A stretch of 64,000 nt of DNA from Lacibacter sp. H407. Its GTDB lineage: Bacteria; Bacteroidota; Bacteroidia; Chitinophagales; Chitinophagaceae. Shown piece after piece: positions 1 through 64,000 of this stretch (positions within the stretch are counted from its first letter, which is position 1; each line of letters opens with the position of its first letter). The notes beneath the pieces were generated by a model, which worked only from the letters and a program-made list of their open reading frames with translations, was not told the origin of the DNA and did no database searches. The DNA is taken from contig NZ_JBBKTU010000001.1 in assembly GCF_037892605.1 (NCBI RefSeq), positions 3,596,001 through 3,660,000 on the forward strand, in the 5' to 3' direction. The translations under genes were made by a program, and so were the position numbers.

Positions 1-175
1 ATGCATAGGGTAGTGTTACCTGTTTCCATTTGTTATCATTATACGATGGAGCAATGGCTGCAGAATCGTCACCAACAAATACTTTCCACTGAGGATTGAA
101 ATTATACCTGGTACGTTGTGCAAATACAGTGATCGCAGCAACACTTATTGCTGCGATCAGTATGATTTTTTTCAT
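1..175 (-). CDS. Partial N-terminus of a secreted GH2-family glycoside hydrolase
   Basis: An open frame reads leftward from an ATG at 173-175 and runs off the window edge, so only about 58 codons are visible. It opens with a signal peptide (MKKIILIAAISVAAITVFAQ). The segment after it, RYNFNPQWKVFVGDDSAAI followed by a W-K-x-V-x-L-P pattern, is typical of the sugar-binding N-terminal domain of GH2 beta-galactosidase-like enzymes. It lies 11 bp downstream of the stop of the GH105 gene at 187-1314 on the same strand, so the two are probably co-transcribed. The family call rests only on the N-terminal domain; the catalytic domain is outside the window. Confidence 0.7.
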   Translation of the reverse strand, partial: MKKIILIAAISVAAITVFAQRTRYNFNPQWKVFVGDDSAAIAPSYNDNKWKQVTLPYA

Positions 176-186
176 TCTTGTTGTTG

Positions 187-1314
187 TTATTTTAACTTAT
201 AGATCTCTGTACCTGCTAACAGAAAACAACCTAAGCCATAATCTTCAAAATCGGGAGTGCTTGTAAACGAAACAGGTTGTCCATCTTTTGGCTCTTTACC
301 TGTGCCTTGCACATAACCTAATTTTCCATTTGGATGAACGGCCTCTTTACACATTGCACTCCATGCTTTGGCAATAGAAGAATTGTATGTTTTTTTATCA
401 AGAATACCATTGTTAATGCCCCATGCAAAACCATAGATAAATAATGACGTGCCGGAAACTTCTTTGCCGCCAAAATTATTTGGATCGTTCAAACTTACAT
501 TCCAATATCCATCAGCACGTTGCAATGGTAGCAGAGCAGCACACATGTCTTTAAAGTCTTGCAGGTATTCATTGTAGTGTGGGTCTGTTTTCGGTAATTC
601 TTCCAATGTTTTTGCTAAAGCTGCAACAACCCAGCCATTGCCACGGCTCCAGTAACAATCGTCACCATTTGGTTCTTTGTATGGTGGAACAAAGTCTTTA
701 TCTCTCCACCAAAGTTTTTCTGCCTGGTTGTACAATCCATTGCCGCCATGTTTGTATTTCGTGAATGCATACATTTCATACATGCGGCTGAAATAGTTTG
801 TATCGTTATAGAGATTGCCGAGTTTTACGAACACCGGCATTGCCATTTGTAATGCATCGATCCAATTCCAGTCATCTACTTTTTTTGTGATCATCATGGA
901 GTCGATAGAAGCTTTAATATCCTTTATACGCTCCGGATTTTGCTTGTTATCGATCAGGTACATGTCGATATATGTTTGTCCGCAACATTGGTTATCTGCA
1001 TTTCTTGTTCTGATACCACCACGTAAACCCCATTTGTGTTTTTCGCCCCACTGCTTGGCATAATCATAATACGCCTGTTGCTTGTCGGTTTTGTACAATG
1101 CGATCAAACCTTCGTAATACACCGCTCTTGTCCAGATATTGCTGGGCCGTTCAATATTGGTAAAAATGGATTTACCTGCATCGGGCCACTTGTCCATAAA
1201 GTACTGGTTGGTGAGCCGGAGTGTTTTTAAAATTTTCTTTTTAGAAGGGATTTTTTGCGCATTGGATGATGCGGCAATAGCAATCAACAGAAGAACTGAT
1301 AATATTCTTTTCAT
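187..1314 (-). CDS. GH105 (GH88-like) unsaturated rhamnogalacturonyl hydrolase
   Basis: This 375-residue secreted protein has a signal peptide (MKRILSVLLLIAIAASSNAQ) followed by an (alpha/alpha)6-barrel fold of the YteR/YesR type. Landmarks are W-x-R-A-x-Y-Y-E-G near residue 63, the segment around D148-W149-N150-W151 and the D-D-C-Y-W-S-R-G-N-G-W stretch near residue 219, the last being characteristic of the family. Such enzymes hydrate and release the 4,5-unsaturated galacturonyl residue that pectate or rhamnogalacturonan lyases leave on oligosaccharides. It is divergent from the SusC gene at 1558 and shares a 243-bp intergenic region that holds one candidate operator facing each gene. A partial GH2 gene follows 11 bp downstream. 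A second GH105 paralogue lies at 22695. The substrate (rhamnogalacturonyl versus other uronyl) is inferred from the locus. Confidence 0.88.
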   Translation of the reverse strand: MKRILSVLLLIAIAASSNAQKIPSKKKILKTLRLTNQYFMDKWPDAGKSIFTNIERPSNIWTRAVYYEGLIALYKTDKQQAYYDYAKQWGEKHKWGLRGGIRTRNADNQCCGQTYIDMYLIDNKQNPERIKDIKASIDSMMITKKVDDWNWIDALQMAMPVFVKLGNLYNDTNYFSRMYEMYAFTKYKHGGNGLYNQAEKLWWRDKDFVPPYKEPNGDDCYWSRGNGWVVAALAKTLEELPKTDPHYNEYLQDFKDMCAALLPLQRADGYWNVSLNDPNNFGGKEVSGTSLFIYGFAWGINNGILDKKTYNSSIAKAWSAMCKEAVHPNGKLGYVQGTGKEPKDGQPVSFTSTPDFEDYGLGCFLLAGTEIYKLK

Positions 1315-1372
1315 AATAGCAGCAAGGTTAAAAATTTAAAACTCAATGTTAGGGAAATTATAGTTGGGCGGC

Positions 1373-1388
1373 GTCCTGTTGTATCCTG
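1373..1388 (-). promoter_or_regulatory. Candidate PUL operator: 10-bp direct repeat facing the GH105 gene
   Basis: Read on the minus strand, the site is CAGGAT, four bases, then CAGGAC, so the two hexamers start exactly 10 bp apart. A TATAATTT-like stretch follows about 11 bp downstream, toward the GH105 start at 1314. The same arrangement recurs at 1483, 29312 and 32826, each time oriented with its downstream gene. Binding by a regulator is inferred. Confidence 0.5.
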
Positions 1389-1482
1389 AGTTCTTCAATT
1401 CCGGATATATAGAATGCTACGTAGTACACCTGCATGTATACAGGCACTGCTATAAAAAAACAATTTCGACCGTTTTTTGAAA

Positions 1483-1498
1483 CAGCATAGCACAGGAT
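1483..1498 (+). promoter_or_regulatory. Candidate PUL operator: 10-bp direct repeat facing the first SusC gene
   Basis: The site is CAGCAT, four bases, then CAGGAT; the first half differs from the consensus at one base. It ends 59 bp before the SusC start at 1558 and is followed by an A+T-rich stretch (around 1519-1527) that could hold the promoter -7 element. Together with the minus-strand copy at 1373-1388 it would let one factor control both divergent transcripts. Confidence 0.48.
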
Positions 1499-1557
1499 GG
1501 ATAAAGAATATACGTATTATAATTTTATGAGGTCTCTTAAAACCTAATTGCTGCTAT

Positions 1558-4500
1558 ATGACAAAAAAAAATGCACTGCACAGGTGTGTGATGGTCTGCC
1601 TGTGTTTTATTATCTCTTCCATCGCTTTTTCACAAAACACATTTAAAGTATCGGGTAAGGTAACGGATGACGCAGGTAATCCTGTGGCAGGTGCCAGCGT
1701 ACTGGTAAAAGGAACCAATATTGGAACCACAACCATTGCAGATGGTAGCTTTCAGTTAAGTGCACCTTCCGGTAAATCAATATTGATCTTTTCGTCCGTT
1801 GGATTTACGGATAAGGAGGTAAATATAAACGATCAGGGAACGGTTAATGTTAGCCTGGCTTCAGGCGCTTCCAACCTTCAGGATGTTGTTGTAGTTGGTT
1901 ATGGTACCCGTAAGAGAGTAGAAGTAACCGGTGCCACTTCATCTGTATCTGGCGAAAGATTACGGAATGTACAAACAGCCAATATTTCTACGGCAATGCA
2001 AGGCCAGATAGCCGGTGCAACGGTAACACAAAATTCGTTTCGTCCGGGCGGTGGTAGTTCTATCCGCATCAGAGGTAACCGATCACTCAGTGCCTCCAAC
2101 GAACCATTGGTTGTAGTTGATGGCTTTCCTGTTAGCTATACAATCGATGATATCAATCCTGCCGATATCGAAACGATCGATGTATTGAAAGATGCATCTG
2201 CAACCGCTGTATATGGTGTACGTGGCGCAAATGGTGTAATACAGATCACTACACGGAAAGGAAAAGCAGGGAAAATTTCTGTAAACTACCAGGGTAGCAC
2301 ATCGTTTGAAAGCATCATCCGTCAATTACCGATCTTTAATTCACAGGAATTAACTGACTCATGGCGCCAGGCTTTTTTTGCTGATCGCCAATATACACGT
2401 GACAGAGGTACCGCATCGGGTTCGAATCCATTATTTTATTATCCTACTGCAATAGCAGATGTAGCATTGTTCAGAAACAGGTTTGGCAGCGATGCACAAT
2501 GGAATGCAGTGAAAGATGCATACACATGGCTGGCTTACGATCCTGCAAACAATATTTTCATTGCTAAAAAACGTTTAGCTACTGCTCAGGAACGCCAGGT
2601 GATGATGAACCTTGGGCTCTCACAAGTAGACAGCGTAGATATGTACGATCCTTCAAAGATCACCAGCTTCGATTGGCAAAATGAAGTAGGTCTTCGTTTG
2701 GGACGAACAGATAACCACAATATATCTGTTACAGCCGGTAGCGAAAAGTTCAAAGCATCGTTCAATGCCGGTTACTTTAAACAAAAAGGTATTGAGTATG
2801 CACAGGATTATACTCGCTATTCAATTGGTAATTCGGTAGAGTTCAAACCTGTGAAGTTTCTCTCATTTGGTACAACTATCAATTATATTCATGCAATTAC
2901 CAACAGCAGTACCAGCTCATATGCAAATGCATCTGGTATGATACCAATGACCGTTCCTTACGATACAGCAGGGAATTGGATTTTATCTCCCAACAGAGAT
3001 CAACAGATCATAAGTGCTGTAAATGATCGCAACACTGTATTCGATGAAACAAAAGCCAATCGCTTTTTCGGAAATGTGTTTGCAGAAATCACCTTGCTGA
3101 AAGGATTAAAGTTCCGTACCATGTTTGGGTTGGATAGCCGCAATTCTGTTCGTGGCCAGTTCAATGGTGCACAGTCATCGATCCGTTTAGGAAGCCCTGC
3201 CAATGCAACACAAACAACTAATAATTCTTCATCATGGGTATATGATAATATCCTTACCTACAGCACACGTATTAAATCGGATCACTCTATTAATGTAACA
3301 TTGCTGCAGGAGTTGCAAAGTTTAAATCGTGCTTCCTCGTTATCAATGTCGGCGAACAACCTCATTTTCGAAGCACAAAAATGGTATTCGTTGCAACGTA
3401 ATACAGATGCAACAGTAACAGGATCAGGTTCGTTCTCTGCTACGCAATACATGTCGTATATGGGTAGGGTAGAGTATGGATTCAGAAATAAATATCTGCT
3501 TGCGATCAGTAACCGTTATGATAATTCTTCTGTGTTAGCAGAAGGAAATAAAGGAGCATGGTTCCCGGCCATTTCAGTTGGTTGGCAAATTGATAATGAA
3601 GATTTCATGACGAACATTCCTGTCATCAGCCGAGCTAAATTAAGAGCCGGTTATGGTACAGTGGGAAATGCGTCTATTCCTCCATATCAAACTGCCGGGC
3701 CTTTAGGCTTTACAAACTACAACTGGGGTAACGGCGTGGCAGCCATTGGTTCTGCACCCACTACATTCCAAACACCAAATCTGAGTTGGGAAAAAACAAC
3801 TACAACAAATATTGGTCTTGAATTCGGTTTATTTAAGAACAGAATTACCGGTGTAATTGATCTGTATAATTCAAGTACTACCGATCAGTTGCAGCGTCGT
3901 TCAATTCCTTCTGCAAATGGTGTTGACTTTGTGTATTTCAACTTAGGTGAAGTAAATAACAAAGGGGTTGAAATCACCATGAGCACGATGAACGTTGACA
4001 AAAAAGATTTCAAATGGACAACAGACCTCATGTTTACGTTGAACAGAGAAAAGATCGTTGACATCGACGGTAGTAACAACAGCAACTTTGCAAACCTTTG
4101 GTTGTTGGATCAACCACTTTCAGTGTATTGGGGTTTCCAGAAAGATGGCATTTTCCAATATGAAGATACCGTTGCAGGAAAAGGAATTCTTGCTACTTAT
4201 TACTGGCCAAAAAATGGTCGTAATAATGTGAACTATCAACCCGGACGGATAAAGATCATTGATGCAAATAAAGATTCTGCATTCAGTCCTGCTGATAGAA
4301 TTGTGTTAGGTTCACACAACCCTAATTTTATTGGAAGCATCACCAACACATTCACTTACAAAAATTTCGAACTTAATTTTATGGTGTATTTCCAGGTTGG
4401 TGGAATGTATCGTGTTCCACGTCCGGGATTAGTAGGCCGTTATCAGTCAAACAAAGTAAATTACTGGACGCCCACAAATCCCAGCAATGAATATCAGCAG

Positions 4501-4803
4501 CCAACACAAACAAGTGATATCCCGCTCAACTGGGAAGCACTTACGTATCGCACAGCCACCTTTGCACGTTTCAAAAATATAACGCTTACGTATCGTGTAC
4601 CCAGAAGCATTACTGATAAGTTACACATGGCCGGATTTGCAATTTACGCAAGTGCAGTGAACCCAATTCTCATACACAAACATTCCGATTACGATCCGGA
4701 AACTGTTCCTTATCGTGAATTTCCGGGAAGTACCACTAATCAGGTTGGACCTACCTCTTACAGTTTCAGAAGTTATGTAGTAGGGGTTCGTCTTGATTTG
4801 TAA
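1558..4803 (+). CDS. SusC/RagA-family TonB-dependent outer-membrane transporter (copy 1)
   Basis: At 1081 residues this has the usual SusC length. A signal peptide ends near SIAFSQ. Next comes a carboxypeptidase-like regulatory domain (about residues 29-105: VSGKVTDDAGNPVAGASV onward), then VVVGYGT and a plug domain whose end is marked by DASATAVYGVRGANGV and ITTRKG. The rest is the 22-stranded barrel, ending in an aromatic-poor VRLDL. SusC proteins import oligosaccharides through the outer membrane using TonB energy, with SusD acting as a lid. The SusD partner follows 30 bp downstream, and an operator-like repeat lies upstream. The transported glycan is probably a pectin fragment, judged only from the surrounding enzymes. 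Confidence 0.95.
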   Translation: MTKKNALHRCVMVCLCFIISSIAFSQNTFKVSGKVTDDAGNPVAGASVLVKGTNIGTTTIADGSFQLSAPSGKSILIFSSVGFTDKEVNINDQGTVNVSLASGASNLQDVVVVGYGTRKRVEVTGATSSVSGERLRNVQTANISTAMQGQIAGATVTQNSFRPGGGSSIRIRGNRSLSASNEPLVVVDGFPVSYTIDDINPADIETIDVLKDASATAVYGVRGANGVIQITTRKGKAGKISVNYQGSTSFESIIRQLPIFNSQELTDSWRQAFFADRQYTRDRGTASGSNPLFYYPTAIADVALFRNRFGSDAQWNAVKDAYTWLAYDPANNIFIAKKRLATAQERQVMMNLGLSQVDSVDMYDPSKITSFDWQNEVGLRLGRTDNHNISVTAGSEKFKASFNAGYFKQKGIEYAQDYTRYSIGNSVEFKPVKFLSFGTTINYIHAITNSSTSSYANASGMIPMTVPYDTAGNWILSPNRDQQIISAVNDRNTVFDETKANRFFGNVFAEITLLKGLKFRTMFGLDSRNSVRGQFNGAQSSIRLGSPANATQTTNNSSSWVYDNILTYSTRIKSDHSINVTLLQELQSLNRASSLSMSANNLIFEAQKWYSLQRNTDATVTGSGSFSATQYMSYMGRVEYGFRNKYLLAISNRYDNSSVLAEGNKGAWFPAISVGWQIDNEDFMTNIPVISRAKLRAGYGTVGNASIPPYQTAGPLGFTNYNWGNGVAAIGSAPTTFQTPNLSWEKTTTTNIGLEFGLFKNRITGVIDLYNSSTTDQLQRRSIPSANGVDFVYFNLGEVNNKGVEITMSTMNVDKKDFKWTTDLMFTLNREKIVDIDGSNNSNFANLWLLDQPLSVYWGFQKDGIFQYEDTVAGKGILATYYWPKNGRNNVNYQPGRIKIIDANKDSAFSPADRIVLGSHNPNFIGSITNTFTYKNFELNFMVYFQVGGMYRVPRPGLVGRYQSNKVNYWTPTNPSNEYQQPTQTSDIPLNWEALTYRTATFARFKNITLTYRVPRSITDKLHMAGFAIYASAVNPILIHKHSDYDPETVPYREFPGSTTNQVGPTSYSFRSYVVGVRLDL

Positions 4804-4833
4804 AAACATTATTCTAACAAAAAAACATTTGAT

Positions 4834-6810
4834 ATGTATAAATATTTCAAACAAACAGGAGTAATGCTGGCCCTTACATGTGTGGTGGTTGCTTCGTCCT
4901 GTAAGAAATTTATTGAAGAAGAACTGGTAACTACGCTTACTGAAGATTATTATAAAACAGATGCAGGATTGGAAGATCTTGTAAAATCGGCATACACACC
5001 ATTACAATGGTATTTTACCGGCGAGCAATCGTACTGCATGACCAATTTCGGAACCGATGAGTTTCGTGAAGGTGATCAGTTCAACAACGTACGCTATAAT
5101 GACTACGATGCGAATCTGAATTCCAATGATGCGTTTGTAAATGGATTGTGGACGAATAACTATGCAGGCATCCGCCGTTGTAATCAGGGAATTGAAATGA
5201 TCTCTGCGTTTAACGATCCATCATCACGTGTATTAGGAACACAAGCCCAAAAAGATCTGCGCATTGCAGAATTAAGAGCTTTACGTGGCTTGTTTTATTT
5301 GCAGATGGTAACACAGTTTGGAGGCGTGCCTTTAGTTACATCGGTACCAAAAGAACCGCAGTATGAATTTCCACGTGCTACAGTTGCGGAAGTTTATAAC
5401 CAGATCATCAGCGATTTTAAAGCGGCAGGACCGGGTTTGCCATGGCGTTATGCAGGTGCCGATCGTGGTCGTGCTACCCGTGCAATGGCGTATCATTTTC
5501 TTGCAAAAGCATATCTCACAAGAGGCAGTGCAGTAAGCGATCAGCGTGGACAAAAACCAACCGATATGGATAGTGTGATCTTTTTTGCCAATGATGTGAT
5601 CGCAAACAGCGGACATGCTTTGGAAGCTGATTATGGTAACCTGTTCAGTTCGGCTTATCCCGATGGAACCATTCCTTCGCTTGGACAAAACGGCTCTGTT
5701 CCTACAAGCAGCAAAGCAAAGATCGATGCCAACAATGCAAGCAATGAAATTATTTATGCTGCACAGTTCAGTTCAAACCTGAACCTTGCAGGTACAAATA
5801 ATCAAACACATATGTTCTACCCATCGGCTTACGATGCGGGTATTCCGGGTATGGCGAGGGATTTCTTTAACGGAAGACCTTTCAGAAGATTACGACCAAC
5901 AGATTACACCATTGATATTTACGACAAGATCAATGATTCACGTTTCTTTAAAAGTTTCCAGACAGCTTTCTACAGAAATGTGGCATCGAATGCAGGTCTT
6001 CCGGTGTTCACTGTTGCCAATGCTCCTGATCCAAGCCTGGTTGGTAAGCCACGTGTAGGAGTTGGTGATACAGCAGCTATCTACATCGTAAATCCGATCA
6101 ACATGCCGTTGCTTACATCAACCATTGCAAATATGCGTTACTACGCAACTTTTGCAAGGTATAAACAGGCAACAGCAGGTGGTGCCATTTCAACTGATTT
6201 TACAGGGAATAAATACCTGTCGCTTCTCAAGTTTGCAGACCCGATCCGTTTAACAACTACCAATAACGAAGCAAGAGGTATCCGCAACGGTACGTTTGCA
6301 CGTTTGGCGGATACATACCTGATGCTTGCAGAAGCATATGGCCGTAAAAACGATTATGCAAACGCTTTGTTTTATGTAAATGTATTGCGTACCCGGGCTG
6401 CTTACAAAGCCAATGAAGCTCGTAGTCCGCAGATCTGGCAATTTATGGGAGGGCCGAATACGTTAGCCAACACGACTGCCAACAACCAGGCAACACTTGA
6501 TCTGTTTACTACCAATGCAGCAAGTGAGAACTATCCGCCAACTGTAACTTCAACGTCAGCACGCTTCATTCATTTTATCTTAAATGAAAGAACACGTGAA
6601 TTATGTGGCGAGTTTTACCGTTGGGAAGACCTGGTTCGTACTGAAACTTTATATGACAGAACGAAGTTGTTTAACCTCGATGTAAGCCCATCGTTTGCAC
6701 AGTTCCATAAGCTGCGTCCAATACCATTGCTGCAAATGATCGCACAAACGGTGAATGGTCAGCCGATGTCGCAGGCAGATATGGCGGCTTATCAAAACCC
6801 AGGCTATTAA
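4834..6810 (+). CDS. SusD/RagB-family glycan-binding lipoprotein (copy 1)
   Basis: This 658-residue protein has a lipoprotein signal peptide with the lipobox cysteine at about residue 23 (VVVASSC-KK). The mature part has the helical TPR-like SusD fold. Recognisable marks are the F-x-N motif region early on, R-x-L-R-G-L-F-Y-L-Q-M-V (about 150) and the C-terminal N-E-R-T-R-E-L-C-G-E-F-Y-R-W-E-D-L motif (about 590). It would cap the SusC channel encoded just upstream and capture glycan at the cell surface. It is longer than the two other SusD proteins in this window (517 and 580 residues). A strong terminator follows at 6835, so the pair forms its own transcription unit with SusC copy 1. Confidence 0.93.
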   Translation: MYKYFKQTGVMLALTCVVVASSCKKFIEEELVTTLTEDYYKTDAGLEDLVKSAYTPLQWYFTGEQSYCMTNFGTDEFREGDQFNNVRYNDYDANLNSNDAFVNGLWTNNYAGIRRCNQGIEMISAFNDPSSRVLGTQAQKDLRIAELRALRGLFYLQMVTQFGGVPLVTSVPKEPQYEFPRATVAEVYNQIISDFKAAGPGLPWRYAGADRGRATRAMAYHFLAKAYLTRGSAVSDQRGQKPTDMDSVIFFANDVIANSGHALEADYGNLFSSAYPDGTIPSLGQNGSVPTSSKAKIDANNASNEIIYAAQFSSNLNLAGTNNQTHMFYPSAYDAGIPGMARDFFNGRPFRRLRPTDYTIDIYDKINDSRFFKSFQTAFYRNVASNAGLPVFTVANAPDPSLVGKPRVGVGDTAAIYIVNPINMPLLTSTIANMRYYATFARYKQATAGGAISTDFTGNKYLSLLKFADPIRLTTTNNEARGIRNGTFARLADTYLMLAEAYGRKNDYANALFYVNVLRTRAAYKANEARSPQIWQFMGGPNTLANTTANNQATLDLFTTNAASENYPPTVTSTSARFIHFILNERTRELCGEFYRWEDLVRTETLYDRTKLFNLDVSPSFAQFHKLRPIPLLQMIAQTVNGQPMSQADMAAYQNPGY

Positions 6811-6834
6811 TTAAACTAAAAACAGATATGTATT

Positions 6835-6867
6835 AAAGCTGTGTCGTATAACGACACAGCTTTTTTT
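6835..6867 (+). terminator. Rho-independent terminator after SusC/SusD pair 1
   Basis: A perfect 13-bp stem (AAAGCTGTGTCGT / ACGACACAGCTTT) closes on a 3-base loop (ATA) and runs into a T tract. It lies 25 bp after the SusD stop. Confidence 0.92.
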
Positions 6868-6965
6868 ATTGCCACCAATTTGGTTTCGGGAACGATTGCA
6901 TAAATAGTTCTTTCTTTCAGGATGGCACATGACGGTTGGGAGTTGGCACTACGGTAATTTAGTCC

Positions 6966-7005
6966 TGTCGTCAAAAATGGTATTGCTGATTACCGATTGA
7001 CGACA
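6966..7005. repeat. Nested inverted repeat in the 408-bp gap before the fasciclin gene
   Basis: TGTCGTCAA (6966-6974) is matched exactly by TTGACGACA (6997-7005). Inside these arms GGTA (6979-6982) can pair with TACC (6991-6994). The element sits about 215 bp before the next gene start. It could be an operator for a dimeric regulator or a leader hairpin. I see no credible gene in the rest of 6868-7218, which should contain the promoter for the fasciclin/SusCD block. Confidence 0.45.
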
Positions 7006-7218
7006 AATTGATTGCTTAACGAAAAGATTGCTGCTGTATATGACTCTTTTACCACAATTATCATTGCTTGCAGGGGCTTTGTTCCTCACCTCCCTTTTTT
7101 ATCAAACATACCTTTTTATCGCCTTTATACAACATCATCGCTGCGGCTCAGGCTGTTTGCAATGCATATATCTATCAAAAAGAAATTTTAATCAATCTGC
7201 CGGGAAATAATCACATTT

Positions 7219-9435
7219 ATGAAACAGATTTTTCTTTTACTAACTGTCACAACGATCCTGTTTTCATGTAGCAGGAAATTTGATGAATTCTATGCACGTC
7301 CTGATACATTGGAAGATCCCATCTATCAGCAGCTACAGGCAAAGGGTAAGTTTACACAATTGCTGAAAGTAATTGATAAGGCAGGTTACAAGAACACATT
7401 ATCGAACGCAGGTTACTGGACCTTGTTTGCGCCACACGATTCGGCCTTTACTGTGTATCTCACACAAAACAGTTTAAGCAGTGTAGATGCACTTGATTCA
7501 AATGCCTGTCGCAAAATTGTAACTTATTGCCTTGTGTACAATTCATTTAAGCAGGAGCGTATATCCGACTACCAGAGTAATTTGGGTTGGGTTGAAAATG
7601 CATCGTTCAAAAGAAGAACAGCAAATTACACCGGTATTTATGAAACAAAAAATACAACAGGAGCAAACATTAAGGCCATTGCATCAAACCGTAACAACAC
7701 GGGTGCTTTCTTTTATGTAGATGCAGATAATAACAATAAGTACCTCCCTATTTTTGAAACCGGGTTCATGACCGGTAAAACGTTGTCGGCATCCGACTAT
7801 AATTATTTCTATCCAAACTCAGTTTTTTCAGGCTTTAATGTAGCGGATGCAAAAGTGGTGGAGAAGGATATTCCTGCTGAGAATGGTGTGATCCATGTTG
7901 TTGACAGAGTAATTACTGCTTTGCCAAGCATTGATCAATACATTGGTGAAAATCCAAAGTACAGTGAATTTAAAAAACTGTTGGACAAGTTTCTTGTTCA
8001 GTATGTATTGAATGCAACTGTATCGCAGAACTATAAAAATATTTATGGTGTGTCTGCCGATATCTATACAAAAGTGTACAATTCAAATCTTGCGTTTTCA
8101 TTGAACAATGAAAACTTTCTGAAGCTGCAGGACAACGATGGGCAGTCAGATAGTTATACGATGTTTGTTCCTGAGAATGCTGCGTTACTCAGTTTTATTA
8201 ATGATGTATTGCTCGAGCATTATCCAAGTGTTGAAGCGTTACCGATCAATGTGATCTATGATTTTATGAATGCACATATGTGGCGCACTGCCGTTTGGCC
8301 TTCAAAATTTGCATCTACATTCAGTGCCGTTGGGGAAGAAGCAAGATTTAACCCAGCAACCGATATTACTGATAAAAAAGTATTGAGCAACGGTATCTTT
8401 TATGGTACCAACAAAGTGCAGGAAGCAAACGTGTTCAGCAGTGTGTATGGTAAAGCCTACCTGGATCCGAAGTATTCTATTATGACCAACCTGTTGAATC
8501 TTGACCTCAAATTCCAGATATCAAACATCAAACAGAAATTCACCTTGTTTCTCATCAGTAATCAGGCATTTAATGATGCTGGTTTCTTTGCTGATCCTAC
8601 AGTAAGTAATAACGTAAATGAACAATGGCGTTACATTCCCGCAGGTGGCGGCACACAACTCACAGGGTCATCTGCATTGGTTCGGTTACAACGTATTTTG
8701 AATATGCATGTAATTCCCGGAAGGGATATCACATCATTGGTTGCTCCGGGTGTTGGTTTGTCGTATTCCGGTGAATTCTTAAAATACCAAAACAATACCA
8801 TCGTTGCATCAGGTAATGGCGATGCAGGAACTGTTGCCAATATTGTTGAAACAAAAACGGCAAAGAACGGTACAGTTTATTATTTAGATAAGCTGTTACA
8901 ATTCAGTGAACGTACAATTGGTAAGCACATTGAAGCGTTGGGCACACCCACAACATCAGAGTACAATTCGTTCTGGCTTTATTTACGTAACTCGCCAATT
9001 TACAATGCTGCTACCGGTGAAATATTGCAGGTGGCTGCCGGTTCTTTCTACAGCTTTTTTATTCCTAATAAAGCAGCCATTTTAGCAGCTGTGAACGCAG
9101 GTTATTTACCGGGTACTGGTACTGCACCGAATAAAGTGCCGAAGTTTATTACAACCGTTCCTGCTGAAAGGGAGTTGATCGATAATTTCCTTTACTACCA
9201 CATACTCAACAAGAAAAATGTTGCAACTGATGGCGAGGAGAGCGGATCGTTTGAAACCATTTACAAGTTTTCCAATGGTGATCCGTCAACCATTTTCGTC
9301 AACAATACATCGCCCAACAATATGTTGCTGAATGATATGATGAACCGCAGCGCAAACGTAATCGTAAACCAAAGCAATCAGTTGAGCAATCGTTGTACCA
9401 TTCACCTCATTGATAACTACCTGAGATTTAAATAA
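7219..9435 (+). CDS. Fasciclin (FAS1) multi-domain surface lipoprotein
   Basis: This 738-residue protein has a short lipoprotein signal (MKQIFLLLTVTTILFSC, cysteine 17). It carries repeated FAS1-type segments. The first shows F-T-Q-L-L-K-V-I-D-K-A-G-Y with W-T-L-F-A-P-H-D-S-A-F near residues 50-75 and G-V-I-H-V-V-D-R-V near 225; later segments show TMFVPENAALLSFI and TLFLISNQAFNDAGF. FAS1 domains mediate adhesion or ligand binding. Placed between SusCD pair 1 and pair 2, it probably acts as a surface glycan-binding protein of the uptake system; that is inference from position and lipoprotein topology. It starts the second transcription block and ends 15 bp before SusC copy 2. Confidence 0.82.
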   Translation: MKQIFLLLTVTTILFSCSRKFDEFYARPDTLEDPIYQQLQAKGKFTQLLKVIDKAGYKNTLSNAGYWTLFAPHDSAFTVYLTQNSLSSVDALDSNACRKIVTYCLVYNSFKQERISDYQSNLGWVENASFKRRTANYTGIYETKNTTGANIKAIASNRNNTGAFFYVDADNNNKYLPIFETGFMTGKTLSASDYNYFYPNSVFSGFNVADAKVVEKDIPAENGVIHVVDRVITALPSIDQYIGENPKYSEFKKLLDKFLVQYVLNATVSQNYKNIYGVSADIYTKVYNSNLAFSLNNENFLKLQDNDGQSDSYTMFVPENAALLSFINDVLLEHYPSVEALPINVIYDFMNAHMWRTAVWPSKFASTFSAVGEEARFNPATDITDKKVLSNGIFYGTNKVQEANVFSSVYGKAYLDPKYSIMTNLLNLDLKFQISNIKQKFTLFLISNQAFNDAGFFADPTVSNNVNEQWRYIPAGGGTQLTGSSALVRLQRILNMHVIPGRDITSLVAPGVGLSYSGEFLKYQNNTIVASGNGDAGTVANIVETKTAKNGTVYYLDKLLQFSERTIGKHIEALGTPTTSEYNSFWLYLRNSPIYNAATGEILQVAAGSFYSFFIPNKAAILAAVNAGYLPGTGTAPNKVPKFITTVPAERELIDNFLYYHILNKKNVATDGEESGSFETIYKFSNGDPSTIFVNNTSPNNMLLNDMMNRSANVIVNQSNQLSNRCTIHLIDNYLRFK

Positions 9436-9450
9436 ACTAACTATCAAACA

Positions 9451-12400
9451 ATGCAACGTATGTGGAATAAAATAAGAACCATCTTTTCCTTTACCGCATT
9501 TCTTCTTTTAATGGGTTTTGCTGCATCGGCACAGGAAGTGTTGAGAGGAAAAATTACTGATAAAGAAGGTAAGCCGATCCAAGGCGTGTCTGTATCGGAA
9601 ATGGATGCTGATAATCGTATTGTAAAAGGTACACAATCAGATATCGAAGGGAATTTTGTATTGAAGAATGTAAATTCAAAAAACAGGATATCTCTTTCCA
9701 ATATCGGATACAAAACCATTACACAACGTATTAACGGCCGCTCTTCTATCAATTTCACAATGGAAGATTCGCAATCAGATCTTGGTGAGGTGGTGATCAT
9801 TGGCCGGCCTTCTTCTTCCAACGGTATGGTAAATATGCCGGAAAAAAATCTTACAACTGCTGTATCAAAGATCAGTGGTAAAGAGCTGGAAGAAATGCAG
9901 GCTCCAAGTATCGATCAGGCATTGCAGGGGCGTTTGAGCGGTGTAGATATTACTGCTTCCAGTGGCGATCCCGGTGCGGCCATGAATATCCGCATCAGAG
10001 GTGTATCATCGATCAACTCTACAGGTATTCCCATGATCGTATTGGATGGTATGCCGTATGAAACAGAGATACCAAGCGATTTCAACTTTGGTACTGCAGA
10101 TGAACAAGGCTATGCACAATTATTAAATATTTCTCCGGCGGATATTAAAGATATCACTGTGTTGAAAGATGCTGCTGCAACTGCTATCTGGGGTGCAAAA
10201 GCTGCGAATGGTGTATTGGTGATCACAACAAAACGTGGCGCCATCGGTAAACCGGCGATCAACTATGCATTTAAAGGATCTGTTTCTTTAGTGCCGAAAT
10301 CAATTCCCTTGTTGAATGGTGATCAGTATTCAACTTTGATCCCCGAAGCGTTTATGAACAGGATCGGTAGCACGTTGAATTCAACAGCATTTCGTGAGTT
10401 TAACTACGATCCCAACGATCCTTATTGGTACAACAACTACAGCAACAATACAAACTGGATCGATGCCATTTCAAGAACAGGTTATCTGCAGGATCACACT
10501 GTAAGCTTAAGTGGTGGTGGTGAAAAAGCAAAATACTTTGCATCAGTCGGTTTCTTCGATCAAAAAGGGATCACCATTGGTACCGATCTCCAACGTATCA
10601 ACACAAGGATCAATCTTGACTATACTGTATCAGAAAAAATTAAATTCTTTACCAGTTTCGCTTACACACACTACGATCAAACACGAAACTATCTTGGTTC
10701 AAATTCTGCGAGTGGTGAAGCAACCATTCGTGGGCAAGCGTTTATCAAGATGCCGAATATGAGTGTGTATGAATACGATGCCCAAGGCAATCTGTCACAA
10801 AACTATTTTTCACCCGCCGGTAACGTACAGGGACAATACAGCCGTATTTACAATCCGGTAGCAATGGCAGCCGAAGCAAATTATGGTGTATTGGGCGATC
10901 GTATCATTCCACGTTTTCAGGTAGATTACGATATCGTAAAGCGAGTGTTGAAAGCAACCTTCGATATTCAGTTCGATATTAACAATACAAAGAACAAAAG
11001 CTTCCTGCCGCAAATTGCTACAGGTCGTCCCAATACAGAAACAGTGGTGAACCGTGCATATGACGGTGATATTGATGCATTCAGTGTTGGTACAAAAGCA
11101 AGTTTGATCTATACACCTACATTTAAAAATGATAAGCACGATGTACAGGCGTACATGAATATTCTTACCAACGATTACAAAGCAGTGTTCCAGGAGTCAA
11201 TGACTTCTAACACCGCTTCGTCTTTATTGGTTGATCCTTCCATTGCATCACGCACACAAAACAGTGAGCTTCGTGCTGTATCTGGTGTAACACAAACCCG
11301 TTCAATTGGCGCATTGATAGGAGCACAGTACAGCTTCATGGATAAATACTTGTTCAATGCTACCATTCGTGGCGATGGAAACTCACGCTTTGGTCCGAAT
11401 TACAGATATGGTTTATTTCCATCACTATCATTTCGCTGGAGAATTTCGGAAGAAGGTTTCCTGAAAGATATTGAGCAGATCGATGATATCAGCTTCAGAG
11501 CAAGCTATGGTATTGCAGGTGAAGTGCCACGTTACGATTACCTGTTTTATAACACGTATAACACTTACGATTATTCATATCTCGATCAGGCAGGTATCTA
11601 TCCTTCACGCATGGAGTTGAAAAATCTGCGCTGGCAAACATTGCGTGGAACAAACGTTGGCTACAATGTTAGTTTGTATAAAGGACGTATCCGCATGGAT
11701 GGCGAAGTGTACCGTAACAGAACCAAAGATCTTTTCTTCGATGGTTTACAGATCGCTTCTTATACCGGTTACAATTCATTGTTCATGAACGTAGGTACAA
11801 TGGATAACCAAGGTTGGGAATTAGCAGTATGGACACAACCTTACAAATCTAAAGACCTTACCATTGGTTTTGATTTCAATATTGCCGCCAATCAAAACGT
11901 GATCCGTGAAATTTCTGAATTCTATCCCAACCAACGTGGTGATGTAACAAAGAATGGTGAGTATCTCCGGTTGTTACAGATCAATAATCCATTCGGTTCG
12001 TTCTACGGTTACCGTTACAAAGGTGTTTACAGCGATAAGTCATCCACCATTGCGTCCGATAACAAAGGCAATCCCATCGTTGGACCAAATGGTCAGATCA
12101 TTTACATGCGTTTCAATTATCCGCAAACAGATTATGTGTTTCAACCGGGTGATGCGATGTACGAAGACATCAATAACGATGGTAACATCAACTACATGGA
12201 TGTAGTGTACCTCGGTAACAGCAATCCAAAATTGACAGGTGGATTCGGACCTTCTATTACATGGAAAAATTTACGCATTACTTCTTTTTTCAGTTTCCGT
12301 TGGGGTTATGATGTGATCAATGGTACAAAAATGAACACCACCAACATGTTCAACTTCGATAACCAAAGTACTGCTGTATTAAATCGCTGGAAGAAAGAAG

Positions 12401-12723
12401 GGGATGTAACCGATATGCCACGTGCATTGATCTCCGGCGGGTTTAACTGGTTGGGCAGCGACAGATATGTGGAAGATGCATCTTATATCCGTTTCAGAAC
12501 CATCACGGCACGTTACAACTTCGATAAGAAGACATTGACGAAGATGAAATTGAAAACGATGAGTGTGTTTGTAACAGCAGAAAATCTGTTTACCATTACG
12601 AATTATCTGGGCCAGGATCCTGAAGTATCCTTCCGTGGTTCCGATCCGTTCAGGGTGTCATACGATAATTCGATGACGCCTCCGGCAAAAAACATCACAC
12701 TCGGTTTGCAAGTAGGATTTTAA
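9451..12723 (+). CDS. SusC/RagA-family TonB-dependent outer-membrane transporter (copy 2)
   Basis: This 1090-residue transporter has a signal peptide ending near GFAASAQ. A carboxypeptidase-like regulatory domain (LRGKITDKEGKPIQGVSV, about residues 32-110) and a plug region with IRIRGVSSINSTG, LDGMPYE and AATAIWGAKAANGVLVITTKRG follow. The C-terminal barrel ends in LGLQVGF, with a terminal phenylalanine typical of outer-membrane barrels. An alternative start three codons downstream (9460) would give a slightly shorter signal peptide. Its SusD partner follows 46 bp later. The 15-bp spacing from the fasciclin gene upstream suggests co-transcription. Confidence 0.95.
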   Translation: MQRMWNKIRTIFSFTAFLLLMGFAASAQEVLRGKITDKEGKPIQGVSVSEMDADNRIVKGTQSDIEGNFVLKNVNSKNRISLSNIGYKTITQRINGRSSINFTMEDSQSDLGEVVIIGRPSSSNGMVNMPEKNLTTAVSKISGKELEEMQAPSIDQALQGRLSGVDITASSGDPGAAMNIRIRGVSSINSTGIPMIVLDGMPYETEIPSDFNFGTADEQGYAQLLNISPADIKDITVLKDAAATAIWGAKAANGVLVITTKRGAIGKPAINYAFKGSVSLVPKSIPLLNGDQYSTLIPEAFMNRIGSTLNSTAFREFNYDPNDPYWYNNYSNNTNWIDAISRTGYLQDHTVSLSGGGEKAKYFASVGFFDQKGITIGTDLQRINTRINLDYTVSEKIKFFTSFAYTHYDQTRNYLGSNSASGEATIRGQAFIKMPNMSVYEYDAQGNLSQNYFSPAGNVQGQYSRIYNPVAMAAEANYGVLGDRIIPRFQVDYDIVKRVLKATFDIQFDINNTKNKSFLPQIATGRPNTETVVNRAYDGDIDAFSVGTKASLIYTPTFKNDKHDVQAYMNILTNDYKAVFQESMTSNTASSLLVDPSIASRTQNSELRAVSGVTQTRSIGALIGAQYSFMDKYLFNATIRGDGNSRFGPNYRYGLFPSLSFRWRISEEGFLKDIEQIDDISFRASYGIAGEVPRYDYLFYNTYNTYDYSYLDQAGIYPSRMELKNLRWQTLRGTNVGYNVSLYKGRIRMDGEVYRNRTKDLFFDGLQIASYTGYNSLFMNVGTMDNQGWELAVWTQPYKSKDLTIGFDFNIAANQNVIREISEFYPNQRGDVTKNGEYLRLLQINNPFGSFYGYRYKGVYSDKSSTIASDNKGNPIVGPNGQIIYMRFNYPQTDYVFQPGDAMYEDINNDGNINYMDVVYLGNSNPKLTGGFGPSITWKNLRITSFFSFRWGYDVINGTKMNTTNMFNFDNQSTAVLNRWKKEGDVTDMPRALISGGFNWLGSDRYVEDASYIRFRTITARYNFDKKTLTKMKLKTMSVFVTAENLFTITNYLGQDPEVSFRGSDPFRVSYDNSMTPPAKNITLGLQVGF

Positions 12724-12769
12724 TTTAAATAAGGCAGCAATAAGCCTTCATACATTATAAAAACAGCAG

Positions 12770-14323
12770 ATGAAAAAGAATAGATTACTATCGTGTTTAC
12801 TACTGGTTGTTGCAGTGCTGGCATTTACCGGCTGTAAGAAGTGGCTCGAGCTAAAACCACTCGATGGCATTGTGAAGGAAGAGTTCTGGAAAACAAAAGA
12901 ACAGGTGAAAGCTTCTGTTATTGGAATTTACTCGTCCATGATGGAATATTCATCCGGTACTTACAATAACGCCAACTATGTTCCTTCTATGGCTGAGTTG
13001 TTGTTTATCTGGGGTGAGGGCCGAGCCGATCATATTGCCAACGCTACTGTTTCAAGTGCGGATGATATTGCATTGATCAATGTAAACATTCAACCGACCA
13101 ACGTAAATGCAAACTGGCGTCCGTTTTACCGCACTATAAATTTCTGCAATACAGTCATTGAAAAGTCGCCGGAAGTACTGGCTAACGATAATACATTCAC
13201 ACAAACGCAACTGGATAATTATTTAAGTGAAGCGCTTACCATCCGTGCCCTCATGTATTTCTATCTGGTGCGTACGTTTGGTGATGTGCCATTGAAACTG
13301 GATGCTACATTAAGCGATGAAAATATCACACCCATTCCAAAATCAACAAAGGAAGAAGTGTTGAACCAGATCGTTATTGATCTGAAACTTGCAGAAACAA
13401 AAGCTGTTAAATCTTATGGCGATGTTGCTTCTGATAAAGGAAGAGTAACGGTTTATACCATCAATGCAATTCTTGCAGATGTGTACCTGTGGATGGAGAA
13501 ATATACAGAAGCAGTTGCAGAGTGCGACAAAATCATCAACTCCAATAAATTTGGATTGATCAGAGGCGCAACGCAAAACGGGCCGTTTGTTGAGTACAAC
13601 GAAGATTGGTTTAACACACTTTATTACAACGGTAATTCAAATGAAGGCATTTTTGAATTGCAGTACAGTCAGCAACGGTTGAATCCATACTTTCCTATTT
13701 TTTCATCCAGCTTTAGTGCAAGGAGATGGATCGCTACTGCTGATCTGATGGATCGGGTATTTACCGTTGATTTTACAAACGATCGGAATTATGATATCCG
13801 TGGCGATGGTGCTTCGGTACGTGCTGCTACATCTACTGTTTGGAAATATGTAGGAGCATCAGGCACTGCACTTCGTACACTCGATCAAAGTTTTGCACAT
13901 TGGTTCTTCTATCGTTATGCAGATATTTTACTCATAAAAGCAGAGGCACTGAATGAATTGGGCAACGGACAGGATGCACTTGATTTGGTATATACTATAC
14001 GTGCCAGGGCAAACGCATTAGATGCCACTGATTTTAAACCCGGGCCGTTGGATAAAAATCTGATCCAGGATTTTATTCTGGAAGAACGAGCGAAAGAATT
14101 TTGTTTTGAAGGAAAGCGTTGGTATGATGTACTGCGGAATGCAAAACGAAACAACTATGCCCGTTTGGAAATATTGTTAAACATGGTGTCTTTGAGTGCG
14201 CCTTCGAATTCACAGCAATCCGCACAGGCAAAACTGAAAGACTTTAACAGTCATTACATGCCGATCTTCCTCTATGAGATACAAACGAACAAACTATTAG
14301 TACAAAACCCGTTTTATAAATAA
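12770..14323 (+). CDS. SusD/RagB-family glycan-binding lipoprotein (copy 2)
   Basis: This 517-residue lipoprotein (lipobox LAFTGC-KK, cysteine 22) shows typical SusD marks: L-S-E-A-L-T-I-R-A-L-M-Y-F-Y-L-V-R-T-F-G-D-V-P near residues 155-176, Y-A-D-I-L-L-I-K-A-E-A-L-N near 383 and D-F-I-L-E-E-R-A-K-E-F-C-F-E-G-K-R-W-Y-D near 432. It should pair with SusC copy 2 as the extracellular lid. The next gene, a fasciclin lipoprotein, starts 13 bp after its stop, so the SusC-SusD-fasciclin set is likely one operon. Confidence 0.94.
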   Translation: MKKNRLLSCLLLVVAVLAFTGCKKWLELKPLDGIVKEEFWKTKEQVKASVIGIYSSMMEYSSGTYNNANYVPSMAELLFIWGEGRADHIANATVSSADDIALINVNIQPTNVNANWRPFYRTINFCNTVIEKSPEVLANDNTFTQTQLDNYLSEALTIRALMYFYLVRTFGDVPLKLDATLSDENITPIPKSTKEEVLNQIVIDLKLAETKAVKSYGDVASDKGRVTVYTINAILADVYLWMEKYTEAVAECDKIINSNKFGLIRGATQNGPFVEYNEDWFNTLYYNGNSNEGIFELQYSQQRLNPYFPIFSSSFSARRWIATADLMDRVFTVDFTNDRNYDIRGDGASVRAATSTVWKYVGASGTALRTLDQSFAHWFFYRYADILLIKAEALNELGNGQDALDLVYTIRARANALDATDFKPGPLDKNLIQDFILEERAKEFCFEGKRWYDVLRNAKRNNYARLEILLNMVSLSAPSNSQQSAQAKLKDFNSHYMPIFLYEIQTNKLLVQNPFYK

Positions 14324-14336
14324 CTGAAACAAGTAT

Positions 14337-16028
14337 ATGAAAAGAAAATTGATTCTTGCCGCAGGGTTACTCGCCATAGTAGCATTCATATTTTCTGTAC
14401 CTGGTTGCAGAAAGTTGAAAATTGAAGAAGCTACCACTGATGATGTAAACATTGTTGGATACCTGGATAAAAACCTGGATTCCTTCTCCTTGTTTCGTCA
14501 GATATTAGATAAAACAGGTAATGCTGCTTTTCTGAATGCATATGGAGCATATACTGTGTTTGCACCCACCAACAGTGGCGTTAAAACATATCTTTCCAAA
14601 ATTGGTGCGGCATCTGTTGACGCTGCTGATCTAAATACATTAAAAGATATGGTGCGTCTCCATTTGCTGGAAGACACCATTTACACCAATTCTTTTACTG
14701 ATGGTAAATTACCGGTGATCACCATGTATGGTCAATACCTTGTAACATCTGTAACAAATAAAGATGGCGCATCGAGTTATTTTATCAATCGCCAGGCAAT
14801 TGTTGAACGCTCCAATATACGGGTAGGCAACGGTGTAATTCATGTAGTTGATAATGTGTTGCTTCCTTCAGTAAAAACGATCGCAAAACAACTTGAAGAA
14901 AATCCCGACTACTCCATTTTTGTTCAAGCCATGAAAGAAACGGGTTTTTTCACAGTACTTAACACTGTAAATCCTGATCTGTCAAAACGCTGGATCACGG
15001 TATTTGCTGAAAATAACCAGGCGTTGGCCGATAGTGGTTACACGAGCTATGCTGCGTTAAAAGCAAAATATTCACAAACAGGAAATCCTGCTAATACAAA
15101 TGATAGTCTGTATATGTATGTAGCTTATCACATCAGTGACGGGCTTAAATTTTTAGGTGATATTATCTCTTCTCCAACACACGAAACATTTTTACCGCAG
15201 GAAGTATTGAGTGTAAAACTCATTGACCAGAAAGTGATCATCAACCAGGATGAATTTAACGGGGTGCTTGAACTTGGTATCGCTTTAAATCGCTCAAAAA
15301 GTGATAATGCAGCAACCAATGGTGTATATCATGATGCAACGGGTCACTACATGGTGAAGTTCAGAAAGCCGACTGCTTTGTATTGGGATGTTTCATCATT
15401 CGATGAAATCAAAAAACTACCTGCTTACTATAAAAAAGCAAACTACAATTTTACACGTCCTACTGAAGCTGATCAACCAATTAAAAGTCAGCCTTGGGGT
15501 TGGGGCTCAAATGCAGGTACAAATACATATTCTTATCTGTATTCAGCCGCCAGTTCAATTTCCAATGCAGCTTATAATAACGACATCAGTATGTTGCCAA
15601 TGGGCTTACCTGCAAGGCCTGTTTGGTGGGATCTGCAAACCCCTCCGATTGTAAAAGGTAAATACAAAGTATGGATCTGTTACAGACAACAGAAACAATC
15701 CAGCAGCTCCAATATGTTATGCCAGGTATCAGTGAACGGTGTGATCATGCAACGTACAATGAATTTTACAGAAACAAGACCTGCCGGTACAGATGCAGAA
15801 CTGGAAGCAATTGGCTGGAAACGCTATACAGAGAATACAGGAAATGTGTGGGCATCGAGACAAGTAGGTGTAATTGAATTTACAACTACACAACAACAGG
15901 TAGTACGTATTACGCCATTGGTAGGTACACAAAATAATAACAACCTGGATATGATCCATTTTATTCCGATCGATGAGGATCAGGTGTTCCCAAGATTCAG
16001 ACCAAGTGGTGAAATGATCTATTTCTAA
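14337..16028 (+). CDS. Fasciclin-domain lipoprotein with a C-terminal beta-rich domain (copy 2)
   Basis: This 563-residue protein has a lipobox cysteine at about residue 24 (FSVPGC). A FAS1 domain covers roughly residues 40-180 (FRQILDKTGNAAFLNAYG, YTVFAPTNSGVKTYL, GVIHVVDNVLL) and a second FAS1-like segment follows to about 345. The C-terminal 215 residues look like a separate beta-sandwich rich in aromatic residues (WDLQTPPIVKGKYKVWICYR, WASRQVGVIEF), a shape common in carbohydrate-binding modules. I did not identify that domain. It lies 13 bp after SusD copy 2 and 48 bp before another fasciclin gene. A role as surface glycan-binding accessory of the SusCD system is inferred. Confidence 0.8.
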   Translation: MKRKLILAAGLLAIVAFIFSVPGCRKLKIEEATTDDVNIVGYLDKNLDSFSLFRQILDKTGNAAFLNAYGAYTVFAPTNSGVKTYLSKIGAASVDAADLNTLKDMVRLHLLEDTIYTNSFTDGKLPVITMYGQYLVTSVTNKDGASSYFINRQAIVERSNIRVGNGVIHVVDNVLLPSVKTIAKQLEENPDYSIFVQAMKETGFFTVLNTVNPDLSKRWITVFAENNQALADSGYTSYAALKAKYSQTGNPANTNDSLYMYVAYHISDGLKFLGDIISSPTHETFLPQEVLSVKLIDQKVIINQDEFNGVLELGIALNRSKSDNAATNGVYHDATGHYMVKFRKPTALYWDVSSFDEIKKLPAYYKKANYNFTRPTEADQPIKSQPWGWGSNAGTNTYSYLYSAASSISNAAYNNDISMLPMGLPARPVWWDLQTPPIVKGKYKVWICYRQQKQSSSSNMLCQVSVNGVIMQRTMNFTETRPAGTDAELEAIGWKRYTENTGNVWASRQVGVIEFTTTQQQVVRITPLVGTQNNNNLDMIHFIPIDEDQVFPRFRPSGEMIYF

Positions 16029-16076
16029 AAAACAATATCCGATCGACCGGAACAACAAAAAAATAAATTATCAGAA

Positions 16077-17516
16077 ATGAAGTGTAGGTATAAAAGTTTG
16101 CTGCTGTTTTCGTTCAGCTTTCTGTTGCTGATATTTACAGGATGTAATAAGTTAAACGATGACCGTAATGCAATTGCAGACGAATCATTAAAGCTGAATT
16201 TGTTTGAGATGATCAGCGCCAATGCGCAATTGAGCACATTTGCCGGCTTTCTGAAACAAACAGGTTATGATAAAGTGATCAGTTCATCAAAGAACTATAC
16301 AGTGTTTGCTCCGGTAAACAGTGCCCTTGCCAACCTCAGTGCCGGTGTAACCGGCGATCCTGTAAAATTGAAACAGTTTGTTGGCAATCATATTGCGAAT
16401 CAGCTTTTCAGCACACGTGAAGTTGTAACCAGCACACGCATTGCTATGCTCAATGGTAAGTACAACAACATGCTGCGCAATACAATTGAAACGGCAACCA
16501 TTGGTACAACTGATAAATATGCTGCCAATGGATTGTTACAGGTAATTGATCAGTTTTTACCTGCGCTGGATAACAGCTGGGAATTTTTAAACAGTGCTGA
16601 TGCTCCGGCTAAGCAGAAAACATTTATGCTTTCACTTTTTCGTAATGTTTATGATACAAGGAATGCAGTTGTGGTAGGTATTAATCCATTAACAGGTGAA
16701 TCAATTTATGCAGCAGGTACCGATTCTGTTTTTACCAATCTTTTCTGGAACAGGGTACATGATCTCAAAAAAGAAGATAAGCAATATACATTGTTCATGT
16801 TGACAGATGCTGCATGGGATGCAGAAGTAGCAAAGTTTACTCCTTATTTTGTAACAAACACCGCCGATAGCAACACGCTTGTTACGAGTTGGAATGTGGT
16901 GAAAGAATTTGCAGTTGATACTGTGTACAACCCTGCTTCAATTCCCGATACAATTGTTTCTGAGTTTGGAACCAAATTGCCAATTGAACGTTCTGCTATT
17001 GTAAAGACGATCAAAACAAGTAATGGTATTGTGTACATCATGAACAAGATGAATGTACAACCTGCCAGCAAGTTCAAACCATACCTCATCCAGGCTGAGC
17101 AGTATTCATCAACCAGTCACGACAGGAGAGGGAACACCTATTTCAGAGAACGTTTTAGTGTAGTTACTCAAACTGATTTTACAGATGTACTGGTACAGAA
17201 TCATGGCGTATCACTCTTTAATATCCGGTATAATATTTCCGAGGTGCCGTCCATTAAATACAAAGCTTATTGGGTTGCAGTCAATGATTTTCAAACAGCA
17301 ACTTTCTCCCAAAAACTGGGTATCGGAACTGCCACATCCACCACATTTAGTTACACACTTATTCCTGTACAAAATTATAATGAAGTGTACCTCGGCGAAT
17401 TTACCATGGCAAAATATGAGCCGGTGTTTCCGGTTTATTTAACAGCGGCCAACAGTACAGCAGTAGCTGTAAACCCAATAGTGTGCGATTATATCAAACT
17501 GGTTCCAAGTTTATAA
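16077..17516 (+). CDS. Fasciclin-domain lipoprotein (copy 3)
   Basis: This 479-residue lipoprotein (lipobox LIFTGC, cysteine 23) carries FAS1 hallmarks: TFAGFLKQTGYDKVISSSKN followed by YTVFAPVNSALANL near residues 57-85, NGLLQVIDQFLPAL near 155 and NGIVYIMNKMNV near 315. Its last 155 residues form a beta-rich region (YLIQAEQYSSTSHDRRGNTY onward) of unrecognised type that matches the layout of the preceding fasciclin protein, so the two are probably diverged duplicates. It sits between fasciclin copy 2 and SusC copy 3, within the same plus-strand run. Confidence 0.8.
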   Translation: MKCRYKSLLLFSFSFLLLIFTGCNKLNDDRNAIADESLKLNLFEMISANAQLSTFAGFLKQTGYDKVISSSKNYTVFAPVNSALANLSAGVTGDPVKLKQFVGNHIANQLFSTREVVTSTRIAMLNGKYNNMLRNTIETATIGTTDKYAANGLLQVIDQFLPALDNSWEFLNSADAPAKQKTFMLSLFRNVYDTRNAVVVGINPLTGESIYAAGTDSVFTNLFWNRVHDLKKEDKQYTLFMLTDAAWDAEVAKFTPYFVTNTADSNTLVTSWNVVKEFAVDTVYNPASIPDTIVSEFGTKLPIERSAIVKTIKTSNGIVYIMNKMNVQPASKFKPYLIQAEQYSSTSHDRRGNTYFRERFSVVTQTDFTDVLVQNHGVSLFNIRYNISEVPSIKYKAYWVAVNDFQTATFSQKLGIGTATSTTFSYTLIPVQNYNEVYLGEFTMAKYEPVFPVYLTAANSTAVAVNPIVCDYIKLVPSL

Positions 17517-17543
17517 ATGAGAGAAATTTAAAAGATATTCGTA

Positions 17544-20500
17544 ATGACAAAAACTAACTTACATAATTTGCTTCTCACCTTGTTATTCTCGGGTGCAGGT
17601 TTATTTCATGAAGCAGCAGCGCAGGTGGTAAATCCTCCGAAAGTTGATTCAACCGCTGTGAAAGCTCCTGTTCAACAGGTGAAAGGTATCATCACTGATG
17701 CAGCTACAAAAAAAGGATTGGCTGGTGTAAAGCTTTCGGTGAAAGATTTTTCTGCAACCATCACCGATGATCAGGGAGGTTTTACATTAAATGTTCCTTC
17801 GTTTGATATTGATGTAATGATCGTTGCTGAAGGACATGAAACCAAACAGGTTTCATTGAAAGGGAACACAACTCTGAATGTTTCAATGCTGAGTGAATCG
17901 GCTGTTTCTTTCCAGGAAGAAGTGATCCTTCCGTTTGGCGTAGTGAAGAAACGAAATACAACTGCTGCGGTAGTTAGTTATGATGCCAACAGTGAATGGC
18001 ATCGTCCGTTTGAAACACCGGATGCGGCTTTACAGGGAAAGATCAGTGGTTTGAATGTGATCAGAAGATCAGGCACACCTGCAGTAGGCGCCAATATGTT
18101 TTTGAGAGGTTATAATTCGCTGTATGGTACAAATGCACCTTTGCTTGTACTCGATGGAATTATCTACGATGCCAATGATTATGGTACCAGCATCATCGCC
18201 AACAATTTTACGAATCCGCTTGCACTCATTAGTGTGCAGGATATCGATAACTATACTGTATTAAAAGATGCATCGTCGATTTATGGAACCAAAGGTGCCA
18301 ATGGAGCCATCATCATTTCTACAACAAGAGTAAAAGACCAGGCTACACGTATCGACTTTGGTATGTATTCAAGCTTTAATGAAGCACCACCCTCGATGCC
18401 GGTAATGGATGCGTATCAATACCGCATTTATCTGAATGAAATGTTGCAAAGCAAAGGAATGTCATCGAATGACATTGCAGCATTGCCTTATATGAATGAT
18501 GATACGGCTTCAAACCCTGATTATTTCAGGTATCACAACAATACCAACTGGCAACGGAATATTTTCCGCAACAGTGTGAATCAGAATTACTACCTCAAAG
18601 TAACCGGTGGCGATAATATTGCAACCTATGCGTTGAGTGTTGGATATACAAAAAATGAAGGGGTTATCCGTAATACAGATATGAGTCGTTATAACACACG
18701 GTTCAATGCACATTTTAATTTTTCGAAGAAGCTTACCGGTGTTGCAAATCTTGCATTTACCTACAACGAAACCAATTTAAAATACCAGGGTGTGGTTGAC
18801 AAAACAGCTCCGGTATACTTAGCACTTACAAAATCGCCTTTTCTTGCACCGAACGAAGTGAATGAGAAAGGTATTCTTTCGCCCAACTTTGAGGATACTG
18901 ATATATTGGGTCTCAGTAACCCGTCTGTGCTGATCAATACCATGCAGGCGTATAACAGGTATTACCGCTTTTTCGGTTCATACACCTTTAATTATAATAT
19001 CAGCAAATCGTTTTCTGCATCCAGTTTGTTTGGTGTAGTGTACGATAAAGTGCGTGAAAATATTTTTGTACCACGTAAAGGTGTGGCAAATGATACTACC
19101 AGCAATGCAATTATCGACAGCCGGCTCGGATCGCAGGTAAAACGTTTGTTCTCCATTTATTCTGATACAAAACTGGAGTACAAAAAAACATTTTCGCAGA
19201 ATCATAACGTAGCATCACGTCTTGGGTTACGCTATCAGAAAAATGATGTGGAGCAGGATTTTACACTCGGGTATAACTCTGCAACCGATGAATTGATCAG
19301 TGTGCAAAATGGTGTGCCTGCACTTCGCCAGGTGGGCGGTGGCATCCAGGAATGGAACTGGATGAATACTTACTTCAATGCAGATTATGATTTCAAAGAA
19401 AAATTATTCTTCTCATTCAATGCAGCATTAGATGGATCATCACGTTTTGGAAGCCAGGCAAAAGATGGGATCACGATCGGTGGTGCACGTTTTGCAGTAA
19501 TGCCTTCTATTGGAGCTGCTTGGATCATCTCTTCTGAAAATTTCATGAATAATTCCAAGCTGGATCTGTTAAAGATCCGTGCGAATTACAGCATTACAGG
19601 CAATGATGATATTGGAAATTATACGCATCGTCAAACCTATTCATCTCAAAATTTATTGGGTATGCAGGGGTTGGTGCGCAGCGGTATTCCTAATCCTGCC
19701 ATTCAATGGGAAACCAACCGGAAGTTTAATGTAGGTGTGGATATGGCATTCTGGAACGAGCGTGTGAACCTGAGTGTGGATGCTTACAAAAATAAAACGG
19801 TGAATATGCTCGTGTATCAATCTGTGCCGTCTGCAACAGGATTTGATAATGTGCTCACCAATGGTGGCAGTATGCAAAATGCCGGCATTGAGGCAAACCT
19901 GAATGTGCGTGTGCTCAACTATCGCAAATTGAAATGGGATGTAGGTGTAATGATCGCTTCAAACGATAATAAAGTACTGGCTGTACCAGATGGAAGAATT
20001 ACCACAAATTATTCGGGTGCAAATATTGTTACAAAGGTTGGAAGCCCTGCAACATTATTTTATGGCTATGTTGCAAAAGGTGTTTTCAGTACTGCTGCTG
20101 AAGCAGCCGGTTCCGGTTTAAAAAAGAAAAATTTCGATGGCAGCTACAGCAACTTTAAAGCAGGTGATGTACGCTTCCATGATACAAATAATGACAACAT
20201 CATTGATGAGCAGGATATGGGCATCATTGGTATTCCAACACCGGAGTTTTTTGGAAGTGTGAATACACATTTGGAGTATGGACGTTTTGCATTGGACGCA
20301 TTGTTTACATTCTCACAAGGCAATGATGTGTTCAATTTCCTGCGTTACAAACTGGAATCTGCCAGCACAGTTGAAAATCAGTTGAACAGTGTGGTGAACA
20401 GATGGAGAGCAGAAGGGCAACAAACAACCATGCCCAAAGCAACGTTTGGCGACCCGATGGGGAACAACCGTTTCAGCTCACGTTGGATCGAAGATGGTTC

Positions 20501-20729
20501 GTACTTCCGTTTGCGCAGTGCATCGCTCAGTTATACTATTCCATTTAAAGAAAGTTTTTTGAAGAATGCTTCGGTATATGTGAGCGGTACCAACCTGTTT
20601 ACACTCACGAAGTACACAGGCTACGATCCTGAATTCAGTGCAACTCCTTCATTGTTTTCACAAGGAATTGATACAGGGCTCGACCCCATCTACCGGACCA
20701 TTACGCTGGGAGCAAGAATTGGATTGTAA
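17544..20729 (+). CDS. SusC/RagA-family TonB-dependent outer-membrane transporter (copy 3)
   Basis: This 1061-residue SusC homologue has a signal peptide ending near HEAAAQ. A proline/valine-rich linker precedes the carboxypeptidase-like regulatory domain (VKGIITDAATKKGLAGVKLS). The plug contains ALQGKISGLNVIRRSGTPAV, LLVLDGIIYD and ASSIYGTKGANGAIIISTTR. It diverges from copies 1 and 2 in the plug: the usual I-R-I-R-G is replaced by M-F-L-R-G. The barrel ends in LGARIGL. It starts 27 bp after the fasciclin gene and is followed 51 bp later by its SusD partner. Confidence 0.94.
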   Translation: MTKTNLHNLLLTLLFSGAGLFHEAAAQVVNPPKVDSTAVKAPVQQVKGIITDAATKKGLAGVKLSVKDFSATITDDQGGFTLNVPSFDIDVMIVAEGHETKQVSLKGNTTLNVSMLSESAVSFQEEVILPFGVVKKRNTTAAVVSYDANSEWHRPFETPDAALQGKISGLNVIRRSGTPAVGANMFLRGYNSLYGTNAPLLVLDGIIYDANDYGTSIIANNFTNPLALISVQDIDNYTVLKDASSIYGTKGANGAIIISTTRVKDQATRIDFGMYSSFNEAPPSMPVMDAYQYRIYLNEMLQSKGMSSNDIAALPYMNDDTASNPDYFRYHNNTNWQRNIFRNSVNQNYYLKVTGGDNIATYALSVGYTKNEGVIRNTDMSRYNTRFNAHFNFSKKLTGVANLAFTYNETNLKYQGVVDKTAPVYLALTKSPFLAPNEVNEKGILSPNFEDTDILGLSNPSVLINTMQAYNRYYRFFGSYTFNYNISKSFSASSLFGVVYDKVRENIFVPRKGVANDTTSNAIIDSRLGSQVKRLFSIYSDTKLEYKKTFSQNHNVASRLGLRYQKNDVEQDFTLGYNSATDELISVQNGVPALRQVGGGIQEWNWMNTYFNADYDFKEKLFFSFNAALDGSSRFGSQAKDGITIGGARFAVMPSIGAAWIISSENFMNNSKLDLLKIRANYSITGNDDIGNYTHRQTYSSQNLLGMQGLVRSGIPNPAIQWETNRKFNVGVDMAFWNERVNLSVDAYKNKTVNMLVYQSVPSATGFDNVLTNGGSMQNAGIEANLNVRVLNYRKLKWDVGVMIASNDNKVLAVPDGRITTNYSGANIVTKVGSPATLFYGYVAKGVFSTAAEAAGSGLKKKNFDGSYSNFKAGDVRFHDTNNDNIIDEQDMGIIGIPTPEFFGSVNTHLEYGRFALDALFTFSQGNDVFNFLRYKLESASTVENQLNSVVNRWRAEGQQTTMPKATFGDPMGNNRFSSRWIEDGSYFRLRSASLSYTIPFKESFLKNASVYVSGTNLFTLTKYTGYDPEFSATPSLFSQGIDTGLDPIYRTITLGARIGL

Positions 20730-20780
20730 TCAAAAACGAACTGTTAACTAATTATAAGAATCTTAAACAGAACTTCAGTT

Positions 20781-22523
20781 ATGAAGAAAATAATGATCAT
20801 CAGAACTCTTTCATTTGCGCTGTTGCTGATCAGTTTAGCGGGATGTAAGAAAGTGTTTGATATTGCTCCGCAGGATCAGTTGGATGAAACAAACGCTTAT
20901 CAAAACGTGTATGATGCAGACGCTGCCATAATTGGTATTTATGGAAAGTTCATGGGTCTTGCTGATCGGTATGTAGTATTGAACGAGTTGCGTGGCGACC
21001 TGTTGGATGTAACGGCAAATGCAGATGAAAATCTTCGCCAGCTCAGTACACATACTGTTACAGAAGCAAACCCTTATGCTAGTCCCAAACCATTCTATGA
21101 ATTGATCCTCAATTGCAACGATGTATTGGAGAACTTTCAAAAAATGGTGGCTGAGAATAAAATGAATATTGATCAGTTCAATCAACGTTATTCCGATATT
21201 GGTGCGTTACGTTCATTTCTTTATTTGCAGTTAGGTATTCACTTTGGCGAAGTGCCCTATGTAACCAGCTCGTTGAAAAGTGTAGATGATGTAAAGAATG
21301 CCGGTAATTTTCCACGTGTTTCGTTCAATGTATTGTTAGATAGTTTGATCAATTTTACCGAAGCCTTACCATTTAAAGATCCATATCCAACGGGAACAAA
21401 TTTGAATATTTCGGTTGATGGATATCCGACAGAGAAGTTTTATGTAAACAAGAAAATTATTTTAGCTGACTTGTATTTGTGGGCTAAAAATTACCAGAAA
21501 GCTGCAGATTACTATCGGCAGGTAATGGAAACAGCCACTTCCACAGCTATTGGTGAAAATTATTATTCGCAATACAGGGTTGGCTGGTCAGGAAATGCAA
21601 ATCATTACGTTACCTATACAAGAGTTGGAGATGCATCTACACTTGCTTATAATGATGGATGGCGTATCATTTTCGAAACTCCATTCAACTCAGAAAATGT
21701 TCGAAGAGAGTGGGTGTGGGCAATGCCATTTGATAGTAAGTTTAAACCTGATAATTCACTCATTAAGTTGTTCTCACCGATCGGCGGCGACTACCTGGTT
21801 CGTCCTTCACAGGAAGTGATGGATCTATGGGATGGTGAAACGCAGCGTCCGAATGATCGTGGTCTGGGGATCCCTTATGACGCAAGAAAGTTGTTAAGTA
21901 CAATGGAGATTGGTGGAAAGCCTGTTGCAATGAAATATTTGTATAACTACATTAATTGGCAAACAAGAACCGCAACCAATCCATTAGTAAGAAACGGGAA
22001 ATGGTTTTTATACCGCCAAACGCACATGCATTTTCGTTATGCAGAAGCTGCAAACCGACTTGGGAAGCATCGAATTGCATGGGCTTTATTGAGTGGAGGC
22101 TTTGCTGCCGCTTATCCTGCACCAGGTAGCGATGTGAGTAATTATCACGGCACTCTAAACGAACCTTATCCATTCAATTTTGATGCACGTAACAGCGGTA
22201 ATTCCGGCGTTCCATATTTCCGTGCAGATTGGTACAGGCATATTGGTATTCGGGCGAGAGCTAACTTGGTTGATCTGGCTATTCCTTCTGATAGTCTGAA
22301 CACAATAGAAGCCGGCATTATAAAAGAAACAGCATTGGAAAATGCATTTGAAGGAACAAGATGGGCCGATCTGTTACGGGTTACGCTGCGTAGAAACGAT
22401 CCGTCGTTTATTGCAAACAAAGTATATGATAAGTTAATTAAATCAGGCATTTCCTCAGGTTCAGCCGCTGCTGCAAGAGCTAAGCTGATGACTGGCAATT
22501 ACTATCTGCCGTTCAAATGGTAA
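20781..22523 (+). CDS. SusD/RagB-family glycan-binding lipoprotein (copy 3)
   Basis: This 580-residue lipoprotein (lipobox SLAGC-KK, cysteine 22) has SusD features: Q-D-Q-L-D-E-T-N-A-Y-Q after the lipobox, R-Y-S-D-I-G-A-L-R-S-F-L-Y-L-Q-L-G-I-H-F-G-E-V-P-Y near residue 135, and I-K-E-T-A-L-E-N-A-F-E-G-T-R-W-A-D-L-L-R near residue 513. It closes the SusCD/fasciclin block; a weak terminator-like hairpin follows at 22554. It would work with SusC copy 3. Confidence 0.93.
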   Translation: MKKIMIIRTLSFALLLISLAGCKKVFDIAPQDQLDETNAYQNVYDADAAIIGIYGKFMGLADRYVVLNELRGDLLDVTANADENLRQLSTHTVTEANPYASPKPFYELILNCNDVLENFQKMVAENKMNIDQFNQRYSDIGALRSFLYLQLGIHFGEVPYVTSSLKSVDDVKNAGNFPRVSFNVLLDSLINFTEALPFKDPYPTGTNLNISVDGYPTEKFYVNKKIILADLYLWAKNYQKAADYYRQVMETATSTAIGENYYSQYRVGWSGNANHYVTYTRVGDASTLAYNDGWRIIFETPFNSENVRREWVWAMPFDSKFKPDNSLIKLFSPIGGDYLVRPSQEVMDLWDGETQRPNDRGLGIPYDARKLLSTMEIGGKPVAMKYLYNYINWQTRTATNPLVRNGKWFLYRQTHMHFRYAEAANRLGKHRIAWALLSGGFAAAYPAPGSDVSNYHGTLNEPYPFNFDARNSGNSGVPYFRADWYRHIGIRARANLVDLAIPSDSLNTIEAGIIKETALENAFEGTRWADLLRVTLRRNDPSFIANKVYDKLIKSGISSGSAAAARAKLMTGNYYLPFKW

Positions 22524-22553
22524 ATTGGTTTTTGGCAAGCAATCAATCAATAG

Positions 22554-22585
22554 AAAAGGGCAGGAGATAAGCGACCTGTCTTTTT
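22554..22585 (+). terminator. Probable terminator after SusC/SusD pair 3
   Basis: AAAAGGGCAGG and CCTGTCTTTTT can pair (with one G-T wobble) around a 10-base loop and end in a T run. It lies 31 bp after the SusD stop. Confidence 0.6.
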
Positions 22586-22592
22586 CATTTAA

Positions 22593-22616
22593 ACGATATT
22601 TTACGATTCGTTACGA
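22593..22616 (+). promoter_or_regulatory. Three ACGA elements at 10-bp spacing before the GH105/acetylesterase pair
   Basis: ACGAT, ACGAT and ACGAA begin at 22593, 22603 and 22613, one helical turn apart. A short CCCGA/TCGGG hairpin follows at 22635-22650. The unit precedes the gene at 22695 by about 80 bp. The geometry resembles the CAGGAT repeats at other PUL promoters although the sequence differs. Function as an operator is inferred. Confidence 0.3.
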
Positions 22617-22694
22617 AATCGATTAAGTTGAATACCCGATTCTATTCGGGAAAGACATAATATATTTAGCGTATAAACAAGAAACCAAATTGCC

Positions 22695-24047
22695 ATGCAA
22701 AAAATAATGATAGCTGCCGCTCTACTTGCGGTAACTGCTGCCAATGCACAGGTTAAACCCAAACCAAAACAAAACGATGTAACCACGCCACTGCACGCCA
22801 TGAAAGTGGATTATCCAAGTCCTTATGGTGCACCATCAAAGGAAAATGTAAAGTCAGTTGTTGACAAAGTTTATAATTATCTCAATGCGGTGACACCTGC
22901 CGAGATGATGAACAAAAAAACAGGTGCTGCAGTAACGGATGTAAATGCGTTAGATACAAACACCGTGTTAAAGCAAGGCGATTTTCGCTTAACCAGTTAT
23001 GAGTGGGGAGTTACATACTCTGCATTTCAACGTGCGTTTGAAACAACCGGCGATAAAAAATATGCTGAGTATGTAAAGACAAGATTTGATTTCATGGCGA
23101 AGTGGATCCCTGCCATTCAAAATAAATTCCAATGGGAGTACATTCGTAAAAAAGGATTGTTGTCACAGCCGATTAATCCACATGCATTAGATGATGGGGG
23201 AGCAGTTTGTGCATCAATGATCAAAGCACAGAACAGTGGGTTGAGTAACAATCTTCGTCCCATCATTGATCATTTGTCGAACTACGTCATCAATAAAGAA
23301 TATCGTTTGAAAGATGGCACGCTTGCACGTATGCGTCCGCAGGCAAATACATTGTGGTTAGATGATCTGTATATGGGTGTGCCAACTATGGCATTCATGG
23401 GTAAATTAACAGGTGATGTGAAATATTATGATGATGCAGTGAACCAGTTGCAGTTATATACCAAACGTATGTTCAATAAAGAAAAAGGCGTGTATATGCA
23501 TGGCTGGGTAGAAAGCATGGAACATCATCCGGAGTTTCGCTGGGCAAGAGCAAATGGTTGGGCATTGATGACCATGAGTGAAATGCTCGATGCCTTACCT
23601 GAGACACATCCCGGCAGAGCATTTGTGTTGCAACAATTCAAAGCACATGTAAATGGTTTGATGCAGTACCAGGATGGCACGGGCTTCTGGCATCAGTTGT
23701 TAGATAGAAGTGATTCATATCTTGAAACATCAGCAACAGCCATCTATGCTTATTGCATTACACATGCCATCAACAAAGGATGGATCGATGCAATGACGTA
23801 TGCACCAACAGCAATACTTGCCTGGAATGCTGTAACAACAAAAGTGAATGCACAGGGACAGGTGGAAGGTACTTGTGTAGGAACAGGTATGGCATTTGAT
23901 CCTGCGTTTTATTATTTCCGTCCGGTAAACGTGTTTGCTGCACATGGTTACGGCCCGGTGATTTTGGCTGGTGCTGAAATGTATCAATTAGTAAGTCAAT
24001 TCAAATTTGAGATCAACGACAGCTCATTGCAACTGTCGAAAAAATAA
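22695..24047 (+). CDS. GH105-type unsaturated uronyl hydrolase (second copy)
   Basis: This 450-residue secreted protein has a signal peptide (MQKIMIAAALLAVTAANAQ). The (alpha/alpha)6-barrel landmarks are H-A-L-D-D-G-G-A-V-C near residue 165, LWLDDLYMGVPTMAFMG near 219 and FRWARANGWALMTMSEML near 281. The family removes the unsaturated galacturonyl end from lyase-generated oligosaccharides. It is longer than the copy at 187-1314 because of a 60-residue N-terminal extension. The acetylesterase gene follows only 3 bp after its stop, so they form an operon. The presence of two GH105 proteins in one locus suggests separate substrates, for example rhamnogalacturonyl and galacturonyl products; this is inference. 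Confidence 0.9.
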   Translation: MQKIMIAAALLAVTAANAQVKPKPKQNDVTTPLHAMKVDYPSPYGAPSKENVKSVVDKVYNYLNAVTPAEMMNKKTGAAVTDVNALDTNTVLKQGDFRLTSYEWGVTYSAFQRAFETTGDKKYAEYVKTRFDFMAKWIPAIQNKFQWEYIRKKGLLSQPINPHALDDGGAVCASMIKAQNSGLSNNLRPIIDHLSNYVINKEYRLKDGTLARMRPQANTLWLDDLYMGVPTMAFMGKLTGDVKYYDDAVNQLQLYTKRMFNKEKGVYMHGWVESMEHHPEFRWARANGWALMTMSEMLDALPETHPGRAFVLQQFKAHVNGLMQYQDGTGFWHQLLDRSDSYLETSATAIYAYCITHAINKGWIDAMTYAPTAILAWNAVTTKVNAQGQVEGTCVGTGMAFDPAFYYFRPVNVFAAHGYGPVILAGAEMYQLVSQFKFEINDSSLQLSKK

Positions 24048-24050
24048 TAA

Positions 24051-25385
24051 ATGAAACGTTCTGCTGTTTTAATTGCTGTTGTACTGTTTGGTTTTTCAAT
24101 AAAAGCCCAACAAACAAGTTATAAGTTCGACTTTGGTACAAAACGTACACAAAAAGGTTATACATCAATTACGGCTGATTGTAAGTATGATGAGAAGAGA
24201 GGATATGGATTTACAAATGGTTCAACAGTTACCGCTGTTGAACGTAGCGGCAATCCATTAACCGGCGACTATATTACTTCCGACAAACCATTTTATTTTT
24301 CTATAAAACTACCTGAAGGAAATTATGATGTAAAGTTGGTCTTAGGTGATGCAAAAGGAAGTTCTGCTACAACGGTAAGAACAGAGTGCAGACGTTTAAT
24401 GCTGGAAAACATCAGAACAACAAACGGAAAGTTTGCAACTGAAACATTTACTGTATATGTCAAAGACAGTATGATCCGTGATGCTTCGGGAAAGGTTATT
24501 AGCCAGGTTCGTTTAAAGCCGAGAGAATCGGAATACCTCCATTGGGATAATTTACTCACCATAGAGTTTAATGATTCGCTGCCGAAGGTTTGTGTAGTAG
24601 AAATTACTCCAAACAAAACTGCAACAACCATCTTCCTGGCTGGTAACTCAACTGTTGTTGATCAAGGCAGAGAACCATGGGCAGCATGGGGACAAATGAT
24701 TCCACGATTCTTTGCTCCGGGAACAGCATCAGTTGCTAACTATGCAGAGAGTGGTGAAGCATTGAACTCATTCATGAGTGCAAAACGTTTGGAAAAGATA
24801 TTGAGTGTAATGAAGCCGGGAGACTATTTGTTCATTGAGTTTGGACATAATGATATGAAACAAAAAGGAGAGGGCATCGGGCCTTTTACTTCGTATAAAA
24901 AAAGATTGCATCAATACATCAGCGAAGTGCGCAAGAAGGGTGGGATTCCTGTTCTTGTAACTTCCATGCATCGAAGAAGATTTGATTCGACCGGGCGTAT
25001 TGTAAATACATTGGAAGAGTACCCTGATGCTGTCCGGTTGACAGGTAAAGAAGAAAATGTTGCTGTCGTTGATTTGAATGCATTGAGTAAAGTGTTGTAT
25101 GAAGCCTGGGGCCCGGAAAAATCCATCAAAGCATTTGTGCATTATCCTGCCAATACGTTTCCCGGACAAACAACCAAGCTGGAAGACAATACGCATTTCA
25201 GCACCTATGGTGCATATGAGCTGGCGAAGTGTATTGTAAAAAGCATCAAAGACCAGCATTTACCATTAGCTAAATTGCTGCGTACAGATATTCCTCAATA
25301 CGATCCTGCAAAGCCATTGGCTTTTGAAAAATTTTATTGGCCGATGAGCTCATTTGTGACGGCTACAAAGCCGGATGGAAATTGA
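24051..25385 (+). CDS. Rhamnogalacturonan acetylesterase (CE12-like SGNH hydrolase)
   Basis: This 444-residue protein has a signal peptide (to about residue 20). An N-terminal beta-sandwich similar to galactose-binding folds spans residues 22-180 (YKFDFGT, a typical opening). A C-terminal SGNH/GDSL esterase domain follows. The catalytic serine is S200 in FLAGNSTVVDQ, the G-H-N-D block is at 265-268, and the acid/base pair is D379 and H382 in LEDNTHFSTYGA. CE12 enzymes remove acetyl groups from the galacturonate of rhamnogalacturonan I so lyases can act. It is coupled to the GH105 gene 3 bp upstream. Confidence 0.9.
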   Translation: MKRSAVLIAVVLFGFSIKAQQTSYKFDFGTKRTQKGYTSITADCKYDEKRGYGFTNGSTVTAVERSGNPLTGDYITSDKPFYFSIKLPEGNYDVKLVLGDAKGSSATTVRTECRRLMLENIRTTNGKFATETFTVYVKDSMIRDASGKVISQVRLKPRESEYLHWDNLLTIEFNDSLPKVCVVEITPNKTATTIFLAGNSTVVDQGREPWAAWGQMIPRFFAPGTASVANYAESGEALNSFMSAKRLEKILSVMKPGDYLFIEFGHNDMKQKGEGIGPFTSYKKRLHQYISEVRKKGGIPVLVTSMHRRRFDSTGRIVNTLEEYPDAVRLTGKEENVAVVDLNALSKVLYEAWGPEKSIKAFVHYPANTFPGQTTKLEDNTHFSTYGAYELAKCIVKSIKDQHLPLAKLLRTDIPQYDPAKPLAFEKFYWPMSSFVTATKPDGN

Positions 25386-25401
25386 TGTGATAGCAAAGCA
25401 T

Positions 25402-25432
25402 AAAAAAGGAAAGAGAAACTCTTTCCTTTTTT
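25402..25432. terminator. Bidirectional terminator between convergent genes
   Basis: A perfect 14-bp stem (AAAAAAGGAAAGAG / CTCTTTCCTTTTTT) with a 3-base loop has an A tract on one side and a T tract on the other. It can end transcription from both the acetylesterase (plus) and the GH2 gene (minus). Confidence 0.9.
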
Positions 25433-25467
25433 ATTAATACACTTTAAGTATCAACTTATCATTTGAA

Positions 25468-27867
25468 TTACTTTGTTGAAAGTTTTACCTCAGCCGGTTT
25501 AAATCCAGCAGCTGTCACTTTTACTTGTACCGTTCCTGCTGTTTGTGTTGAACGTAAAATAGCCATAGCAAACCCTTTGTATAAAACTTTCTTATTGCCG
25601 CTGAATAAATCATCACTTGAATGATCGCCATTATCCACCGCAAGTAAAGTTGCTGCGCCATTCACTTCAAATGTAAGTTCACCTGTTGCTGTAGCCACTT
25701 TGTTTCCTTTGCTGTCAACAGCGTAAACTTTTACGTATTGCAGATCCATACCATCAGCTTTCCAGTTTGTATTTTCGGTTTCTATTTTTAATGCAACAGC
25801 TTTACCGGTTGTTTCCAATTCATGACGGGCAACTTCTTTGCCACCGTTTCTTGCAATAGCAGTGATCTTGCCTGCAGCGAAGGGAATATCTTTCCAGTAA
25901 ATGGTATTGCGCTTTTTAACGTCTGTACTGTTCTTTTGTACGCCAATCAATTTTCCATTGATCAATAGTTCAACTTCATCGGCATTGGTATAAGTGTAGA
26001 GATTATATTTTTGTCCTTCCTGACGATTCCAATGCGATGAAATAACTTTTTGTCCAACGATCTGATCGTTCCACATCTTCATTTCGCCTTCGCTATCAAC
26101 AATGCCGATATGCACCAAGGGCTCATCTGTAAAAATGCTTTTTGTTAACCATGCTTGTGGAAATGGTTCCATTGAATGATTGAAGAACGAATAGTTCCAA
26201 CCTTTCCTTGGCCAGCCCTGCGATTCGCCCCAATATTCAATGCCTCCCCAATACGCAAGACCAACCATTTTCTCTCTGTCCATTCCGAAGTAAGGAGCAG
26301 CTAACTCATTCGTTACAGCCTCACTTTGATAAACGATCATATCGGGTGCATGTTTCAGGTACTCCTGGTAATCTTCCCATGTATAATTAAAACTGGCGAT
26401 ATCGGTTACGGTTGCTAATTCGGGTGGAACGATATTTTCTTTAACACGAAAATCCGGATCGGCACGAATGATACCTCCTGCACGTGCAGGGTACATGGCA
26501 ACAGTTGTTTTACGGGTAGGGTCGTAGCGTTTTGCAACTACATCCATAATCTTATACGTAGTAACACCCCAATCAGTTGTTGGCCAGTTCCAGCGTTCTT
26601 CCTGGAATTGTAATTCATTGCCGAAGCTCCACATGATAACAGAAGGATGATTGCGGTCACGCTTGATCCATTCTTTGATGTTGTTGTACCAGATGTCATT
26701 CCAGTGGGCATTTCCTGCCCATGCAGTTTTGCTGCCCCATTTATCATACAATTCATCAACAATTAATATTCCTTTTTCATCAGCCAGTTTCATAAATGAT
26801 GCTGAGTAAGGATTGTGCGAAGTACGGATATGATTAAAGCCAAATGCTTTTAATTGATCCATCATCCTTGCAATCGAAGTTTCAAAAGCTGCTGCACCTA
26901 CAGCGCCAAGGTCATGATGATTGGCAACACCTTTCAGAAAAACTTTCTTTCCATTTAATTTCATTCCAAATTCTTTGGAGAACTCAATGGTACGGATGCC
27001 AAATTTCTCCGTGAGCTTGTCAACCACTTTGCCATTTACGACCAATGAAACTTCTGCTGAATAAAGATGAGGCGTTTCGCAACTCCAAAGCTGCGGGTTA
27101 GAGATGTTAACCTTTGGCAATGCAACTTCCACTTCAACCAATTTTGATTTTTGCGGAGCGAATATTTTTGTTTCAGCAACTTGTTTGCCCTGCGGGTCAA
27201 TGATTTTGGTAATGATCTCTAATGCAATTTGTTTGTTCTTTATTCCTGCCACTTCTACCTGCACACTTACTTCGGCATTACGATCAGTGATTTTTGGAGT
27301 AGTGATAAACACACCATGACGTGCAATAGAAATACTGTCTTTTACAACAAGATGCACATCACGAAAAAGTCCGCCACCAGTGTACCATCGTGAACCACCA
27401 TCTGTAGAAGAACGAACAGCAACTATATTGTCAGCATCATATTTAATGTTATCTGCTATATCAGCTTCAAAACCAACATAGCCATAAGCCGTGCCGCCGA
27501 TTTTCTTCCCATTTAACCAGACTTCGCCATGCAGCATAATGCCTTCAAAATCGAGCAACACTCTTTTGCCTTTCCATGCTGCATCAGCTTTAAAAGTTTT
27601 CCGATACCAACCAATGCCATTTGTTTTAAACCCACGACCTCGATTAGCCGAACTATCCCAAGGTTGCTCAAACTGAAAATCGTGTGGCAGATCGAGTTTG
27701 CGCCAATCAGCATCATTGAACGAAATTTGTTGAGCGTTTGAAATATCGCCTGCTTTAAATTTCCAGCCGAAATTAAAAAGTTGATTGATTCTAACAGGAG
27801 CATTGTTGTTTTGTCCAAAGAGAATTGTGGCGAAACAGAAAGCAATAATCGTTGACAATAATTTCAT
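25468..27867 (-). CDS. GH2 beta-galactosidase-like enzyme
   Basis: From the start chosen at 27867 the protein has 799 residues and opens with a signal peptide (MKLLSTIIAFCFATILFGQ); an upstream in-frame start at 27915 would put 16 residues before the signal and is less likely. Order of parts: sugar-binding domain (FNFGWKFKAGD, PHDFQFEQPWD), immunoglobulin-like linker, TIM barrel with the acid/base glutamate in IMWSFGNELQ and the nucleophile in VYQSEAVTNE, then two C-terminal beta domains. The likely substrate is beta-galactoside side chains of rhamnogalacturonan I, given the neighbours, but GH2 also includes glucuronidases and others. Its short leader contains competing hairpins (27870-27902). 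Confidence 0.88.
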   Translation of the reverse strand: MKLLSTIIAFCFATILFGQNNNAPVRINQLFNFGWKFKAGDISNAQQISFNDADWRKLDLPHDFQFEQPWDSSANRGRGFKTNGIGWYRKTFKADAAWKGKRVLLDFEGIMLHGEVWLNGKKIGGTAYGYVGFEADIADNIKYDADNIVAVRSSTDGGSRWYTGGGLFRDVHLVVKDSISIARHGVFITTPKITDRNAEVSVQVEVAGIKNKQIALEIITKIIDPQGKQVAETKIFAPQKSKLVEVEVALPKVNISNPQLWSCETPHLYSAEVSLVVNGKVVDKLTEKFGIRTIEFSKEFGMKLNGKKVFLKGVANHHDLGAVGAAAFETSIARMMDQLKAFGFNHIRTSHNPYSASFMKLADEKGILIVDELYDKWGSKTAWAGNAHWNDIWYNNIKEWIKRDRNHPSVIMWSFGNELQFQEERWNWPTTDWGVTTYKIMDVVAKRYDPTRKTTVAMYPARAGGIIRADPDFRVKENIVPPELATVTDIASFNYTWEDYQEYLKHAPDMIVYQSEAVTNELAAPYFGMDREKMVGLAYWGGIEYWGESQGWPRKGWNYSFFNHSMEPFPQAWLTKSIFTDEPLVHIGIVDSEGEMKMWNDQIVGQKVISSHWNRQEGQKYNLYTYTNADEVELLINGKLIGVQKNSTDVKKRNTIYWKDIPFAAGKITAIARNGGKEVARHELETTGKAVALKIETENTNWKADGMDLQYVKVYAVDSKGNKVATATGELTFEVNGAATLLAVDNGDHSSDDLFSGNKKVLYKGFAMAILRSTQTAGTVQVKVTAAGFKPAEVKLSTK

Positions 27868-27869
27868 GT

Positions 27870-27902
27870 TCGGAATGATTTTCCGAAAGGTAGATTTCGG
27901 AA
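27870..27902 (-). promoter_or_regulatory. Alternating complementary arms in the leader of the GH2 gene
   Basis: In transcript order the leader reads TTCCGAAA (27902-27895), a 6-base spacer, TTTCGGAA (27888-27881), 4 bases, TTCCGAA (27876-27870), two bases, ATG. The middle arm can pair perfectly with either outer arm. Pairing with the third would bury the start codon region; pairing with the first would free it. It could instead be a double operator on DNA. No known riboswitch was recognised. Confidence 0.5.
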
Positions 27903-27933
27903 ATACAAATACCATGAATTTGCTTTATCAAAA

Positions 27934-27997
27934 CCTGTTCAAAGTAGTGAACAGTATAAGTGCCTGCAAATCATAAGTGAACAAGAAGAATGAACAA
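27934..27997. promoter_or_regulatory. Cluster of TGAACA elements upstream of the GH2 gene
   Basis: CTGTTCA (27934-27940) and TGAACAG (27947-27953) form a perfect 7-bp inverted repeat with a 6-bp spacer. TGAACAAG recurs at 27977-27984 and 27990-27997. The cluster lies between the GH2 gene and the regulator gene, in the region expected to hold the GH2 promoter. Regulatory function is inferred. Confidence 0.4.
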
Positions 27998-28038
27998 GGC
28001 GAAACTGCAGATTATTGACGTTATTGAATACAGTTCTT

Positions 28039-29280
28039 TTAAAAACGATAGATCGTATTCCCGTCATACGATTTGAGTTCGCAGGTTTTTACAACTCCTG
28101 TTCCTTCAAACTCAAGGAATAAACCGCTGATGTTACCCAATGATTTTTGGTAAGAGCCGGTGAAGATTTGTTTGCCATTTACATACAGGCTGACCTGCTT
28201 TTGATGATTCACCAGCTTTACAGTAGTCCATTGGCTGAGGTCGAGCACAAATTGCGAAAGATCGTTTGTTGCTCCTTTGAATATTTGTTCACTCACTATA
28301 TTCAACACCCGTTGACTGCAGCCTGCATTCACCCATCTGAACCTGATCATACTGTTGCTACCAGAAATTTGAAACTGTGTGCTGCGGCAGAAAATACCTT
28401 TTTCCTGAATATGATTTTTAAAGGTTGTTTCGAATATGAAATCATCAGCAGTTTGATTAACGGGCGTGTAATTCGAAAGCCTTGTCAAAACAGGGCCGGT
28501 AGTATCCAGCCCAAGTTGAAACAATTTATTGTTGGTAACATTGAACAAACTGTCGCTGCCCGTCTTAACAACAGGGAGCGCATAAAAATGAACAGGTATA
28601 TCATCCTGGCGATGACATCCAAAAGCGATCCAGTTGTCAGACTTTATATAAGCACTGGTAGTTGCGAATGTTTGCTGCCGGGTTTGAAGTGATGCGTTAA
28701 ATACACCGGGTATATAATAGATGTGTCCTGTACTTTTTTCACCCGGCTTAATATATAGTAACGGCGATTTATCACCGAAGTTGACAAACAGGCTATCCTT
28801 TGTGTCTGGTAATTGCAGTTCAAACACAACAGTAGCAGGTAAAAGTCCTTCGGTACGTGTAATCTTGATGGAGCCCGACATGCTTTTGGGTTTCCAATAA
28901 CGCCAGGTCAGTAACGCTAAGATTACAATACTAAGCGCAACTATAGGTAGTAACAGCTTATATCGCTTGAAACTTTCTTTGTTCAACGCATTGGGTTGTA
29001 AGAAAGAGGGCGGTGCTTGTTGTGCGTTTTCAAGCTCAGTGAAGTTCCCGTATTTTTTTAATGCATCAACGGTAGCCTGCTGCGGAATATAATCGTCATC
29101 AACAGATACTTTGCCAAATATCCTTTTCAGCGTGCTCGGGCTTATGTTAACATTGGTATCTCGAAGAATCTCCCGGCTCAGATCACTGAAATCTCCATGC
29201 TTCCAATGAATGGAAGCTCCACGGTTAAAGCGGTTTTCACAACAGCGAAATATATCATCCAGTTTTGCCTTTTTGCTCAT
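28039..29280 (-). CDS. Membrane-spanning one-component regulator with a LamG-like periplasmic domain
   Basis: This 413-residue protein has three parts. Residues 1-90 form a helical cytoplasmic domain with W-K-H-G-D-F-S-D-L-S and I-S-P-S-T-L-K-R-I-F-G-K-V (46-58), a pattern I associate with a Bacteroidota-restricted helix-turn-helix-like family. Residues 108-126 are a single transmembrane helix flanked by K/R. The rest is exported: a PKD-like beta domain (about 140-215) and a concanavalin/LamG-like domain (about 240-413, with VKLVNHQKQVSLYVNGKQIF). There is no kinase or receiver domain. The topology suggests a glycan sensor that contacts DNA directly, like ToxR or CadC. It is transcribed away from the GH39 operon, next to a candidate operator at 29312. 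DNA binding by the N-terminal domain is not proven. Confidence 0.65.
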   Translation of the reverse strand: MSKKAKLDDIFRCCENRFNRGASIHWKHGDFSDLSREILRDTNVNISPSTLKRIFGKVSVDDDYIPQQATVDALKKYGNFTELENAQQAPPSFLQPNALNKESFKRYKLLLPIVALSIVILALLTWRYWKPKSMSGSIKITRTEGLLPATVVFELQLPDTKDSLFVNFGDKSPLLYIKPGEKSTGHIYYIPGVFNASLQTRQQTFATTSAYIKSDNWIAFGCHRQDDIPVHFYALPVVKTGSDSLFNVTNNKLFQLGLDTTGPVLTRLSNYTPVNQTADDFIFETTFKNHIQEKGIFCRSTQFQISGSNSMIRFRWVNAGCSQRVLNIVSEQIFKGATNDLSQFVLDLSQWTTVKLVNHQKQVSLYVNGKQIFTGSYQKSLGNISGLFLEFEGTGVVKTCELKSYDGNTIYRF

Positions 29281-29311
29281 CGAAACAAATATAGAGTAAA
29301 TTAAAAAGTAA

Positions 29312-29327
29312 CAGGACTGTACAGGAT
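29312..29327 (+). promoter_or_regulatory. Candidate PUL operator: 10-bp direct repeat before the GH39 operon
   Basis: CAGGAC and CAGGAT start exactly 10 bp apart. The site lies in the divergent region between the putative regulator gene and the GH39 operon and is followed by A+T-rich promoter-like sequence (29340-29380). Confidence 0.5.
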
Positions 29328-29417
29328 AACTGTTCGCTCTATAACCCTTTACTTTATATGCTGTTTAAATGCTGTATAAAAATGAGAATCCTCCAAACGG
29401 TTGCTCCGCTGTTCGTA
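29312..29417 (+). repeat. Copy A of a duplicated promoter plus first codons
   Basis: This stretch matches 32826-32930: the CAGGA repeats, then TTTACTTTA, CTGTTTAAA and GCTGTATAAA, an ATG (29382), and codons for a signal-peptide start (MRILQTVAPLF versus MKFLTTVALLF). After about 12 codons the similarity stops. The reading frame from 29382 stays open into the GH39 gene. Confidence 0.7.
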
Positions 29418-29477
29418 CATTCATGCTCCTGCCATTTCCCGATTTTATTGAGGCGATTCAATTCTAAAAGAAATACG

Positions 29478-31139
29478 ATGAAACTATTGCTGATTGCTTT
29501 GCTGATCTCTTCTTCTGCTTTTGCTCAAACAGCAACCATCAATGTTGATCTGAAAAAAGAAACAGGTGACATGACGCCTGTATGGGCATGGTTTGGTTAT
29601 GATGAACCAAACTATACTTACATGAAAGATGGCAAGAAACTTTTGTCAGAGATCGCTGCACTAAGCCCCGTGCCCGTTTATGTACGAGCACATAGTTTAT
29701 TGGTAACAGGTGATGGAGTGGCCGCATTAAAATGGGGAAGCACCAATGCATATACTGAAGATGCAAACGGTCATCCCATTTACAACTGGAAAATCATTGA
29801 CAGTATTTTTGATACGTATGTGCAACGTGGAATGAAACCGTTGGCGCAAATTGGTTTTATGCCCGAAGCATTATCAACCAATCCGCAACCATATAAACAT
29901 GATTGGAAACCCGGTGATCCTTATTTCAAGATCATTACTGGTTGGGCATATCCACCAAAAGATTATAGCAAATGGGCCGAGTTGGTTTTTCAATGGGTAA
30001 AGCATAGTGTAGAACGTTACGGACAAAAAGAAGTAGAGAGCTGGTATTGGGAATTATGGAACGAGCCGAATGGTTACTGGAAAGGAACAAAAGATGAATT
30101 CTTTAAACTATACGATTATACAGCCGATGCAGTAAAGCGTGCATTGCCCACTGCAAAAATCGGCGGTATCAATATTGCGGGCACTGCAAGCAAAGGTGCA
30201 CAGGAGTGGCTGCATGCATTTGTAAAACATTGTTACAGCGATACGAATTATGTTACAAAGAAAATAGGTTCACCTGTTGATGCTATTTTGTTTCATGCAA
30301 AAGGTTCGCCACGTGTTGTGAATGGTCATGTGCAGATGAATATGGGAACACAGTTAAGAGATATTAATGCAGGGTTTAAATTTGTTGCATCGTATCCGCA
30401 GTTAAAAAATCTTCCCATCATCATTGGAGAATCTGATCCGGAAGGTTGTGCTGCATGTGGAATGCACACCAACCCGGAAAATGCATATCGTAACGGTACG
30501 ATGTTCTCCAGTTACACCGCAGCTTCTTTTGCACGCAAATATTTATTGGCCGATTCGTTCAACGTAAATTTTCTCGGCGCCGTATCATGGGCATTTGAAT
30601 TTGAAAATCAACCCTGGTTCTATGGATTTCGTGATTTGGCAACAAACGGTGTAGATAAACCGGTGCTGAATGTGTTTCGCATGTTTGGTATGATGAAAGG
30701 AAAAAGATTAGTGGTACAAGGCAACCAGATGTACGATCTGAAAACAATGGTTGATTCAAGTGTAAGAAGAAAGTATAATGATGTTGGTGGATTGGCTGCG
30801 AAAGACAAACGTTCAGCAACTGTACTATTGTGGAATTATCATGATGATGATGTAAAGAATGCCGCATTACCTGTTGCAGTAAACATCAACGGATTACCAG
30901 CAGCAACTGTAACAGTTACAGAATACCGCATTGATGATGAGCACAGCAATTCATACGAAGTGTGGAAGAAAATGGGTTCACCACAAAACCCGACAAAAGA
31001 ACAGATTGCGATATTAGAAAAAGCAGGACAGTTAAAAACAATCGGTGCATCGAAGAAATTGAAAGTAACAAATGGAGTGTTGAACATAAAACTATCATTA
31101 CCACAGCAAGGAGTAAGCTTGTTGAAATTAGATTGGTGA
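29478..31139 (+). CDS. GH39-family glycoside hydrolase
   Basis: The start at 29478 gives a 553-residue protein with a clean signal peptide (MKLLLIALLISSSAFAQ). The frame is open upstream to 29382 and 29358, where the codons derive from a duplicated copy of the lyase gene start at 32895. The TIM barrel has the acid/base E196 in WNEPN and the likely nucleophile E318 in IIIGESDPEG, as in GH39 beta-xylosidases and related enzymes. A C-terminal beta-sandwich follows from about residue 420. GH39 includes several pentose- and uronic-acid-directed activities, so the substrate is uncertain; pectin side chains are likely from context. It is first in the plus-strand enzyme operon, with 19 bp to the next gene. 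Confidence 0.85.
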   Translation: MKLLLIALLISSSAFAQTATINVDLKKETGDMTPVWAWFGYDEPNYTYMKDGKKLLSEIAALSPVPVYVRAHSLLVTGDGVAALKWGSTNAYTEDANGHPIYNWKIIDSIFDTYVQRGMKPLAQIGFMPEALSTNPQPYKHDWKPGDPYFKIITGWAYPPKDYSKWAELVFQWVKHSVERYGQKEVESWYWELWNEPNGYWKGTKDEFFKLYDYTADAVKRALPTAKIGGINIAGTASKGAQEWLHAFVKHCYSDTNYVTKKIGSPVDAILFHAKGSPRVVNGHVQMNMGTQLRDINAGFKFVASYPQLKNLPIIIGESDPEGCAACGMHTNPENAYRNGTMFSSYTAASFARKYLLADSFNVNFLGAVSWAFEFENQPWFYGFRDLATNGVDKPVLNVFRMFGMMKGKRLVVQGNQMYDLKTMVDSSVRRKYNDVGGLAAKDKRSATVLLWNYHDDDVKNAALPVAVNINGLPAATVTVTEYRIDDEHSNSYEVWKKMGSPQNPTKEQIAILEKAGQLKTIGASKKLKVTNGVLNIKLSLPQQGVSLLKLDW

Positions 31140-31158
31140 TGATCATAAATTACAAATC

Positions 31159-32544
31159 ATGAAACAGATTTTTATCATTGCAGCAGTATGTATGTCGATG
31201 TGTGCATCTGCACAGATTGGCAAACGTTTTCCTTCTGAACGGAAAGAAGTGATCGATCCTATTACAGGAACAAAACTGTTGTTCTTAACAAGCACTCCTG
31301 CAGGCGATTCAAAAATTTATCAAACACATAATCAATGGACAAGTGATGGAGAGTGGCTCATCTTCCGCAGCAACCGTGCAAGAAATGAAGCATTGGCTGT
31401 GAATGAAAAAACAGGCGACATGGTGCAGGTAACAGAAGGGGGTTATATGGGTATGTTGAATGTGGCTCGCAAAAGCATGAAGTTATATTTTATGCGTTCA
31501 TCACAACGGGATAGTGTAAGAAGAACTCCCGGCGATACAACCCGCAGAAGAAATCCTGTTCCATTACAAATCATTGAAGTTGATCTCGCAAAAGTATTTG
31601 CTGATAGTAAAGCAGGCAAGATGCAACCTGCACATATTTATCAACGTATTTGCGGAACAATTCCGTTAGAACTCGAAGGTGGTGGTGATATGGCATTGGA
31701 TGGTGATGAAGAGTGGGCTTATTTCCGTGTTGGCAAAAATGCAGCAGCAAAACATTTGGCAGCAGGCACAAAACCGGCCGATAATTTCGGGCCACGTAAT
31801 ATGGGTGCAGGACCAAACGGTATTGCAGCGATGAATGTATTTACAGGCGAAATAAAATATGTAGTTTCTGTTCCGTTTCAGATCGGACATATACAAACCA
31901 ATCCATGGATGCCCGGTGAAATTGTGTTTTGTTGGGAAACAGGTGGTAAGTCGCCACAACGTACCTGGACGGTGATGAGTGATGGTACCGGTCTTCGTCC
32001 ATTGTATCCTGAAGCAGATTACGAATGGGTAACACATGAAGCAGTAATTGGAAAAGATGAAGTGGCAATAGCGATCATGGGTCACCGTAAGATTCCCGGC
32101 AGCAATAAAGAAGTAGCGGCAGGTACAGATGTTGGCGGTGCTAATCCCGGGCAAGATCCTGCATGGGGCCCAAGCGGTACAAGAGAAAAACCAACAGGTC
32201 TTGCTATTGTGAATCTTCGTACAAGAGAAACCATTATTGCAGGACAAACAAAAAGCGGCAGTGGTTTGTGGCATGTGAGTGGATCGCCTGATGGACGTTG
32301 GGCAGTAGGTGATGATTTTACAAGAAACATTTATCTGATTGATCGGCATACAAGTGAAATGATCTTGTTATCAACAGGGCATAAGGTAACAGCAGGTGAT
32401 CATCCGCATCCAACGATGAGTCCGGATGGAACAAAAATTCAGATCCAGTCAGCCATGTTATCGGCTGATGGTCGATCAATGAACATTTGTATTATTCCTG
32501 TACCTGAGGCATGGTTGAAGAGAACGTATAATAAAGTGAGATAA
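31159..32544 (+). CDS. Oligogalacturonate lyase-like (PL22-type) beta-propeller protein
   Basis: This 461-residue secreted protein (signal peptide MKQIFIIAAVCMSMCASAQ) is built of repeated WD40/TolB-like blades: SDGEWLIFRSNRARNEALAV near residue 70, GSPDGRWAVGDD near 376 and HPTMSPDGTKIQIQSAM near 415. The blade pattern and the F-R-S-N-R motif fit oligogalacturonate lyase relatives. Conserved histidines expected to bind the metal may include those in GHIQTNPW (about 236), WVTHEAV (about 293) and HPHPT. Classical PL22 enzymes cleave unsaturated digalacturonate. This protein diverges from its neighbour at 32895, so it may have another substrate. It is co-oriented in the GH39 operon. Confidence 0.65.
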   Translation: MKQIFIIAAVCMSMCASAQIGKRFPSERKEVIDPITGTKLLFLTSTPAGDSKIYQTHNQWTSDGEWLIFRSNRARNEALAVNEKTGDMVQVTEGGYMGMLNVARKSMKLYFMRSSQRDSVRRTPGDTTRRRNPVPLQIIEVDLAKVFADSKAGKMQPAHIYQRICGTIPLELEGGGDMALDGDEEWAYFRVGKNAAAKHLAAGTKPADNFGPRNMGAGPNGIAAMNVFTGEIKYVVSVPFQIGHIQTNPWMPGEIVFCWETGGKSPQRTWTVMSDGTGLRPLYPEADYEWVTHEAVIGKDEVAIAIMGHRKIPGSNKEVAAGTDVGGANPGQDPAWGPSGTREKPTGLAIVNLRTRETIIAGQTKSGSGLWHVSGSPDGRWAVGDDFTRNIYLIDRHTSEMILLSTGHKVTAGDHPHPTMSPDGTKIQIQSAMLSADGRSMNICIIPVPEAWLKRTYNKVR

Positions 32545-32624
32545 AAAAGAATTACTGTCGATTAAATGAAGCCGAAAAGCCGATAAAATAAGTACATTGC
32601 GGCCCTGAAATATTCCATGTTCTT

Positions 32625-32825
32625 ATGCGAAAGGTCATTAATCCGAGATTATTTACGCTGGCATTGACCATTATTGCTTTGGAGTGCACGATGGTTTGGC
32701 ATCGTGCAAAGCTGCCATTCAATGTTGCGTACGTTATCATTGTCGTGAATTTCCTCTACTTTAACTTCATCTTTTTTCCCGATGTACGGAGAAGGTACCG
32801 TGCACTAAAGCAAACCGGCAAATAG
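32625..32825 (+). CDS. Possible small two-helix membrane protein
   Basis: This is a 66-residue frame in the 350-bp space between the two lyase-like genes. It encodes two hydrophobic stretches (LFTLALTIIALECTMVW and NVAYVIIVVNFLYFNFIFF) ending in a basic tail (RRRYRALKQTGK), a plausible small membrane protein with a positive C-terminus. No family was recognised and there is no strong ribosome-binding site. It could be a chance frame. Confidence 0.35.
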   Translation: MRKVINPRLFTLALTIIALECTMVWHRAKLPFNVAYVIIVVNFLYFNFIFFPDVRRRYRALKQTGK

Positions 32826-32841
32826 CAGGATTGTGCAGGAT
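32826..32841 (+). promoter_or_regulatory. Candidate PUL operator: perfect 10-bp direct repeat before the PL22 gene
   Basis: Two identical CAGGAT hexamers start 10 bp apart, each preceded by G. This is the best copy of the motif in the window. TAGCTTTA (32858-32865) follows 16 bp later and resembles the Bacteroidota -7 promoter element TAnnTTTG. The gene starts at 32895. Confidence 0.55.
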
Positions 32842-32930
32842 ACTCTACATTCTTTTATAGCTTTACTTTAAAGGCTGTTTAAAAGCTGTATAAAATGAAA
32901 TTTCTCACAACGGTTGCTCTGCTGTTCGCT
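32826..32930 (+). repeat. Copy B of a duplicated promoter plus first codons
   Basis: This is the counterpart of 29312-29417. Here the first codons belong to the intact PL22 gene signal peptide, so this is probably the source copy. Confidence 0.68.
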
Positions 32931-34136
32931 ACTGTAATGTCTTTGCATGCACAGGAAGTTCTTGAAACCGGTGGTAGAAAAATGCCGGACGAATGGATCG
33001 ATAAAGACACAAAACATCGTGTAGTTAAGTTAACAAGAATGGAAGGCAGGAGCAATCTCAGCTTCTACTTTCACAACAATCCCTTCATCGGTAGCTCGAT
33101 GGTTTTTTACAGCAGCAACAAAAACAATGTTGATAGTGTACGCAAACAGGAAATCTCCACTGTTGTATCTGGTAACCGCCAAATCCATTTACTCGATCTC
33201 AAAACATTAAAAAGTGAACAATTGACTTATCATCGCTTGCCGATGAATGGTGAGATCGTTGATAACAAAAAAGGAATCGTTTATTACCAGATAAGAGATA
33301 CTGTATTTAGTGTTAATGCAAAAACAAAAGAAGTAAAACAGGTCTTTGTTTTTCCTGCCGATTTTAAAGGAACTGTTACAGCTATTAATGCTGATGGTAC
33401 ATTACTCGGTGGTGCCAAATCAAGCGACGAAGAAAAAGAACTGTTTAAAAAATATCCCAACAAGTCGAGCTACTTCGATATTATTTATGAAGCAAAGCTT
33501 CCACGCACGTTATTCATCATCAATATAAAGACGAAAGAATTGGATAAAGTGCACAGCGATAGTGCATGGTTGAATCATGTGCAGTTCTCAACCACTGATC
33601 CAAACTTATTAATGTTTTGTCACGAAGGGCCCTGGCATAAAGTAAACCGTATCTGGACCATTGATGTAAAGACAAAGAAGATCACACAGATCCACAAACG
33701 CATCATGGATATGGAAATTGCAGGACATGAGTGGCCAAGTGTTGATGGTAAAACCATCTGGTACGATCTGCAACAACCACGCAGTACCAAATTTTATGTG
33801 GAAGGTCACAATGTAAACACAGGACAAAAAACAAAATACGAATTGCAGCGTGATGAGTGGAGTATTCACTTCAACAGTAACAAAGACAATTCATTGTTTT
33901 GTGGCGATGGTGGTAATGCAGGCCAGGTAGCAAGAGCGAAAGATGGTATGTGGATCTATTTATTCAAACCTGAAGGAGATAAATTTGTTTCAACACGTTT
34001 GGTAAATATGAAGAATCATAATTATCGCCTTGAACCAAATGTGCATTTCAGCCCGGATGGTAAATGGGTGATCTTCCGTGCCAACTTTGAAGGCATTGAG
34101 AATGTGTATGCTGTCGAGATCAACGAAACAAAATAA
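32895..34136 (+). CDS. Oligogalacturonate lyase (PL22)
   Basis: This 413-residue secreted protein (signal peptide MKFLTTVALLFATVMSLHAQ) has the seven-bladed propeller of PL22. Signature stretches are F-Y-F-H-N-N-P-F near residue 57, L-M-F-C-H-E-G-P-W-H-K-V-N-R-I-W near 237, A-G-H-E-W-P-S near 275 and N-V-H-F-S-P-D-G-K-W-V-I-F-R near 385; the conserved histidines coordinate the catalytic manganese in characterised members. The enzyme splits unsaturated digalacturonate to 5-keto-4-deoxyuronate. Known members are mostly cytoplasmic, so the signal peptide implies periplasmic action here. Its own operator-bearing promoter lies upstream. Confidence 0.88.
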   Translation: MKFLTTVALLFATVMSLHAQEVLETGGRKMPDEWIDKDTKHRVVKLTRMEGRSNLSFYFHNNPFIGSSMVFYSSNKNNVDSVRKQEISTVVSGNRQIHLLDLKTLKSEQLTYHRLPMNGEIVDNKKGIVYYQIRDTVFSVNAKTKEVKQVFVFPADFKGTVTAINADGTLLGGAKSSDEEKELFKKYPNKSSYFDIIYEAKLPRTLFIINIKTKELDKVHSDSAWLNHVQFSTTDPNLLMFCHEGPWHKVNRIWTIDVKTKKITQIHKRIMDMEIAGHEWPSVDGKTIWYDLQQPRSTKFYVEGHNVNTGQKTKYELQRDEWSIHFNSNKDNSLFCGDGGNAGQVARAKDGMWIYLFKPEGDKFVSTRLVNMKNHNYRLEPNVHFSPDGKWVIFRANFEGIENVYAVEINETK

Positions 34137-34158
34137 ACATCAGCTTATCAACATACGA

Positions 34159-36978
34159 ATGAAAAAATTAATCACTCTTCTTTCTTTTAGTTGCTCGATC
34201 ATCATTGCACAGGCACAACTCAACTGGCCAACAGTTACAAATGTGACCAAACCATGGACTCGTTGGTGGTGGGAAGGAAGTGCAGTGAACAAAGCCGATC
34301 TTACCTGGAACTTACAACAATACCAGCAAGCCGGATTAGGTGGTGTGGAGTTAACACCCATCTATGGTGTGGAAGGAACTGAAAAGCAATTCATCGATTT
34401 TCTTTCGCCGCAATGGATGCAGATGTTTTCGTTTACACTAAACGAATCAAAGCGGTTAGGGCTTGGTGTTGATCTGGCAAACGGAACAGGTTGGCCTTTC
34501 GGCGGACCATGGGTAAAAGATGAAGATGCAAGCAAAACTATTCTTTATAAAACCTTTACTGTAAAAGCCGGTGAACAATTAAACGAAGCTGTTGAATACA
34601 AACAGGAAGGATTCATCCGCACAGCCAATAACAAACCTGCAACATTCGACCAGGTATTGAAACCTGTATGGACAAATAAGAATCTGCAGGCATTGGCCTT
34701 GGATCAGATTCAATATCCCGGCAAATTACCTTTGCAAACATTGATCGCTTATTCCGATAAAAATGAAACGATTGATCTTACAACAAAGGTTGATGCAAAC
34801 GGAAAATTAAACTGGACCGCTCCAACTGGTAACTGGACATTGTATGCATTGTTTCAAGGCCTGCATGGCAAGATGGTTGAACGTGCAGCACCAGGTGGTG
34901 AAGGCTATGCCATCGATCATTTTTCGTTACAGGCAGCAACGAACTATTTCAAAAAGTTTGACGCTTCGTTTAAAGGTTATGATATTTCTTATCTCCGTTC
35001 CTTCTTCAACGATTCGTATGAAGTGGATGATGCAAGAGGACAAAGCAACTGGACACCAACATTCTTTGCTGAATTTAAAAAGCGCAAAGGTTATGATCTC
35101 AAAACACAATTGCCTGCACTGTTTGGAAAAGACACACCCGAAAAATACAGCCGTGTGATCTATGATTACCGTTCGGTGATTGATGAACTCTTGCTGGAAC
35201 ATTTTACCATGACATGGAAAAAATGGGCAGGTACAAAAGGAAAGATGCTGCGCAATCAATCGCATGGCTCTCCTGCAAACACTTTAGACTTATACAGTGT
35301 TGTTGATATACCTGAAACAGAAGGAACAGATATTCTGCGTTTCAAGTTTGCTACATCAGCAGCAAATGTATCGGGGAAACAATTGGTATCGTCTGAATCT
35401 GCTACATGGTTGAATGAACATTTCTTATCAAGCTGGGGCGATGTAAAGAAGATCATCGATCTGTATTTTCTCGGCGGTGTGAATCATATTTTTTATCACG
35501 GCACAGAATATTCACCCAAAGAAGCGAAGTGGCCGGGCTGGTTGTTTTATGCAGCGGTTCATTTTCAACCAACCAATCCGCAGTGGAAACATTTTCATGC
35601 GTTGAATAGCTATATCACACGTACACAAAGTTTTTTACAGAAGGGTAAACCTGATAATGATGTGCTGCTGTATTACCCGATCGTTGATCGTTACGCAGAG
35701 CCCGGCAATGTATTGTTACAGCATTTCGATGGTATGGAACGAAATTTTGTGAATACGGATTTTGAACACGTATCAAAATGGATGGTAGAGAAAGGTTACA
35801 GTTTCGATTTCTTTAGTGAACGTCAATTGCAAAAGTTTACCAACAGCGGCAAGAATATCATCAGCAGCGGTAATGTGTATCGCACCATTATGTTACCTGC
35901 AAATAAACTCATCACTGAAAAAGCAATGCAGCAATTGTTGAAACTGGCACAACAAGGAGCAACAATACTTGTTTATAAAAATCTGCCGAATGATGTACCC
36001 GGCTTTAATCAGTTAGATACAAGGAGAAAAACATTTCAGCAATTGATCAGTCAATTGAAATTTTCAAAATCAGATAATCTTCAAAAGGCAATTGTTGGCA
36101 AAGGTGCGTTCATGATCAGCGATGATCTGGATGTGTTGTTATTGTCAGCCAAAGCAAGAAAAGAAAGTTATACAGAAAAAGGATTGTCTGTATTGCGCAG
36201 AAAAAATGCAGAAAGCACCATGTGGCTCATCAACAACCGCACAGACAAACCATTTGAAGAATGGATCGAACTCAATACCAATGCTGCTGACATTGCGTTG
36301 TTTGATGCAATGAATAACAAAAAAGGTTTGGCATTGTGGCGCAAAAACAGCAAAGGTGCCGTTGAGGTGTTATTGCAATTACAATCGTATGAATCGATCA
36401 TTGTACAATCATACGCAACAAAGAAAACAGGTGAAGCATTCCCATACAAAGAAAGCATTTCTCAACCACAGGAAATAAAAGGAGAGTGGACAATCAACTT
36501 CCTCGATGGCGGACCAACAATTCCTGCAGCTATTACAACAACTACATTAAAATCATGGACAGAACTCGGCGGCGATGATGTAAAGAATTTTTCCGGTACA
36601 GCAAAGTATACGATCTCCTTTGCAAAACCCGTAGCTAATGCAAAATCGTGGTTACTTGATCTGGGCAATGTTGATGAAACTGCTGAAGTGATTCTCAATG
36701 GTAAAAAGATTGCAACAGTGATTGGCCCGGTGTTTCAATGTGTGATTCCTGCATCTGCAATGCAGCAAAACAATAAACTGGAGATTGTTGTTGCCAACTT
36801 AATGGCCAATCGCATTATTTACATGGATAAGAATAATCTTCCGTGGAAAATATTTTACAATACCAATATGCCTGCACGCAAGGCAGAAAACGCAAAGAAG
36901 GGTATCTTCACAGCCGCCGCCTGGAGCCCGTTATCATCGGGATTATTGGGGCCTGTTACGATCACCGCTTTAAAATAA
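34159..36978 (+). CDS. GH106 alpha-L-rhamnosidase
   Basis: With the start at 34159 the protein has 939 residues and a signal peptide (MKKLITLLSFSCSIIIAQAQ). An in-frame ATG at 34078 overlaps the previous gene and would place 27 unlikely residues first. The mature start W-P-x-V-x-x-x-x-K-P-W-T-R-W-W-W-E-G-S-A-V, the D-L-A-N-G-T-G-W-P-F-G-G-P-W-V block (about 112-126) and the C-terminal galactose-binding-like domain (TAEVILNGKKIATVIGPVF) are characteristic of GH106, an inverting calcium-dependent rhamnosidase family acting on rhamnogalacturonan. It starts 22 bp after the PL22 stop and ends 4 bp before the GH29 gene. Confidence 0.92.
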   Translation: MKKLITLLSFSCSIIIAQAQLNWPTVTNVTKPWTRWWWEGSAVNKADLTWNLQQYQQAGLGGVELTPIYGVEGTEKQFIDFLSPQWMQMFSFTLNESKRLGLGVDLANGTGWPFGGPWVKDEDASKTILYKTFTVKAGEQLNEAVEYKQEGFIRTANNKPATFDQVLKPVWTNKNLQALALDQIQYPGKLPLQTLIAYSDKNETIDLTTKVDANGKLNWTAPTGNWTLYALFQGLHGKMVERAAPGGEGYAIDHFSLQAATNYFKKFDASFKGYDISYLRSFFNDSYEVDDARGQSNWTPTFFAEFKKRKGYDLKTQLPALFGKDTPEKYSRVIYDYRSVIDELLLEHFTMTWKKWAGTKGKMLRNQSHGSPANTLDLYSVVDIPETEGTDILRFKFATSAANVSGKQLVSSESATWLNEHFLSSWGDVKKIIDLYFLGGVNHIFYHGTEYSPKEAKWPGWLFYAAVHFQPTNPQWKHFHALNSYITRTQSFLQKGKPDNDVLLYYPIVDRYAEPGNVLLQHFDGMERNFVNTDFEHVSKWMVEKGYSFDFFSERQLQKFTNSGKNIISSGNVYRTIMLPANKLITEKAMQQLLKLAQQGATILVYKNLPNDVPGFNQLDTRRKTFQQLISQLKFSKSDNLQKAIVGKGAFMISDDLDVLLLSAKARKESYTEKGLSVLRRKNAESTMWLINNRTDKPFEEWIELNTNAADIALFDAMNNKKGLALWRKNSKGAVEVLLQLQSYESIIVQSYATKKTGEAFPYKESISQPQEIKGEWTINFLDGGPTIPAAITTTTLKSWTELGGDDVKNFSGTAKYTISFAKPVANAKSWLLDLGNVDETAEVILNGKKIATVIGPVFQCVIPASAMQQNNKLEIVVANLMANRIIYMDKNNLPWKIFYNTNMPARKAENAKKGIFTAAAWSPLSSGLLGPVTITALK

Positions 36979-36982
36979 ATGT

Positions 36983-38635
36983 ATGCACCGTAGAACCTTA
37001 CTGAAGCAATTAGCTGCTTCTGTTCCTGCAGTATGGCTGGCACAACATGCCGATGCTGCAGCTTTCTTTTCATCCGATGATCTGCACATTGCAGAAGGAC
37101 CTTTTCAGCCCAACTGGGATTCATTGCAGCAATACAAAACACCCGAGTGGTACAGGAATGCAAAGTTTGGCATCTGGGCACATTGGGGACCGCAGTGCGA
37201 ACCTGAGTTTGGCGATTGGTATGCACGGGAAATGTACATGGAAGGAAACGGCAAATACAAGTATCATGTAGAGAAGTATGGCCATCCTTCGGAGTTTGGT
37301 TTTAAAGATGTGATCAACAAATGGAAAGCAGAATTGTGGAATCCGGAAGAGTTACTGGAGTTATATAAAAATGCAGGTGCGAAATATTTCATGGCGCTGG
37401 CTAATCATCATGATAATTTCGATTTGTACAACAGTAAATATCATCAATGGAATTCAACCAAAATCGGACCGAAGAAGGATTTAGTTGGAGGTTGGGCCAA
37501 AGCTGCACGCAAACAGGGTTTGCATTTTGGTGTGAGTGTACATGCAGCACATGCATGGAGTTGGTACGAAACTGCACAACGAGCTGATAAGAATGGACCG
37601 AAAGCCGGTGTTCCATACGATGGCAAACTCACGAAGAAAGATGGCAAAGGAAAATGGTGGGAAGGATTGGATCCGCAGGAATTGTATGCACAAAATCATG
37701 CATTGAGTAAAGAGAGTAATGACAATGCGGTAATACATGCACAGTGGGATTGGGCTGCAGGTGTGAGCGTGCCGGATAAAGCATACTGTGACAAGTTTTT
37801 CAAACGCACGATTGATCTTATTGATCAATATGATCCGGATGTAGTTTATTTCGATGATACAGTATTGCCTTTATATCCCATTAGTGATGTTGGGTTGAAG
37901 ATCGCTGCACATATGTATAACAAAAGTATCAAAACAAAAGGATCACTGCAGGCTGTTATTAACGGAAAAATCTTGAATGAGCAGCAACGCAAATGCATGG
38001 TGTGGGATATTGAACGTGGACAAAGCAACAGCATTGAACCATTGCCCTGGCAAACCGATACTTGTATCGGCAGCTGGCATTACAACAAACCGGTGTTCGA
38101 TAATCATCGGTACAAATCTGCTAAAACAGTCATTCATACGTTGGTAGATGTAGTGAGTAAAAATGGTAACCTGATGTTGAGTGTGCCTGTAAAAGGGAAT
38201 GGTACGATCGACAGTGATGAACGAAAAATTGTTGAAGAGATCGGCCGTTGGATGAAAGCCAACAGTGAAAGCATTTACGATACAAGACCTTGGACTGTTT
38301 TTGGTGAAGGCCCTGCATTGGAGAACACAGCGCCTCTATCGGCACAAGGTTTTAATGAAGGAAAAGGCAAGCCCATGGAAGCTCAGGATATCCGTTTTGT
38401 GGTGAAAGGCGATGTATTGTATGCAACGGTAATGGGCTGGCCGGAGAATGGAAAAGTGTTGATTAAAAATCTTGGCAGCGACAATCAACATTACAAAAAG
38501 AAAATTAACAAGGTCGAACTACTGAGTACAAAACAATCGCTCTCGTTTGAACAAACAGCAGAAGGTTTGCTGGTGAGCTTTCCGGAGAACAGACCTGCTG
38601 AGTTTTATGCAAATGCATTGAAAATAATTTCATGA
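36983..38635 (+). CDS. GH29 alpha-L-fucosidase
   Basis: This 550-residue protein begins HRRTLLKQLAASVPAVWLA, which fits a twin-arginine-type export signal; most neighbours have ordinary Sec signals. The GH29 barrel shows W-Y-R-N-A-K-F-G-I-W-A-H-W-G near residues 56-69, Y-F-M-A-L-A-N-H-H-D-N-F near 133 and V-V-Y-F-D-D near 288, where the first aspartate is the probable nucleophile; a C-terminal beta domain follows. The canonical W-x-D-G is changed to Y-F-D-D, as in some family branches. The enzyme would remove alpha-linked fucose from pectin or arabinogalactan side chains. The next gene overlaps it by 4 bp. Confidence 0.9.
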   Translation: MHRRTLLKQLAASVPAVWLAQHADAAAFFSSDDLHIAEGPFQPNWDSLQQYKTPEWYRNAKFGIWAHWGPQCEPEFGDWYAREMYMEGNGKYKYHVEKYGHPSEFGFKDVINKWKAELWNPEELLELYKNAGAKYFMALANHHDNFDLYNSKYHQWNSTKIGPKKDLVGGWAKAARKQGLHFGVSVHAAHAWSWYETAQRADKNGPKAGVPYDGKLTKKDGKGKWWEGLDPQELYAQNHALSKESNDNAVIHAQWDWAAGVSVPDKAYCDKFFKRTIDLIDQYDPDVVYFDDTVLPLYPISDVGLKIAAHMYNKSIKTKGSLQAVINGKILNEQQRKCMVWDIERGQSNSIEPLPWQTDTCIGSWHYNKPVFDNHRYKSAKTVIHTLVDVVSKNGNLMLSVPVKGNGTIDSDERKIVEEIGRWMKANSESIYDTRPWTVFGEGPALENTAPLSAQGFNEGKGKPMEAQDIRFVVKGDVLYATVMGWPENGKVLIKNLGSDNQHYKKKINKVELLSTKQSLSFEQTAEGLLVSFPENRPAEFYANALKIIS

Positions 38636-39639
38636 TGAAACGATTCCTGTTGTTGATAGTATTGTTTGCATTTGCAGCAAGTGTTGCTACTGCACAAAGC
38701 AATACCGTTCCAAAACCATTGTTCGATGATCCCATCTACCACGGCGCTGCCGATCCCGTCATCATCTACAACAAAGCCAAAAAGAAATGGTGGATGTTCT
38801 ACACCAACCGTCTTGCATCAATTGAAGATTCAACCGTGCAATGGGTGCATGGTACACGCATTGGCATTGCAGAAAGTAAAGATGGCGTAAATTGGAAATA
38901 CGTTGATACAGCAAACATCAACTATCGTCCGGATATTGGATACACACATTGGGCGCCTGATGTAATTGAACACAACGGCACTTATCACATGTATCTCACC
39001 TATGTACCGGGCACATTCAAAGACTGGAATCATCCGAGAGTGATTGTTCATTTAACCAGCAAGGATCTACTCAACTGGAACTATCAATCAACATTGAAGT
39101 TGGTGAACGAAAAAGTTATTGATGCGTCGGTATATAAGATCAACGATACAACGTTCCGCATGTGGTACAATAACGAGAAAGATGGTAAGAGTATCTATTA
39201 TGCAGATAGCAAAGACCTGTACAACTGGGTAGATAAAGGCAAAGCCATTGCAGCACGAGGCGAAGGACCAAAAACTTTTTATTGGCAGGGAAAATATTTT
39301 ATGATCGTTGATGCATGGAAAGGAATGGAAGTCTATTCATCCACTGATCTGTTAAACTGGAACAAACAAAGCAAACGAATACTCGAAGAACCCGGCAAAG
39401 GAAAAGATGACCAGGCGATTGGCGGACATTGTGATGTGATCGTAAATAAAGATGGTCGTGCATTTGTGTATTACTTCACTCATCCCGGAAGAAGCAAAGC
39501 CAATCCTGCAGCCAAAGGTTCGTTTGATGAGAAGCGAAGTGTGATACAGGTAGCAGAATTAAAATATGTAAATGGTGAAGTTGTCTGCGACAGGGATGAA
39601 CCGATTGCAGGTACTAAAAAAGGAGTAAAGATCTTATGA
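38632..39639 (+). CDS. GH43-like five-bladed beta-propeller glycosidase
   Basis: This 335-residue protein has a signal peptide (MKRFLLLIVLFAFAASVATAQ when started at 38635; an ATG three bases earlier overlaps the GH29 stop as ATGA). It carries the GH43 pattern: base aspartate in G-A-A-D-P-V-I-I-Y near residue 39, W-A-P-D-V-I-E-H-N-G near 104, a modulating aspartate in V-I-D-A-S-V-Y near 163 and an acid glutamate in R-G-E-G-P-K near 206. GH43 enzymes remove arabinose, xylose or galactose. The subfamily and substrate cannot be told from sequence reading alone. Translational coupling with both neighbours places it in the rhamnogalacturonan enzyme operon. Confidence 0.78.
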   Translation: MMKRFLLLIVLFAFAASVATAQSNTVPKPLFDDPIYHGAADPVIIYNKAKKKWWMFYTNRLASIEDSTVQWVHGTRIGIAESKDGVNWKYVDTANINYRPDIGYTHWAPDVIEHNGTYHMYLTYVPGTFKDWNHPRVIVHLTSKDLLNWNYQSTLKLVNEKVIDASVYKINDTTFRMWYNNEKDGKSIYYADSKDLYNWVDKGKAIAARGEGPKTFYWQGKYFMIVDAWKGMEVYSSTDLLNWNKQSKRILEEPGKGKDDQAIGGHCDVIVNKDGRAFVYYFTHPGRSKANPAAKGSFDEKRSVIQVAELKYVNGEVVCDRDEPIAGTKKGVKIL

Positions 39640-40895
39640 AGCAAGTAATCGCATTGATCTGTTTGTTTGTTGTTGCATCTGTTGCAACAGCGCAGGAATA
39701 TATCATTACCAACTATGGCGTAAGCAACGACAGTACAAAGCTGCAAACAGCCGCTATTCAAAACGTGATTGATAAAGCCGAAGCAAATGGTGGCGGCACC
39801 ATTGTTATTCCGAAAGGTGTTTATTTAACAGGGGCCTTGTTCTTCAAACCCAAAACAAAATTGTTGATACAGGAAGGAGCCAAGTTGAAAGGTTCGGATC
39901 ATATTGACAACTATCCAATGATTCCATCACGTATGGAAGGCCGGAGTATTTATTACTATGCAGCACTCATCAATGCCTATCATGTCGACAGTTTCCAGAT
40001 CAATGGACCGGGTACGATCGATGGCAATGGTCTGAAGTATTGGGAATATTTTTGGTTCTATCGTGACTCTGTACAGAAGACAGGACGTTCAGCAACCAAT
40101 CTTGAAGTACATCGTCCACGGTTGTTGTTTATCTGGGGTAGCAACAATGTAACTATCAAAGATGTGAAGCTGCATAACTCCGGATTCTGGACAACACATT
40201 TGTATGAGTGCAATGATGTACTCATTGAAAACTGTGATATACGTTCGCCATTCAAACCCGTAAAAGCACCGAGCACCGACGGAATTGATATTGACGTTTG
40301 TAAACGGGTAACCATCCGCAAATGTTATATCTCCGTGAATGATGATGCGGTGTGTATCAAAGGTGGCAAAGGTCCTGATGCGCACAAGCGTGGCGAGAAT
40401 GGAGTAGTAGAAGATATTTTAATTGAAGACTGTGTGTTTGGAGAATCGCATGGTACCTTAACATTTGGCAGCGAAAGTATTCATGCACGCAATATTGTGA
40501 TGCGTAATTGCAAGATGGAACACAATACATCGATCCTGCGTTTGAAAATGCGTCCCGATACTTACCAGGTATATGAAAACGTACGAATAGAGAATATCAC
40601 AGGCAAATGCGGCACCATCATAAGCATGGCTCCGTGGACGCAGTTCTACGACATGGGTGGCAGTAATGAAAAACCATTTGCTATTGTTCGCAATATCAGT
40701 TTCAGCAATATCAACGTGCAATGCAAAACAGTGGGTGCCATGCAAGGCAATCCGAAGGATACGGTTTCAAACATTCTTTTCAAGAACATTACAGCAACGG
40801 CAGAGAAAGCTGAGTTGAAAACAAACTATACAGGCATAACATTTGAACATGTAACAGTAAACGGAGTCCCGTTTAACCCAATAAAAAAAGATTGA
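39636..40895 (+). CDS. GH28 polygalacturonase/rhamnogalacturonan hydrolase (copy 1)
   Basis: This 419-residue secreted protein (signal to ATAQ, residue 19) forms a right-handed beta-helix. The GH28 active-site blocks are S-T-D-G-I-D (about 210), V-N-D-D-A-V-C-I-K-G (about 229), E-S-H-G-T-L-T-F-G-S-E (about 269) and R-L-K-M-R (about 301). The third block has S-H-G in place of the usual G-H-G and the fourth R-L-K in place of R-I-K, both tolerated in exo-acting or rhamnogalacturonan-directed branches. It overlaps the GH43-like gene by 4 bp (ATGA). Confidence 0.9.
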   Translation: MKQVIALICLFVVASVATAQEYIITNYGVSNDSTKLQTAAIQNVIDKAEANGGGTIVIPKGVYLTGALFFKPKTKLLIQEGAKLKGSDHIDNYPMIPSRMEGRSIYYYAALINAYHVDSFQINGPGTIDGNGLKYWEYFWFYRDSVQKTGRSATNLEVHRPRLLFIWGSNNVTIKDVKLHNSGFWTTHLYECNDVLIENCDIRSPFKPVKAPSTDGIDIDVCKRVTIRKCYISVNDDAVCIKGGKGPDAHKRGENGVVEDILIEDCVFGESHGTLTFGSESIHARNIVMRNCKMEHNTSILRLKMRPDTYQVYENVRIENITGKCGTIISMAPWTQFYDMGGSNEKPFAIVRNISFSNINVQCKTVGAMQGNPKDTVSNILFKNITATAEKAELKTNYTGITFEHVTVNGVPFNPIKKD

Positions 40896-40969
40896 TACAA
40901 TCTGTATAGAAACAGACCAACATTGAACAAGAGGATGCCTTAACTTTCAAGCTGAAATAATTTTAAGCT

Positions 40970-41962
40970 ATGTCTTACTCAGCAAACGAACAACGTTATC
41001 AGCAAATGCAATACCGCCGCTGCGGCAAAAGCGGTATTCAGTTATCAGCACTTTCATTGGGCTTATGGCACAACTTCGGCGATGTAGATGATGAAGCCGT
41101 GTATCGTAAAACCTTGCACACTGCTTTTGATTGCGGCATTACCCATTTCGATTTGGCCAATAACTATGGCCCGCCTCCCGGCAGTGCAGAAATTAATTTC
41201 GGAAAAATTCTAAAGAATGATTTTGCTGCTTATCGTGATGAGTTGATCATCTCCAGCAAAGCAGGTTATTATATGTGGCCCGGCCCTTATGGTGAGTGGG
41301 GCAGTAAGAAAAATTTAGTTGCAAGTTTAAACCAGAGTTTAAAACGCATGCAACTCGATTATGTGGACATCTTTTATCATCATCGTCCCGATCCCAACAC
41401 GCCTTTGGAAGAAACAATGACAGCATTGGATCTCATCGTTCGCCAGGGAAAGGCTTTGTACGTTGGTATTTCCAATTACAAGAGTGAAGATGCCGCAAAA
41501 GCATTTGCTATTTTAAAAGAATTAGGTAGGCCTTGCCTTATTCATCAACCCAAGTATTCCATGTTTGAACGGTGGGTGGAGAAGGATGGATTATTGAATG
41601 TACTTGAAGCAAATGGTGTGGGTTGTATTCCTTTCTCTCCATTGGCTCAGGGACTGTTAACCAATAAATATCTCAAAGGAATTCCTGAAGGTTCACGTGC
41701 AACAAAAGGCGTGTTTTTAAAACAGGAACAGATCACCGAAGAAGTGTTGACGAAAGTAAGAGCACTCAACGACATTGCCACAACACGCAATCAATCACTG
41801 GCACAAATGGCCTTGGCCTGGTTATTAAGAGATGAACGTGTAACATCGGTTCTCATTGGTGCTAGCAGTAGTGCCCAGTTACTTGATTCGGTTGCATGTT
41901 TAAAGAACCTTGCTTTTACAACAGATGAATTAACAACAATCGAAACTATTTTAAACGGATAA
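40970..41962 (+). CDS. Aldo/keto reductase, YghZ-like
   Basis: This 330-residue cytoplasmic protein (no signal peptide) is an AKR-superfamily (alpha/beta)8 barrel. It has R-R-C-G-K-S-G-I-Q-L-S-A-L-S-L-G-L-W near residue 17, D-L-A-N-N-Y-G-P-P-P-G-S-A-E (catalytic D and Y, about 61-66), S-S-K-A-G-Y (catalytic K, about 96) and Y-H-H-R-P-D-P-N-T-P-L-E-E near 136. The long G-P-P-P-G-S-A-E loop is typical of YghZ/Kv-beta-like reductases that reduce L-glyceraldehyde 3-phosphate or other aldehydes with NADPH. In this PUL it may handle an aldehyde from rhamnose or uronate catabolism; that is inference. It starts 74 bp after GH28. Confidence 0.9.
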   Translation: MSYSANEQRYQQMQYRRCGKSGIQLSALSLGLWHNFGDVDDEAVYRKTLHTAFDCGITHFDLANNYGPPPGSAEINFGKILKNDFAAYRDELIISSKAGYYMWPGPYGEWGSKKNLVASLNQSLKRMQLDYVDIFYHHRPDPNTPLEETMTALDLIVRQGKALYVGISNYKSEDAAKAFAILKELGRPCLIHQPKYSMFERWVEKDGLLNVLEANGVGCIPFSPLAQGLLTNKYLKGIPEGSRATKGVFLKQEQITEEVLTKVRALNDIATTRNQSLAQMALAWLLRDERVTSVLIGASSSAQLLDSVACLKNLAFTTDELTTIETILNG

Positions 41963-41975
41963 TGCAAACTGTATT

Positions 41976-41990
41976 AGCCGACCCCGGGAG
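41976..41990 (+). repeat. Left REP half-palindrome of the transposase element
   Basis: GCCGACCCCGGGAG matches the right arm of the REP palindromes at 42589 and 46472 and the sequence at the left edge of the remnant at 53563-53780. It marks the 5' boundary of the element carrying the gene at 42019. Confidence 0.6.
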
Positions 41991-42018
41991 TAAGAATACG
42001 TTTTTTGTATCTTTCATT

Positions 42019-42579
42019 ATGGCCGTTCGTACACAACATGAACAGGAAACAAACAGTATTTATTTTGTAACATTTACCTGTTATCAATGGCTGCCGTTGT
42101 TTCATCAAACCAATTCATATGATGTGGTCTATAAGTGGTTTGATTATCTGTACACACAAAACATTCGTGTTGCGGGTTATGTTATTATGCCGAATCATGT
42201 GCATGTATTGTTGTACTTCCCTGAAATGAAAAAATCATTAAACACTGTTATAGTGAATGGGAAGCGTTTTATTGCTTATGAAATTATAAAACGACTTGAA
42301 ACTGAAAGAGAATTGTTACAACGACTTGCAGCAAGTGTAAAAGAAAGTGAAAAGAAAAAGGGGCAGCTGCATAAAGTATTTGAAGATAGTTTTGATGCGA
42401 AGAAGTGTATGTCAAAAGAATTCATTTATCAAAAGCTGGATTATATTCATCATAATCCTACAAGCGGTAAATGGATGTTGGCGAACGATTTCTTAAGCTA
42501 TGCCCATTCAAGTGCTTTGTTTTATGAAGAAACTGTTTGCATCTATGATAAGTTAATGCGTATTGAAGAGGTGCTGTAG
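42019..42579 (+). CDS. REP-associated tyrosine transposase (RAYT, Y1/HUH family)
   Basis: The start at 42019 gives 186 residues (MAVRTQHEQETNSIYFVTFT); the frame is open back to 41962 but that part lies in the left REP. The HUH motif is H60-V-H62 in MPNHVHVLL, and the likely catalytic tyrosine is Y142 in D-Y-I-H-H-N-P. This is the single-domain architecture of RAYT proteins, which mobilise or maintain REP palindromes rather than full IS200/IS605 elements. GC-rich palindromes flank the gene on both sides, and the REP family occurs repeatedly over the next 16 kb. Two 3'-end remnants lie at 53604 and 55307. The catalytic motifs are intact, so it may be active. Confidence 0.88.
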   Translation: MAVRTQHEQETNSIYFVTFTCYQWLPLFHQTNSYDVVYKWFDYLYTQNIRVAGYVIMPNHVHVLLYFPEMKKSLNTVIVNGKRFIAYEIIKRLETERELLQRLAASVKESEKKKGQLHKVFEDSFDAKKCMSKEFIYQKLDYIHHNPTSGKWMLANDFLSYAHSSALFYEETVCIYDKLMRIEEVL

Positions 42580-42588
42580 TGCTGGAAT

Positions 42589-42617
42589 CCCGGGGTCGGC
42601 TGACGCCAGACCCCGGG
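42589..42617. repeat. REP palindrome, right end of the transposase element
   Basis: The 9-bp arms CCCGGGGTC and GACCCCGGG enclose an inner GGC-TGAC-GCC hairpin with one bulged A. It begins 10 bp after the transposase stop. The remaining 116 bp before the GH78 gene should contain the GH78 promoter; no CAGGAT repeat is present there. Confidence 0.88.
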
Positions 42618-42733
42618 CAGACGTTCGGCCATTATATTTCGATTAACAATGTTGTAGTATGCAAAGAAATATATTTAGAGGTTAAAGTCTTTAAGCTCAT
42701 ATTGCCATTAATTATTTTATTTATCTTATCAAC

Positions 42734-45469
42734 ATGAAAAAAGTAATCTTTCTTCTTCTTGGTTTTCAATGTGTCTTTGTATTAACGTTCGCACAGGTAA
42801 AAGTTGATCAACTCAAAACTGAAAACCTAACCAACCCCATCGGGCTTGATGTGTTGCAACCATACTTCAGCTGGCAGTTAATTTCCAATCAACGGAATGT
42901 AATGCAGACTGCTTACGAAATAAGAGTAGCAACCGATGCAGCGTCATTAACAAAGGGCGATGCATGGAAGAGCGGAAAAATTACTTCCGATCAATCGATT
43001 CATGTGCCCTACAAAGGAGCTGCATTGCAATCGGGTAAAAAATATTACTGGCAGGTGCGTGTCTATTATAACAAAGGAGCAGCATCGGCATGGAGTGCAG
43101 TTGCTAATTGGCAAATGGGTTTATTAAAACCTACAGACTGGAAAGCACAATGGATCGAACCCGGCTATACCGAAGACAAAGAATTTGCAGCGCCACTCAT
43201 GCGCAAAGAATTCAGCAATGGGAAGAAAATAAAATCAGCAACAGCCTACATCACTGCACATGGTTTGTACGAAGCGCAGATCAACGGCAAACGGGTAGGT
43301 GATGCTTATCTCACACCCGGCTGGACGAGTTATAACAAACGCTTACAATACCAGGCATACGATGTAACCAATTTGTTGAAAGATGGCGCCAACGCTATTG
43401 CTGTTACATTGGGCGATGGTTGGTATCGTGGCAACTTCTCGTTCGATCACCGGAGAAATATTTTCGGAAAAGATATTGCTCTGTTGTTTCAACTTGAATT
43501 GATGTATACTGATGGAACAACTGCAACCATTGCTTCTGATGCAAGCTGGAAATCATCAACAGGTGCCATCCGTTCAAACGGTATCTACCAGGGGGAGATA
43601 TTCGATGCAACAAAAGAAAAGAATGGCTGGACATTGGCTGGCTATAGCGATAATAACTGGACTGCAGTAAAAACTGCCAACTTTTCAAAAGACATTTTAG
43701 TTGCCACTTATAACGAGCCCATCAAAAAACATGAAACATTTGCAACACTGAAAGTCATCACCACACCCAAAAAAGAAAAAGTGATCGACTTCGGACAAAA
43801 CCTTGTGGGCTGGGTGCAGTTAAAAGTAAAAGGCAAAGCAGGCGATACCATTAAAGTATCACATGCAGAAGTGTTAGACAAGAACGGAAATTTTTATACC
43901 GAGAATCTGCGTAGTGCAAAAGCACAGGCTGTGTACGTACTCAAAGGAAATGGCGAAGAAGTTTTTGAACCGCATTTTACTTTTTTTGGTTTCCGTTACA
44001 TCAAAGTGGAAGGTGTTGCAGCTGAATTGCAGCCGCAAAATTTTACAGCCGTTGCTTTGTATTCTGATATGCAGCAAACAGGCAGCTTCACTTCATCCGA
44101 TACACTCATCAATCAACTGCAGCATAATATTGAATGGGGATTGAGAGGAAATTTTGTAGATGTGCCAACCGATTGTCCGCAGCGTGATGAACGTATGGGC
44201 TGGACAGGTGATGCACAGGCTTTCTTCCGCACTGCAACATTTTTACGTGGAGTAAATAATTTCTTTACCAAATGGATGAAAGATGTGTCAGCCGATCAAA
44301 TTAAGAACGGCAGCATACCACATGTTATTCCGAATGTATTGGGCGAAGAAGGATGGGCAGCAGGCGGCAGTGCAGGCTGGGCCGATGTATCAACCATCAT
44401 CCCATGGGAAATGTATTTGGTGTATGGCGATAAACGCATTTTAGAAAACCAGTACAGCAGCATGAAAGCATGGGTGGGTTATATGCAAAGCCAAAGCACA
44501 AATGATCTGTGGAACAAAGGCAGTCACTTTGGCGATTGGTTGTTTTACACCATGGCCGATGATAATGATGGCAATGCCGCCATCACCAATAAATACTTAA
44601 TAGCACAATGCTTTTATGCATACTCCACGCAATTGCTCATTAATGCAGCAAAAGAATTAGGCAAGGCCGATGATGTGGCAACATACACCACGTTGCTGCA
44701 AAAAATAAAAACCGCATTCTTAAAAGAATACACAACGCCCAATGGTGCCACCATGAGCAACACACAAACATCGTATGTGCTGGCCCTGCAGTTCGATCTG
44801 TTTCCGGAAGAATTACGTCAGCAGGCGGCCGACCGTTTGGTGAACAACATCAAACAATACGGCAATCATTTAACCACCGGATTTTTGGGCACACCTTATT
44901 TGTGTCATGTGTTGAGTCGTTATGGTTACAGCGATGTGGCGTACACCTTGTTGTTGCAAAAAAACTATCCATCGTGGTTGTATCCTGTAACAAAAGGCGC
45001 TACTACTATTTGGGAACGTTGGGATGGTATCCGCACCAACGGCGATTTCCAGGCCATTACCATGAACTCCTTCAACCATTATGCATACGGCGCCATCGGC
45101 GACTGGATGTATCGTGTAATGGTTGGTTTGGATATCGACAAAGATGGTATCGGTTATAAGAAGATCCGTATACAACCGCATGTGGGTGGAAAGTTCACCC
45201 ATGCATCCGCCACCTACCAAACACAATACGGTACACTCAGCAGTGGCTGGAAACTGCAGGACGAGGTATTAACACTCACGGCAGAAATTCCTGTCAATAC
45301 AACCGCTACTATTTACATTCCTGCATTTGCAGAAACGGATGTATTAGGAAACGGTCAAGGAATTTCCTTTGTAAAAGAGATACAGGTGGTAGGAATGGAC
45401 AAAGGCTATCTCGTAGTGAAAGTTGGATCGGGCAAATATGAATTTCGTATGGCGTATAAGGCGAAGTAA
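42734..45469 (+). CDS. GH78 alpha-L-rhamnosidase
   Basis: This 911-residue secreted enzyme (signal to about residue 21, VLTFAQ) has the full GH78 layout. It starts with an N-terminal fibronectin-like domain (LKTENLTNPIGLDVLQPYFS), followed by beta-sandwich domains (AYITAHGLYEAQINGKRVGD, LTPGWTSYNKRLQYQAYDVT). The (alpha/alpha)6 catalytic barrel carries D-C-P-Q-R-D-E-R-M-G-W-T-G-D near residue 481, and a C-terminal domain (IRIQPHVGG) ends the protein. The family removes terminal alpha-rhamnose by inversion. With GH106 it gives the locus two unrelated rhamnosidases. The transposase element separates it from the rest of the enzyme operon, so it probably has its own promoter. Confidence 0.94.
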   Translation: MKKVIFLLLGFQCVFVLTFAQVKVDQLKTENLTNPIGLDVLQPYFSWQLISNQRNVMQTAYEIRVATDAASLTKGDAWKSGKITSDQSIHVPYKGAALQSGKKYYWQVRVYYNKGAASAWSAVANWQMGLLKPTDWKAQWIEPGYTEDKEFAAPLMRKEFSNGKKIKSATAYITAHGLYEAQINGKRVGDAYLTPGWTSYNKRLQYQAYDVTNLLKDGANAIAVTLGDGWYRGNFSFDHRRNIFGKDIALLFQLELMYTDGTTATIASDASWKSSTGAIRSNGIYQGEIFDATKEKNGWTLAGYSDNNWTAVKTANFSKDILVATYNEPIKKHETFATLKVITTPKKEKVIDFGQNLVGWVQLKVKGKAGDTIKVSHAEVLDKNGNFYTENLRSAKAQAVYVLKGNGEEVFEPHFTFFGFRYIKVEGVAAELQPQNFTAVALYSDMQQTGSFTSSDTLINQLQHNIEWGLRGNFVDVPTDCPQRDERMGWTGDAQAFFRTATFLRGVNNFFTKWMKDVSADQIKNGSIPHVIPNVLGEEGWAAGGSAGWADVSTIIPWEMYLVYGDKRILENQYSSMKAWVGYMQSQSTNDLWNKGSHFGDWLFYTMADDNDGNAAITNKYLIAQCFYAYSTQLLINAAKELGKADDVATYTTLLQKIKTAFLKEYTTPNGATMSNTQTSYVLALQFDLFPEELRQQAADRLVNNIKQYGNHLTTGFLGTPYLCHVLSRYGYSDVAYTLLLQKNYPSWLYPVTKGATTIWERWDGIRTNGDFQAITMNSFNHYAYGAIGDWMYRVMVGLDIDKDGIGYKKIRIQPHVGGKFTHASATYQTQYGTLSSGWKLQDEVLTLTAEIPVNTTATIYIPAFAETDVLGNGQGISFVKEIQVVGMDKGYLVVKVGSGKYEFRMAYKAK

Positions 45470-45565
45470 AGGCAATTAGAAAAGCATGATGTAACCGGCG
45501 GCATTGCTACTATTTATCTTCTGTTGCGTCGCACTCTTGTACTGTAGTTAATTCTAATCAGTCTT

Positions 45566-45598
45566 CGTTGGCTCGGGTTCTAGCCTTAGCCCCCGACG
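45566..45598. repeat. REP-like palindrome left of the endonuclease gene
   Basis: A degenerate member of the family; TCTAGCCTTAGCC (45579-45591) is identical to 46480-46492 in the REP on the other side of the gene at 45656. Confidence 0.65.
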
Positions 45599-45655
45599 GA
45601 CTTAATATCATTTATATTTGTGTGGACATACTTTTTTTGAATAAGCCCCATTTTT

Positions 45656-46447
45656 ATGAAGACTTACTTATTTGCATGGAATCCTAAGAAATGGCCTTGG
45701 GAAGATTTGGAAAAAAATCTTAATGAACTAAAGACTACTGGCGTTACTCGCCAAATGTGGAGTTGTATAAGCCATAAATCCGTCAATACTGGTGATCGGG
45801 CATTTCTGATAAGGCTTGGAGGAAAAAAGAATGGTATTGTTGGCGCTGGGTATGTTGCATCAGATTCTTTTTTAGCTAAACATTGGGATGGCTCTGGCAG
45901 ATTACTTGAACGTGTAAATGTTGATTTTGAAGATTTAAGTTTTCGCAATGACGACCCCTTTATTCCAATCAAAATTCTTAAGGACAGGTTTCCGCAACAA
46001 GTTTGGTCAACACAGGCATCTGGTATTGAAATTAAACCAGCAATAGCACATCAATTGGAAGAAATTTGGTTTGAACTTCTTCAAAAACAGTCAAAAGACA
46101 ACTCAAGTAAAGAATCACAAGAACAGAATGAAGGACGACCAAATAAATATATCGTCACAAAATATGAGAGAAATCCTCATGTTCGAGATAAGTGTATTCA
46201 ACACTACGGATATTTGTGTCAGGTTTGTAAAATTGATTTCGAAAAATCCTATGGAGAAGTTGGAAAAGATTTTATTCATGTTCACCATCTAAATCCTTTG
46301 GCATCAATTCGCAGCATCCACCAAATTGATCCTATTAAAGACTTAAAACCATTGTGTCCAAACTGCCATTCAATGGCTCATCGACGGAAAGTGCCATTCA
46401 CAATAGAAGAGTTAAAAAAAATCTATAAAAAAAACACTAATCAGTAA
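45656..46447 (+). CDS. EVE-like/HNH modification-dependent endonuclease
   Basis: This 263-residue cytoplasmic protein has two domains. Residues 1-140 resemble the EVE (PUA-like) fold that recognises modified bases: it opens with TYLFAWNPKKWPWEDL, followed by G-D-R-A-F-L-I-R and G-I-V-G-A-G-Y-V. A polar linker (145-165) leads to an HNH nuclease with zinc cysteines C188/C191 and C234/C237, catalytic H210-H211 in F-I-H-V-H-H-L-N-P, and H238/H242. Proteins of this design act as type IV restriction enzymes against DNA with modified cytosines. The gene is solitary, bracketed by REP palindromes, and A+T-richer than the PUL, which suggests acquisition. The EVE assignment is by pattern and is less certain than the HNH domain. 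Confidence 0.8.
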   Translation: MKTYLFAWNPKKWPWEDLEKNLNELKTTGVTRQMWSCISHKSVNTGDRAFLIRLGGKKNGIVGAGYVASDSFLAKHWDGSGRLLERVNVDFEDLSFRNDDPFIPIKILKDRFPQQVWSTQASGIEIKPAIAHQLEEIWFELLQKQSKDNSSKESQEQNEGRPNKYIVTKYERNPHVRDKCIQHYGYLCQVCKIDFEKSYGEVGKDFIHVHHLNPLASIRSIHQIDPIKDLKPLCPNCHSMAHRRKVPFTIEELKKIYKKNTNQ

Positions 46448-46471
46448 CACGAACTGTGAAGATCTCCGTCA

Positions 46472-46500
46472 TCCCGGGGTCTAGCCTTAGCCGACCCCGG
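46472..46500. repeat. REP palindrome right of the endonuclease gene
   Basis: CCCGGGGTC and GACCCCGG arms flank TAGCCTTAGCC. It follows the HNH gene stop by 25 bp. Confidence 0.82.
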
Positions 46501-46557
46501 TAGTTAGCACCCATCTTTTGAATTTTTCATCATGACAAGGTTTCTTATAACATAAAG

Positions 46558-46695
46558 AAGAGCTTTCCTTGATATAAAGAAGCCTTTCCCATCAGGTGCG
46601 AAAGGCTTTGTATGGTATACAAAAGGGCATTGTACGCTGGACAGAAGGCGTTGTATGGTATATAAAAGGGCTTTGCACGAACTGCAAAAGGCTGG
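46558..46695 (+). repeat. Tandem array of six degenerate 21-22-bp units
   Basis: Units start at 46558, 46580, 46602, 46623, 46645 and 46666, each with AAG plus a GC-rich trinucleotide, and a partial unit at 46688 runs into a REP. Lengths alternate 22/22/21/22/21/22, so the last four form two 43-bp pairs. Several units are self-complementary (TTGTA...TACAA at 46608, TTGCA...TGCAA at 46673), and AGCCTTTC pairs with GAAAGGCT across units two and three. The rest of the 46448-47078 gap shows no convincing gene. Confidence 0.7.
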
Positions 46696-46711
46696 CCTTA
46701 GCCGGCCCCGT
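46692..46711. repeat. Degenerate REP at the end of the tandem array
   Basis: CTGGCCTTAGCCGGCCCCG followed by TTAGTTAG parallels CTAGCCTTAGCCGACCCCGG and TAGTTAG at 46481-46507, so the two REPs bracket the tandem array. Confidence 0.6.
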
Positions 46712-47078
46712 TAGTTAGAAAACTTTTCCCGTATTAAGAAAAAAGCTATTTTAGAGCTGCGCCAGCAAGTGAAACCGCTACCGTGAACCACCGGAACAGC
46801 CAGAGCTAACCCAAACTCCACGCTTTACCCCGGACTATTTAATTTGATTGCTGCGCAGGAGAAGAGTACAGATGATGTGCCGGGATACTCCCCAAAAGTT
46901 ATTGATAGAATTCAGCAATATTCGTGTATAAACTTTTGAAGCGAATAATGGGAAATACATAGTGAGCAACAATAATTGAAAAAGCGCAATTGATAATAAG
47001 TGATTATCGATTAAATTAAAAATATGAGTTGCGCCACCTAAGTAGTTGGCGATAACTTTAACAGACACCCATCAGACT

Positions 47079-49256
47079 ATGAACCTTGTAGAAATTCAAC
47101 TCGAGAACTGCTTCGGAATTGGCAAGCTTGACCACAAATTCGACTTTAGACAGCTAAGCAGTAATTCATTTCTCATCTATGCTCCAAATGGAACAATGAA
47201 AACTTCGTTAGCAAAGACATTAGACCTAATTGCTAAAAATGACACAAAGTCAATGCCATGTGACAGAGTTTATGAAAACAGGGTGACTACGCATAATATA
47301 AGTGTTGACGGGAATGCTATTGCTATTGAATCAATTTTAGTTGTTAATGCCGAAGATAGTAGCTATGATTCTTCAAATAAGATAAGTTCATTTATTGCAA
47401 GTAAGGATTTGAAGAAGAAATATGACGAAATATATTCAGAGTTAGAAAATCAAAAAAGTGATTATATAAAGAAGCTAAAGCAAGTTTCACAAAGCACGGA
47501 CTGTGAAGCTGAATTTGTCGATGCATATAGTCAATCGCCAAAGGACACTTTTTTGGAATTATTGTTGGCTATTTCAAAAAAATTAATAAATCAACCAGGT
47601 ACTTACAATTTTCGCTACAATGATATTTTTGATAAAAAAGGTAATATCAAAAAATTTTTAGACAAGAATCAAAAACTTCTGTCTGACTATGTCACCAAAT
47701 ATGATGAACTTTTAAAGAAATCTAAGTTTTTCAAAAGTTCAAATAACTCCTTTGGCACATATCAAGCAAACGAGCTACTTGAGTCAACGAAGGATAATTC
47801 ATATTTTGAGGCTGGTCATAAATTTACACTTAATGACAATGCTGAAATTAAATCAGCAGAAGAGTTAAAGAAGTTACTTCAAACTGAGATAAAGAATATT
47901 GTAAATGATGAGAAACTAAAAAAATCGTTCGACCAAGTTGATAAATCAATCGGTGCAAATGCAGAATTGAGGTCTTTCAAAAGTGCAATTGAAAAAGACA
48001 ACCTTTTATTAGTTGAAATAGACAAATATGAAGATTTCAGAAAAAAAGTCTGGTTAAATTATATCTCAACTCTTGCTAAAGAAACAAATGAACTTGCCAA
48101 ATTTTATGAAGGCAAAAAAACTGAACTCGAAAAAATAATTAAGGATTCTAAAAAGGAGTTTGCAATTTGGGAGGAAATTGTTGAAACATTCAATGAAAGG
48201 TTTTATGTACCTTTTGAAGTTAGATTAGTAAATCAAGAAGATGTTGTTTTAAAAGAAGAAACGGCTAATCTGGAATTTGATTATAAAGATACAAATGAAA
48301 CTCCAGTACGAAAAGATAAGAACTCATTGCTTTCGATATTGAGCAAAGGAGAGCAAAGGGCTTTTTATATTTTACAACTTCTTTTTGACATAGAATCAAG
48401 GAAGCAACTCAATCAAAAAACTCTGCTAATATTAGATGACATTGCCGATTCGTTTGATTATAAGAATAAATATGCTATTATTGAATACATCAAAGAATTG
48501 CATCAAAATTCAATATTCAAGATCCTTATTCTCACGCACAACTTTGATTTTTACAGAACAATTGGTAAGCGATTATACTTAGACCGGCAATGTATCCTCA
48601 TGACTTTGAGAAATGATGCGAGAGAAATTGTTCTTACACAAGGCGGGTATTTAAATGACATTTTCAGCCATTTCAAAAAAAACTTAGCCAAAGCAAAAGT
48701 TTTTGCAAGTATCATTCCATTAGTAAGGAATTTGATTGAGTACATTGAAGGGCAAGCAGGCACAAACTACAGTCAACTCACTTCGTGCCTTCATTTAAAG
48801 GCTGACACAAGTTCAATAAAATGTGCTGACATATTAAATCTCATACATAATAGTTTCCCTACGACTGCAAGTCAGACCATTACGTTTGGAGCAAAGCCAA
48901 TAAAGGAATTCATTTTTGAAACAGCTGATGCAATTGAACAAGAAAACCCTCTTGATGAAATACTGCTTGAGAATAAAATAACTTTATCAATAGCTATTCG
49001 ACTTAAAGCAGAAGAATATATGCTAACTAAAATTCCAAATTCAGCATCAATAGTTATTACTTCTAACCAGACTTCCGAATTATTGACGCATTTTAAAGCT
49101 ATAAACACTGATAAAGCCACATTATCAATTTTGGACCGTGTTAATCTAATGACACCCGAAAATATACATGTGAATGCTTTTATGTATGAGCCAATAATTG
49201 ACATGCCGGTGCATCATTTGGTCAATTTGTACAAAAAAGTTAAAGTGCTGACATAA
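47079..49256 (+). CDS. AAA/ABC-type ATPase of unknown function, probable defence protein
   Basis: The start at 47079 (MNLVEIQLENCFGIGKL) gives 725 residues; an ATG 33 bp upstream is also in frame. The protein begins like SMC/RecF-type ATPases. The Walker A is A-P-N-G-T-M-K-T-S (35-43), lacking the first glycine of the usual G-x-x-G-x-G-K. A coiled-coil-prone insertion spans about 110-370. The signature LSKGEQ (421-426), Walker B LLILDD (449-454) and H-loop LTHN (485-488) follow. Residues 500-725 form a C-terminal region I do not recognise. No partner gene abuts it (112-bp gap to the next). The setting between an EVE-HNH nuclease and a Septu-like pair suggests anti-phage defence, which is inference. 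Confidence 0.7.
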   Translation: MNLVEIQLENCFGIGKLDHKFDFRQLSSNSFLIYAPNGTMKTSLAKTLDLIAKNDTKSMPCDRVYENRVTTHNISVDGNAIAIESILVVNAEDSSYDSSNKISSFIASKDLKKKYDEIYSELENQKSDYIKKLKQVSQSTDCEAEFVDAYSQSPKDTFLELLLAISKKLINQPGTYNFRYNDIFDKKGNIKKFLDKNQKLLSDYVTKYDELLKKSKFFKSSNNSFGTYQANELLESTKDNSYFEAGHKFTLNDNAEIKSAEELKKLLQTEIKNIVNDEKLKKSFDQVDKSIGANAELRSFKSAIEKDNLLLVEIDKYEDFRKKVWLNYISTLAKETNELAKFYEGKKTELEKIIKDSKKEFAIWEEIVETFNERFYVPFEVRLVNQEDVVLKEETANLEFDYKDTNETPVRKDKNSLLSILSKGEQRAFYILQLLFDIESRKQLNQKTLLILDDIADSFDYKNKYAIIEYIKELHQNSIFKILILTHNFDFYRTIGKRLYLDRQCILMTLRNDAREIVLTQGGYLNDIFSHFKKNLAKAKVFASIIPLVRNLIEYIEGQAGTNYSQLTSCLHLKADTSSIKCADILNLIHNSFPTTASQTITFGAKPIKEFIFETADAIEQENPLDEILLENKITLSIAIRLKAEEYMLTKIPNSASIVITSNQTSELLTHFKAINTDKATLSILDRVNLMTPENIHVNAFMYEPIIDMPVHHLVNLYKKVKVLT

Positions 49257-49367
49257 AAAGCTACGGCCAATAAAAGTATTTACAAAAGCCGGGCTGAACA
49301 ATCAATAAATTCCCTGCCTTTGCAAATACTCAAATGTTATGTGATATATTAAAAGGACACTACTTTC

Positions 49368-50900
49368 ATGAAGTATTACTTAAGTAACTCTACGCTTTTA
49401 ACCAACGCCACTAAGAAAGATATCATTGTCTTATATTTGAATGGTTGGGATGATTGGTTTACCTACTCAACTCTTTACAACCTTTACTACTATGACCTAA
49501 CAGAAAATAGAACTCATATCGGTTCGATTAAAATTGGACAAGCAAACATGGTGACTGGACAAAGATCTCCACAGCTACCAGAGTTTTTTGAAAACTTGAA
49601 TAATGAGTTTTTTTCGGTTGGCCAAGATGTTAGCTATTATGAAACATTGAATAAGTATGGAGAGGACTTTAGAGATAAAGTTTTAACTACCTTAAATGAC
49701 ATTGCCAAAGATGAAAATCTTTTTAAGGAAGCGTTAAAAGAAAACGTAACTAAAATATCTTTACTTAGGAGCGTTTCGGTGACCTCGGTTGAAGGCCAAT
49801 TCAGAAGATTAGCTCAAGGAAATGCAGAACTAACCCCTTACAATTTTAAATACATTGCCCCTAAACTTAACAAAGCAGTTGTGCCAGGAATGGAGCTAAG
49901 TTTTTCAGTAACTCCAAACTCCAATCCTCCCACAAATATTCATGTAGTTATCGGTCGAAATGGAGTTGGGAAAACTCATTTATTTAATGGAATGATAAAT
50001 TCTTTGCTTAAAGAAAATAGCATTGTTTCCAAAGATGGTCGATTTATTTCTGATGAAGAAAATATTGAAAATTTATTTGCAAACTTAGTGTCAGTTTCTT
50101 TTAGTGCATTTGATGAATCAAATCCAATTGATGAAAAAAAGGATAAGACTAAAGGTTTAAACTATTCCTATATTGGGTTAAAGAGGGCAGGAAAAGAAAA
50201 TGAGAAACTCCCGCCTAAAAGCCCTACAATACTTAAAAATGAGTTTGTTAAGAGTGTTGAAAAATGTAGGTTAGGTGCAAAAAATGAAAGATGGATTAAG
50301 GCCTTAGAAATGCTTGAAGCCGACCCAATTTTCAATGAGGCCGAAGTGTCTCGAATAGCTAAATTAGATTTAGAGGATGAGTTTGTTGAATTAGCATCAG
50401 ACACATTTAATAAACTAAGTTCAGGTCACAAAATTATCCTACTAACAGTAACAAGACTTGTTGAAACAGTAGAAGAAAGAAGCTTAGTGCTCTTAGATGA
50501 GCCAGAGGCATACTTGCATCCTCCACTTCTCTCTGCGTTTATAAGAGCTCTCTCAGATTTACTTGTAAAACGAAATGCAGTAGCTATTATTGGAACTCAT
50601 TCCCCAGTGGTGCTCCAAGAAGTTCCCAAAAGCTGCGTTTGGAAATTAAGAAGACAAGGTGCCAATGCAATAGCAGAGAGATTAGAAATTGAATCGTTTG
50701 GGGAAAATGTTGGCATCTTAACTCAGGAGGTGTTTGGGCTAGAAGTCACCGACTCTGGCTTTCACAGAATCTTGCGTAATCTGTCAAATAATTCTCTAAG
50801 TTTTGAAGAAGCAACAAATACCTTAGATAATCAACTCGGATTGGAAGCAAAAGCAATTTTACGTAACCTAATTTTTAAAAAGAATAATGCGTCAGATTAA
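49368..50900 (+). CDS. PtuA-like ATPase of a Septu-type defence pair
   Basis: This 510-residue protein has a 185-residue N-terminal region of unknown fold (WDDWFTYSTLYNLYYYDL) and then an ABC-type ATPase: Walker A G-R-N-G-V-G-K-T (196-203), signature LSSGHK (350-355), Walker B with catalytic glutamate LVLLDEPE (373-380) and H-loop GTHS (409-412). Septu PtuA proteins are ABC-like ATPases paired with an HNH nuclease; here the HNH gene overlaps by 14 bp. The N-terminal extension before the ATPase is longer than I expect for classical PtuA, so this may be a variant subtype. It is A+T-rich relative to the PUL. Confidence 0.75.
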   Translation: MKYYLSNSTLLTNATKKDIIVLYLNGWDDWFTYSTLYNLYYYDLTENRTHIGSIKIGQANMVTGQRSPQLPEFFENLNNEFFSVGQDVSYYETLNKYGEDFRDKVLTTLNDIAKDENLFKEALKENVTKISLLRSVSVTSVEGQFRRLAQGNAELTPYNFKYIAPKLNKAVVPGMELSFSVTPNSNPPTNIHVVIGRNGVGKTHLFNGMINSLLKENSIVSKDGRFISDEENIENLFANLVSVSFSAFDESNPIDEKKDKTKGLNYSYIGLKRAGKENEKLPPKSPTILKNEFVKSVEKCRLGAKNERWIKALEMLEADPIFNEAEVSRIAKLDLEDEFVELASDTFNKLSSGHKIILLTVTRLVETVEERSLVLLDEPEAYLHPPLLSAFIRALSDLLVKRNAVAIIGTHSPVVLQEVPKSCVWKLRRQGANAIAERLEIESFGENVGILTQEVFGLEVTDSGFHRILRNLSNNSLSFEEATNTLDNQLGLEAKAILRNLIFKKNNASD

Positions 50901-51726
50901 AAAGCCAACAATTACTTCTCGAAAAGTTTTTGAAGACTGCATTGACAATGTCAATGATGCTAATTTCAAATTGGAGTTAACAAAATCTTTAAACACAATT
51001 GAGTTAGCTGAAAAAGACTTCGATGAAAAGAAATTGAAGAATGAGACCTATTTAATAGCGAGAAACACTTTTGTAAATGCAACTGTTAATGCAACTGAAC
51101 TTAAAAAAATCTATTCAGACAGAATGGTAAACAAAACCAACAAAGGTCGGAATTACTATGATCAAATTTTGGTTTCTGCCCCAAGTGGACGTTGTCCCTT
51201 GTGTAATCAAAGAATCGCTACCACACTAGATCATTACTTGCCAAAATCCGAATATCCAATGTTAAGCGTCTGTCCACTTAACTTAATTCCCGCATGTTCT
51301 GATTGCAATAAAGGTAAATTAATCAATTTTCCGACGACCAATGATGAAGAAACACTACATCCTTATTATGATAATATCGAAAATGTTGAATGGTTAAAGT
51401 GTAATGTGATTCAAATAAAACCGATAATATTTAATTATTATGTTGATCCGCCTGCAGGATGGAGTGGTTTGTTAAAAAGTAGGGTTATTGGCCACTTTAA
51501 ATCCTTCAAATTGAACCCATTGTACACCACTCATGCCTTAGAAGAATTCGAAAACATAAAATATCAACTAGAAAAATTATATAATTCAGGCGGTGCTATA
51601 CTTTTAAAAGAGCATTTGAAAGATTGCTATGATAGCCGATATGCGATAAATAAAAATTCATGGCAGACAGCCTTTTACTTTGCAATTCTTAACAACATTA
51701 ATTTTTGTGACGGACATTTTATATGA
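50887..51726 (+). CDS. PtuB-like HNH endonuclease of a Septu-type defence pair
   Basis: This 279-residue protein has a central HNH/zinc domain: C103-P-L-C106, then T-L-D-H-Y-L-P-K with D115-H116, and N-L-I-P-A-C137-S-D-C140-N-K-G-K. This D-H-Y-L-P-K plus C-x-x-C-N form is common in defence-associated HNH nucleases. The N-terminal 90 residues are helical and probably bind the ATPase. The start codon lies inside the ATPase gene (14-bp overlap, different frame), implying translational coupling. The two proteins probably form one complex that cuts DNA upon phage infection. It is followed by a 303-bp gap with palindromic sequence. Confidence 0.78.
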   Translation: MRQIKKPTITSRKVFEDCIDNVNDANFKLELTKSLNTIELAEKDFDEKKLKNETYLIARNTFVNATVNATELKKIYSDRMVNKTNKGRNYYDQILVSAPSGRCPLCNQRIATTLDHYLPKSEYPMLSVCPLNLIPACSDCNKGKLINFPTTNDEETLHPYYDNIENVEWLKCNVIQIKPIIFNYYVDPPAGWSGLLKSRVIGHFKSFKLNPLYTTHALEEFENIKYQLEKLYNSGGAILLKEHLKDCYDSRYAINKNSWQTAFYFAILNNINFCDGHFI

Positions 51727-51808
51727 AATACATCACAAAACATTCCATTCCCAATATAGCTAGGCGTCGAATACATTCTTCCTTCGCTGCCGATTCTCCC
51801 ATACTTCC

Positions 51809-51930
51809 CAGGCGATGGGTCAGATAGCTATGTGTGTTGGCTTAGCGGCAATTGCAGTTATCAAGAACGAAAACTAATTTTATTTCTGCACTTCGTATCA
51901 CGGCGAGTCGACGTCGCCAGACATCGCCTG
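51809..51930. repeat. Inverted CAGGCGATG pair in the gap after the defence pair
   Basis: CAGGCGATG (51809-51817) is repeated in inverse as CATCGCCTG (51922-51930), about 105 bp apart. Next to the second arm, GGCGA and TCGCC (51902-51918) form a short palindrome with an odd-length GTCGACG centre. It may be a divergent REP pair marking the island's right border. The rest of 51727-52029 shows no gene; a single CAGGAT at 51972 precedes the GH28 start by 52 bp. Confidence 0.45.
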
Positions 51931-52029
51931 AGAACATTCCGGTTTAACAAAATAATTCTCCCGTAACAGTACAGGATGTTCCTTTCTCCCAACAGCATTA
52001 TTTTTATCCGATTGCTAAAAGCACGCTGT

Positions 52030-53547
52030 ATGAAAAGAATTTTCTGTGTTGTTATTTTATCCTGTCTGCTGTTAACGGTTTCTGCTACTCCTTCCAATCA
52101 ATACAACTTACTTATTGCCCCCGGCACTTTATCCGAAACGTCGGTGGTGTTGTTGTGGGATAAGCAATACGCAAAAGAAGCGGTTGTGTATGAGTTGTTG
52201 CTCAATGGTAAACTGCATGGCACTACTACCAAAACAAATTATACAATCTCCGGGTTGAAACCCGGAGCGAGTTATACGGTTTCGCTGCGGTTGAAACAGG
52301 CAAAGCAAACAGCCTTGTTTCAATTGAAATTTAAAACAGCAGCCAAAGGCAGGGTTTATAATATCCTCGACTTTGGTGCAAAGAGCGATTCATCCTTCAT
52401 CAACACAAAACAAATTCAAAAAGCCATTGATGCCTGCACAGCAGGTGGCACTGTGTATATTCCGAAAGGAACATTTGTTTCCGGTGCATTGTTTTTAAAA
52501 AGTAATATGACCTTGCATATTGCAGAAGACGCCACCTTGCAAGGTTCTATTGATACAACCGATTATCTGCCCCTGATCAAAAACCGTTTCGAAGGATGGG
52601 AGATGGAAACCTATGCAAGTCTCATCAATGCCGGTACAATCAACCGTGATGGTTCGTATAATGTGCAGCACCTGCGCATAACAGGTGGTGGCACCATTAA
52701 AGGCGGTGGAAAAAAACTGGAACTTGCCTGCAAAGCTGCAAGAGGCATCCGCAGCAGGGGACGTTTGGTTTTATTAATGAACTGCCGGGATGTAAGCATC
52801 GATAACCTTACATTAACAGAGCCGCCTTGCTGGACATTGCATTATGTGTACAGCGATAATATCAGTTGTCATGGTCTTACCATTAAAACACATGGCATTC
52901 ATAATGGCGATGGGATTGATCCTGACTCATCAACTGATTCGTATATTTTCAACTGCATATTCGATACAGGTGATGATTGTATTGCCATCAAATCGGGAAA
53001 GAATCCGGAAGGTTATTATGTAGCCAAACCAACAACGAATGTCCGCATCACCGATTGTGATTTTAAACGTGGTCATGGTATTTCTATCGGCAGTGAAATG
53101 AGTGGTGGTGTTAGTGGGGTGCTGGTGCAGGATTGTAAAGCAGGTGCTTTGCTGCATGGTATGCAGATCAAAGGCACGAAAGACCGTGGCGGTTATGTAA
53201 AGAATGTAACGGTGGAGAATTGCCAGTTATTAAAGATCACGATCTTTTCTGCGGTGAACTATAACAACGATGGTGAAGCGGCTCCTGTATTACCAACGTT
53301 TGAAAATTTTGTGTTCAAGAATATCGATCTCTCACAAGCCAATGTAAAAGAACCGGTGATCAATATCAACGGGTTCAGCCATCCGGCGCATAAGTTGAAG
53401 AATGTGTTGTTTATAAACATTATGCTTCCTGACAATGGGAAAGTAGTGATCAATGATGCAGAGCAGGTGAGGTTTGAACAGGTGAAAACAGTGAACGGCG
53501 GTAAACCTGTGTACGAAACGAAGAACAGTACGCAAATAATCTATTGA
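52030..53547 (+). CDS. GH28 polygalacturonase with N-terminal fibronectin-like domain (copy 2)
   Basis: The start at 52030 gives 505 residues and a signal peptide (MKRIFCVVILSCLLLTVSA); an ATG 54 bp upstream is less likely. Residues 25-105 form a fibronectin type III-like domain (TSVVLLWDKQ, YTISGLKPGASYTVSLRL). The GH28 beta-helix follows with N-G-D-G-I-D-P-D (about 296), D-T-G-D-D-C-I-A-I-K-S-G (about 315), G-H-G-I-S-I-G-S-E (about 351) and M-Q-I-K-G-T-K near 379. All catalytic aspartates are present. It probably releases galacturonate from pectin. It is separated from the other pectin enzymes by the defence island, which supports insertion into a formerly continuous locus. Confidence 0.9.
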   Translation: MKRIFCVVILSCLLLTVSATPSNQYNLLIAPGTLSETSVVLLWDKQYAKEAVVYELLLNGKLHGTTTKTNYTISGLKPGASYTVSLRLKQAKQTALFQLKFKTAAKGRVYNILDFGAKSDSSFINTKQIQKAIDACTAGGTVYIPKGTFVSGALFLKSNMTLHIAEDATLQGSIDTTDYLPLIKNRFEGWEMETYASLINAGTINRDGSYNVQHLRITGGGTIKGGGKKLELACKAARGIRSRGRLVLLMNCRDVSIDNLTLTEPPCWTLHYVYSDNISCHGLTIKTHGIHNGDGIDPDSSTDSYIFNCIFDTGDDCIAIKSGKNPEGYYVAKPTTNVRITDCDFKRGHGISIGSEMSGGVSGVLVQDCKAGALLHGMQIKGTKDRGGYVKNVTVENCQLLKITIFSAVNYNNDGEAAPVLPTFENFVFKNIDLSQANVKEPVININGFSHPAHKLKNVLFINIMLPDNGKVVINDAEQVRFEQVKTVNGGKPVYETKNSTQIIY

Positions 53548-53562
53548 TGTGGTATTCGTCGG

Positions 53563-53593
53563 CCCGGGGTCTGGCCTCAGCCGCCCCCCCGGG
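53563..53593. repeat. REP palindrome, left end of a deleted transposase element
   Basis: CCCGGGGTCTGGCC begins a palindrome closing in CCCCCCCGGG and followed by AGTCAG, as in the intact element's left end (GGGAGTAAG at 41986). Confidence 0.8.
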
Positions 53594-53603
53594 AGTCAGA
53601 AAT

Positions 53604-53741
53604 TATATACATCATAATCCTACAAATGGTAAGTGGATGTTGGCAAAAGATTATTGAAGTTATACACATTCAAGTGCGTTGTTTTATGAAGAAGCTGTTT
53701 GTGTTTACGATAAGTTAATGCGTATTGAAGATGTGCTGTAG
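53604..53741 (+). pseudogene. 3' remnant of a RAYT transposase gene
   Basis: Forty-five codons match the C-terminus of the intact protein at 42019 starting at its catalytic tyrosine: Y-I-H-H-N-P-T-N-G-K-W-M-L-A-K-D-Y, a stop in place of leucine, then SYTHSSALFYEEAVCVYDKL and MRIEDVL. The 5' three quarters of the gene is missing, yet both terminal REPs remain, so this is an internally deleted element. Confidence 0.88.
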
Positions 53742-53750
53742 TGCATAAAT

Positions 53751-53780
53751 CCCGGGGTCGGCTATCGCCAGACCCCCGGG
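53751..53780. repeat. REP palindrome, right end of the deleted element
   Basis: CCCGGGGTCGGC, a short centre and GCCAGACCCCCGGG match the REP at 42589 almost base for base, at the same 9-10 bp distance from the transposase stop. The 116 bp before the gene at 53897 are A+T-rich and should include its promoter. Confidence 0.85.
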
Positions 53781-53896
53781 CGGACGGAATCATCTATTCA
53801 TGTGTCGCAAAAAAATTACACTTCGTTACATTCATTTTACAACTGTAAGCAGGTTACATTATTCGATATCACTATTGTTGCATAAATACAATTTTG

Positions 53897-55186
53897 ATGA
53901 AGAAAATGAGTGTGCTTCCTTTCGTACTACTGATTGCATCGACTGTTTCTTTTGCGCAACAGAGTATCCCTTCAAAACTGAAAGTGTTTATTGATTGCAG
54001 TAACACCTGGTGCGATATGCAATACATAAGGTCGGCCATAAATATTGTAGATTTTTTGCTTGACAACGCTGCAGCCGATGTGCATGTTCTTATTACCAGC
54101 CAAAGCACAGGAAGCGGTGGAGACCAATACCAACTTATTTTCTTTGGTCAGCAATCTTTCAAAAACCAAACTGATACTCTGCGTTTCAGTACAGATCCGA
54201 ATGCCACCGAATTTGAAGAAAGAGAGCTGCTGTTGAAATACCTTAAAACAGGGCTTATTCCTTTTATTGCAAAAACAGCAGCTATGAAAAATATTGAAAT
54301 AAGTTTAAAGACAACAGACACAACTGCGGCAGGAACTACTGATTCCACCCATACAAAAGACCCATGGAATGCCTGGGTACTACGCATTGGTGCCGATGGA
54401 AACATGAATGCAGATGCTAACTATAAAAACGCCAATTATAGCGGCAATTTTTCTGCAAACAGAATTACAGACAAACTAAAAACAGGCATTGCTGTGAACT
54501 GGGGTGAGAACAAATCCACTTTTGCGTATGAAGAAAACGGCACGATCGAAAAGTTTGTGGTCAATAATCATAATTGGTCGATCAACCAATACCTTGTTAA
54601 AAGCATCAATACACACTGGAGTTGGGCTACTGAAATAAAATACAACCAGAATACTTTTTCTAATAATAAGGGACGTGCCTTACTGAGGGCAGGAGTCGAA
54701 TACAATATCTTTCCTTATAAAGAAGTAAACAATAAGTCATTTACCCTTAGCTATAGCCTTAGTGCAAGAAGGAATTATTATTACGACACGACTATTTATG
54801 ATAAAACAAAAGAATCCCTGTATGGCCATCGGGCAACCGCCTCACTTTCTCTCAATCAGAAATGGGGTAGCTCTTATGCAGGCATAACCTATCATAATTA
54901 TTTTAACAACTGGAAATTTTTTAATCTTGGAATTGATGTTTATACCAACGTTCGCATCACAGGTGGTTTATCATTCTACATTATGGCTTTTGGCGGCCTT
55001 ACCCGTGACCAGATCTTTCTTGTAAAAGGAAATACCACACCTGAAGAAGTATTGGCAAGAAGACGACAACTTGCTTCGGGTTACAACTATTACAGCAGCA
55101 TTGGTATCAACTACCGTTTTGGCTCCAAGCTTAATAATGTGGTGAACCCCCGCTTTAACAGGATCGGTTCTGCAAATGAAGATTAA
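53897..55186 (+). CDS. Outer-membrane beta-barrel protein of unknown function
   Basis: The ATG at 53897 gives 429 residues with a signal peptide ending TVSFAQ. Residues 28-95 form an alpha/beta-looking domain (KVFIDCSNTWCDMQYIRSAI, ADVHVLITSQSTGSGGDQY). From about residue 155 alternating hydrophobic/aromatic strands (WVLRIGADGNMNADANYKNA, WSWATEIKYNQNTF, FFNLGIDVYTNVRITGG) indicate a beta-barrel. I know this two-part arrangement from other Bacteroidota genomes but not its role. It lies between two decayed transposase elements and has no obvious operon partner. Confidence 0.7.
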   Translation: MKKMSVLPFVLLIASTVSFAQQSIPSKLKVFIDCSNTWCDMQYIRSAINIVDFLLDNAAADVHVLITSQSTGSGGDQYQLIFFGQQSFKNQTDTLRFSTDPNATEFEERELLLKYLKTGLIPFIAKTAAMKNIEISLKTTDTTAAGTTDSTHTKDPWNAWVLRIGADGNMNADANYKNANYSGNFSANRITDKLKTGIAVNWGENKSTFAYEENGTIEKFVVNNHNWSINQYLVKSINTHWSWATEIKYNQNTFSNNKGRALLRAGVEYNIFPYKEVNNKSFTLSYSLSARRNYYYDTTIYDKTKESLYGHRATASLSLNQKWGSSYAGITYHNYFNNWKFFNLGIDVYTNVRITGGLSFYIMAFGGLTRDQIFLVKGNTTPEEVLARRRQLASGYNYYSSIGINYRFGSKLNNVVNPRFNRIGSANED

Positions 55187-55206
55187 TTTATGCTGACAGT
55201 TTTTCG

Positions 55207-55224
55207 TCGACCCGGGGTCTGCCC
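55207..55224. repeat. REP half-site, left end of a second decayed element
   Basis: GTCGACCCGGGGTCTGCC matches the left-end consensus GTCNNCCCGGGGTCTGGCC. It lies 20 bp after the barrel gene stop. Confidence 0.65.
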
Positions 55225-55253
55225 ATGCGTTACTTATCTAACCACAACAATAT

Positions 55254-55292
55254 TTCAAAATAAGGAACGGATCGATATATGTTGGGAGACCT
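55254..55292 (+). repeat. 39-bp dispersed repeat (copy 1)
   Basis: It matches 63859-63897 at 32 of 39 positions, including a shared AAAATAAG and AACGGATCG. It has no coding capacity. Confidence 0.6.
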
Positions 55293-55306
55293 GCACCATT
55301 AAAGGC

Positions 55307-55385
55307 AATACACATTCAAGTGCTTTTTTTTATAAAGGATATTTACTGCTACGATAAGTTGATGCATATTGAAGATGCCCTATAG
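55307..55385 (+). pseudogene. Second, more decayed 3' remnant of a RAYT gene
   Basis: It encodes a match to the last 27 residues of the transposase at 42019 (THSSAFFY, then after a frameshift YDKLMHIEDAL and a stop). A REP-like hairpin follows at 55394, 8 bp after the stop, as in the intact element. The remaining 55386-55569 region shows only that REP and no gene other than the upstream extension of the frame at 55570. Confidence 0.75.
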
Positions 55386-55393
55386 TACTGGAA

Positions 55394-55424
55394 TCCAGGG
55401 GTTGGCTGAAGCCAGCCCCCCGTG
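55394..55424. repeat. Decayed REP, right end of the second remnant
   Basis: GGGGTTGGCT-GA-AGCCAGCCCCC keeps the palindrome of the 42589 REP despite several substitutions, with paired changes in both arms. Confidence 0.68.
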
Positions 55425-55569
55425 CAGACATTAAGTAGAGAAGACGGGAACGACGGCAGAGTTGTGGATTGAAATTAATTTACAAAAAATGACGAGAGAA
55501 AATACTCCTTTTGGGGTATTGGAGTCCCTTTTATTGGCGGTACCTTCCTCTTTTCCAAAACTCTGCATT

Positions 55570-56190
55570 ATGAAGCACCTGTATTTTGCTTTTTTATTTG
55601 TGTGTGCTATTTACTCTTCCAATGCACAATCAGTCATTCAGTTTACTGTAACCCAACTTCCTTTGCTACAGGCAGATGCTGGTAAAGACAGCACTCTTAA
55701 TAAGGGCAGTACAATTGTACTGGGTGGCGCATTGCCTGCAACAGGTGGATCGGGCACTTATACTTATGCATGGTCGCCGGCAAAAGGACTTGATAAAACC
55801 GATATTGCACGTCCTACAGCAACTGTTAACGAGGATATTACTTATACATTAACCGTTAATGATGGCTTGGCTTGTGCAAAATCTTCTGCGGTTAATTTAA
55901 AAGTTTCCTTTGCCACTTCCATTGATGAACTCTCTGCAGTTTATGGCCTGCGCCTGTTTCCCAATCCGGCAAGCGACCGTATCTATATCAGAACCAGCCG
56001 GGCGCTTCCTGATAAATTATTATTACTGGAATTGTTTGACGTGCATGGCCGAAAGCTGTATGCAAAACAAGTGAGTGGAATGGCAGCCCTTTATCAAACG
56101 ATTGAGCTTGGTACATTTTCAAAAGGACTTTACCTCCTGAAGTTTAGCAGCAGCAAGATCAATACTTCGTATAAAATAATTGTACAGTAA
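55570..56190 (+). CDS. Small secreted protein with a type IX secretion C-terminal sorting domain
   Basis: The start at 55570 gives 206 residues with a signal peptide (MKHLYFAFLFVCAIYSSNAQ); the frame is open to 55462 without good initiation context. Residues 34-115 form a PKD/immunoglobulin-like domain (ADAGKDSTLNKGSTIVLGGA, YTYAWSPAKGLD, YTLTVNDGLAC). The C-terminus (about 130-206) is a T9SS type A sorting domain: L-R-L-F-P-N-P-A-S-D-R-I-Y-I, L-F-D-V-H-G-R, G-L-Y-L-L-K-F. It is thus exported and attached or released at the surface. The next gene starts 17 bp later, so they probably form an operon. Confidence 0.82.
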   Translation: MKHLYFAFLFVCAIYSSNAQSVIQFTVTQLPLLQADAGKDSTLNKGSTIVLGGALPATGGSGTYTYAWSPAKGLDKTDIARPTATVNEDITYTLTVNDGLACAKSSAVNLKVSFATSIDELSAVYGLRLFPNPASDRIYIRTSRALPDKLLLLELFDVHGRKLYAKQVSGMAALYQTIELGTFSKGLYLLKFSSSKINTSYKIIVQ

Positions 56191-56207
56191 TAACAAAACC
56201 ACTACAG

Positions 56208-58706
56208 ATGAGAAAGCAATTTATACATTGGATATTTTTTTGTTTGGCGTTAGTGAGTGGAGCCGCTGTGCATGCACAATCAAAAGATTTTCAACTAAGA
56301 ATTGATAATTACAGAGGCACAATACAATGGCAACAATCTCCAGATCACATAAACTGGACCAATATCGTTGGTGCCACGGTATCTAATTTAACAACTTATC
56401 CTGCCGTTACAACATACTATCGTGCTGTTATTTCAGAGCCGAATTGTACAGATATTTACAGTAATATAAAAGCTGCCTACATACAGGGCGATATTGTACT
56501 AAGTGCTGAATTGATAAAAGGCATTGTGACGCTACCAACAGGGTCAGCCTATTCTTTATCAGATTTAAAGGCATATTCACTGATTGACAGCTGCAAATTG
56601 GGAGCCAATGGTAATTTTGAGTTACTAAAAGTTGATTCCTCTTCAGAAAACTTACTAATTGTGACCAATCAAAACAAAGATGTTTGTTTGCTTGGTGTCT
56701 TTTTAGAATCGCAAAACCAATACGAATTAAACACTGAAACTACAACAGCAGGACTGTTGCTTATGTACCCGTTTTTAAAACAAGTAAATACAGAAAGAAA
56801 AAAACAACTTCTAATTCAATACAAAAATGAGCCTGAATTTACCGCATTAAAACAGGAGGTTCAGGCCGTTCATGTTGCCGGAAAAAAACTTTTTGATTCA
56901 GCTTATACGCAAATAGGGAACCTTGTTGTGAAATTAATTAAGAAGAGCTATAACAATGATAGGTACCGATTAAGTTCAAACGACCTGGATGTAGAAGTAA
57001 ACGGAGGGAATGTTATCATTCGCAATAACAAGGAATTCAGTTATGTTGGAAGTGTTTACCCGGTGGGGAATAATAATTTTCCTTTACTAACTAATTTTGT
57101 GGTTGCCGGTTCACTTTTACGCTCATCGAATTTTATTCAGGGAATCCGGCCATATCTTTCAAGCTCTGATCATCTCACTACTGAAGACATGAAGTCTGAA
57201 CGAATTCTTAATCTCAGAAGCATTGGAGCATCACCCAATCAACAATATAAAATTATTTTACGAACCGGTCTTGCATTAGATCTTACACCTGAAGATCAAA
57301 AAGCCCGAAGAGAAAATTTACTTCAACTTTATTTGGCACTCCTTGATAATGTTTCTCCGGAAGTTGGAAGTATCAAAAAAATAAATGCTAAATGTGTAAC
57401 GAGTGCTGTGGATTACCTGACAGAAACTACAAAAATAAAATTGACACAAAATCCTAATACTGACGTCGTAAAAGATATCATTATTCCATACCTGAGCGAA
57501 GCATTTTCTACAATTGGCGAATGTTTTGGTTCGTTAGTGGAATCTGTTTTCGGTATGATATTTAAGATTGTAGACCTATTTGTCAATATCGAAGAAAAAG
57601 CTTCGGCAATGACTTTTTATCCGGAGTGGGTAAGCTCTCCCAAAAAAGCTGATATCTGTTTAACAATTGATACGAAAGAAAGAGTTTACTATTGTGCTGT
57701 GGTTGAAAACCTTGGTGTTGTGAAAGATGAATATCCAAGTGGCGAAACGGTTGAATTAAAAGTGAGAACATTGTACGACCCGCAATATTATCCCTATGAA
57801 CTCTTTTTGCCATTACCGTTAGCGGCTGTCAATTTCCAAATTCAAGAAGGAACGTCGTCCTTTTTACCAGGGGAAGTTGTTAAACTGGATGAATACACTG
57901 ATATTGATGGCGTTTTTTCATTACAATGGAAAATGCCCTGCGAAATCGGAAAAACTTCAGTACTAATTACACCTTTAGCTAACCCCATATCAAAAACCAA
58001 AGAGTCGTCGACTAATGTATTTCATCCAACTGTTGCAATAACTGCTTTGAACACTGATGTACAAGGCTCGCCAAATCAAAAAATCGATAAAAATCTCATT
58101 TTGAAATTTAATGATGTTCGTAATGGACAAACGAGTCCAATAGCATCAGAAAATTTTAATGTTGAATGGCGTAATGTTAAAGGAACAGGAACAATAGCTC
58201 CAGCTTCCTCATTATTGAACGAATCGAGTTTTTCCTGGACGCTTGGACCGGAAGATGGCGAACAAATAGTAGAAGCAACAATAAAAAGTAAAAACTGTGA
58301 TTGGCCGATAAGTGAGAACGTTATTTCTTTTTCAGCAAAACCAGAAGTGTTTGTTCTTTCCGGCTTTTCGTTTGCAAATCTTTCCGATGTTGGTACTATT
58401 TGCTCGTATTATAAGAGCTGCAGCTACGATATGAAATTTAGTTTTAAGGATAACAAATCGCCAACATCCGGCAGTATAATGTGGAAAATAGATTGGGATA
58501 ATGACGGCAATGGCACATTTGACGGCACGACAGGCTTCAACAGCGGGACAATTTCAGCTGGAAACACAGATGGAAACATTGTAACCTTTCCGAAAATTGG
58601 CTTTTGTTGGGGATCGAATACTACAAAGTTGAAATTTTTTGCAAAATACATAGCTGCAGATGGAACTGAAGGAAGTATTATAGAGGGTGCGGTTCCTCAA
58701 TACTAA
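56208..58706 (+). CDS. Large secreted protein of unknown function
   Basis: This 832-residue protein has a signal peptide (to AAVHAQ, about residue 24). I recognise no catalytic domain. The first 80 residues (WQQSPDHINWTNIVGAT, YYRAVISEPNCTDIYSN) resemble the immunoglobulin-like repeats of Bacteroidota secreted proteins. Residues 120-460 are mixed helical. A hydrophobic helix lies at about 437-457. Residues 520-830 look like beta-sandwich modules, with a calcium-type loop D-W-D-N-D-G-N-G-T-F-D near 764. There is no T9SS sorting domain at its own C-terminus. It follows the T9SS protein by 17 bp. Base composition is A+T-richer than the PUL. Confidence 0.6.
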   Translation: MRKQFIHWIFFCLALVSGAAVHAQSKDFQLRIDNYRGTIQWQQSPDHINWTNIVGATVSNLTTYPAVTTYYRAVISEPNCTDIYSNIKAAYIQGDIVLSAELIKGIVTLPTGSAYSLSDLKAYSLIDSCKLGANGNFELLKVDSSSENLLIVTNQNKDVCLLGVFLESQNQYELNTETTTAGLLLMYPFLKQVNTERKKQLLIQYKNEPEFTALKQEVQAVHVAGKKLFDSAYTQIGNLVVKLIKKSYNNDRYRLSSNDLDVEVNGGNVIIRNNKEFSYVGSVYPVGNNNFPLLTNFVVAGSLLRSSNFIQGIRPYLSSSDHLTTEDMKSERILNLRSIGASPNQQYKIILRTGLALDLTPEDQKARRENLLQLYLALLDNVSPEVGSIKKINAKCVTSAVDYLTETTKIKLTQNPNTDVVKDIIIPYLSEAFSTIGECFGSLVESVFGMIFKIVDLFVNIEEKASAMTFYPEWVSSPKKADICLTIDTKERVYYCAVVENLGVVKDEYPSGETVELKVRTLYDPQYYPYELFLPLPLAAVNFQIQEGTSSFLPGEVVKLDEYTDIDGVFSLQWKMPCEIGKTSVLITPLANPISKTKESSTNVFHPTVAITALNTDVQGSPNQKIDKNLILKFNDVRNGQTSPIASENFNVEWRNVKGTGTIAPASSLLNESSFSWTLGPEDGEQIVEATIKSKNCDWPISENVISFSAKPEVFVLSGFSFANLSDVGTICSYYKSCSYDMKFSFKDNKSPTSGSIMWKIDWDNDGNGTFDGTTGFNSGTISAGNTDGNIVTFPKIGFCWGSNTTKLKFFAKYIAADGTEGSIIEGAVPQY

Positions 58707-58772
58707 GCGTTCATTACTTACTTCTATCACGAAGGGATGATTTACTCACTTTTTGAAATCATGAAATTTCTG

Positions 58773-58790
58773 TCAGCCCGGGGTCTGGCT
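58773..58790. repeat. REP half-site between convergent genes
   Basis: TCAGCCCGGGGTCTGGCT matches the left-end consensus but lacks a right arm; it lies in the 131-bp space between the genes ending at 58706 and 58838. Confidence 0.6.
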
Positions 58791-58837
58791 ACTTTTTTAA
58801 GAACTTACTATTGGCTGATTTTTGCTACAATATCTTT

Positions 58838-59698
58838 CTATTGCTTGTACTTAAACAATAAAATATTGCCGTTGCCAGCTCCTCCTTCATTTGAAATATA
58901 GAGATCAGCAGTTGCTGAAAAAGTTAATCCTTCAGGTTGTTGAAACAAGTCGCCCTTCAGTTCATACCGCTGCAGCACATCGCCCTGCCTGTTTACTTCA
59001 AGTAATTTTCTTTTTGATGCCGATAATACAAATATATTTCCGGTAACGGGATGCACAGCAATAGCAGATGGCTTGAAATCCTTTTCTTCAAATACAAGCA
59101 AAGGTTTTTCAGTCAGTACATGCCCGTCCAGTTTAAATGTATAGATCGCTTTGGGCTGTTTGGAGGTTTCAGAAATGGACTGATCTTCTTTGCAGGCAAT
59201 GAGCAATGCGTTTGAAACACGATCATAACAGATTCCTTCGGTATCATTTTTACGGCTGAGGGCTGTCTTGTACTTTTTTAAAACAGGTGTTTGCAGATAA
59301 CCGGTTACCTGCACAATGTTTCCGTTTGACTGTATCAAATACACATCAGCGCCCACCACAGCGAGGTCTTCGTAATCCTGCGGATTACTAAATGGAATGG
59401 TTTTGTCAATTTCCTTTGATGACAGATTATACAAATACAATTTCCCGTTTTCATCTTCCTGGCAAAGCATAACAGAATCATTCAACAAATTCATGCCTGA
59501 AATTTCTTTCAAAGCAGAAGGGAGTTCCCAGGTTGCATCAGGCGACTTGAAATTATAATCCTGCGTCCCTGACGTTGTTTGATTTTCCGTTTTTTTGCCC
59601 GTCTCTTTTTTTTCGGGTTCCTTACAACTGAAAATAAGAAAAGAATAGATCATGAAAAGGGAAACAATCATCCTCATTAATTTTATATTTAGTGGCAT
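58838..59698 (-). CDS. SdiA-regulated-like beta-propeller lipoprotein
   Basis: This 286-residue protein (possible internal start at 59677) has a lipobox ending FLIFSC (cysteine about 25), followed by a charged, low-complexity linker (KEPEKKETGKKTENQTTSG). The rest is a six-bladed propeller of the SdiA-regulated family: LPSALKEISGMNLLNDSVML near residue 59, F-S-N-P-Q-D-Y-E-D-L-A-V near 102, N-D-T-E-G-I-C-Y-D near 151 and Q-Q-P-E-G-L-T-F near 262. The family's role is poorly known. The gene begins 3 bp after the stop of the upstream gene, so both are in one operon. Confidence 0.78.
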   Translation of the reverse strand: MPLNIKLMRMIVSLFMIYSFLIFSCKEPEKKETGKKTENQTTSGTQDYNFKSPDATWELPSALKEISGMNLLNDSVMLCQEDENGKLYLYNLSSKEIDKTIPFSNPQDYEDLAVVGADVYLIQSNGNIVQVTGYLQTPVLKKYKTALSRKNDTEGICYDRVSNALLIACKEDQSISETSKQPKAIYTFKLDGHVLTEKPLLVFEEKDFKPSAIAVHPVTGNIFVLSASKRKLLEVNRQGDVLQRYELKGDLFQQPEGLTFSATADLYISNEGGAGNGNILLFKYKQ

Positions 59699-59701
59699 TA
59701 T

Positions 59702-60919
59702 TTAAGCAGGTGTATGAAGAGCGTAGGCTACAATAAAAGAAAGGATGGTAATAATAAAACCATACATAAATACATTGTATGCAATATTGATATACTTGTA
59801 TTTCCATACAAGTATAATACCCTGGTAATAAATATCCTTCGACAAACTGTCGTAGAGGGTTGCCCGGTTCTTATAAGTTGCCTGCATGGACTTTTTGTAT
59901 TCATCCAGCGATAAATTGGCGAAATCCCCAAAAAATATAATATTCATTTCATGCCCCGCAATGGGGTTGTGTTTGGAACTGTCCTTTATCAGTTTGGGCC
60001 TTGTTGACAAGATTGAAAATATGATTGTTGCAGAAGCGGTTATTATCAGTAATAAAGTTGGCAGCAGGAGATACTGGCTTTCGTCAAGCTTTGTAATTAA
60101 GACTGACAGAACAATGGAGATAACGATGGCATTAATACTGATGAGCAGGCTGGCTTTTTCATGTGCCCTTGAAGCTAATTCCATGTGCCGCTGCTCGGTG
60201 ATCCTGAAAAATGTTTCAACCCCCCGTTCGAGTTTTACTGCACCTTCAGCTACAATCTTTTCATGTTCAGTGGCCGGTACTTGAATAGTTTGATGATGGG
60301 GCTCCTGTACAATTTCGTGCAACAGTTCAAGGTTCTTTTTATAACCCGCCAGCGATTTGCTTTTTCCCTTCTGGTATAATTTCCTTGCAGCCGATGTAAA
60401 ATAAAAATGGTTTGAAAGATTGCCTATATTTTCATTGATCCATTCTTCATCTGTAAATTCTCTTAATGAAAGTGTGGCATATTCTATTCTCAAGAGATTA
60501 AGAATTTGATGTGCGTCTTTTTCAGCCAAATGATACATACTTGCATCGCAAACAATTTGTGATGGTACTGAGACTGCCTGCATGGGCATCCTGGTAGATA
60601 AAATGCATTCTACGATCGTTTCAATTTTTTCGTCTTCAACTCCTTTTGCTTTATAATATTCTGCTGCCAGTTCTGCAGACTTAACCTGGTAGTTCTGATA
60701 ATCGATACAATACCCCGTTTCCAGGAACCATGCTGCTAAATGCACCAGTTTGGATTCCTGCTTCCCCAAGTCCATTCTTGAAGCAAGTGCATCACAATGA
60801 CGAACAATATTGATTGTGCGGTTATACTGATGAAAACAATATTGGTCGGTAAAATTTGAATTGTAATAATCCTGTATATACAATGCTGTTTCCCGCAGTA
60901 GTTCAGTTGTAAGTTTCAT
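59702..60919 (-). CDS. Membrane protein: degenerate HD domain plus Pycsar-effector-like transmembrane domain
   Basis: This 405-residue protein has an N-terminal HD-phosphohydrolase-like domain (1-210). The first-motif H30 (F-H-Q-Y-N-R-T) and D125 (C-D-A-S-M-Y-H-L) are present, but the central H-D is replaced by L66-E67 (A-A-W-F-L-E-T-G-Y), and the following histidine motif reads Y-Q-V-K-S-A. The C-terminal half has transmembrane helices at about 257-275, 283-303 and 382-402, with N-I-I-F-F-G-D-F between the second and third, as in PycTM-type Pycsar effectors. Such effectors are triggered by cyclic nucleotides. No cyclase gene lies beside it. It is in an operon with the genes on either side. 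Confidence 0.72.
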   Translation of the reverse strand: MKLTTELLRETALYIQDYYNSNFTDQYCFHQYNRTINIVRHCDALASRMDLGKQESKLVHLAAWFLETGYCIDYQNYQVKSAELAAEYYKAKGVEDEKIETIVECILSTRMPMQAVSVPSQIVCDASMYHLAEKDAHQILNLLRIEYATLSLREFTDEEWINENIGNLSNHFYFTSAARKLYQKGKSKSLAGYKKNLELLHEIVQEPHHQTIQVPATEHEKIVAEGAVKLERGVETFFRITEQRHMELASRAHEKASLLISINAIVISIVLSVLITKLDESQYLLLPTLLLIITASATIIFSILSTRPKLIKDSSKHNPIAGHEMNIIFFGDFANLSLDEYKKSMQATYKNRATLYDSLSKDIYYQGIILVWKYKYINIAYNVFMYGFIITILSFIVAYALHTPA

Positions 60920-60946
60920 ATTTGGTTGTTCTTAAAATAATCCGTG

Positions 60947-61978
60947 TTAATTTTTTAATGCATTATCAACAAATATCCTTTTGCGTTCATTCTTGTTTTT
61001 TATTTCTGCATAAAATTCTTCTAAGAAATTAATCATTTCCTTTTTACTCTTGGGTGTCAACAGATCAAAATTATTGATCAAGGCATAAAAAGACTCTTCT
61101 TTTTCAAGAAAGGATTTAACTGCTACTTCTATTTCCTCTATTGATCGCTCATGGCCCCTGTATAATCGTTGGGTAAGACGCTCAATTCCCAGCTGAGGAG
61201 GAGGCGCACCATAATACGGGTTTACTAAACCGGTAATATCAAAGTCATAAGCAATTGGATAAGGCATTGAAAGGGTATCACTTTTGTCAACAAGGAGTTT
61301 TACATTGTGGTAATAGGGGATTGACCAATCAGTATTACCGATCATATACTGGAATAAATAAAATAAAGTGGTTTCATCACGACGCATACCCAAAGGAGGA
61401 TATACGATATTTTCTTTTTCCCGGCACTGATTTCTTTTTGCCAGGTCGTCAACATCTTCAATCAGAAAAGCATATTGATCATAGGCTTTTATTTTGCCTT
61501 TTACATCGGAATAATTAACATGTAGCAATCGAACCCTGAAACTCAGGTCGGTTAACATATTGTACATCTTATAAACAAGGTACTCCTGCAACAGGTCTTG
61601 TTCATTGTTGTCAGTAGTATTACACCCACCTACCAATTTCAACGTTCCAAGTTTTGAAAACGCAGGAGACGCCGGGTTCTTAAAATCTATCATCAAAGAA
61701 GCTATCCTGCATCGATCTTTTCTGAAATTGCCCCTGGGTTTTACCTGAACCGGGCCACTTGCAACAGTACCATCCTGAAATTTAAGGGACATCGTAGCAC
61801 CAATATAATTCAAGTCTTTTTTTTCTGCTAACAGTCCTTTAATATCTGTTGATAATTTTACTTCTATGATTTTGTCATCTTTGAAGAATTCTTTATCATT
61901 TATGGGTTTTGGCTGGGCACTGGCAAACTTAGCCAACAATAAAAACACGATAGCAATAGACCACTTATTACTCTCCAT
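60947..61978 (-). CDS. Secreted protein with CotH-kinase-like features
   Basis: This 343-residue protein has a signal peptide (MESNKWSIAIVFLLLAKFASA). The sequence V-K-P-R-G-N-F-R-K (about 79-87), L-V-G-G-C-N near 114, Y-M-I-G-N-T-D-W-S-I-P-Y-Y-H-N-V-K-L-L near 213 and P-Y-P-I-A-Y-D-F-D-I-T-G near 239 parallel CotH-type atypical kinases, where N-x-D-W and D-x-D motifs bind metal and ATP. The similarity is seen by motif only and the protein is short for the family. It is separated from the HD-domain gene by 27 bp and from the phosphatase gene by 85 bp. Confidence 0.5.
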   Translation of the reverse strand: MESNKWSIAIVFLLLAKFASAQPKPINDKEFFKDDKIIEVKLSTDIKGLLAEKKDLNYIGATMSLKFQDGTVASGPVQVKPRGNFRKDRCRIASLMIDFKNPASPAFSKLGTLKLVGGCNTTDNNEQDLLQEYLVYKMYNMLTDLSFRVRLLHVNYSDVKGKIKAYDQYAFLIEDVDDLAKRNQCREKENIVYPPLGMRRDETTLFYLFQYMIGNTDWSIPYYHNVKLLVDKSDTLSMPYPIAYDFDITGLVNPYYGAPPPQLGIERLTQRLYRGHERSIEEIEVAVKSFLEKEESFYALINNFDLLTPKSKKEMINFLEEFYAEIKNKNERKRIFVDNALKN

Positions 61979-62063
61979 AATCTGTTTGTTTTGGTTAAAG
62001 TGGTTCTTCAGAGAAAGAAGGAAAATACAATATAGATAATTTCAATTGAAAATAACTGCTGTA

Positions 62064-63683
62064 TTACCTGATTAGTTCCGTAATAACCTGGCCGATATTA
62101 CCACTGGGTGCCTGTATCTTTAATAAAGCTGCAAGTGTAGCAGCTATATCAGTCATATAGGTTTCCCTGTAAATTGAACCGGGCTGAATTTTCCAGCCAT
62201 ACCATATCAATGGAATATGTGAATCATATGGATTCCAAAGTCCGTGTGTAGTGCCGCCATTTTCAAATCCTTCAAGCCATTGCGGTTTTAATACGATCTG
62301 TATTTGTCCGCAACGCTGCTGATAATAACCATTGGCAATCCTGCTTTTTAATGTATCATGTATGGTAGAGTTTTTGAGCTGATCAAAGGCAAAAACATTT
62401 GCGACTGCTTCCTGTTGCAGAAGATATTGAATAATCCATTCTGTAATTTCATTGGTTTTTAATTTCGGTTTACGTGCAATTACAGGAAGGTTCAGTACCA
62501 CCTGGAAATTGATGATATCTTTAACAAGAGCATCAACTGCAAATTTTTGTTTTAATACTAAATTCATGCTATCAACCATGTTTGTAATAAGAACATTGCC
62601 GGCGGGTATCTTAAGATCGTTCATGAATTTTGGGTTATGAGCAGCACCATGGTCTGATGTTAAAAAAACCAGGTAGTCATCTTTACCCACTTTTGAATCG
62701 AGGTAGTCGAGCAACTCCGCTAATTCTTTATCAAGTCGTAAATAGGTATCCTCATTTTCAATTGAATTAGGCCCAAATGCATGTCCTATATAATCTGTAG
62801 AAGAATAACTGATCGCCAATAGATCTGTAATGGAATCGGCCCCCAGCTGTTCATTTTCAATTGCCGATTTTGCGAATTGAGTAGTTAGTGTATTTCCAAA
62901 AGGAGTACTTAAAACAATGCTGTAGTTTTTTCCTATAACAGATGATAACGTATAAGGAAATCCTTTACCTAATACTTTAACTTCATAATCGTTCTCATCC
63001 GATGTACTTTGTGTGTAACTGTTGATGGGAAAAATAGTACTCCAACCCAGTTTGTAATATTCATCAACCAGTTTCTTTTCATTGAATGTGTTCACCCAGC
63101 CGGGCAATGCTTTCATATAGTATGATGATGTAATCCAATCGCCTGTTTTACTATCGTACCAATAAGCAGCATTGGCACTGTGGCCTGCCGGTAAAATTCC
63201 TCCCCGGTCTTTTAAAGCAATACCTACAACCTTGCTTCGTTGGTTTGTTGCCAACTTCAGTTCATCGCAAATTGTAGTTGTAAACATATTGACCGGGCTC
63301 ATATTTCCTGCTGCTGCATTGGTACTGCCAACCACTGAAACAGCAGGATCATCAGTACAATAAACATATTGTTGTTTTTTGTTGTCGAACCAGTTATTTC
63401 CGGTAATACCATGGATAGACGGAACGGATCCGGTATAAATTGAGGCATGACCACAGGCTGTATAGGTGGGAGTAAAAGGTATCATTGTACTGTTACAGTT
63501 AAATCCTTTACTCATTAAGCGTTTAAAACCACCGTTAGGGGCATAACGGTCATTGTAACGCTGCAGGTAATCCCAACGCATCTGATCAACAACAATTCCT
63601 ACTACTAACTTAGGTCTTTGCACTTGTGCATGTATGTTGAATACTGAACTCAAAAGAAATAAGCTGAATAAATATTTTTTCAT
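62064..63683 (-). CDS. PafA-type alkaline phosphatase
   Basis: The ATG at 63683 gives 539 residues with a signal peptide (MKKYLFSLFLLSSVFNIHAQ). This is an alkaline phosphatase-superfamily enzyme of the PafA type: metal aspartate in V-V-D-Q-M-R-W-D (D33), the threonine nucleophile region T-P-T-Y-T-A-C-G-H-A (T75 probable), the K-D-R-G-G-I-L-P-A-G-H block near 161 that binds the phosphate monoester, S-S-T-D-Y-I-G-H near 297 and T-S-D-H-G-A-A-H near 348. PafA enzymes are zinc-dependent, periplasmic or surface monoesterases common in Bacteroidota and largely independent of phosphate control. The gene is not tied to the PUL. Confidence 0.9.
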   Translation of the reverse strand: MKKYLFSLFLLSSVFNIHAQVQRPKLVVGIVVDQMRWDYLQRYNDRYAPNGGFKRLMSKGFNCNSTMIPFTPTYTACGHASIYTGSVPSIHGITGNNWFDNKKQQYVYCTDDPAVSVVGSTNAAAGNMSPVNMFTTTICDELKLATNQRSKVVGIALKDRGGILPAGHSANAAYWYDSKTGDWITSSYYMKALPGWVNTFNEKKLVDEYYKLGWSTIFPINSYTQSTSDENDYEVKVLGKGFPYTLSSVIGKNYSIVLSTPFGNTLTTQFAKSAIENEQLGADSITDLLAISYSSTDYIGHAFGPNSIENEDTYLRLDKELAELLDYLDSKVGKDDYLVFLTSDHGAAHNPKFMNDLKIPAGNVLITNMVDSMNLVLKQKFAVDALVKDIINFQVVLNLPVIARKPKLKTNEITEWIIQYLLQQEAVANVFAFDQLKNSTIHDTLKSRIANGYYQQRCGQIQIVLKPQWLEGFENGGTTHGLWNPYDSHIPLIWYGWKIQPGSIYRETYMTDIAATLAALLKIQAPSGNIGQVITELIR

Positions 63684-63858
63684 ACCGTGCAATTATGATT
63701 TCTAAGTTAAGTTGAATTTCGGGATTACTGATTTTTAAAAGTGAAAGAATAACTCTCTGCTTTTCCTTTGAAAAATTAATCTCATTTCATCTTACATCAA
63801 AGGAAAGGCAGGTCTCTGATCTGTGTCCAGTCGTAACTAATCGAACCAACACCTGTTA

Positions 63859-63897
63859 TTCCAAAATAAGTAACGGATCGGTACAGGTTGGCAAACC
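63859..63897 (+). repeat. 39-bp dispersed repeat (copy 2), within an imperfect palindrome
   Basis: It matches 55254-55292 at 32 of 39 positions. In this copy the flanks CCAACACCTGT (63847-63857) and ACAGGTTGG (63883-63891) can pair with a 2-base bulge, so the element may be a hairpin. The 317-bp stretch 63684-64000 otherwise shows only A+T-rich sequence, presumably holding the phosphatase promoter. Confidence 0.55.
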
Positions 63898-64000
63898 GGC
63901 CGAAACCAAAAAATCATTGTTTCCGGGGATAGCCGGTTACTGTTGCTGATTTTATGTTTACATAAATATTTAATCACCACAGTTAATCTACTCAAACAAT

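Follow-up and report, generated by a model that had tools for sequence, protein, structure and literature searches.

The promoters of the pectin/RG-I PUL in a Lacibacter genome share an operator made of two hexamers in direct repeat, CAGGAY-N4-CAGGAY, which start 10 bp apart and point towards the gene that they precede, and which recur, in the mixed form CAKGAY (CAGGAY or CATGAY half-sites), at the promoter of the rhaT-led rhamnose catabolic operon. These repeats are probably the operator of a rhamnose/RG-I regulon, in which P0002, a GntR-type protein with a LacI/AraR-type sugar sensor, would bind the tandem CAKGAY units and activate both rhamnose catabolism and the RG-I PUL. The window, i.e., the whole stretch of DNA that was analysed, covers 64,000 nucleotides of a Lacibacter-type member of the Chitinophagaceae, whose closest PL22 relatives are L. 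luteus and L. cauensis (94%), and its features are listed in Table 1 together with those found outside it.

Table 1. Operators, target genes and candidate binding proteins (window positions, unless marked as genome positions).
Feature	Position	Strand	Operator sequence	Distance and -7 box	Remarks
Operator	1373-1388	-	CAGGATACAACAGGAC	21 bp, TAACATTG	drives GH105/GH88-type gene and leftward operon
Operator	1483-1498	+	CAGCATAGCACAGGAT	21 bp, TAATTTTA	drives SusC and SusD (4834-6810)
Operator	6918-6933	+	CAGGATGGCACATGAC	21 bp, TAATTTAG	mixed half-sites; before fasciclin gene and second SusC/D operon
Operator	29312-29327	+	CAGGACTGTACAGGAT	21 bp, TTACTTTA	drives GH39
Operator	32826-32841	+	CAGGATTGTGCAGGAT	21 bp, TTACTTTA	drives PL22, then GH106/GH29/GH43/GH28 genes
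Degenerate operator	51962-51977	+	CGTAACAGTACAGGAT	N21, TATTTTTA	first half degenerate; drives GH28
Operator before GH115	genome 3661856 (window-equivalent 65856)				exact; just outside window
Operator before another GH28	genome 3677919 (window-equivalent 81919)				exact; just outside window
rhaT operator	genome 3581383		CATGATAGTACATGAC	N21, TAATTTTA	15 kb upstream
GH88/GH105-type unsaturated glycosidase	187-1314	-			target
SusC-like TonB-dependent receptor	1558-4803	+			target
Fasciclin-domain lipoprotein-like gene	7219-9435	+			target
GH39	29358-31139	+			target; start probably 29382
PL22 oligogalacturonate lyase	32895-34136	+			target
GH28	51976-53547	+			target; start codon probably near 52030 rather than 51976
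P0001	28039-29280	-			413 aa; N-terminal helical domain with HTH-like stretch LSREILRDTNVNISPSTLKRIFGK, one TM helix, PKD-like and LamG-like outer part
P0002	genome 3580234-3581265				GntR winged helix fused to LacI/AraR-type sugar sensor; divergent from rhaT

The original prediction described four hexamer pairs in the window, and all four are present with the positions and orientations it gave, the first hexamer at 1483-1498 being one base off. The set is larger than this list, as it also takes in the site at 6918-6933 and those before GH115, the second GH28 gene and rhaT, while the lone half-site that had been reported before the GH28 gene (51972) turns out to belong to a complete site, at 51962. 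The divergent pair formed by the first two operators is kept in five other genomes (G001, G003, G004, G007 and G010), and the 16-mer CAGGATGGCACATGAC is identical at the corresponding sites of four other genomes of the same genus (G001, G003, G007 and G010). The GH39 and PL22 promoters can be aligned over approximately 110 bp, into the coding start (29300-29420 versus 32814-32934, including the signal-peptide starts), and because they are alignable copies, their two operators are not independent sites. This likeness may reflect a recent duplication or conversion of the promoter.

Taken alone, the window is weak evidence, with nine matches at up to two mismatches against 4.07 expected, a number reached by 2 of 100 shuffles, and it is the genome and its relatives that settle the reality of the motif. 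The 4.87-Mb genome contains five exact matches to CAGGAY-N4-CAGGAY, all of which fall between 3597373 and 3677934, i.e., within 81 kb or less at the pectin/RG-I locus, and none to the reversed control pattern. Allowing one mismatch adds 50 matches, mostly scattered, so the exactness of the motif matters. The pattern CAGGAT-N19-24-TAnnTTT was rejected for genome-wide searches as too unspecific (53 matches).

The spacing was examined in 80 related loci (1.36 Mb) which were retrieved with the PL22 protein as the only query, irrespective of the motif, a set that leans to pectin loci by design, as the genome-wide scans do not. In these loci, CAGGAY-Nk-CAGGAY has 60 matches at k = 4, all of them non-coding, and between zero and five at each of the other spacings (k = 0-30), whereas inverted arrangements stay at the background level of 0-3, with no enrichment. 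A second set includes loci fetched with a 21-bp pattern and is thus partly circular, and its reversed-pattern control is contaminated, given that CAGGAC fits both patterns; the blind PL22 set was used in its place as the clean test. The scans thus bear out a directional 10-bp direct repeat common to PUL promoters, as originally predicted, which is kept at orthologous promoters.

The logo of 55 distinct sites reads DCAGGAYRSNDCAGGAYRV, with the -7 box at +37 to +44, and the bases ahead of the first half-site are not conserved. In 46 of the 55 sites, a box that agrees with TAnnTTTR at five or more of six positions stands 20 or 21 bp downstream, as against 0-3 sites for any other offset. It had been proposed that A+T-rich promoter-like sequence follows the repeats after 11-21 bp; a promoter element is indeed there, but its placement is not loose, the -7 box standing exactly 21 bp away at all six sites of the window. 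In addition, some promoters carry arrays of four to five tandem units (in locus L121, 10, 11, 11 and 10 bp apart, and in G028), and even there 21 bp separate the last unit from the box, an arrangement that speaks for identical subunits stacked head to tail. Such arrays of half-sites stand before SusC/fasciclin operons at L121 15315-15362 and L233 9593-9677.

Given that the -7 box mapped in flavobacteria occupies -12 to -5 (PMC9723704), a distance of 20-21 bp would place the operator at -49 to -34, with its centre at -41.5. With the transcription start taken from the flavobacterial -7 position, this is where a class II activator is expected to bind, in keeping with the earlier proposal of an activator that touches RNA polymerase. 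At class II promoters, such as those of CRP and the pho box of PhoB, the operator is centred at approximately -41.5 and stands in for the upstream promoter element, and the PhoB sites are tandem repeats as well. These systems differ from the present case in their protein families and, for PhoB, in a period of 11 bp rather than 10 bp, while the sigma factor here is that of the Bacteroidota.

All of the targets in the PUL region belong to pectin/RG-I degradation (GH105/88-type, SusC/D, fasciclin with SusC/D, GH39, PL22, GH28 and GH115), and in the relatives the operator also precedes genes of PL11 rhamnogalacturonan lyase, GH28 and carbohydrate esterases. It is not an operator of pectin PULs alone, given that one of seven clustered CAGGAY sites in the genome G032 precedes a rhaT-led rhamnose operon, which led to the finding of the site at the rhaT promoter of the Lacibacter genome, between rhaT and the divergent P0002 gene. 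Nine genomes (G000, G001, G003, G007, G010, G011, G012, G018 and G023) have CATGAY-N4-CATGAY or the mixed CAGGAT-N4-CATGAC before this operon, 21 bp from the box, the mixed sites of G001, G003, G007 and G010 reading CAGGATAGTRCATGAC. The CATGAY pair of G029 is about 20 bp from the box, and CATGAY pairs also precede rhaT in L121, G030 and G036. Since CAGGAY and CATGAY half-sites occur together within single sites (rhaT, 6918), the two forms are most likely recognised by one and the same protein. In G013 (L243/L281), the operator at 1449-1464 (minus strand), between GntR and rhaEW, has its nearest -7-like box at approximately 31 bp, one helical turn further out.

The N-terminus of P0002 matches the GntR HTH PF00392 with 33.8 bits (cut-off 27) and the HTH of AraR (4egy) with E = 1.8e-6, while its C-terminus matches Peripla_BP_3 with E = 1.1e-5, just under the cut-off; the PDB structures that match its AlphaFold model (pLDDT 91.5) include LacI-family regulators and the effector domain of AraR (3tb6). 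An operator lies 400 bp or less upstream of the P0002-homolog gene in 12 of 24 homologous loci, facing the divergent gene in all 12, where 360 permuted hexamers gave a mean of 0.05 and a maximum of 1. Degenerate sites at the loci of G016 and G017 are also 21 bp from the box. Across 61 genomes, the counts of P0002 homologs against strict operators are 14/6/3/38, with six P0002-positive genomes having no strict operator (Fisher 8e-7; p = 0.002 within the family only and 0.016 within the genus only, shared ancestry being ignored throughout), and in G015 the operator is accompanied by a homolog of 26% only. The regulator genes found 10 kb or less from PL22 in the PL22 loci are GntR and LacI cases only. 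A second GntR-like match, at 726288 in G000, seemed a perfect phylogenetic fit, but it is a genuine LacI protein and is not linked to the operator.

In the proposed mechanism, P0002, a cytoplasmic protein, most likely binds two or more CAKGAYRS units that follow one another head to tail, spaced by one turn of the helix, and the unit nearest to the promoter would sit in the -33 region. This position, centred at about -41.5, argues that P0002 most likely activates transcription through contact with RNA polymerase. The trigger would be L-rhamnose, or a breakdown product, that arrives in the cytoplasm from RG-I, upon which P0002 would turn on the uptake and catabolism of rhamnose jointly with the PUL genes named above and, in the relatives, PL11.

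That the same GntR/LacI-type protein acts instead as a repressor, which covers the -33 region and is freed by rhamnose, is unlikely, even though its best-known relatives, AraR of B. subtilis and NanR of E. coli, act as repressors, NanR has a direct repeat, (GGTATA)3, as its binding site (PMC8012715), and the operator does overlap this region. A repressor has no need of the near-invariant distance to the -7 box (20-21 bp in 46 of 55 sites), and there is no sign of a TTTG -33 element next to the operator, although such elements are weak in the phylum (PMC7366714). The membrane protein P0001, which had been put forward as the regulator, has an HTH-like N-terminal sequence, a TM helix and outer domains that resemble carbohydrate-binding ones, and its start is 32 bp from the GH39 operator. 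Nevertheless, homologs of it are lacking in G001, G010 and G011, all of them rich in operators, G007 has no more than a paralog of 29% identity, and none of the 80 PL22 loci contains it. Missing from genomes that keep the operator, P0001 is already strongly disfavoured as the binder, a role that it is most improbable to have, and P0002 is the better candidate. P0001 has no Pfam or NCBIfam assignment; its one close ortholog occupies the corresponding position in G003, and four further homologs are distant (26-30%). It looks like a membrane-anchored regulator, and may belong to a small family of one-component regulators bound to the membrane.

It is also rather improbable, somewhat more so than repression by the same protein, that a regulator from a different family (HTCS/AraC, OmpR/PhoB-type or DeoR), not linked to these genes, binds the repeats while the GntR protein at rhaT is incidental or acts elsewhere. 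Head-to-tail repeats with a 10-11-bp period are typical of OmpR/PhoB proteins, which counts for such a regulator, and six genes of this family are found in the Lacibacter genome, none of them near the locus. Similar 10-11-bp repeats are typical of the DeoR-family RhaR (PMC3870299), and operators are present in G004 and G030, both incomplete MAGs (92% and 98%), where no P0002 homolog was detected. However, the operator specifically adjoins the GntR gene; there is no DeoR-HTH match near the locus in the Lacibacter genome, and G011, which has operators, has only a weak one. Nor is there any AraC/HTCS gene at 3556-3709 kb, and the HTCS near the locus in G003 and G007 belongs to another SusC/D locus and is missing there in G000, G001, G010 and G011.

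The known systems each share part of this arrangement. The AraR of the Firmicutes arabinose regulon has the domain plan of P0002, a GntR wHTH with a LacI-type sensor, and ties the catabolism of a monosaccharide to polysaccharide-degrading genes in the same manner as the proposed regulon, although the two sensors have the fold alone in common (14% identity in the structural match). On the other hand, AraR represses from palindromic sites, unlike the tandem direct repeats at -41.5, and the palindrome expected of AraR-like regulators does not appear here, where 60 direct matches stand against 0-3 inverted ones. That GntR/AraR-type proteins usually have palindromic sites and usually repress (PMC4494728) counts against P0002 as the binder and as an activator. 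Direct repeats are already known for the GntR-type proteins NanR, FarR, NagQ and MocR. NanR uses such a wHTH on direct repeats, but with a spacing of roughly half a turn and as a repressor (PMC8012715), and the MocR-type GabR and TauR also bind direct repeats, with members that can activate a divergent operon, but through an aminotransferase sensor and other half-sites (PMC5320631).

The DeoR-family RhaR regulons resemble the present one in their 10-11-bp direct repeats, multiple tandem units and rhamnose genes, with rhamno-oligosaccharide genes co-regulated (Rodionova 2013, PMC3870299). This RhaR belongs, however, to a protein family other than that of P0002, has the half-site TCGAAA in Chloroflexus, is a repressor in R. 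leguminosarum, and its regulons are not described in Chitinophagaceae (PMC3870299); a linked DeoR-family regulator is absent here, while the repeat itself agrees. In Bacteroides, HTCS_Rgu-1 and HTCS_Rgu-2 have direct-repeat operators at the promoters of rhamnogalacturonan PULs, but with repeats 20-21 bp apart, and the signal is sensed in the periplasm by a hybrid two-component system whose gene is part of the locus, while SusR-like repeats are 67 or 77 bp apart (PMC3878776). Both the HTCS period of approximately 21 bp and the SusR-like spacings differ from the 10 bp observed here, no HTCS gene lies in or beside the PUL of the Lacibacter genome, and the RhaR of B. thetaiotaomicron, an AraC protein, has one operon as its only target (PMC3878776). 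The open-access literature yielded no description of this operator, of the regulon in Chitinophagaceae or of a GntR rhamnose regulator there, and does not contradict the earlier statement that no operator of such form has been described for pectin PULs.

Several further features were observed in the same loci. The sequence (A)TTGCTGTAT/GCTGTATAA recurs directly 5' of the ATG in most operator-driven genes (e.g., 1300-1330, 1545-1557, 29370-29381 and 52015-52030), also in other genera, and may be an element of the translation start or of the 5'-UTR in bacteria without Shine-Dalgarno sites. Behind the divergent operator pair, the SusC of G003 (L210 8592-11699) is only 38% identical to that of the window (1558-4803), whereas the genes on the other side of the pair are approximately 90% identical, which points to a swap of SusC/D with the operator kept. 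Between the rhamnosidase and GH28 genes, the segment 47046-51726 encodes two unassigned proteins and an AAA_21/AbiEii-like ATPase, a possible mobile or defence insertion, and a REP-associated transposase-like ORF (41962-42579) is found near it. Finally, a gene with a PycTM Pycsar effector domain (PF18967) at 59702-60919 (minus strand) may be an anti-phage gene within the PUL region.

More tentatively, and somewhat less probably than the regulon itself, P0002 may represent an AraR-type GntR/LacI chimera turned class II activator, with the tandem CAKGAY repeats replacing the -33 element. Such a regulon, which would sense a cytoplasmic sugar and join rhamnose catabolism to the whole RG-I PUL in the Chitinophagaceae and neighbouring families, would stand against the periplasmic HTCS sensing of the pectin PULs of Bacteroides. 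The regulation of PULs in soil Bacteroidota is largely unknown beyond the HTCS, SusR and sigma/anti-sigma models from gut Bacteroides, and an operator with a fixed promoter geometry, which is found in many genera, before single genes as well as in arrays of four to five units, makes RG-I/rhamnose regulons readable from genomes and points to a regulator for loci that have none of their own. It also raises the mechanistic question of how a GntR-type protein would activate from direct repeats with the Bacteroidota sigma factor.
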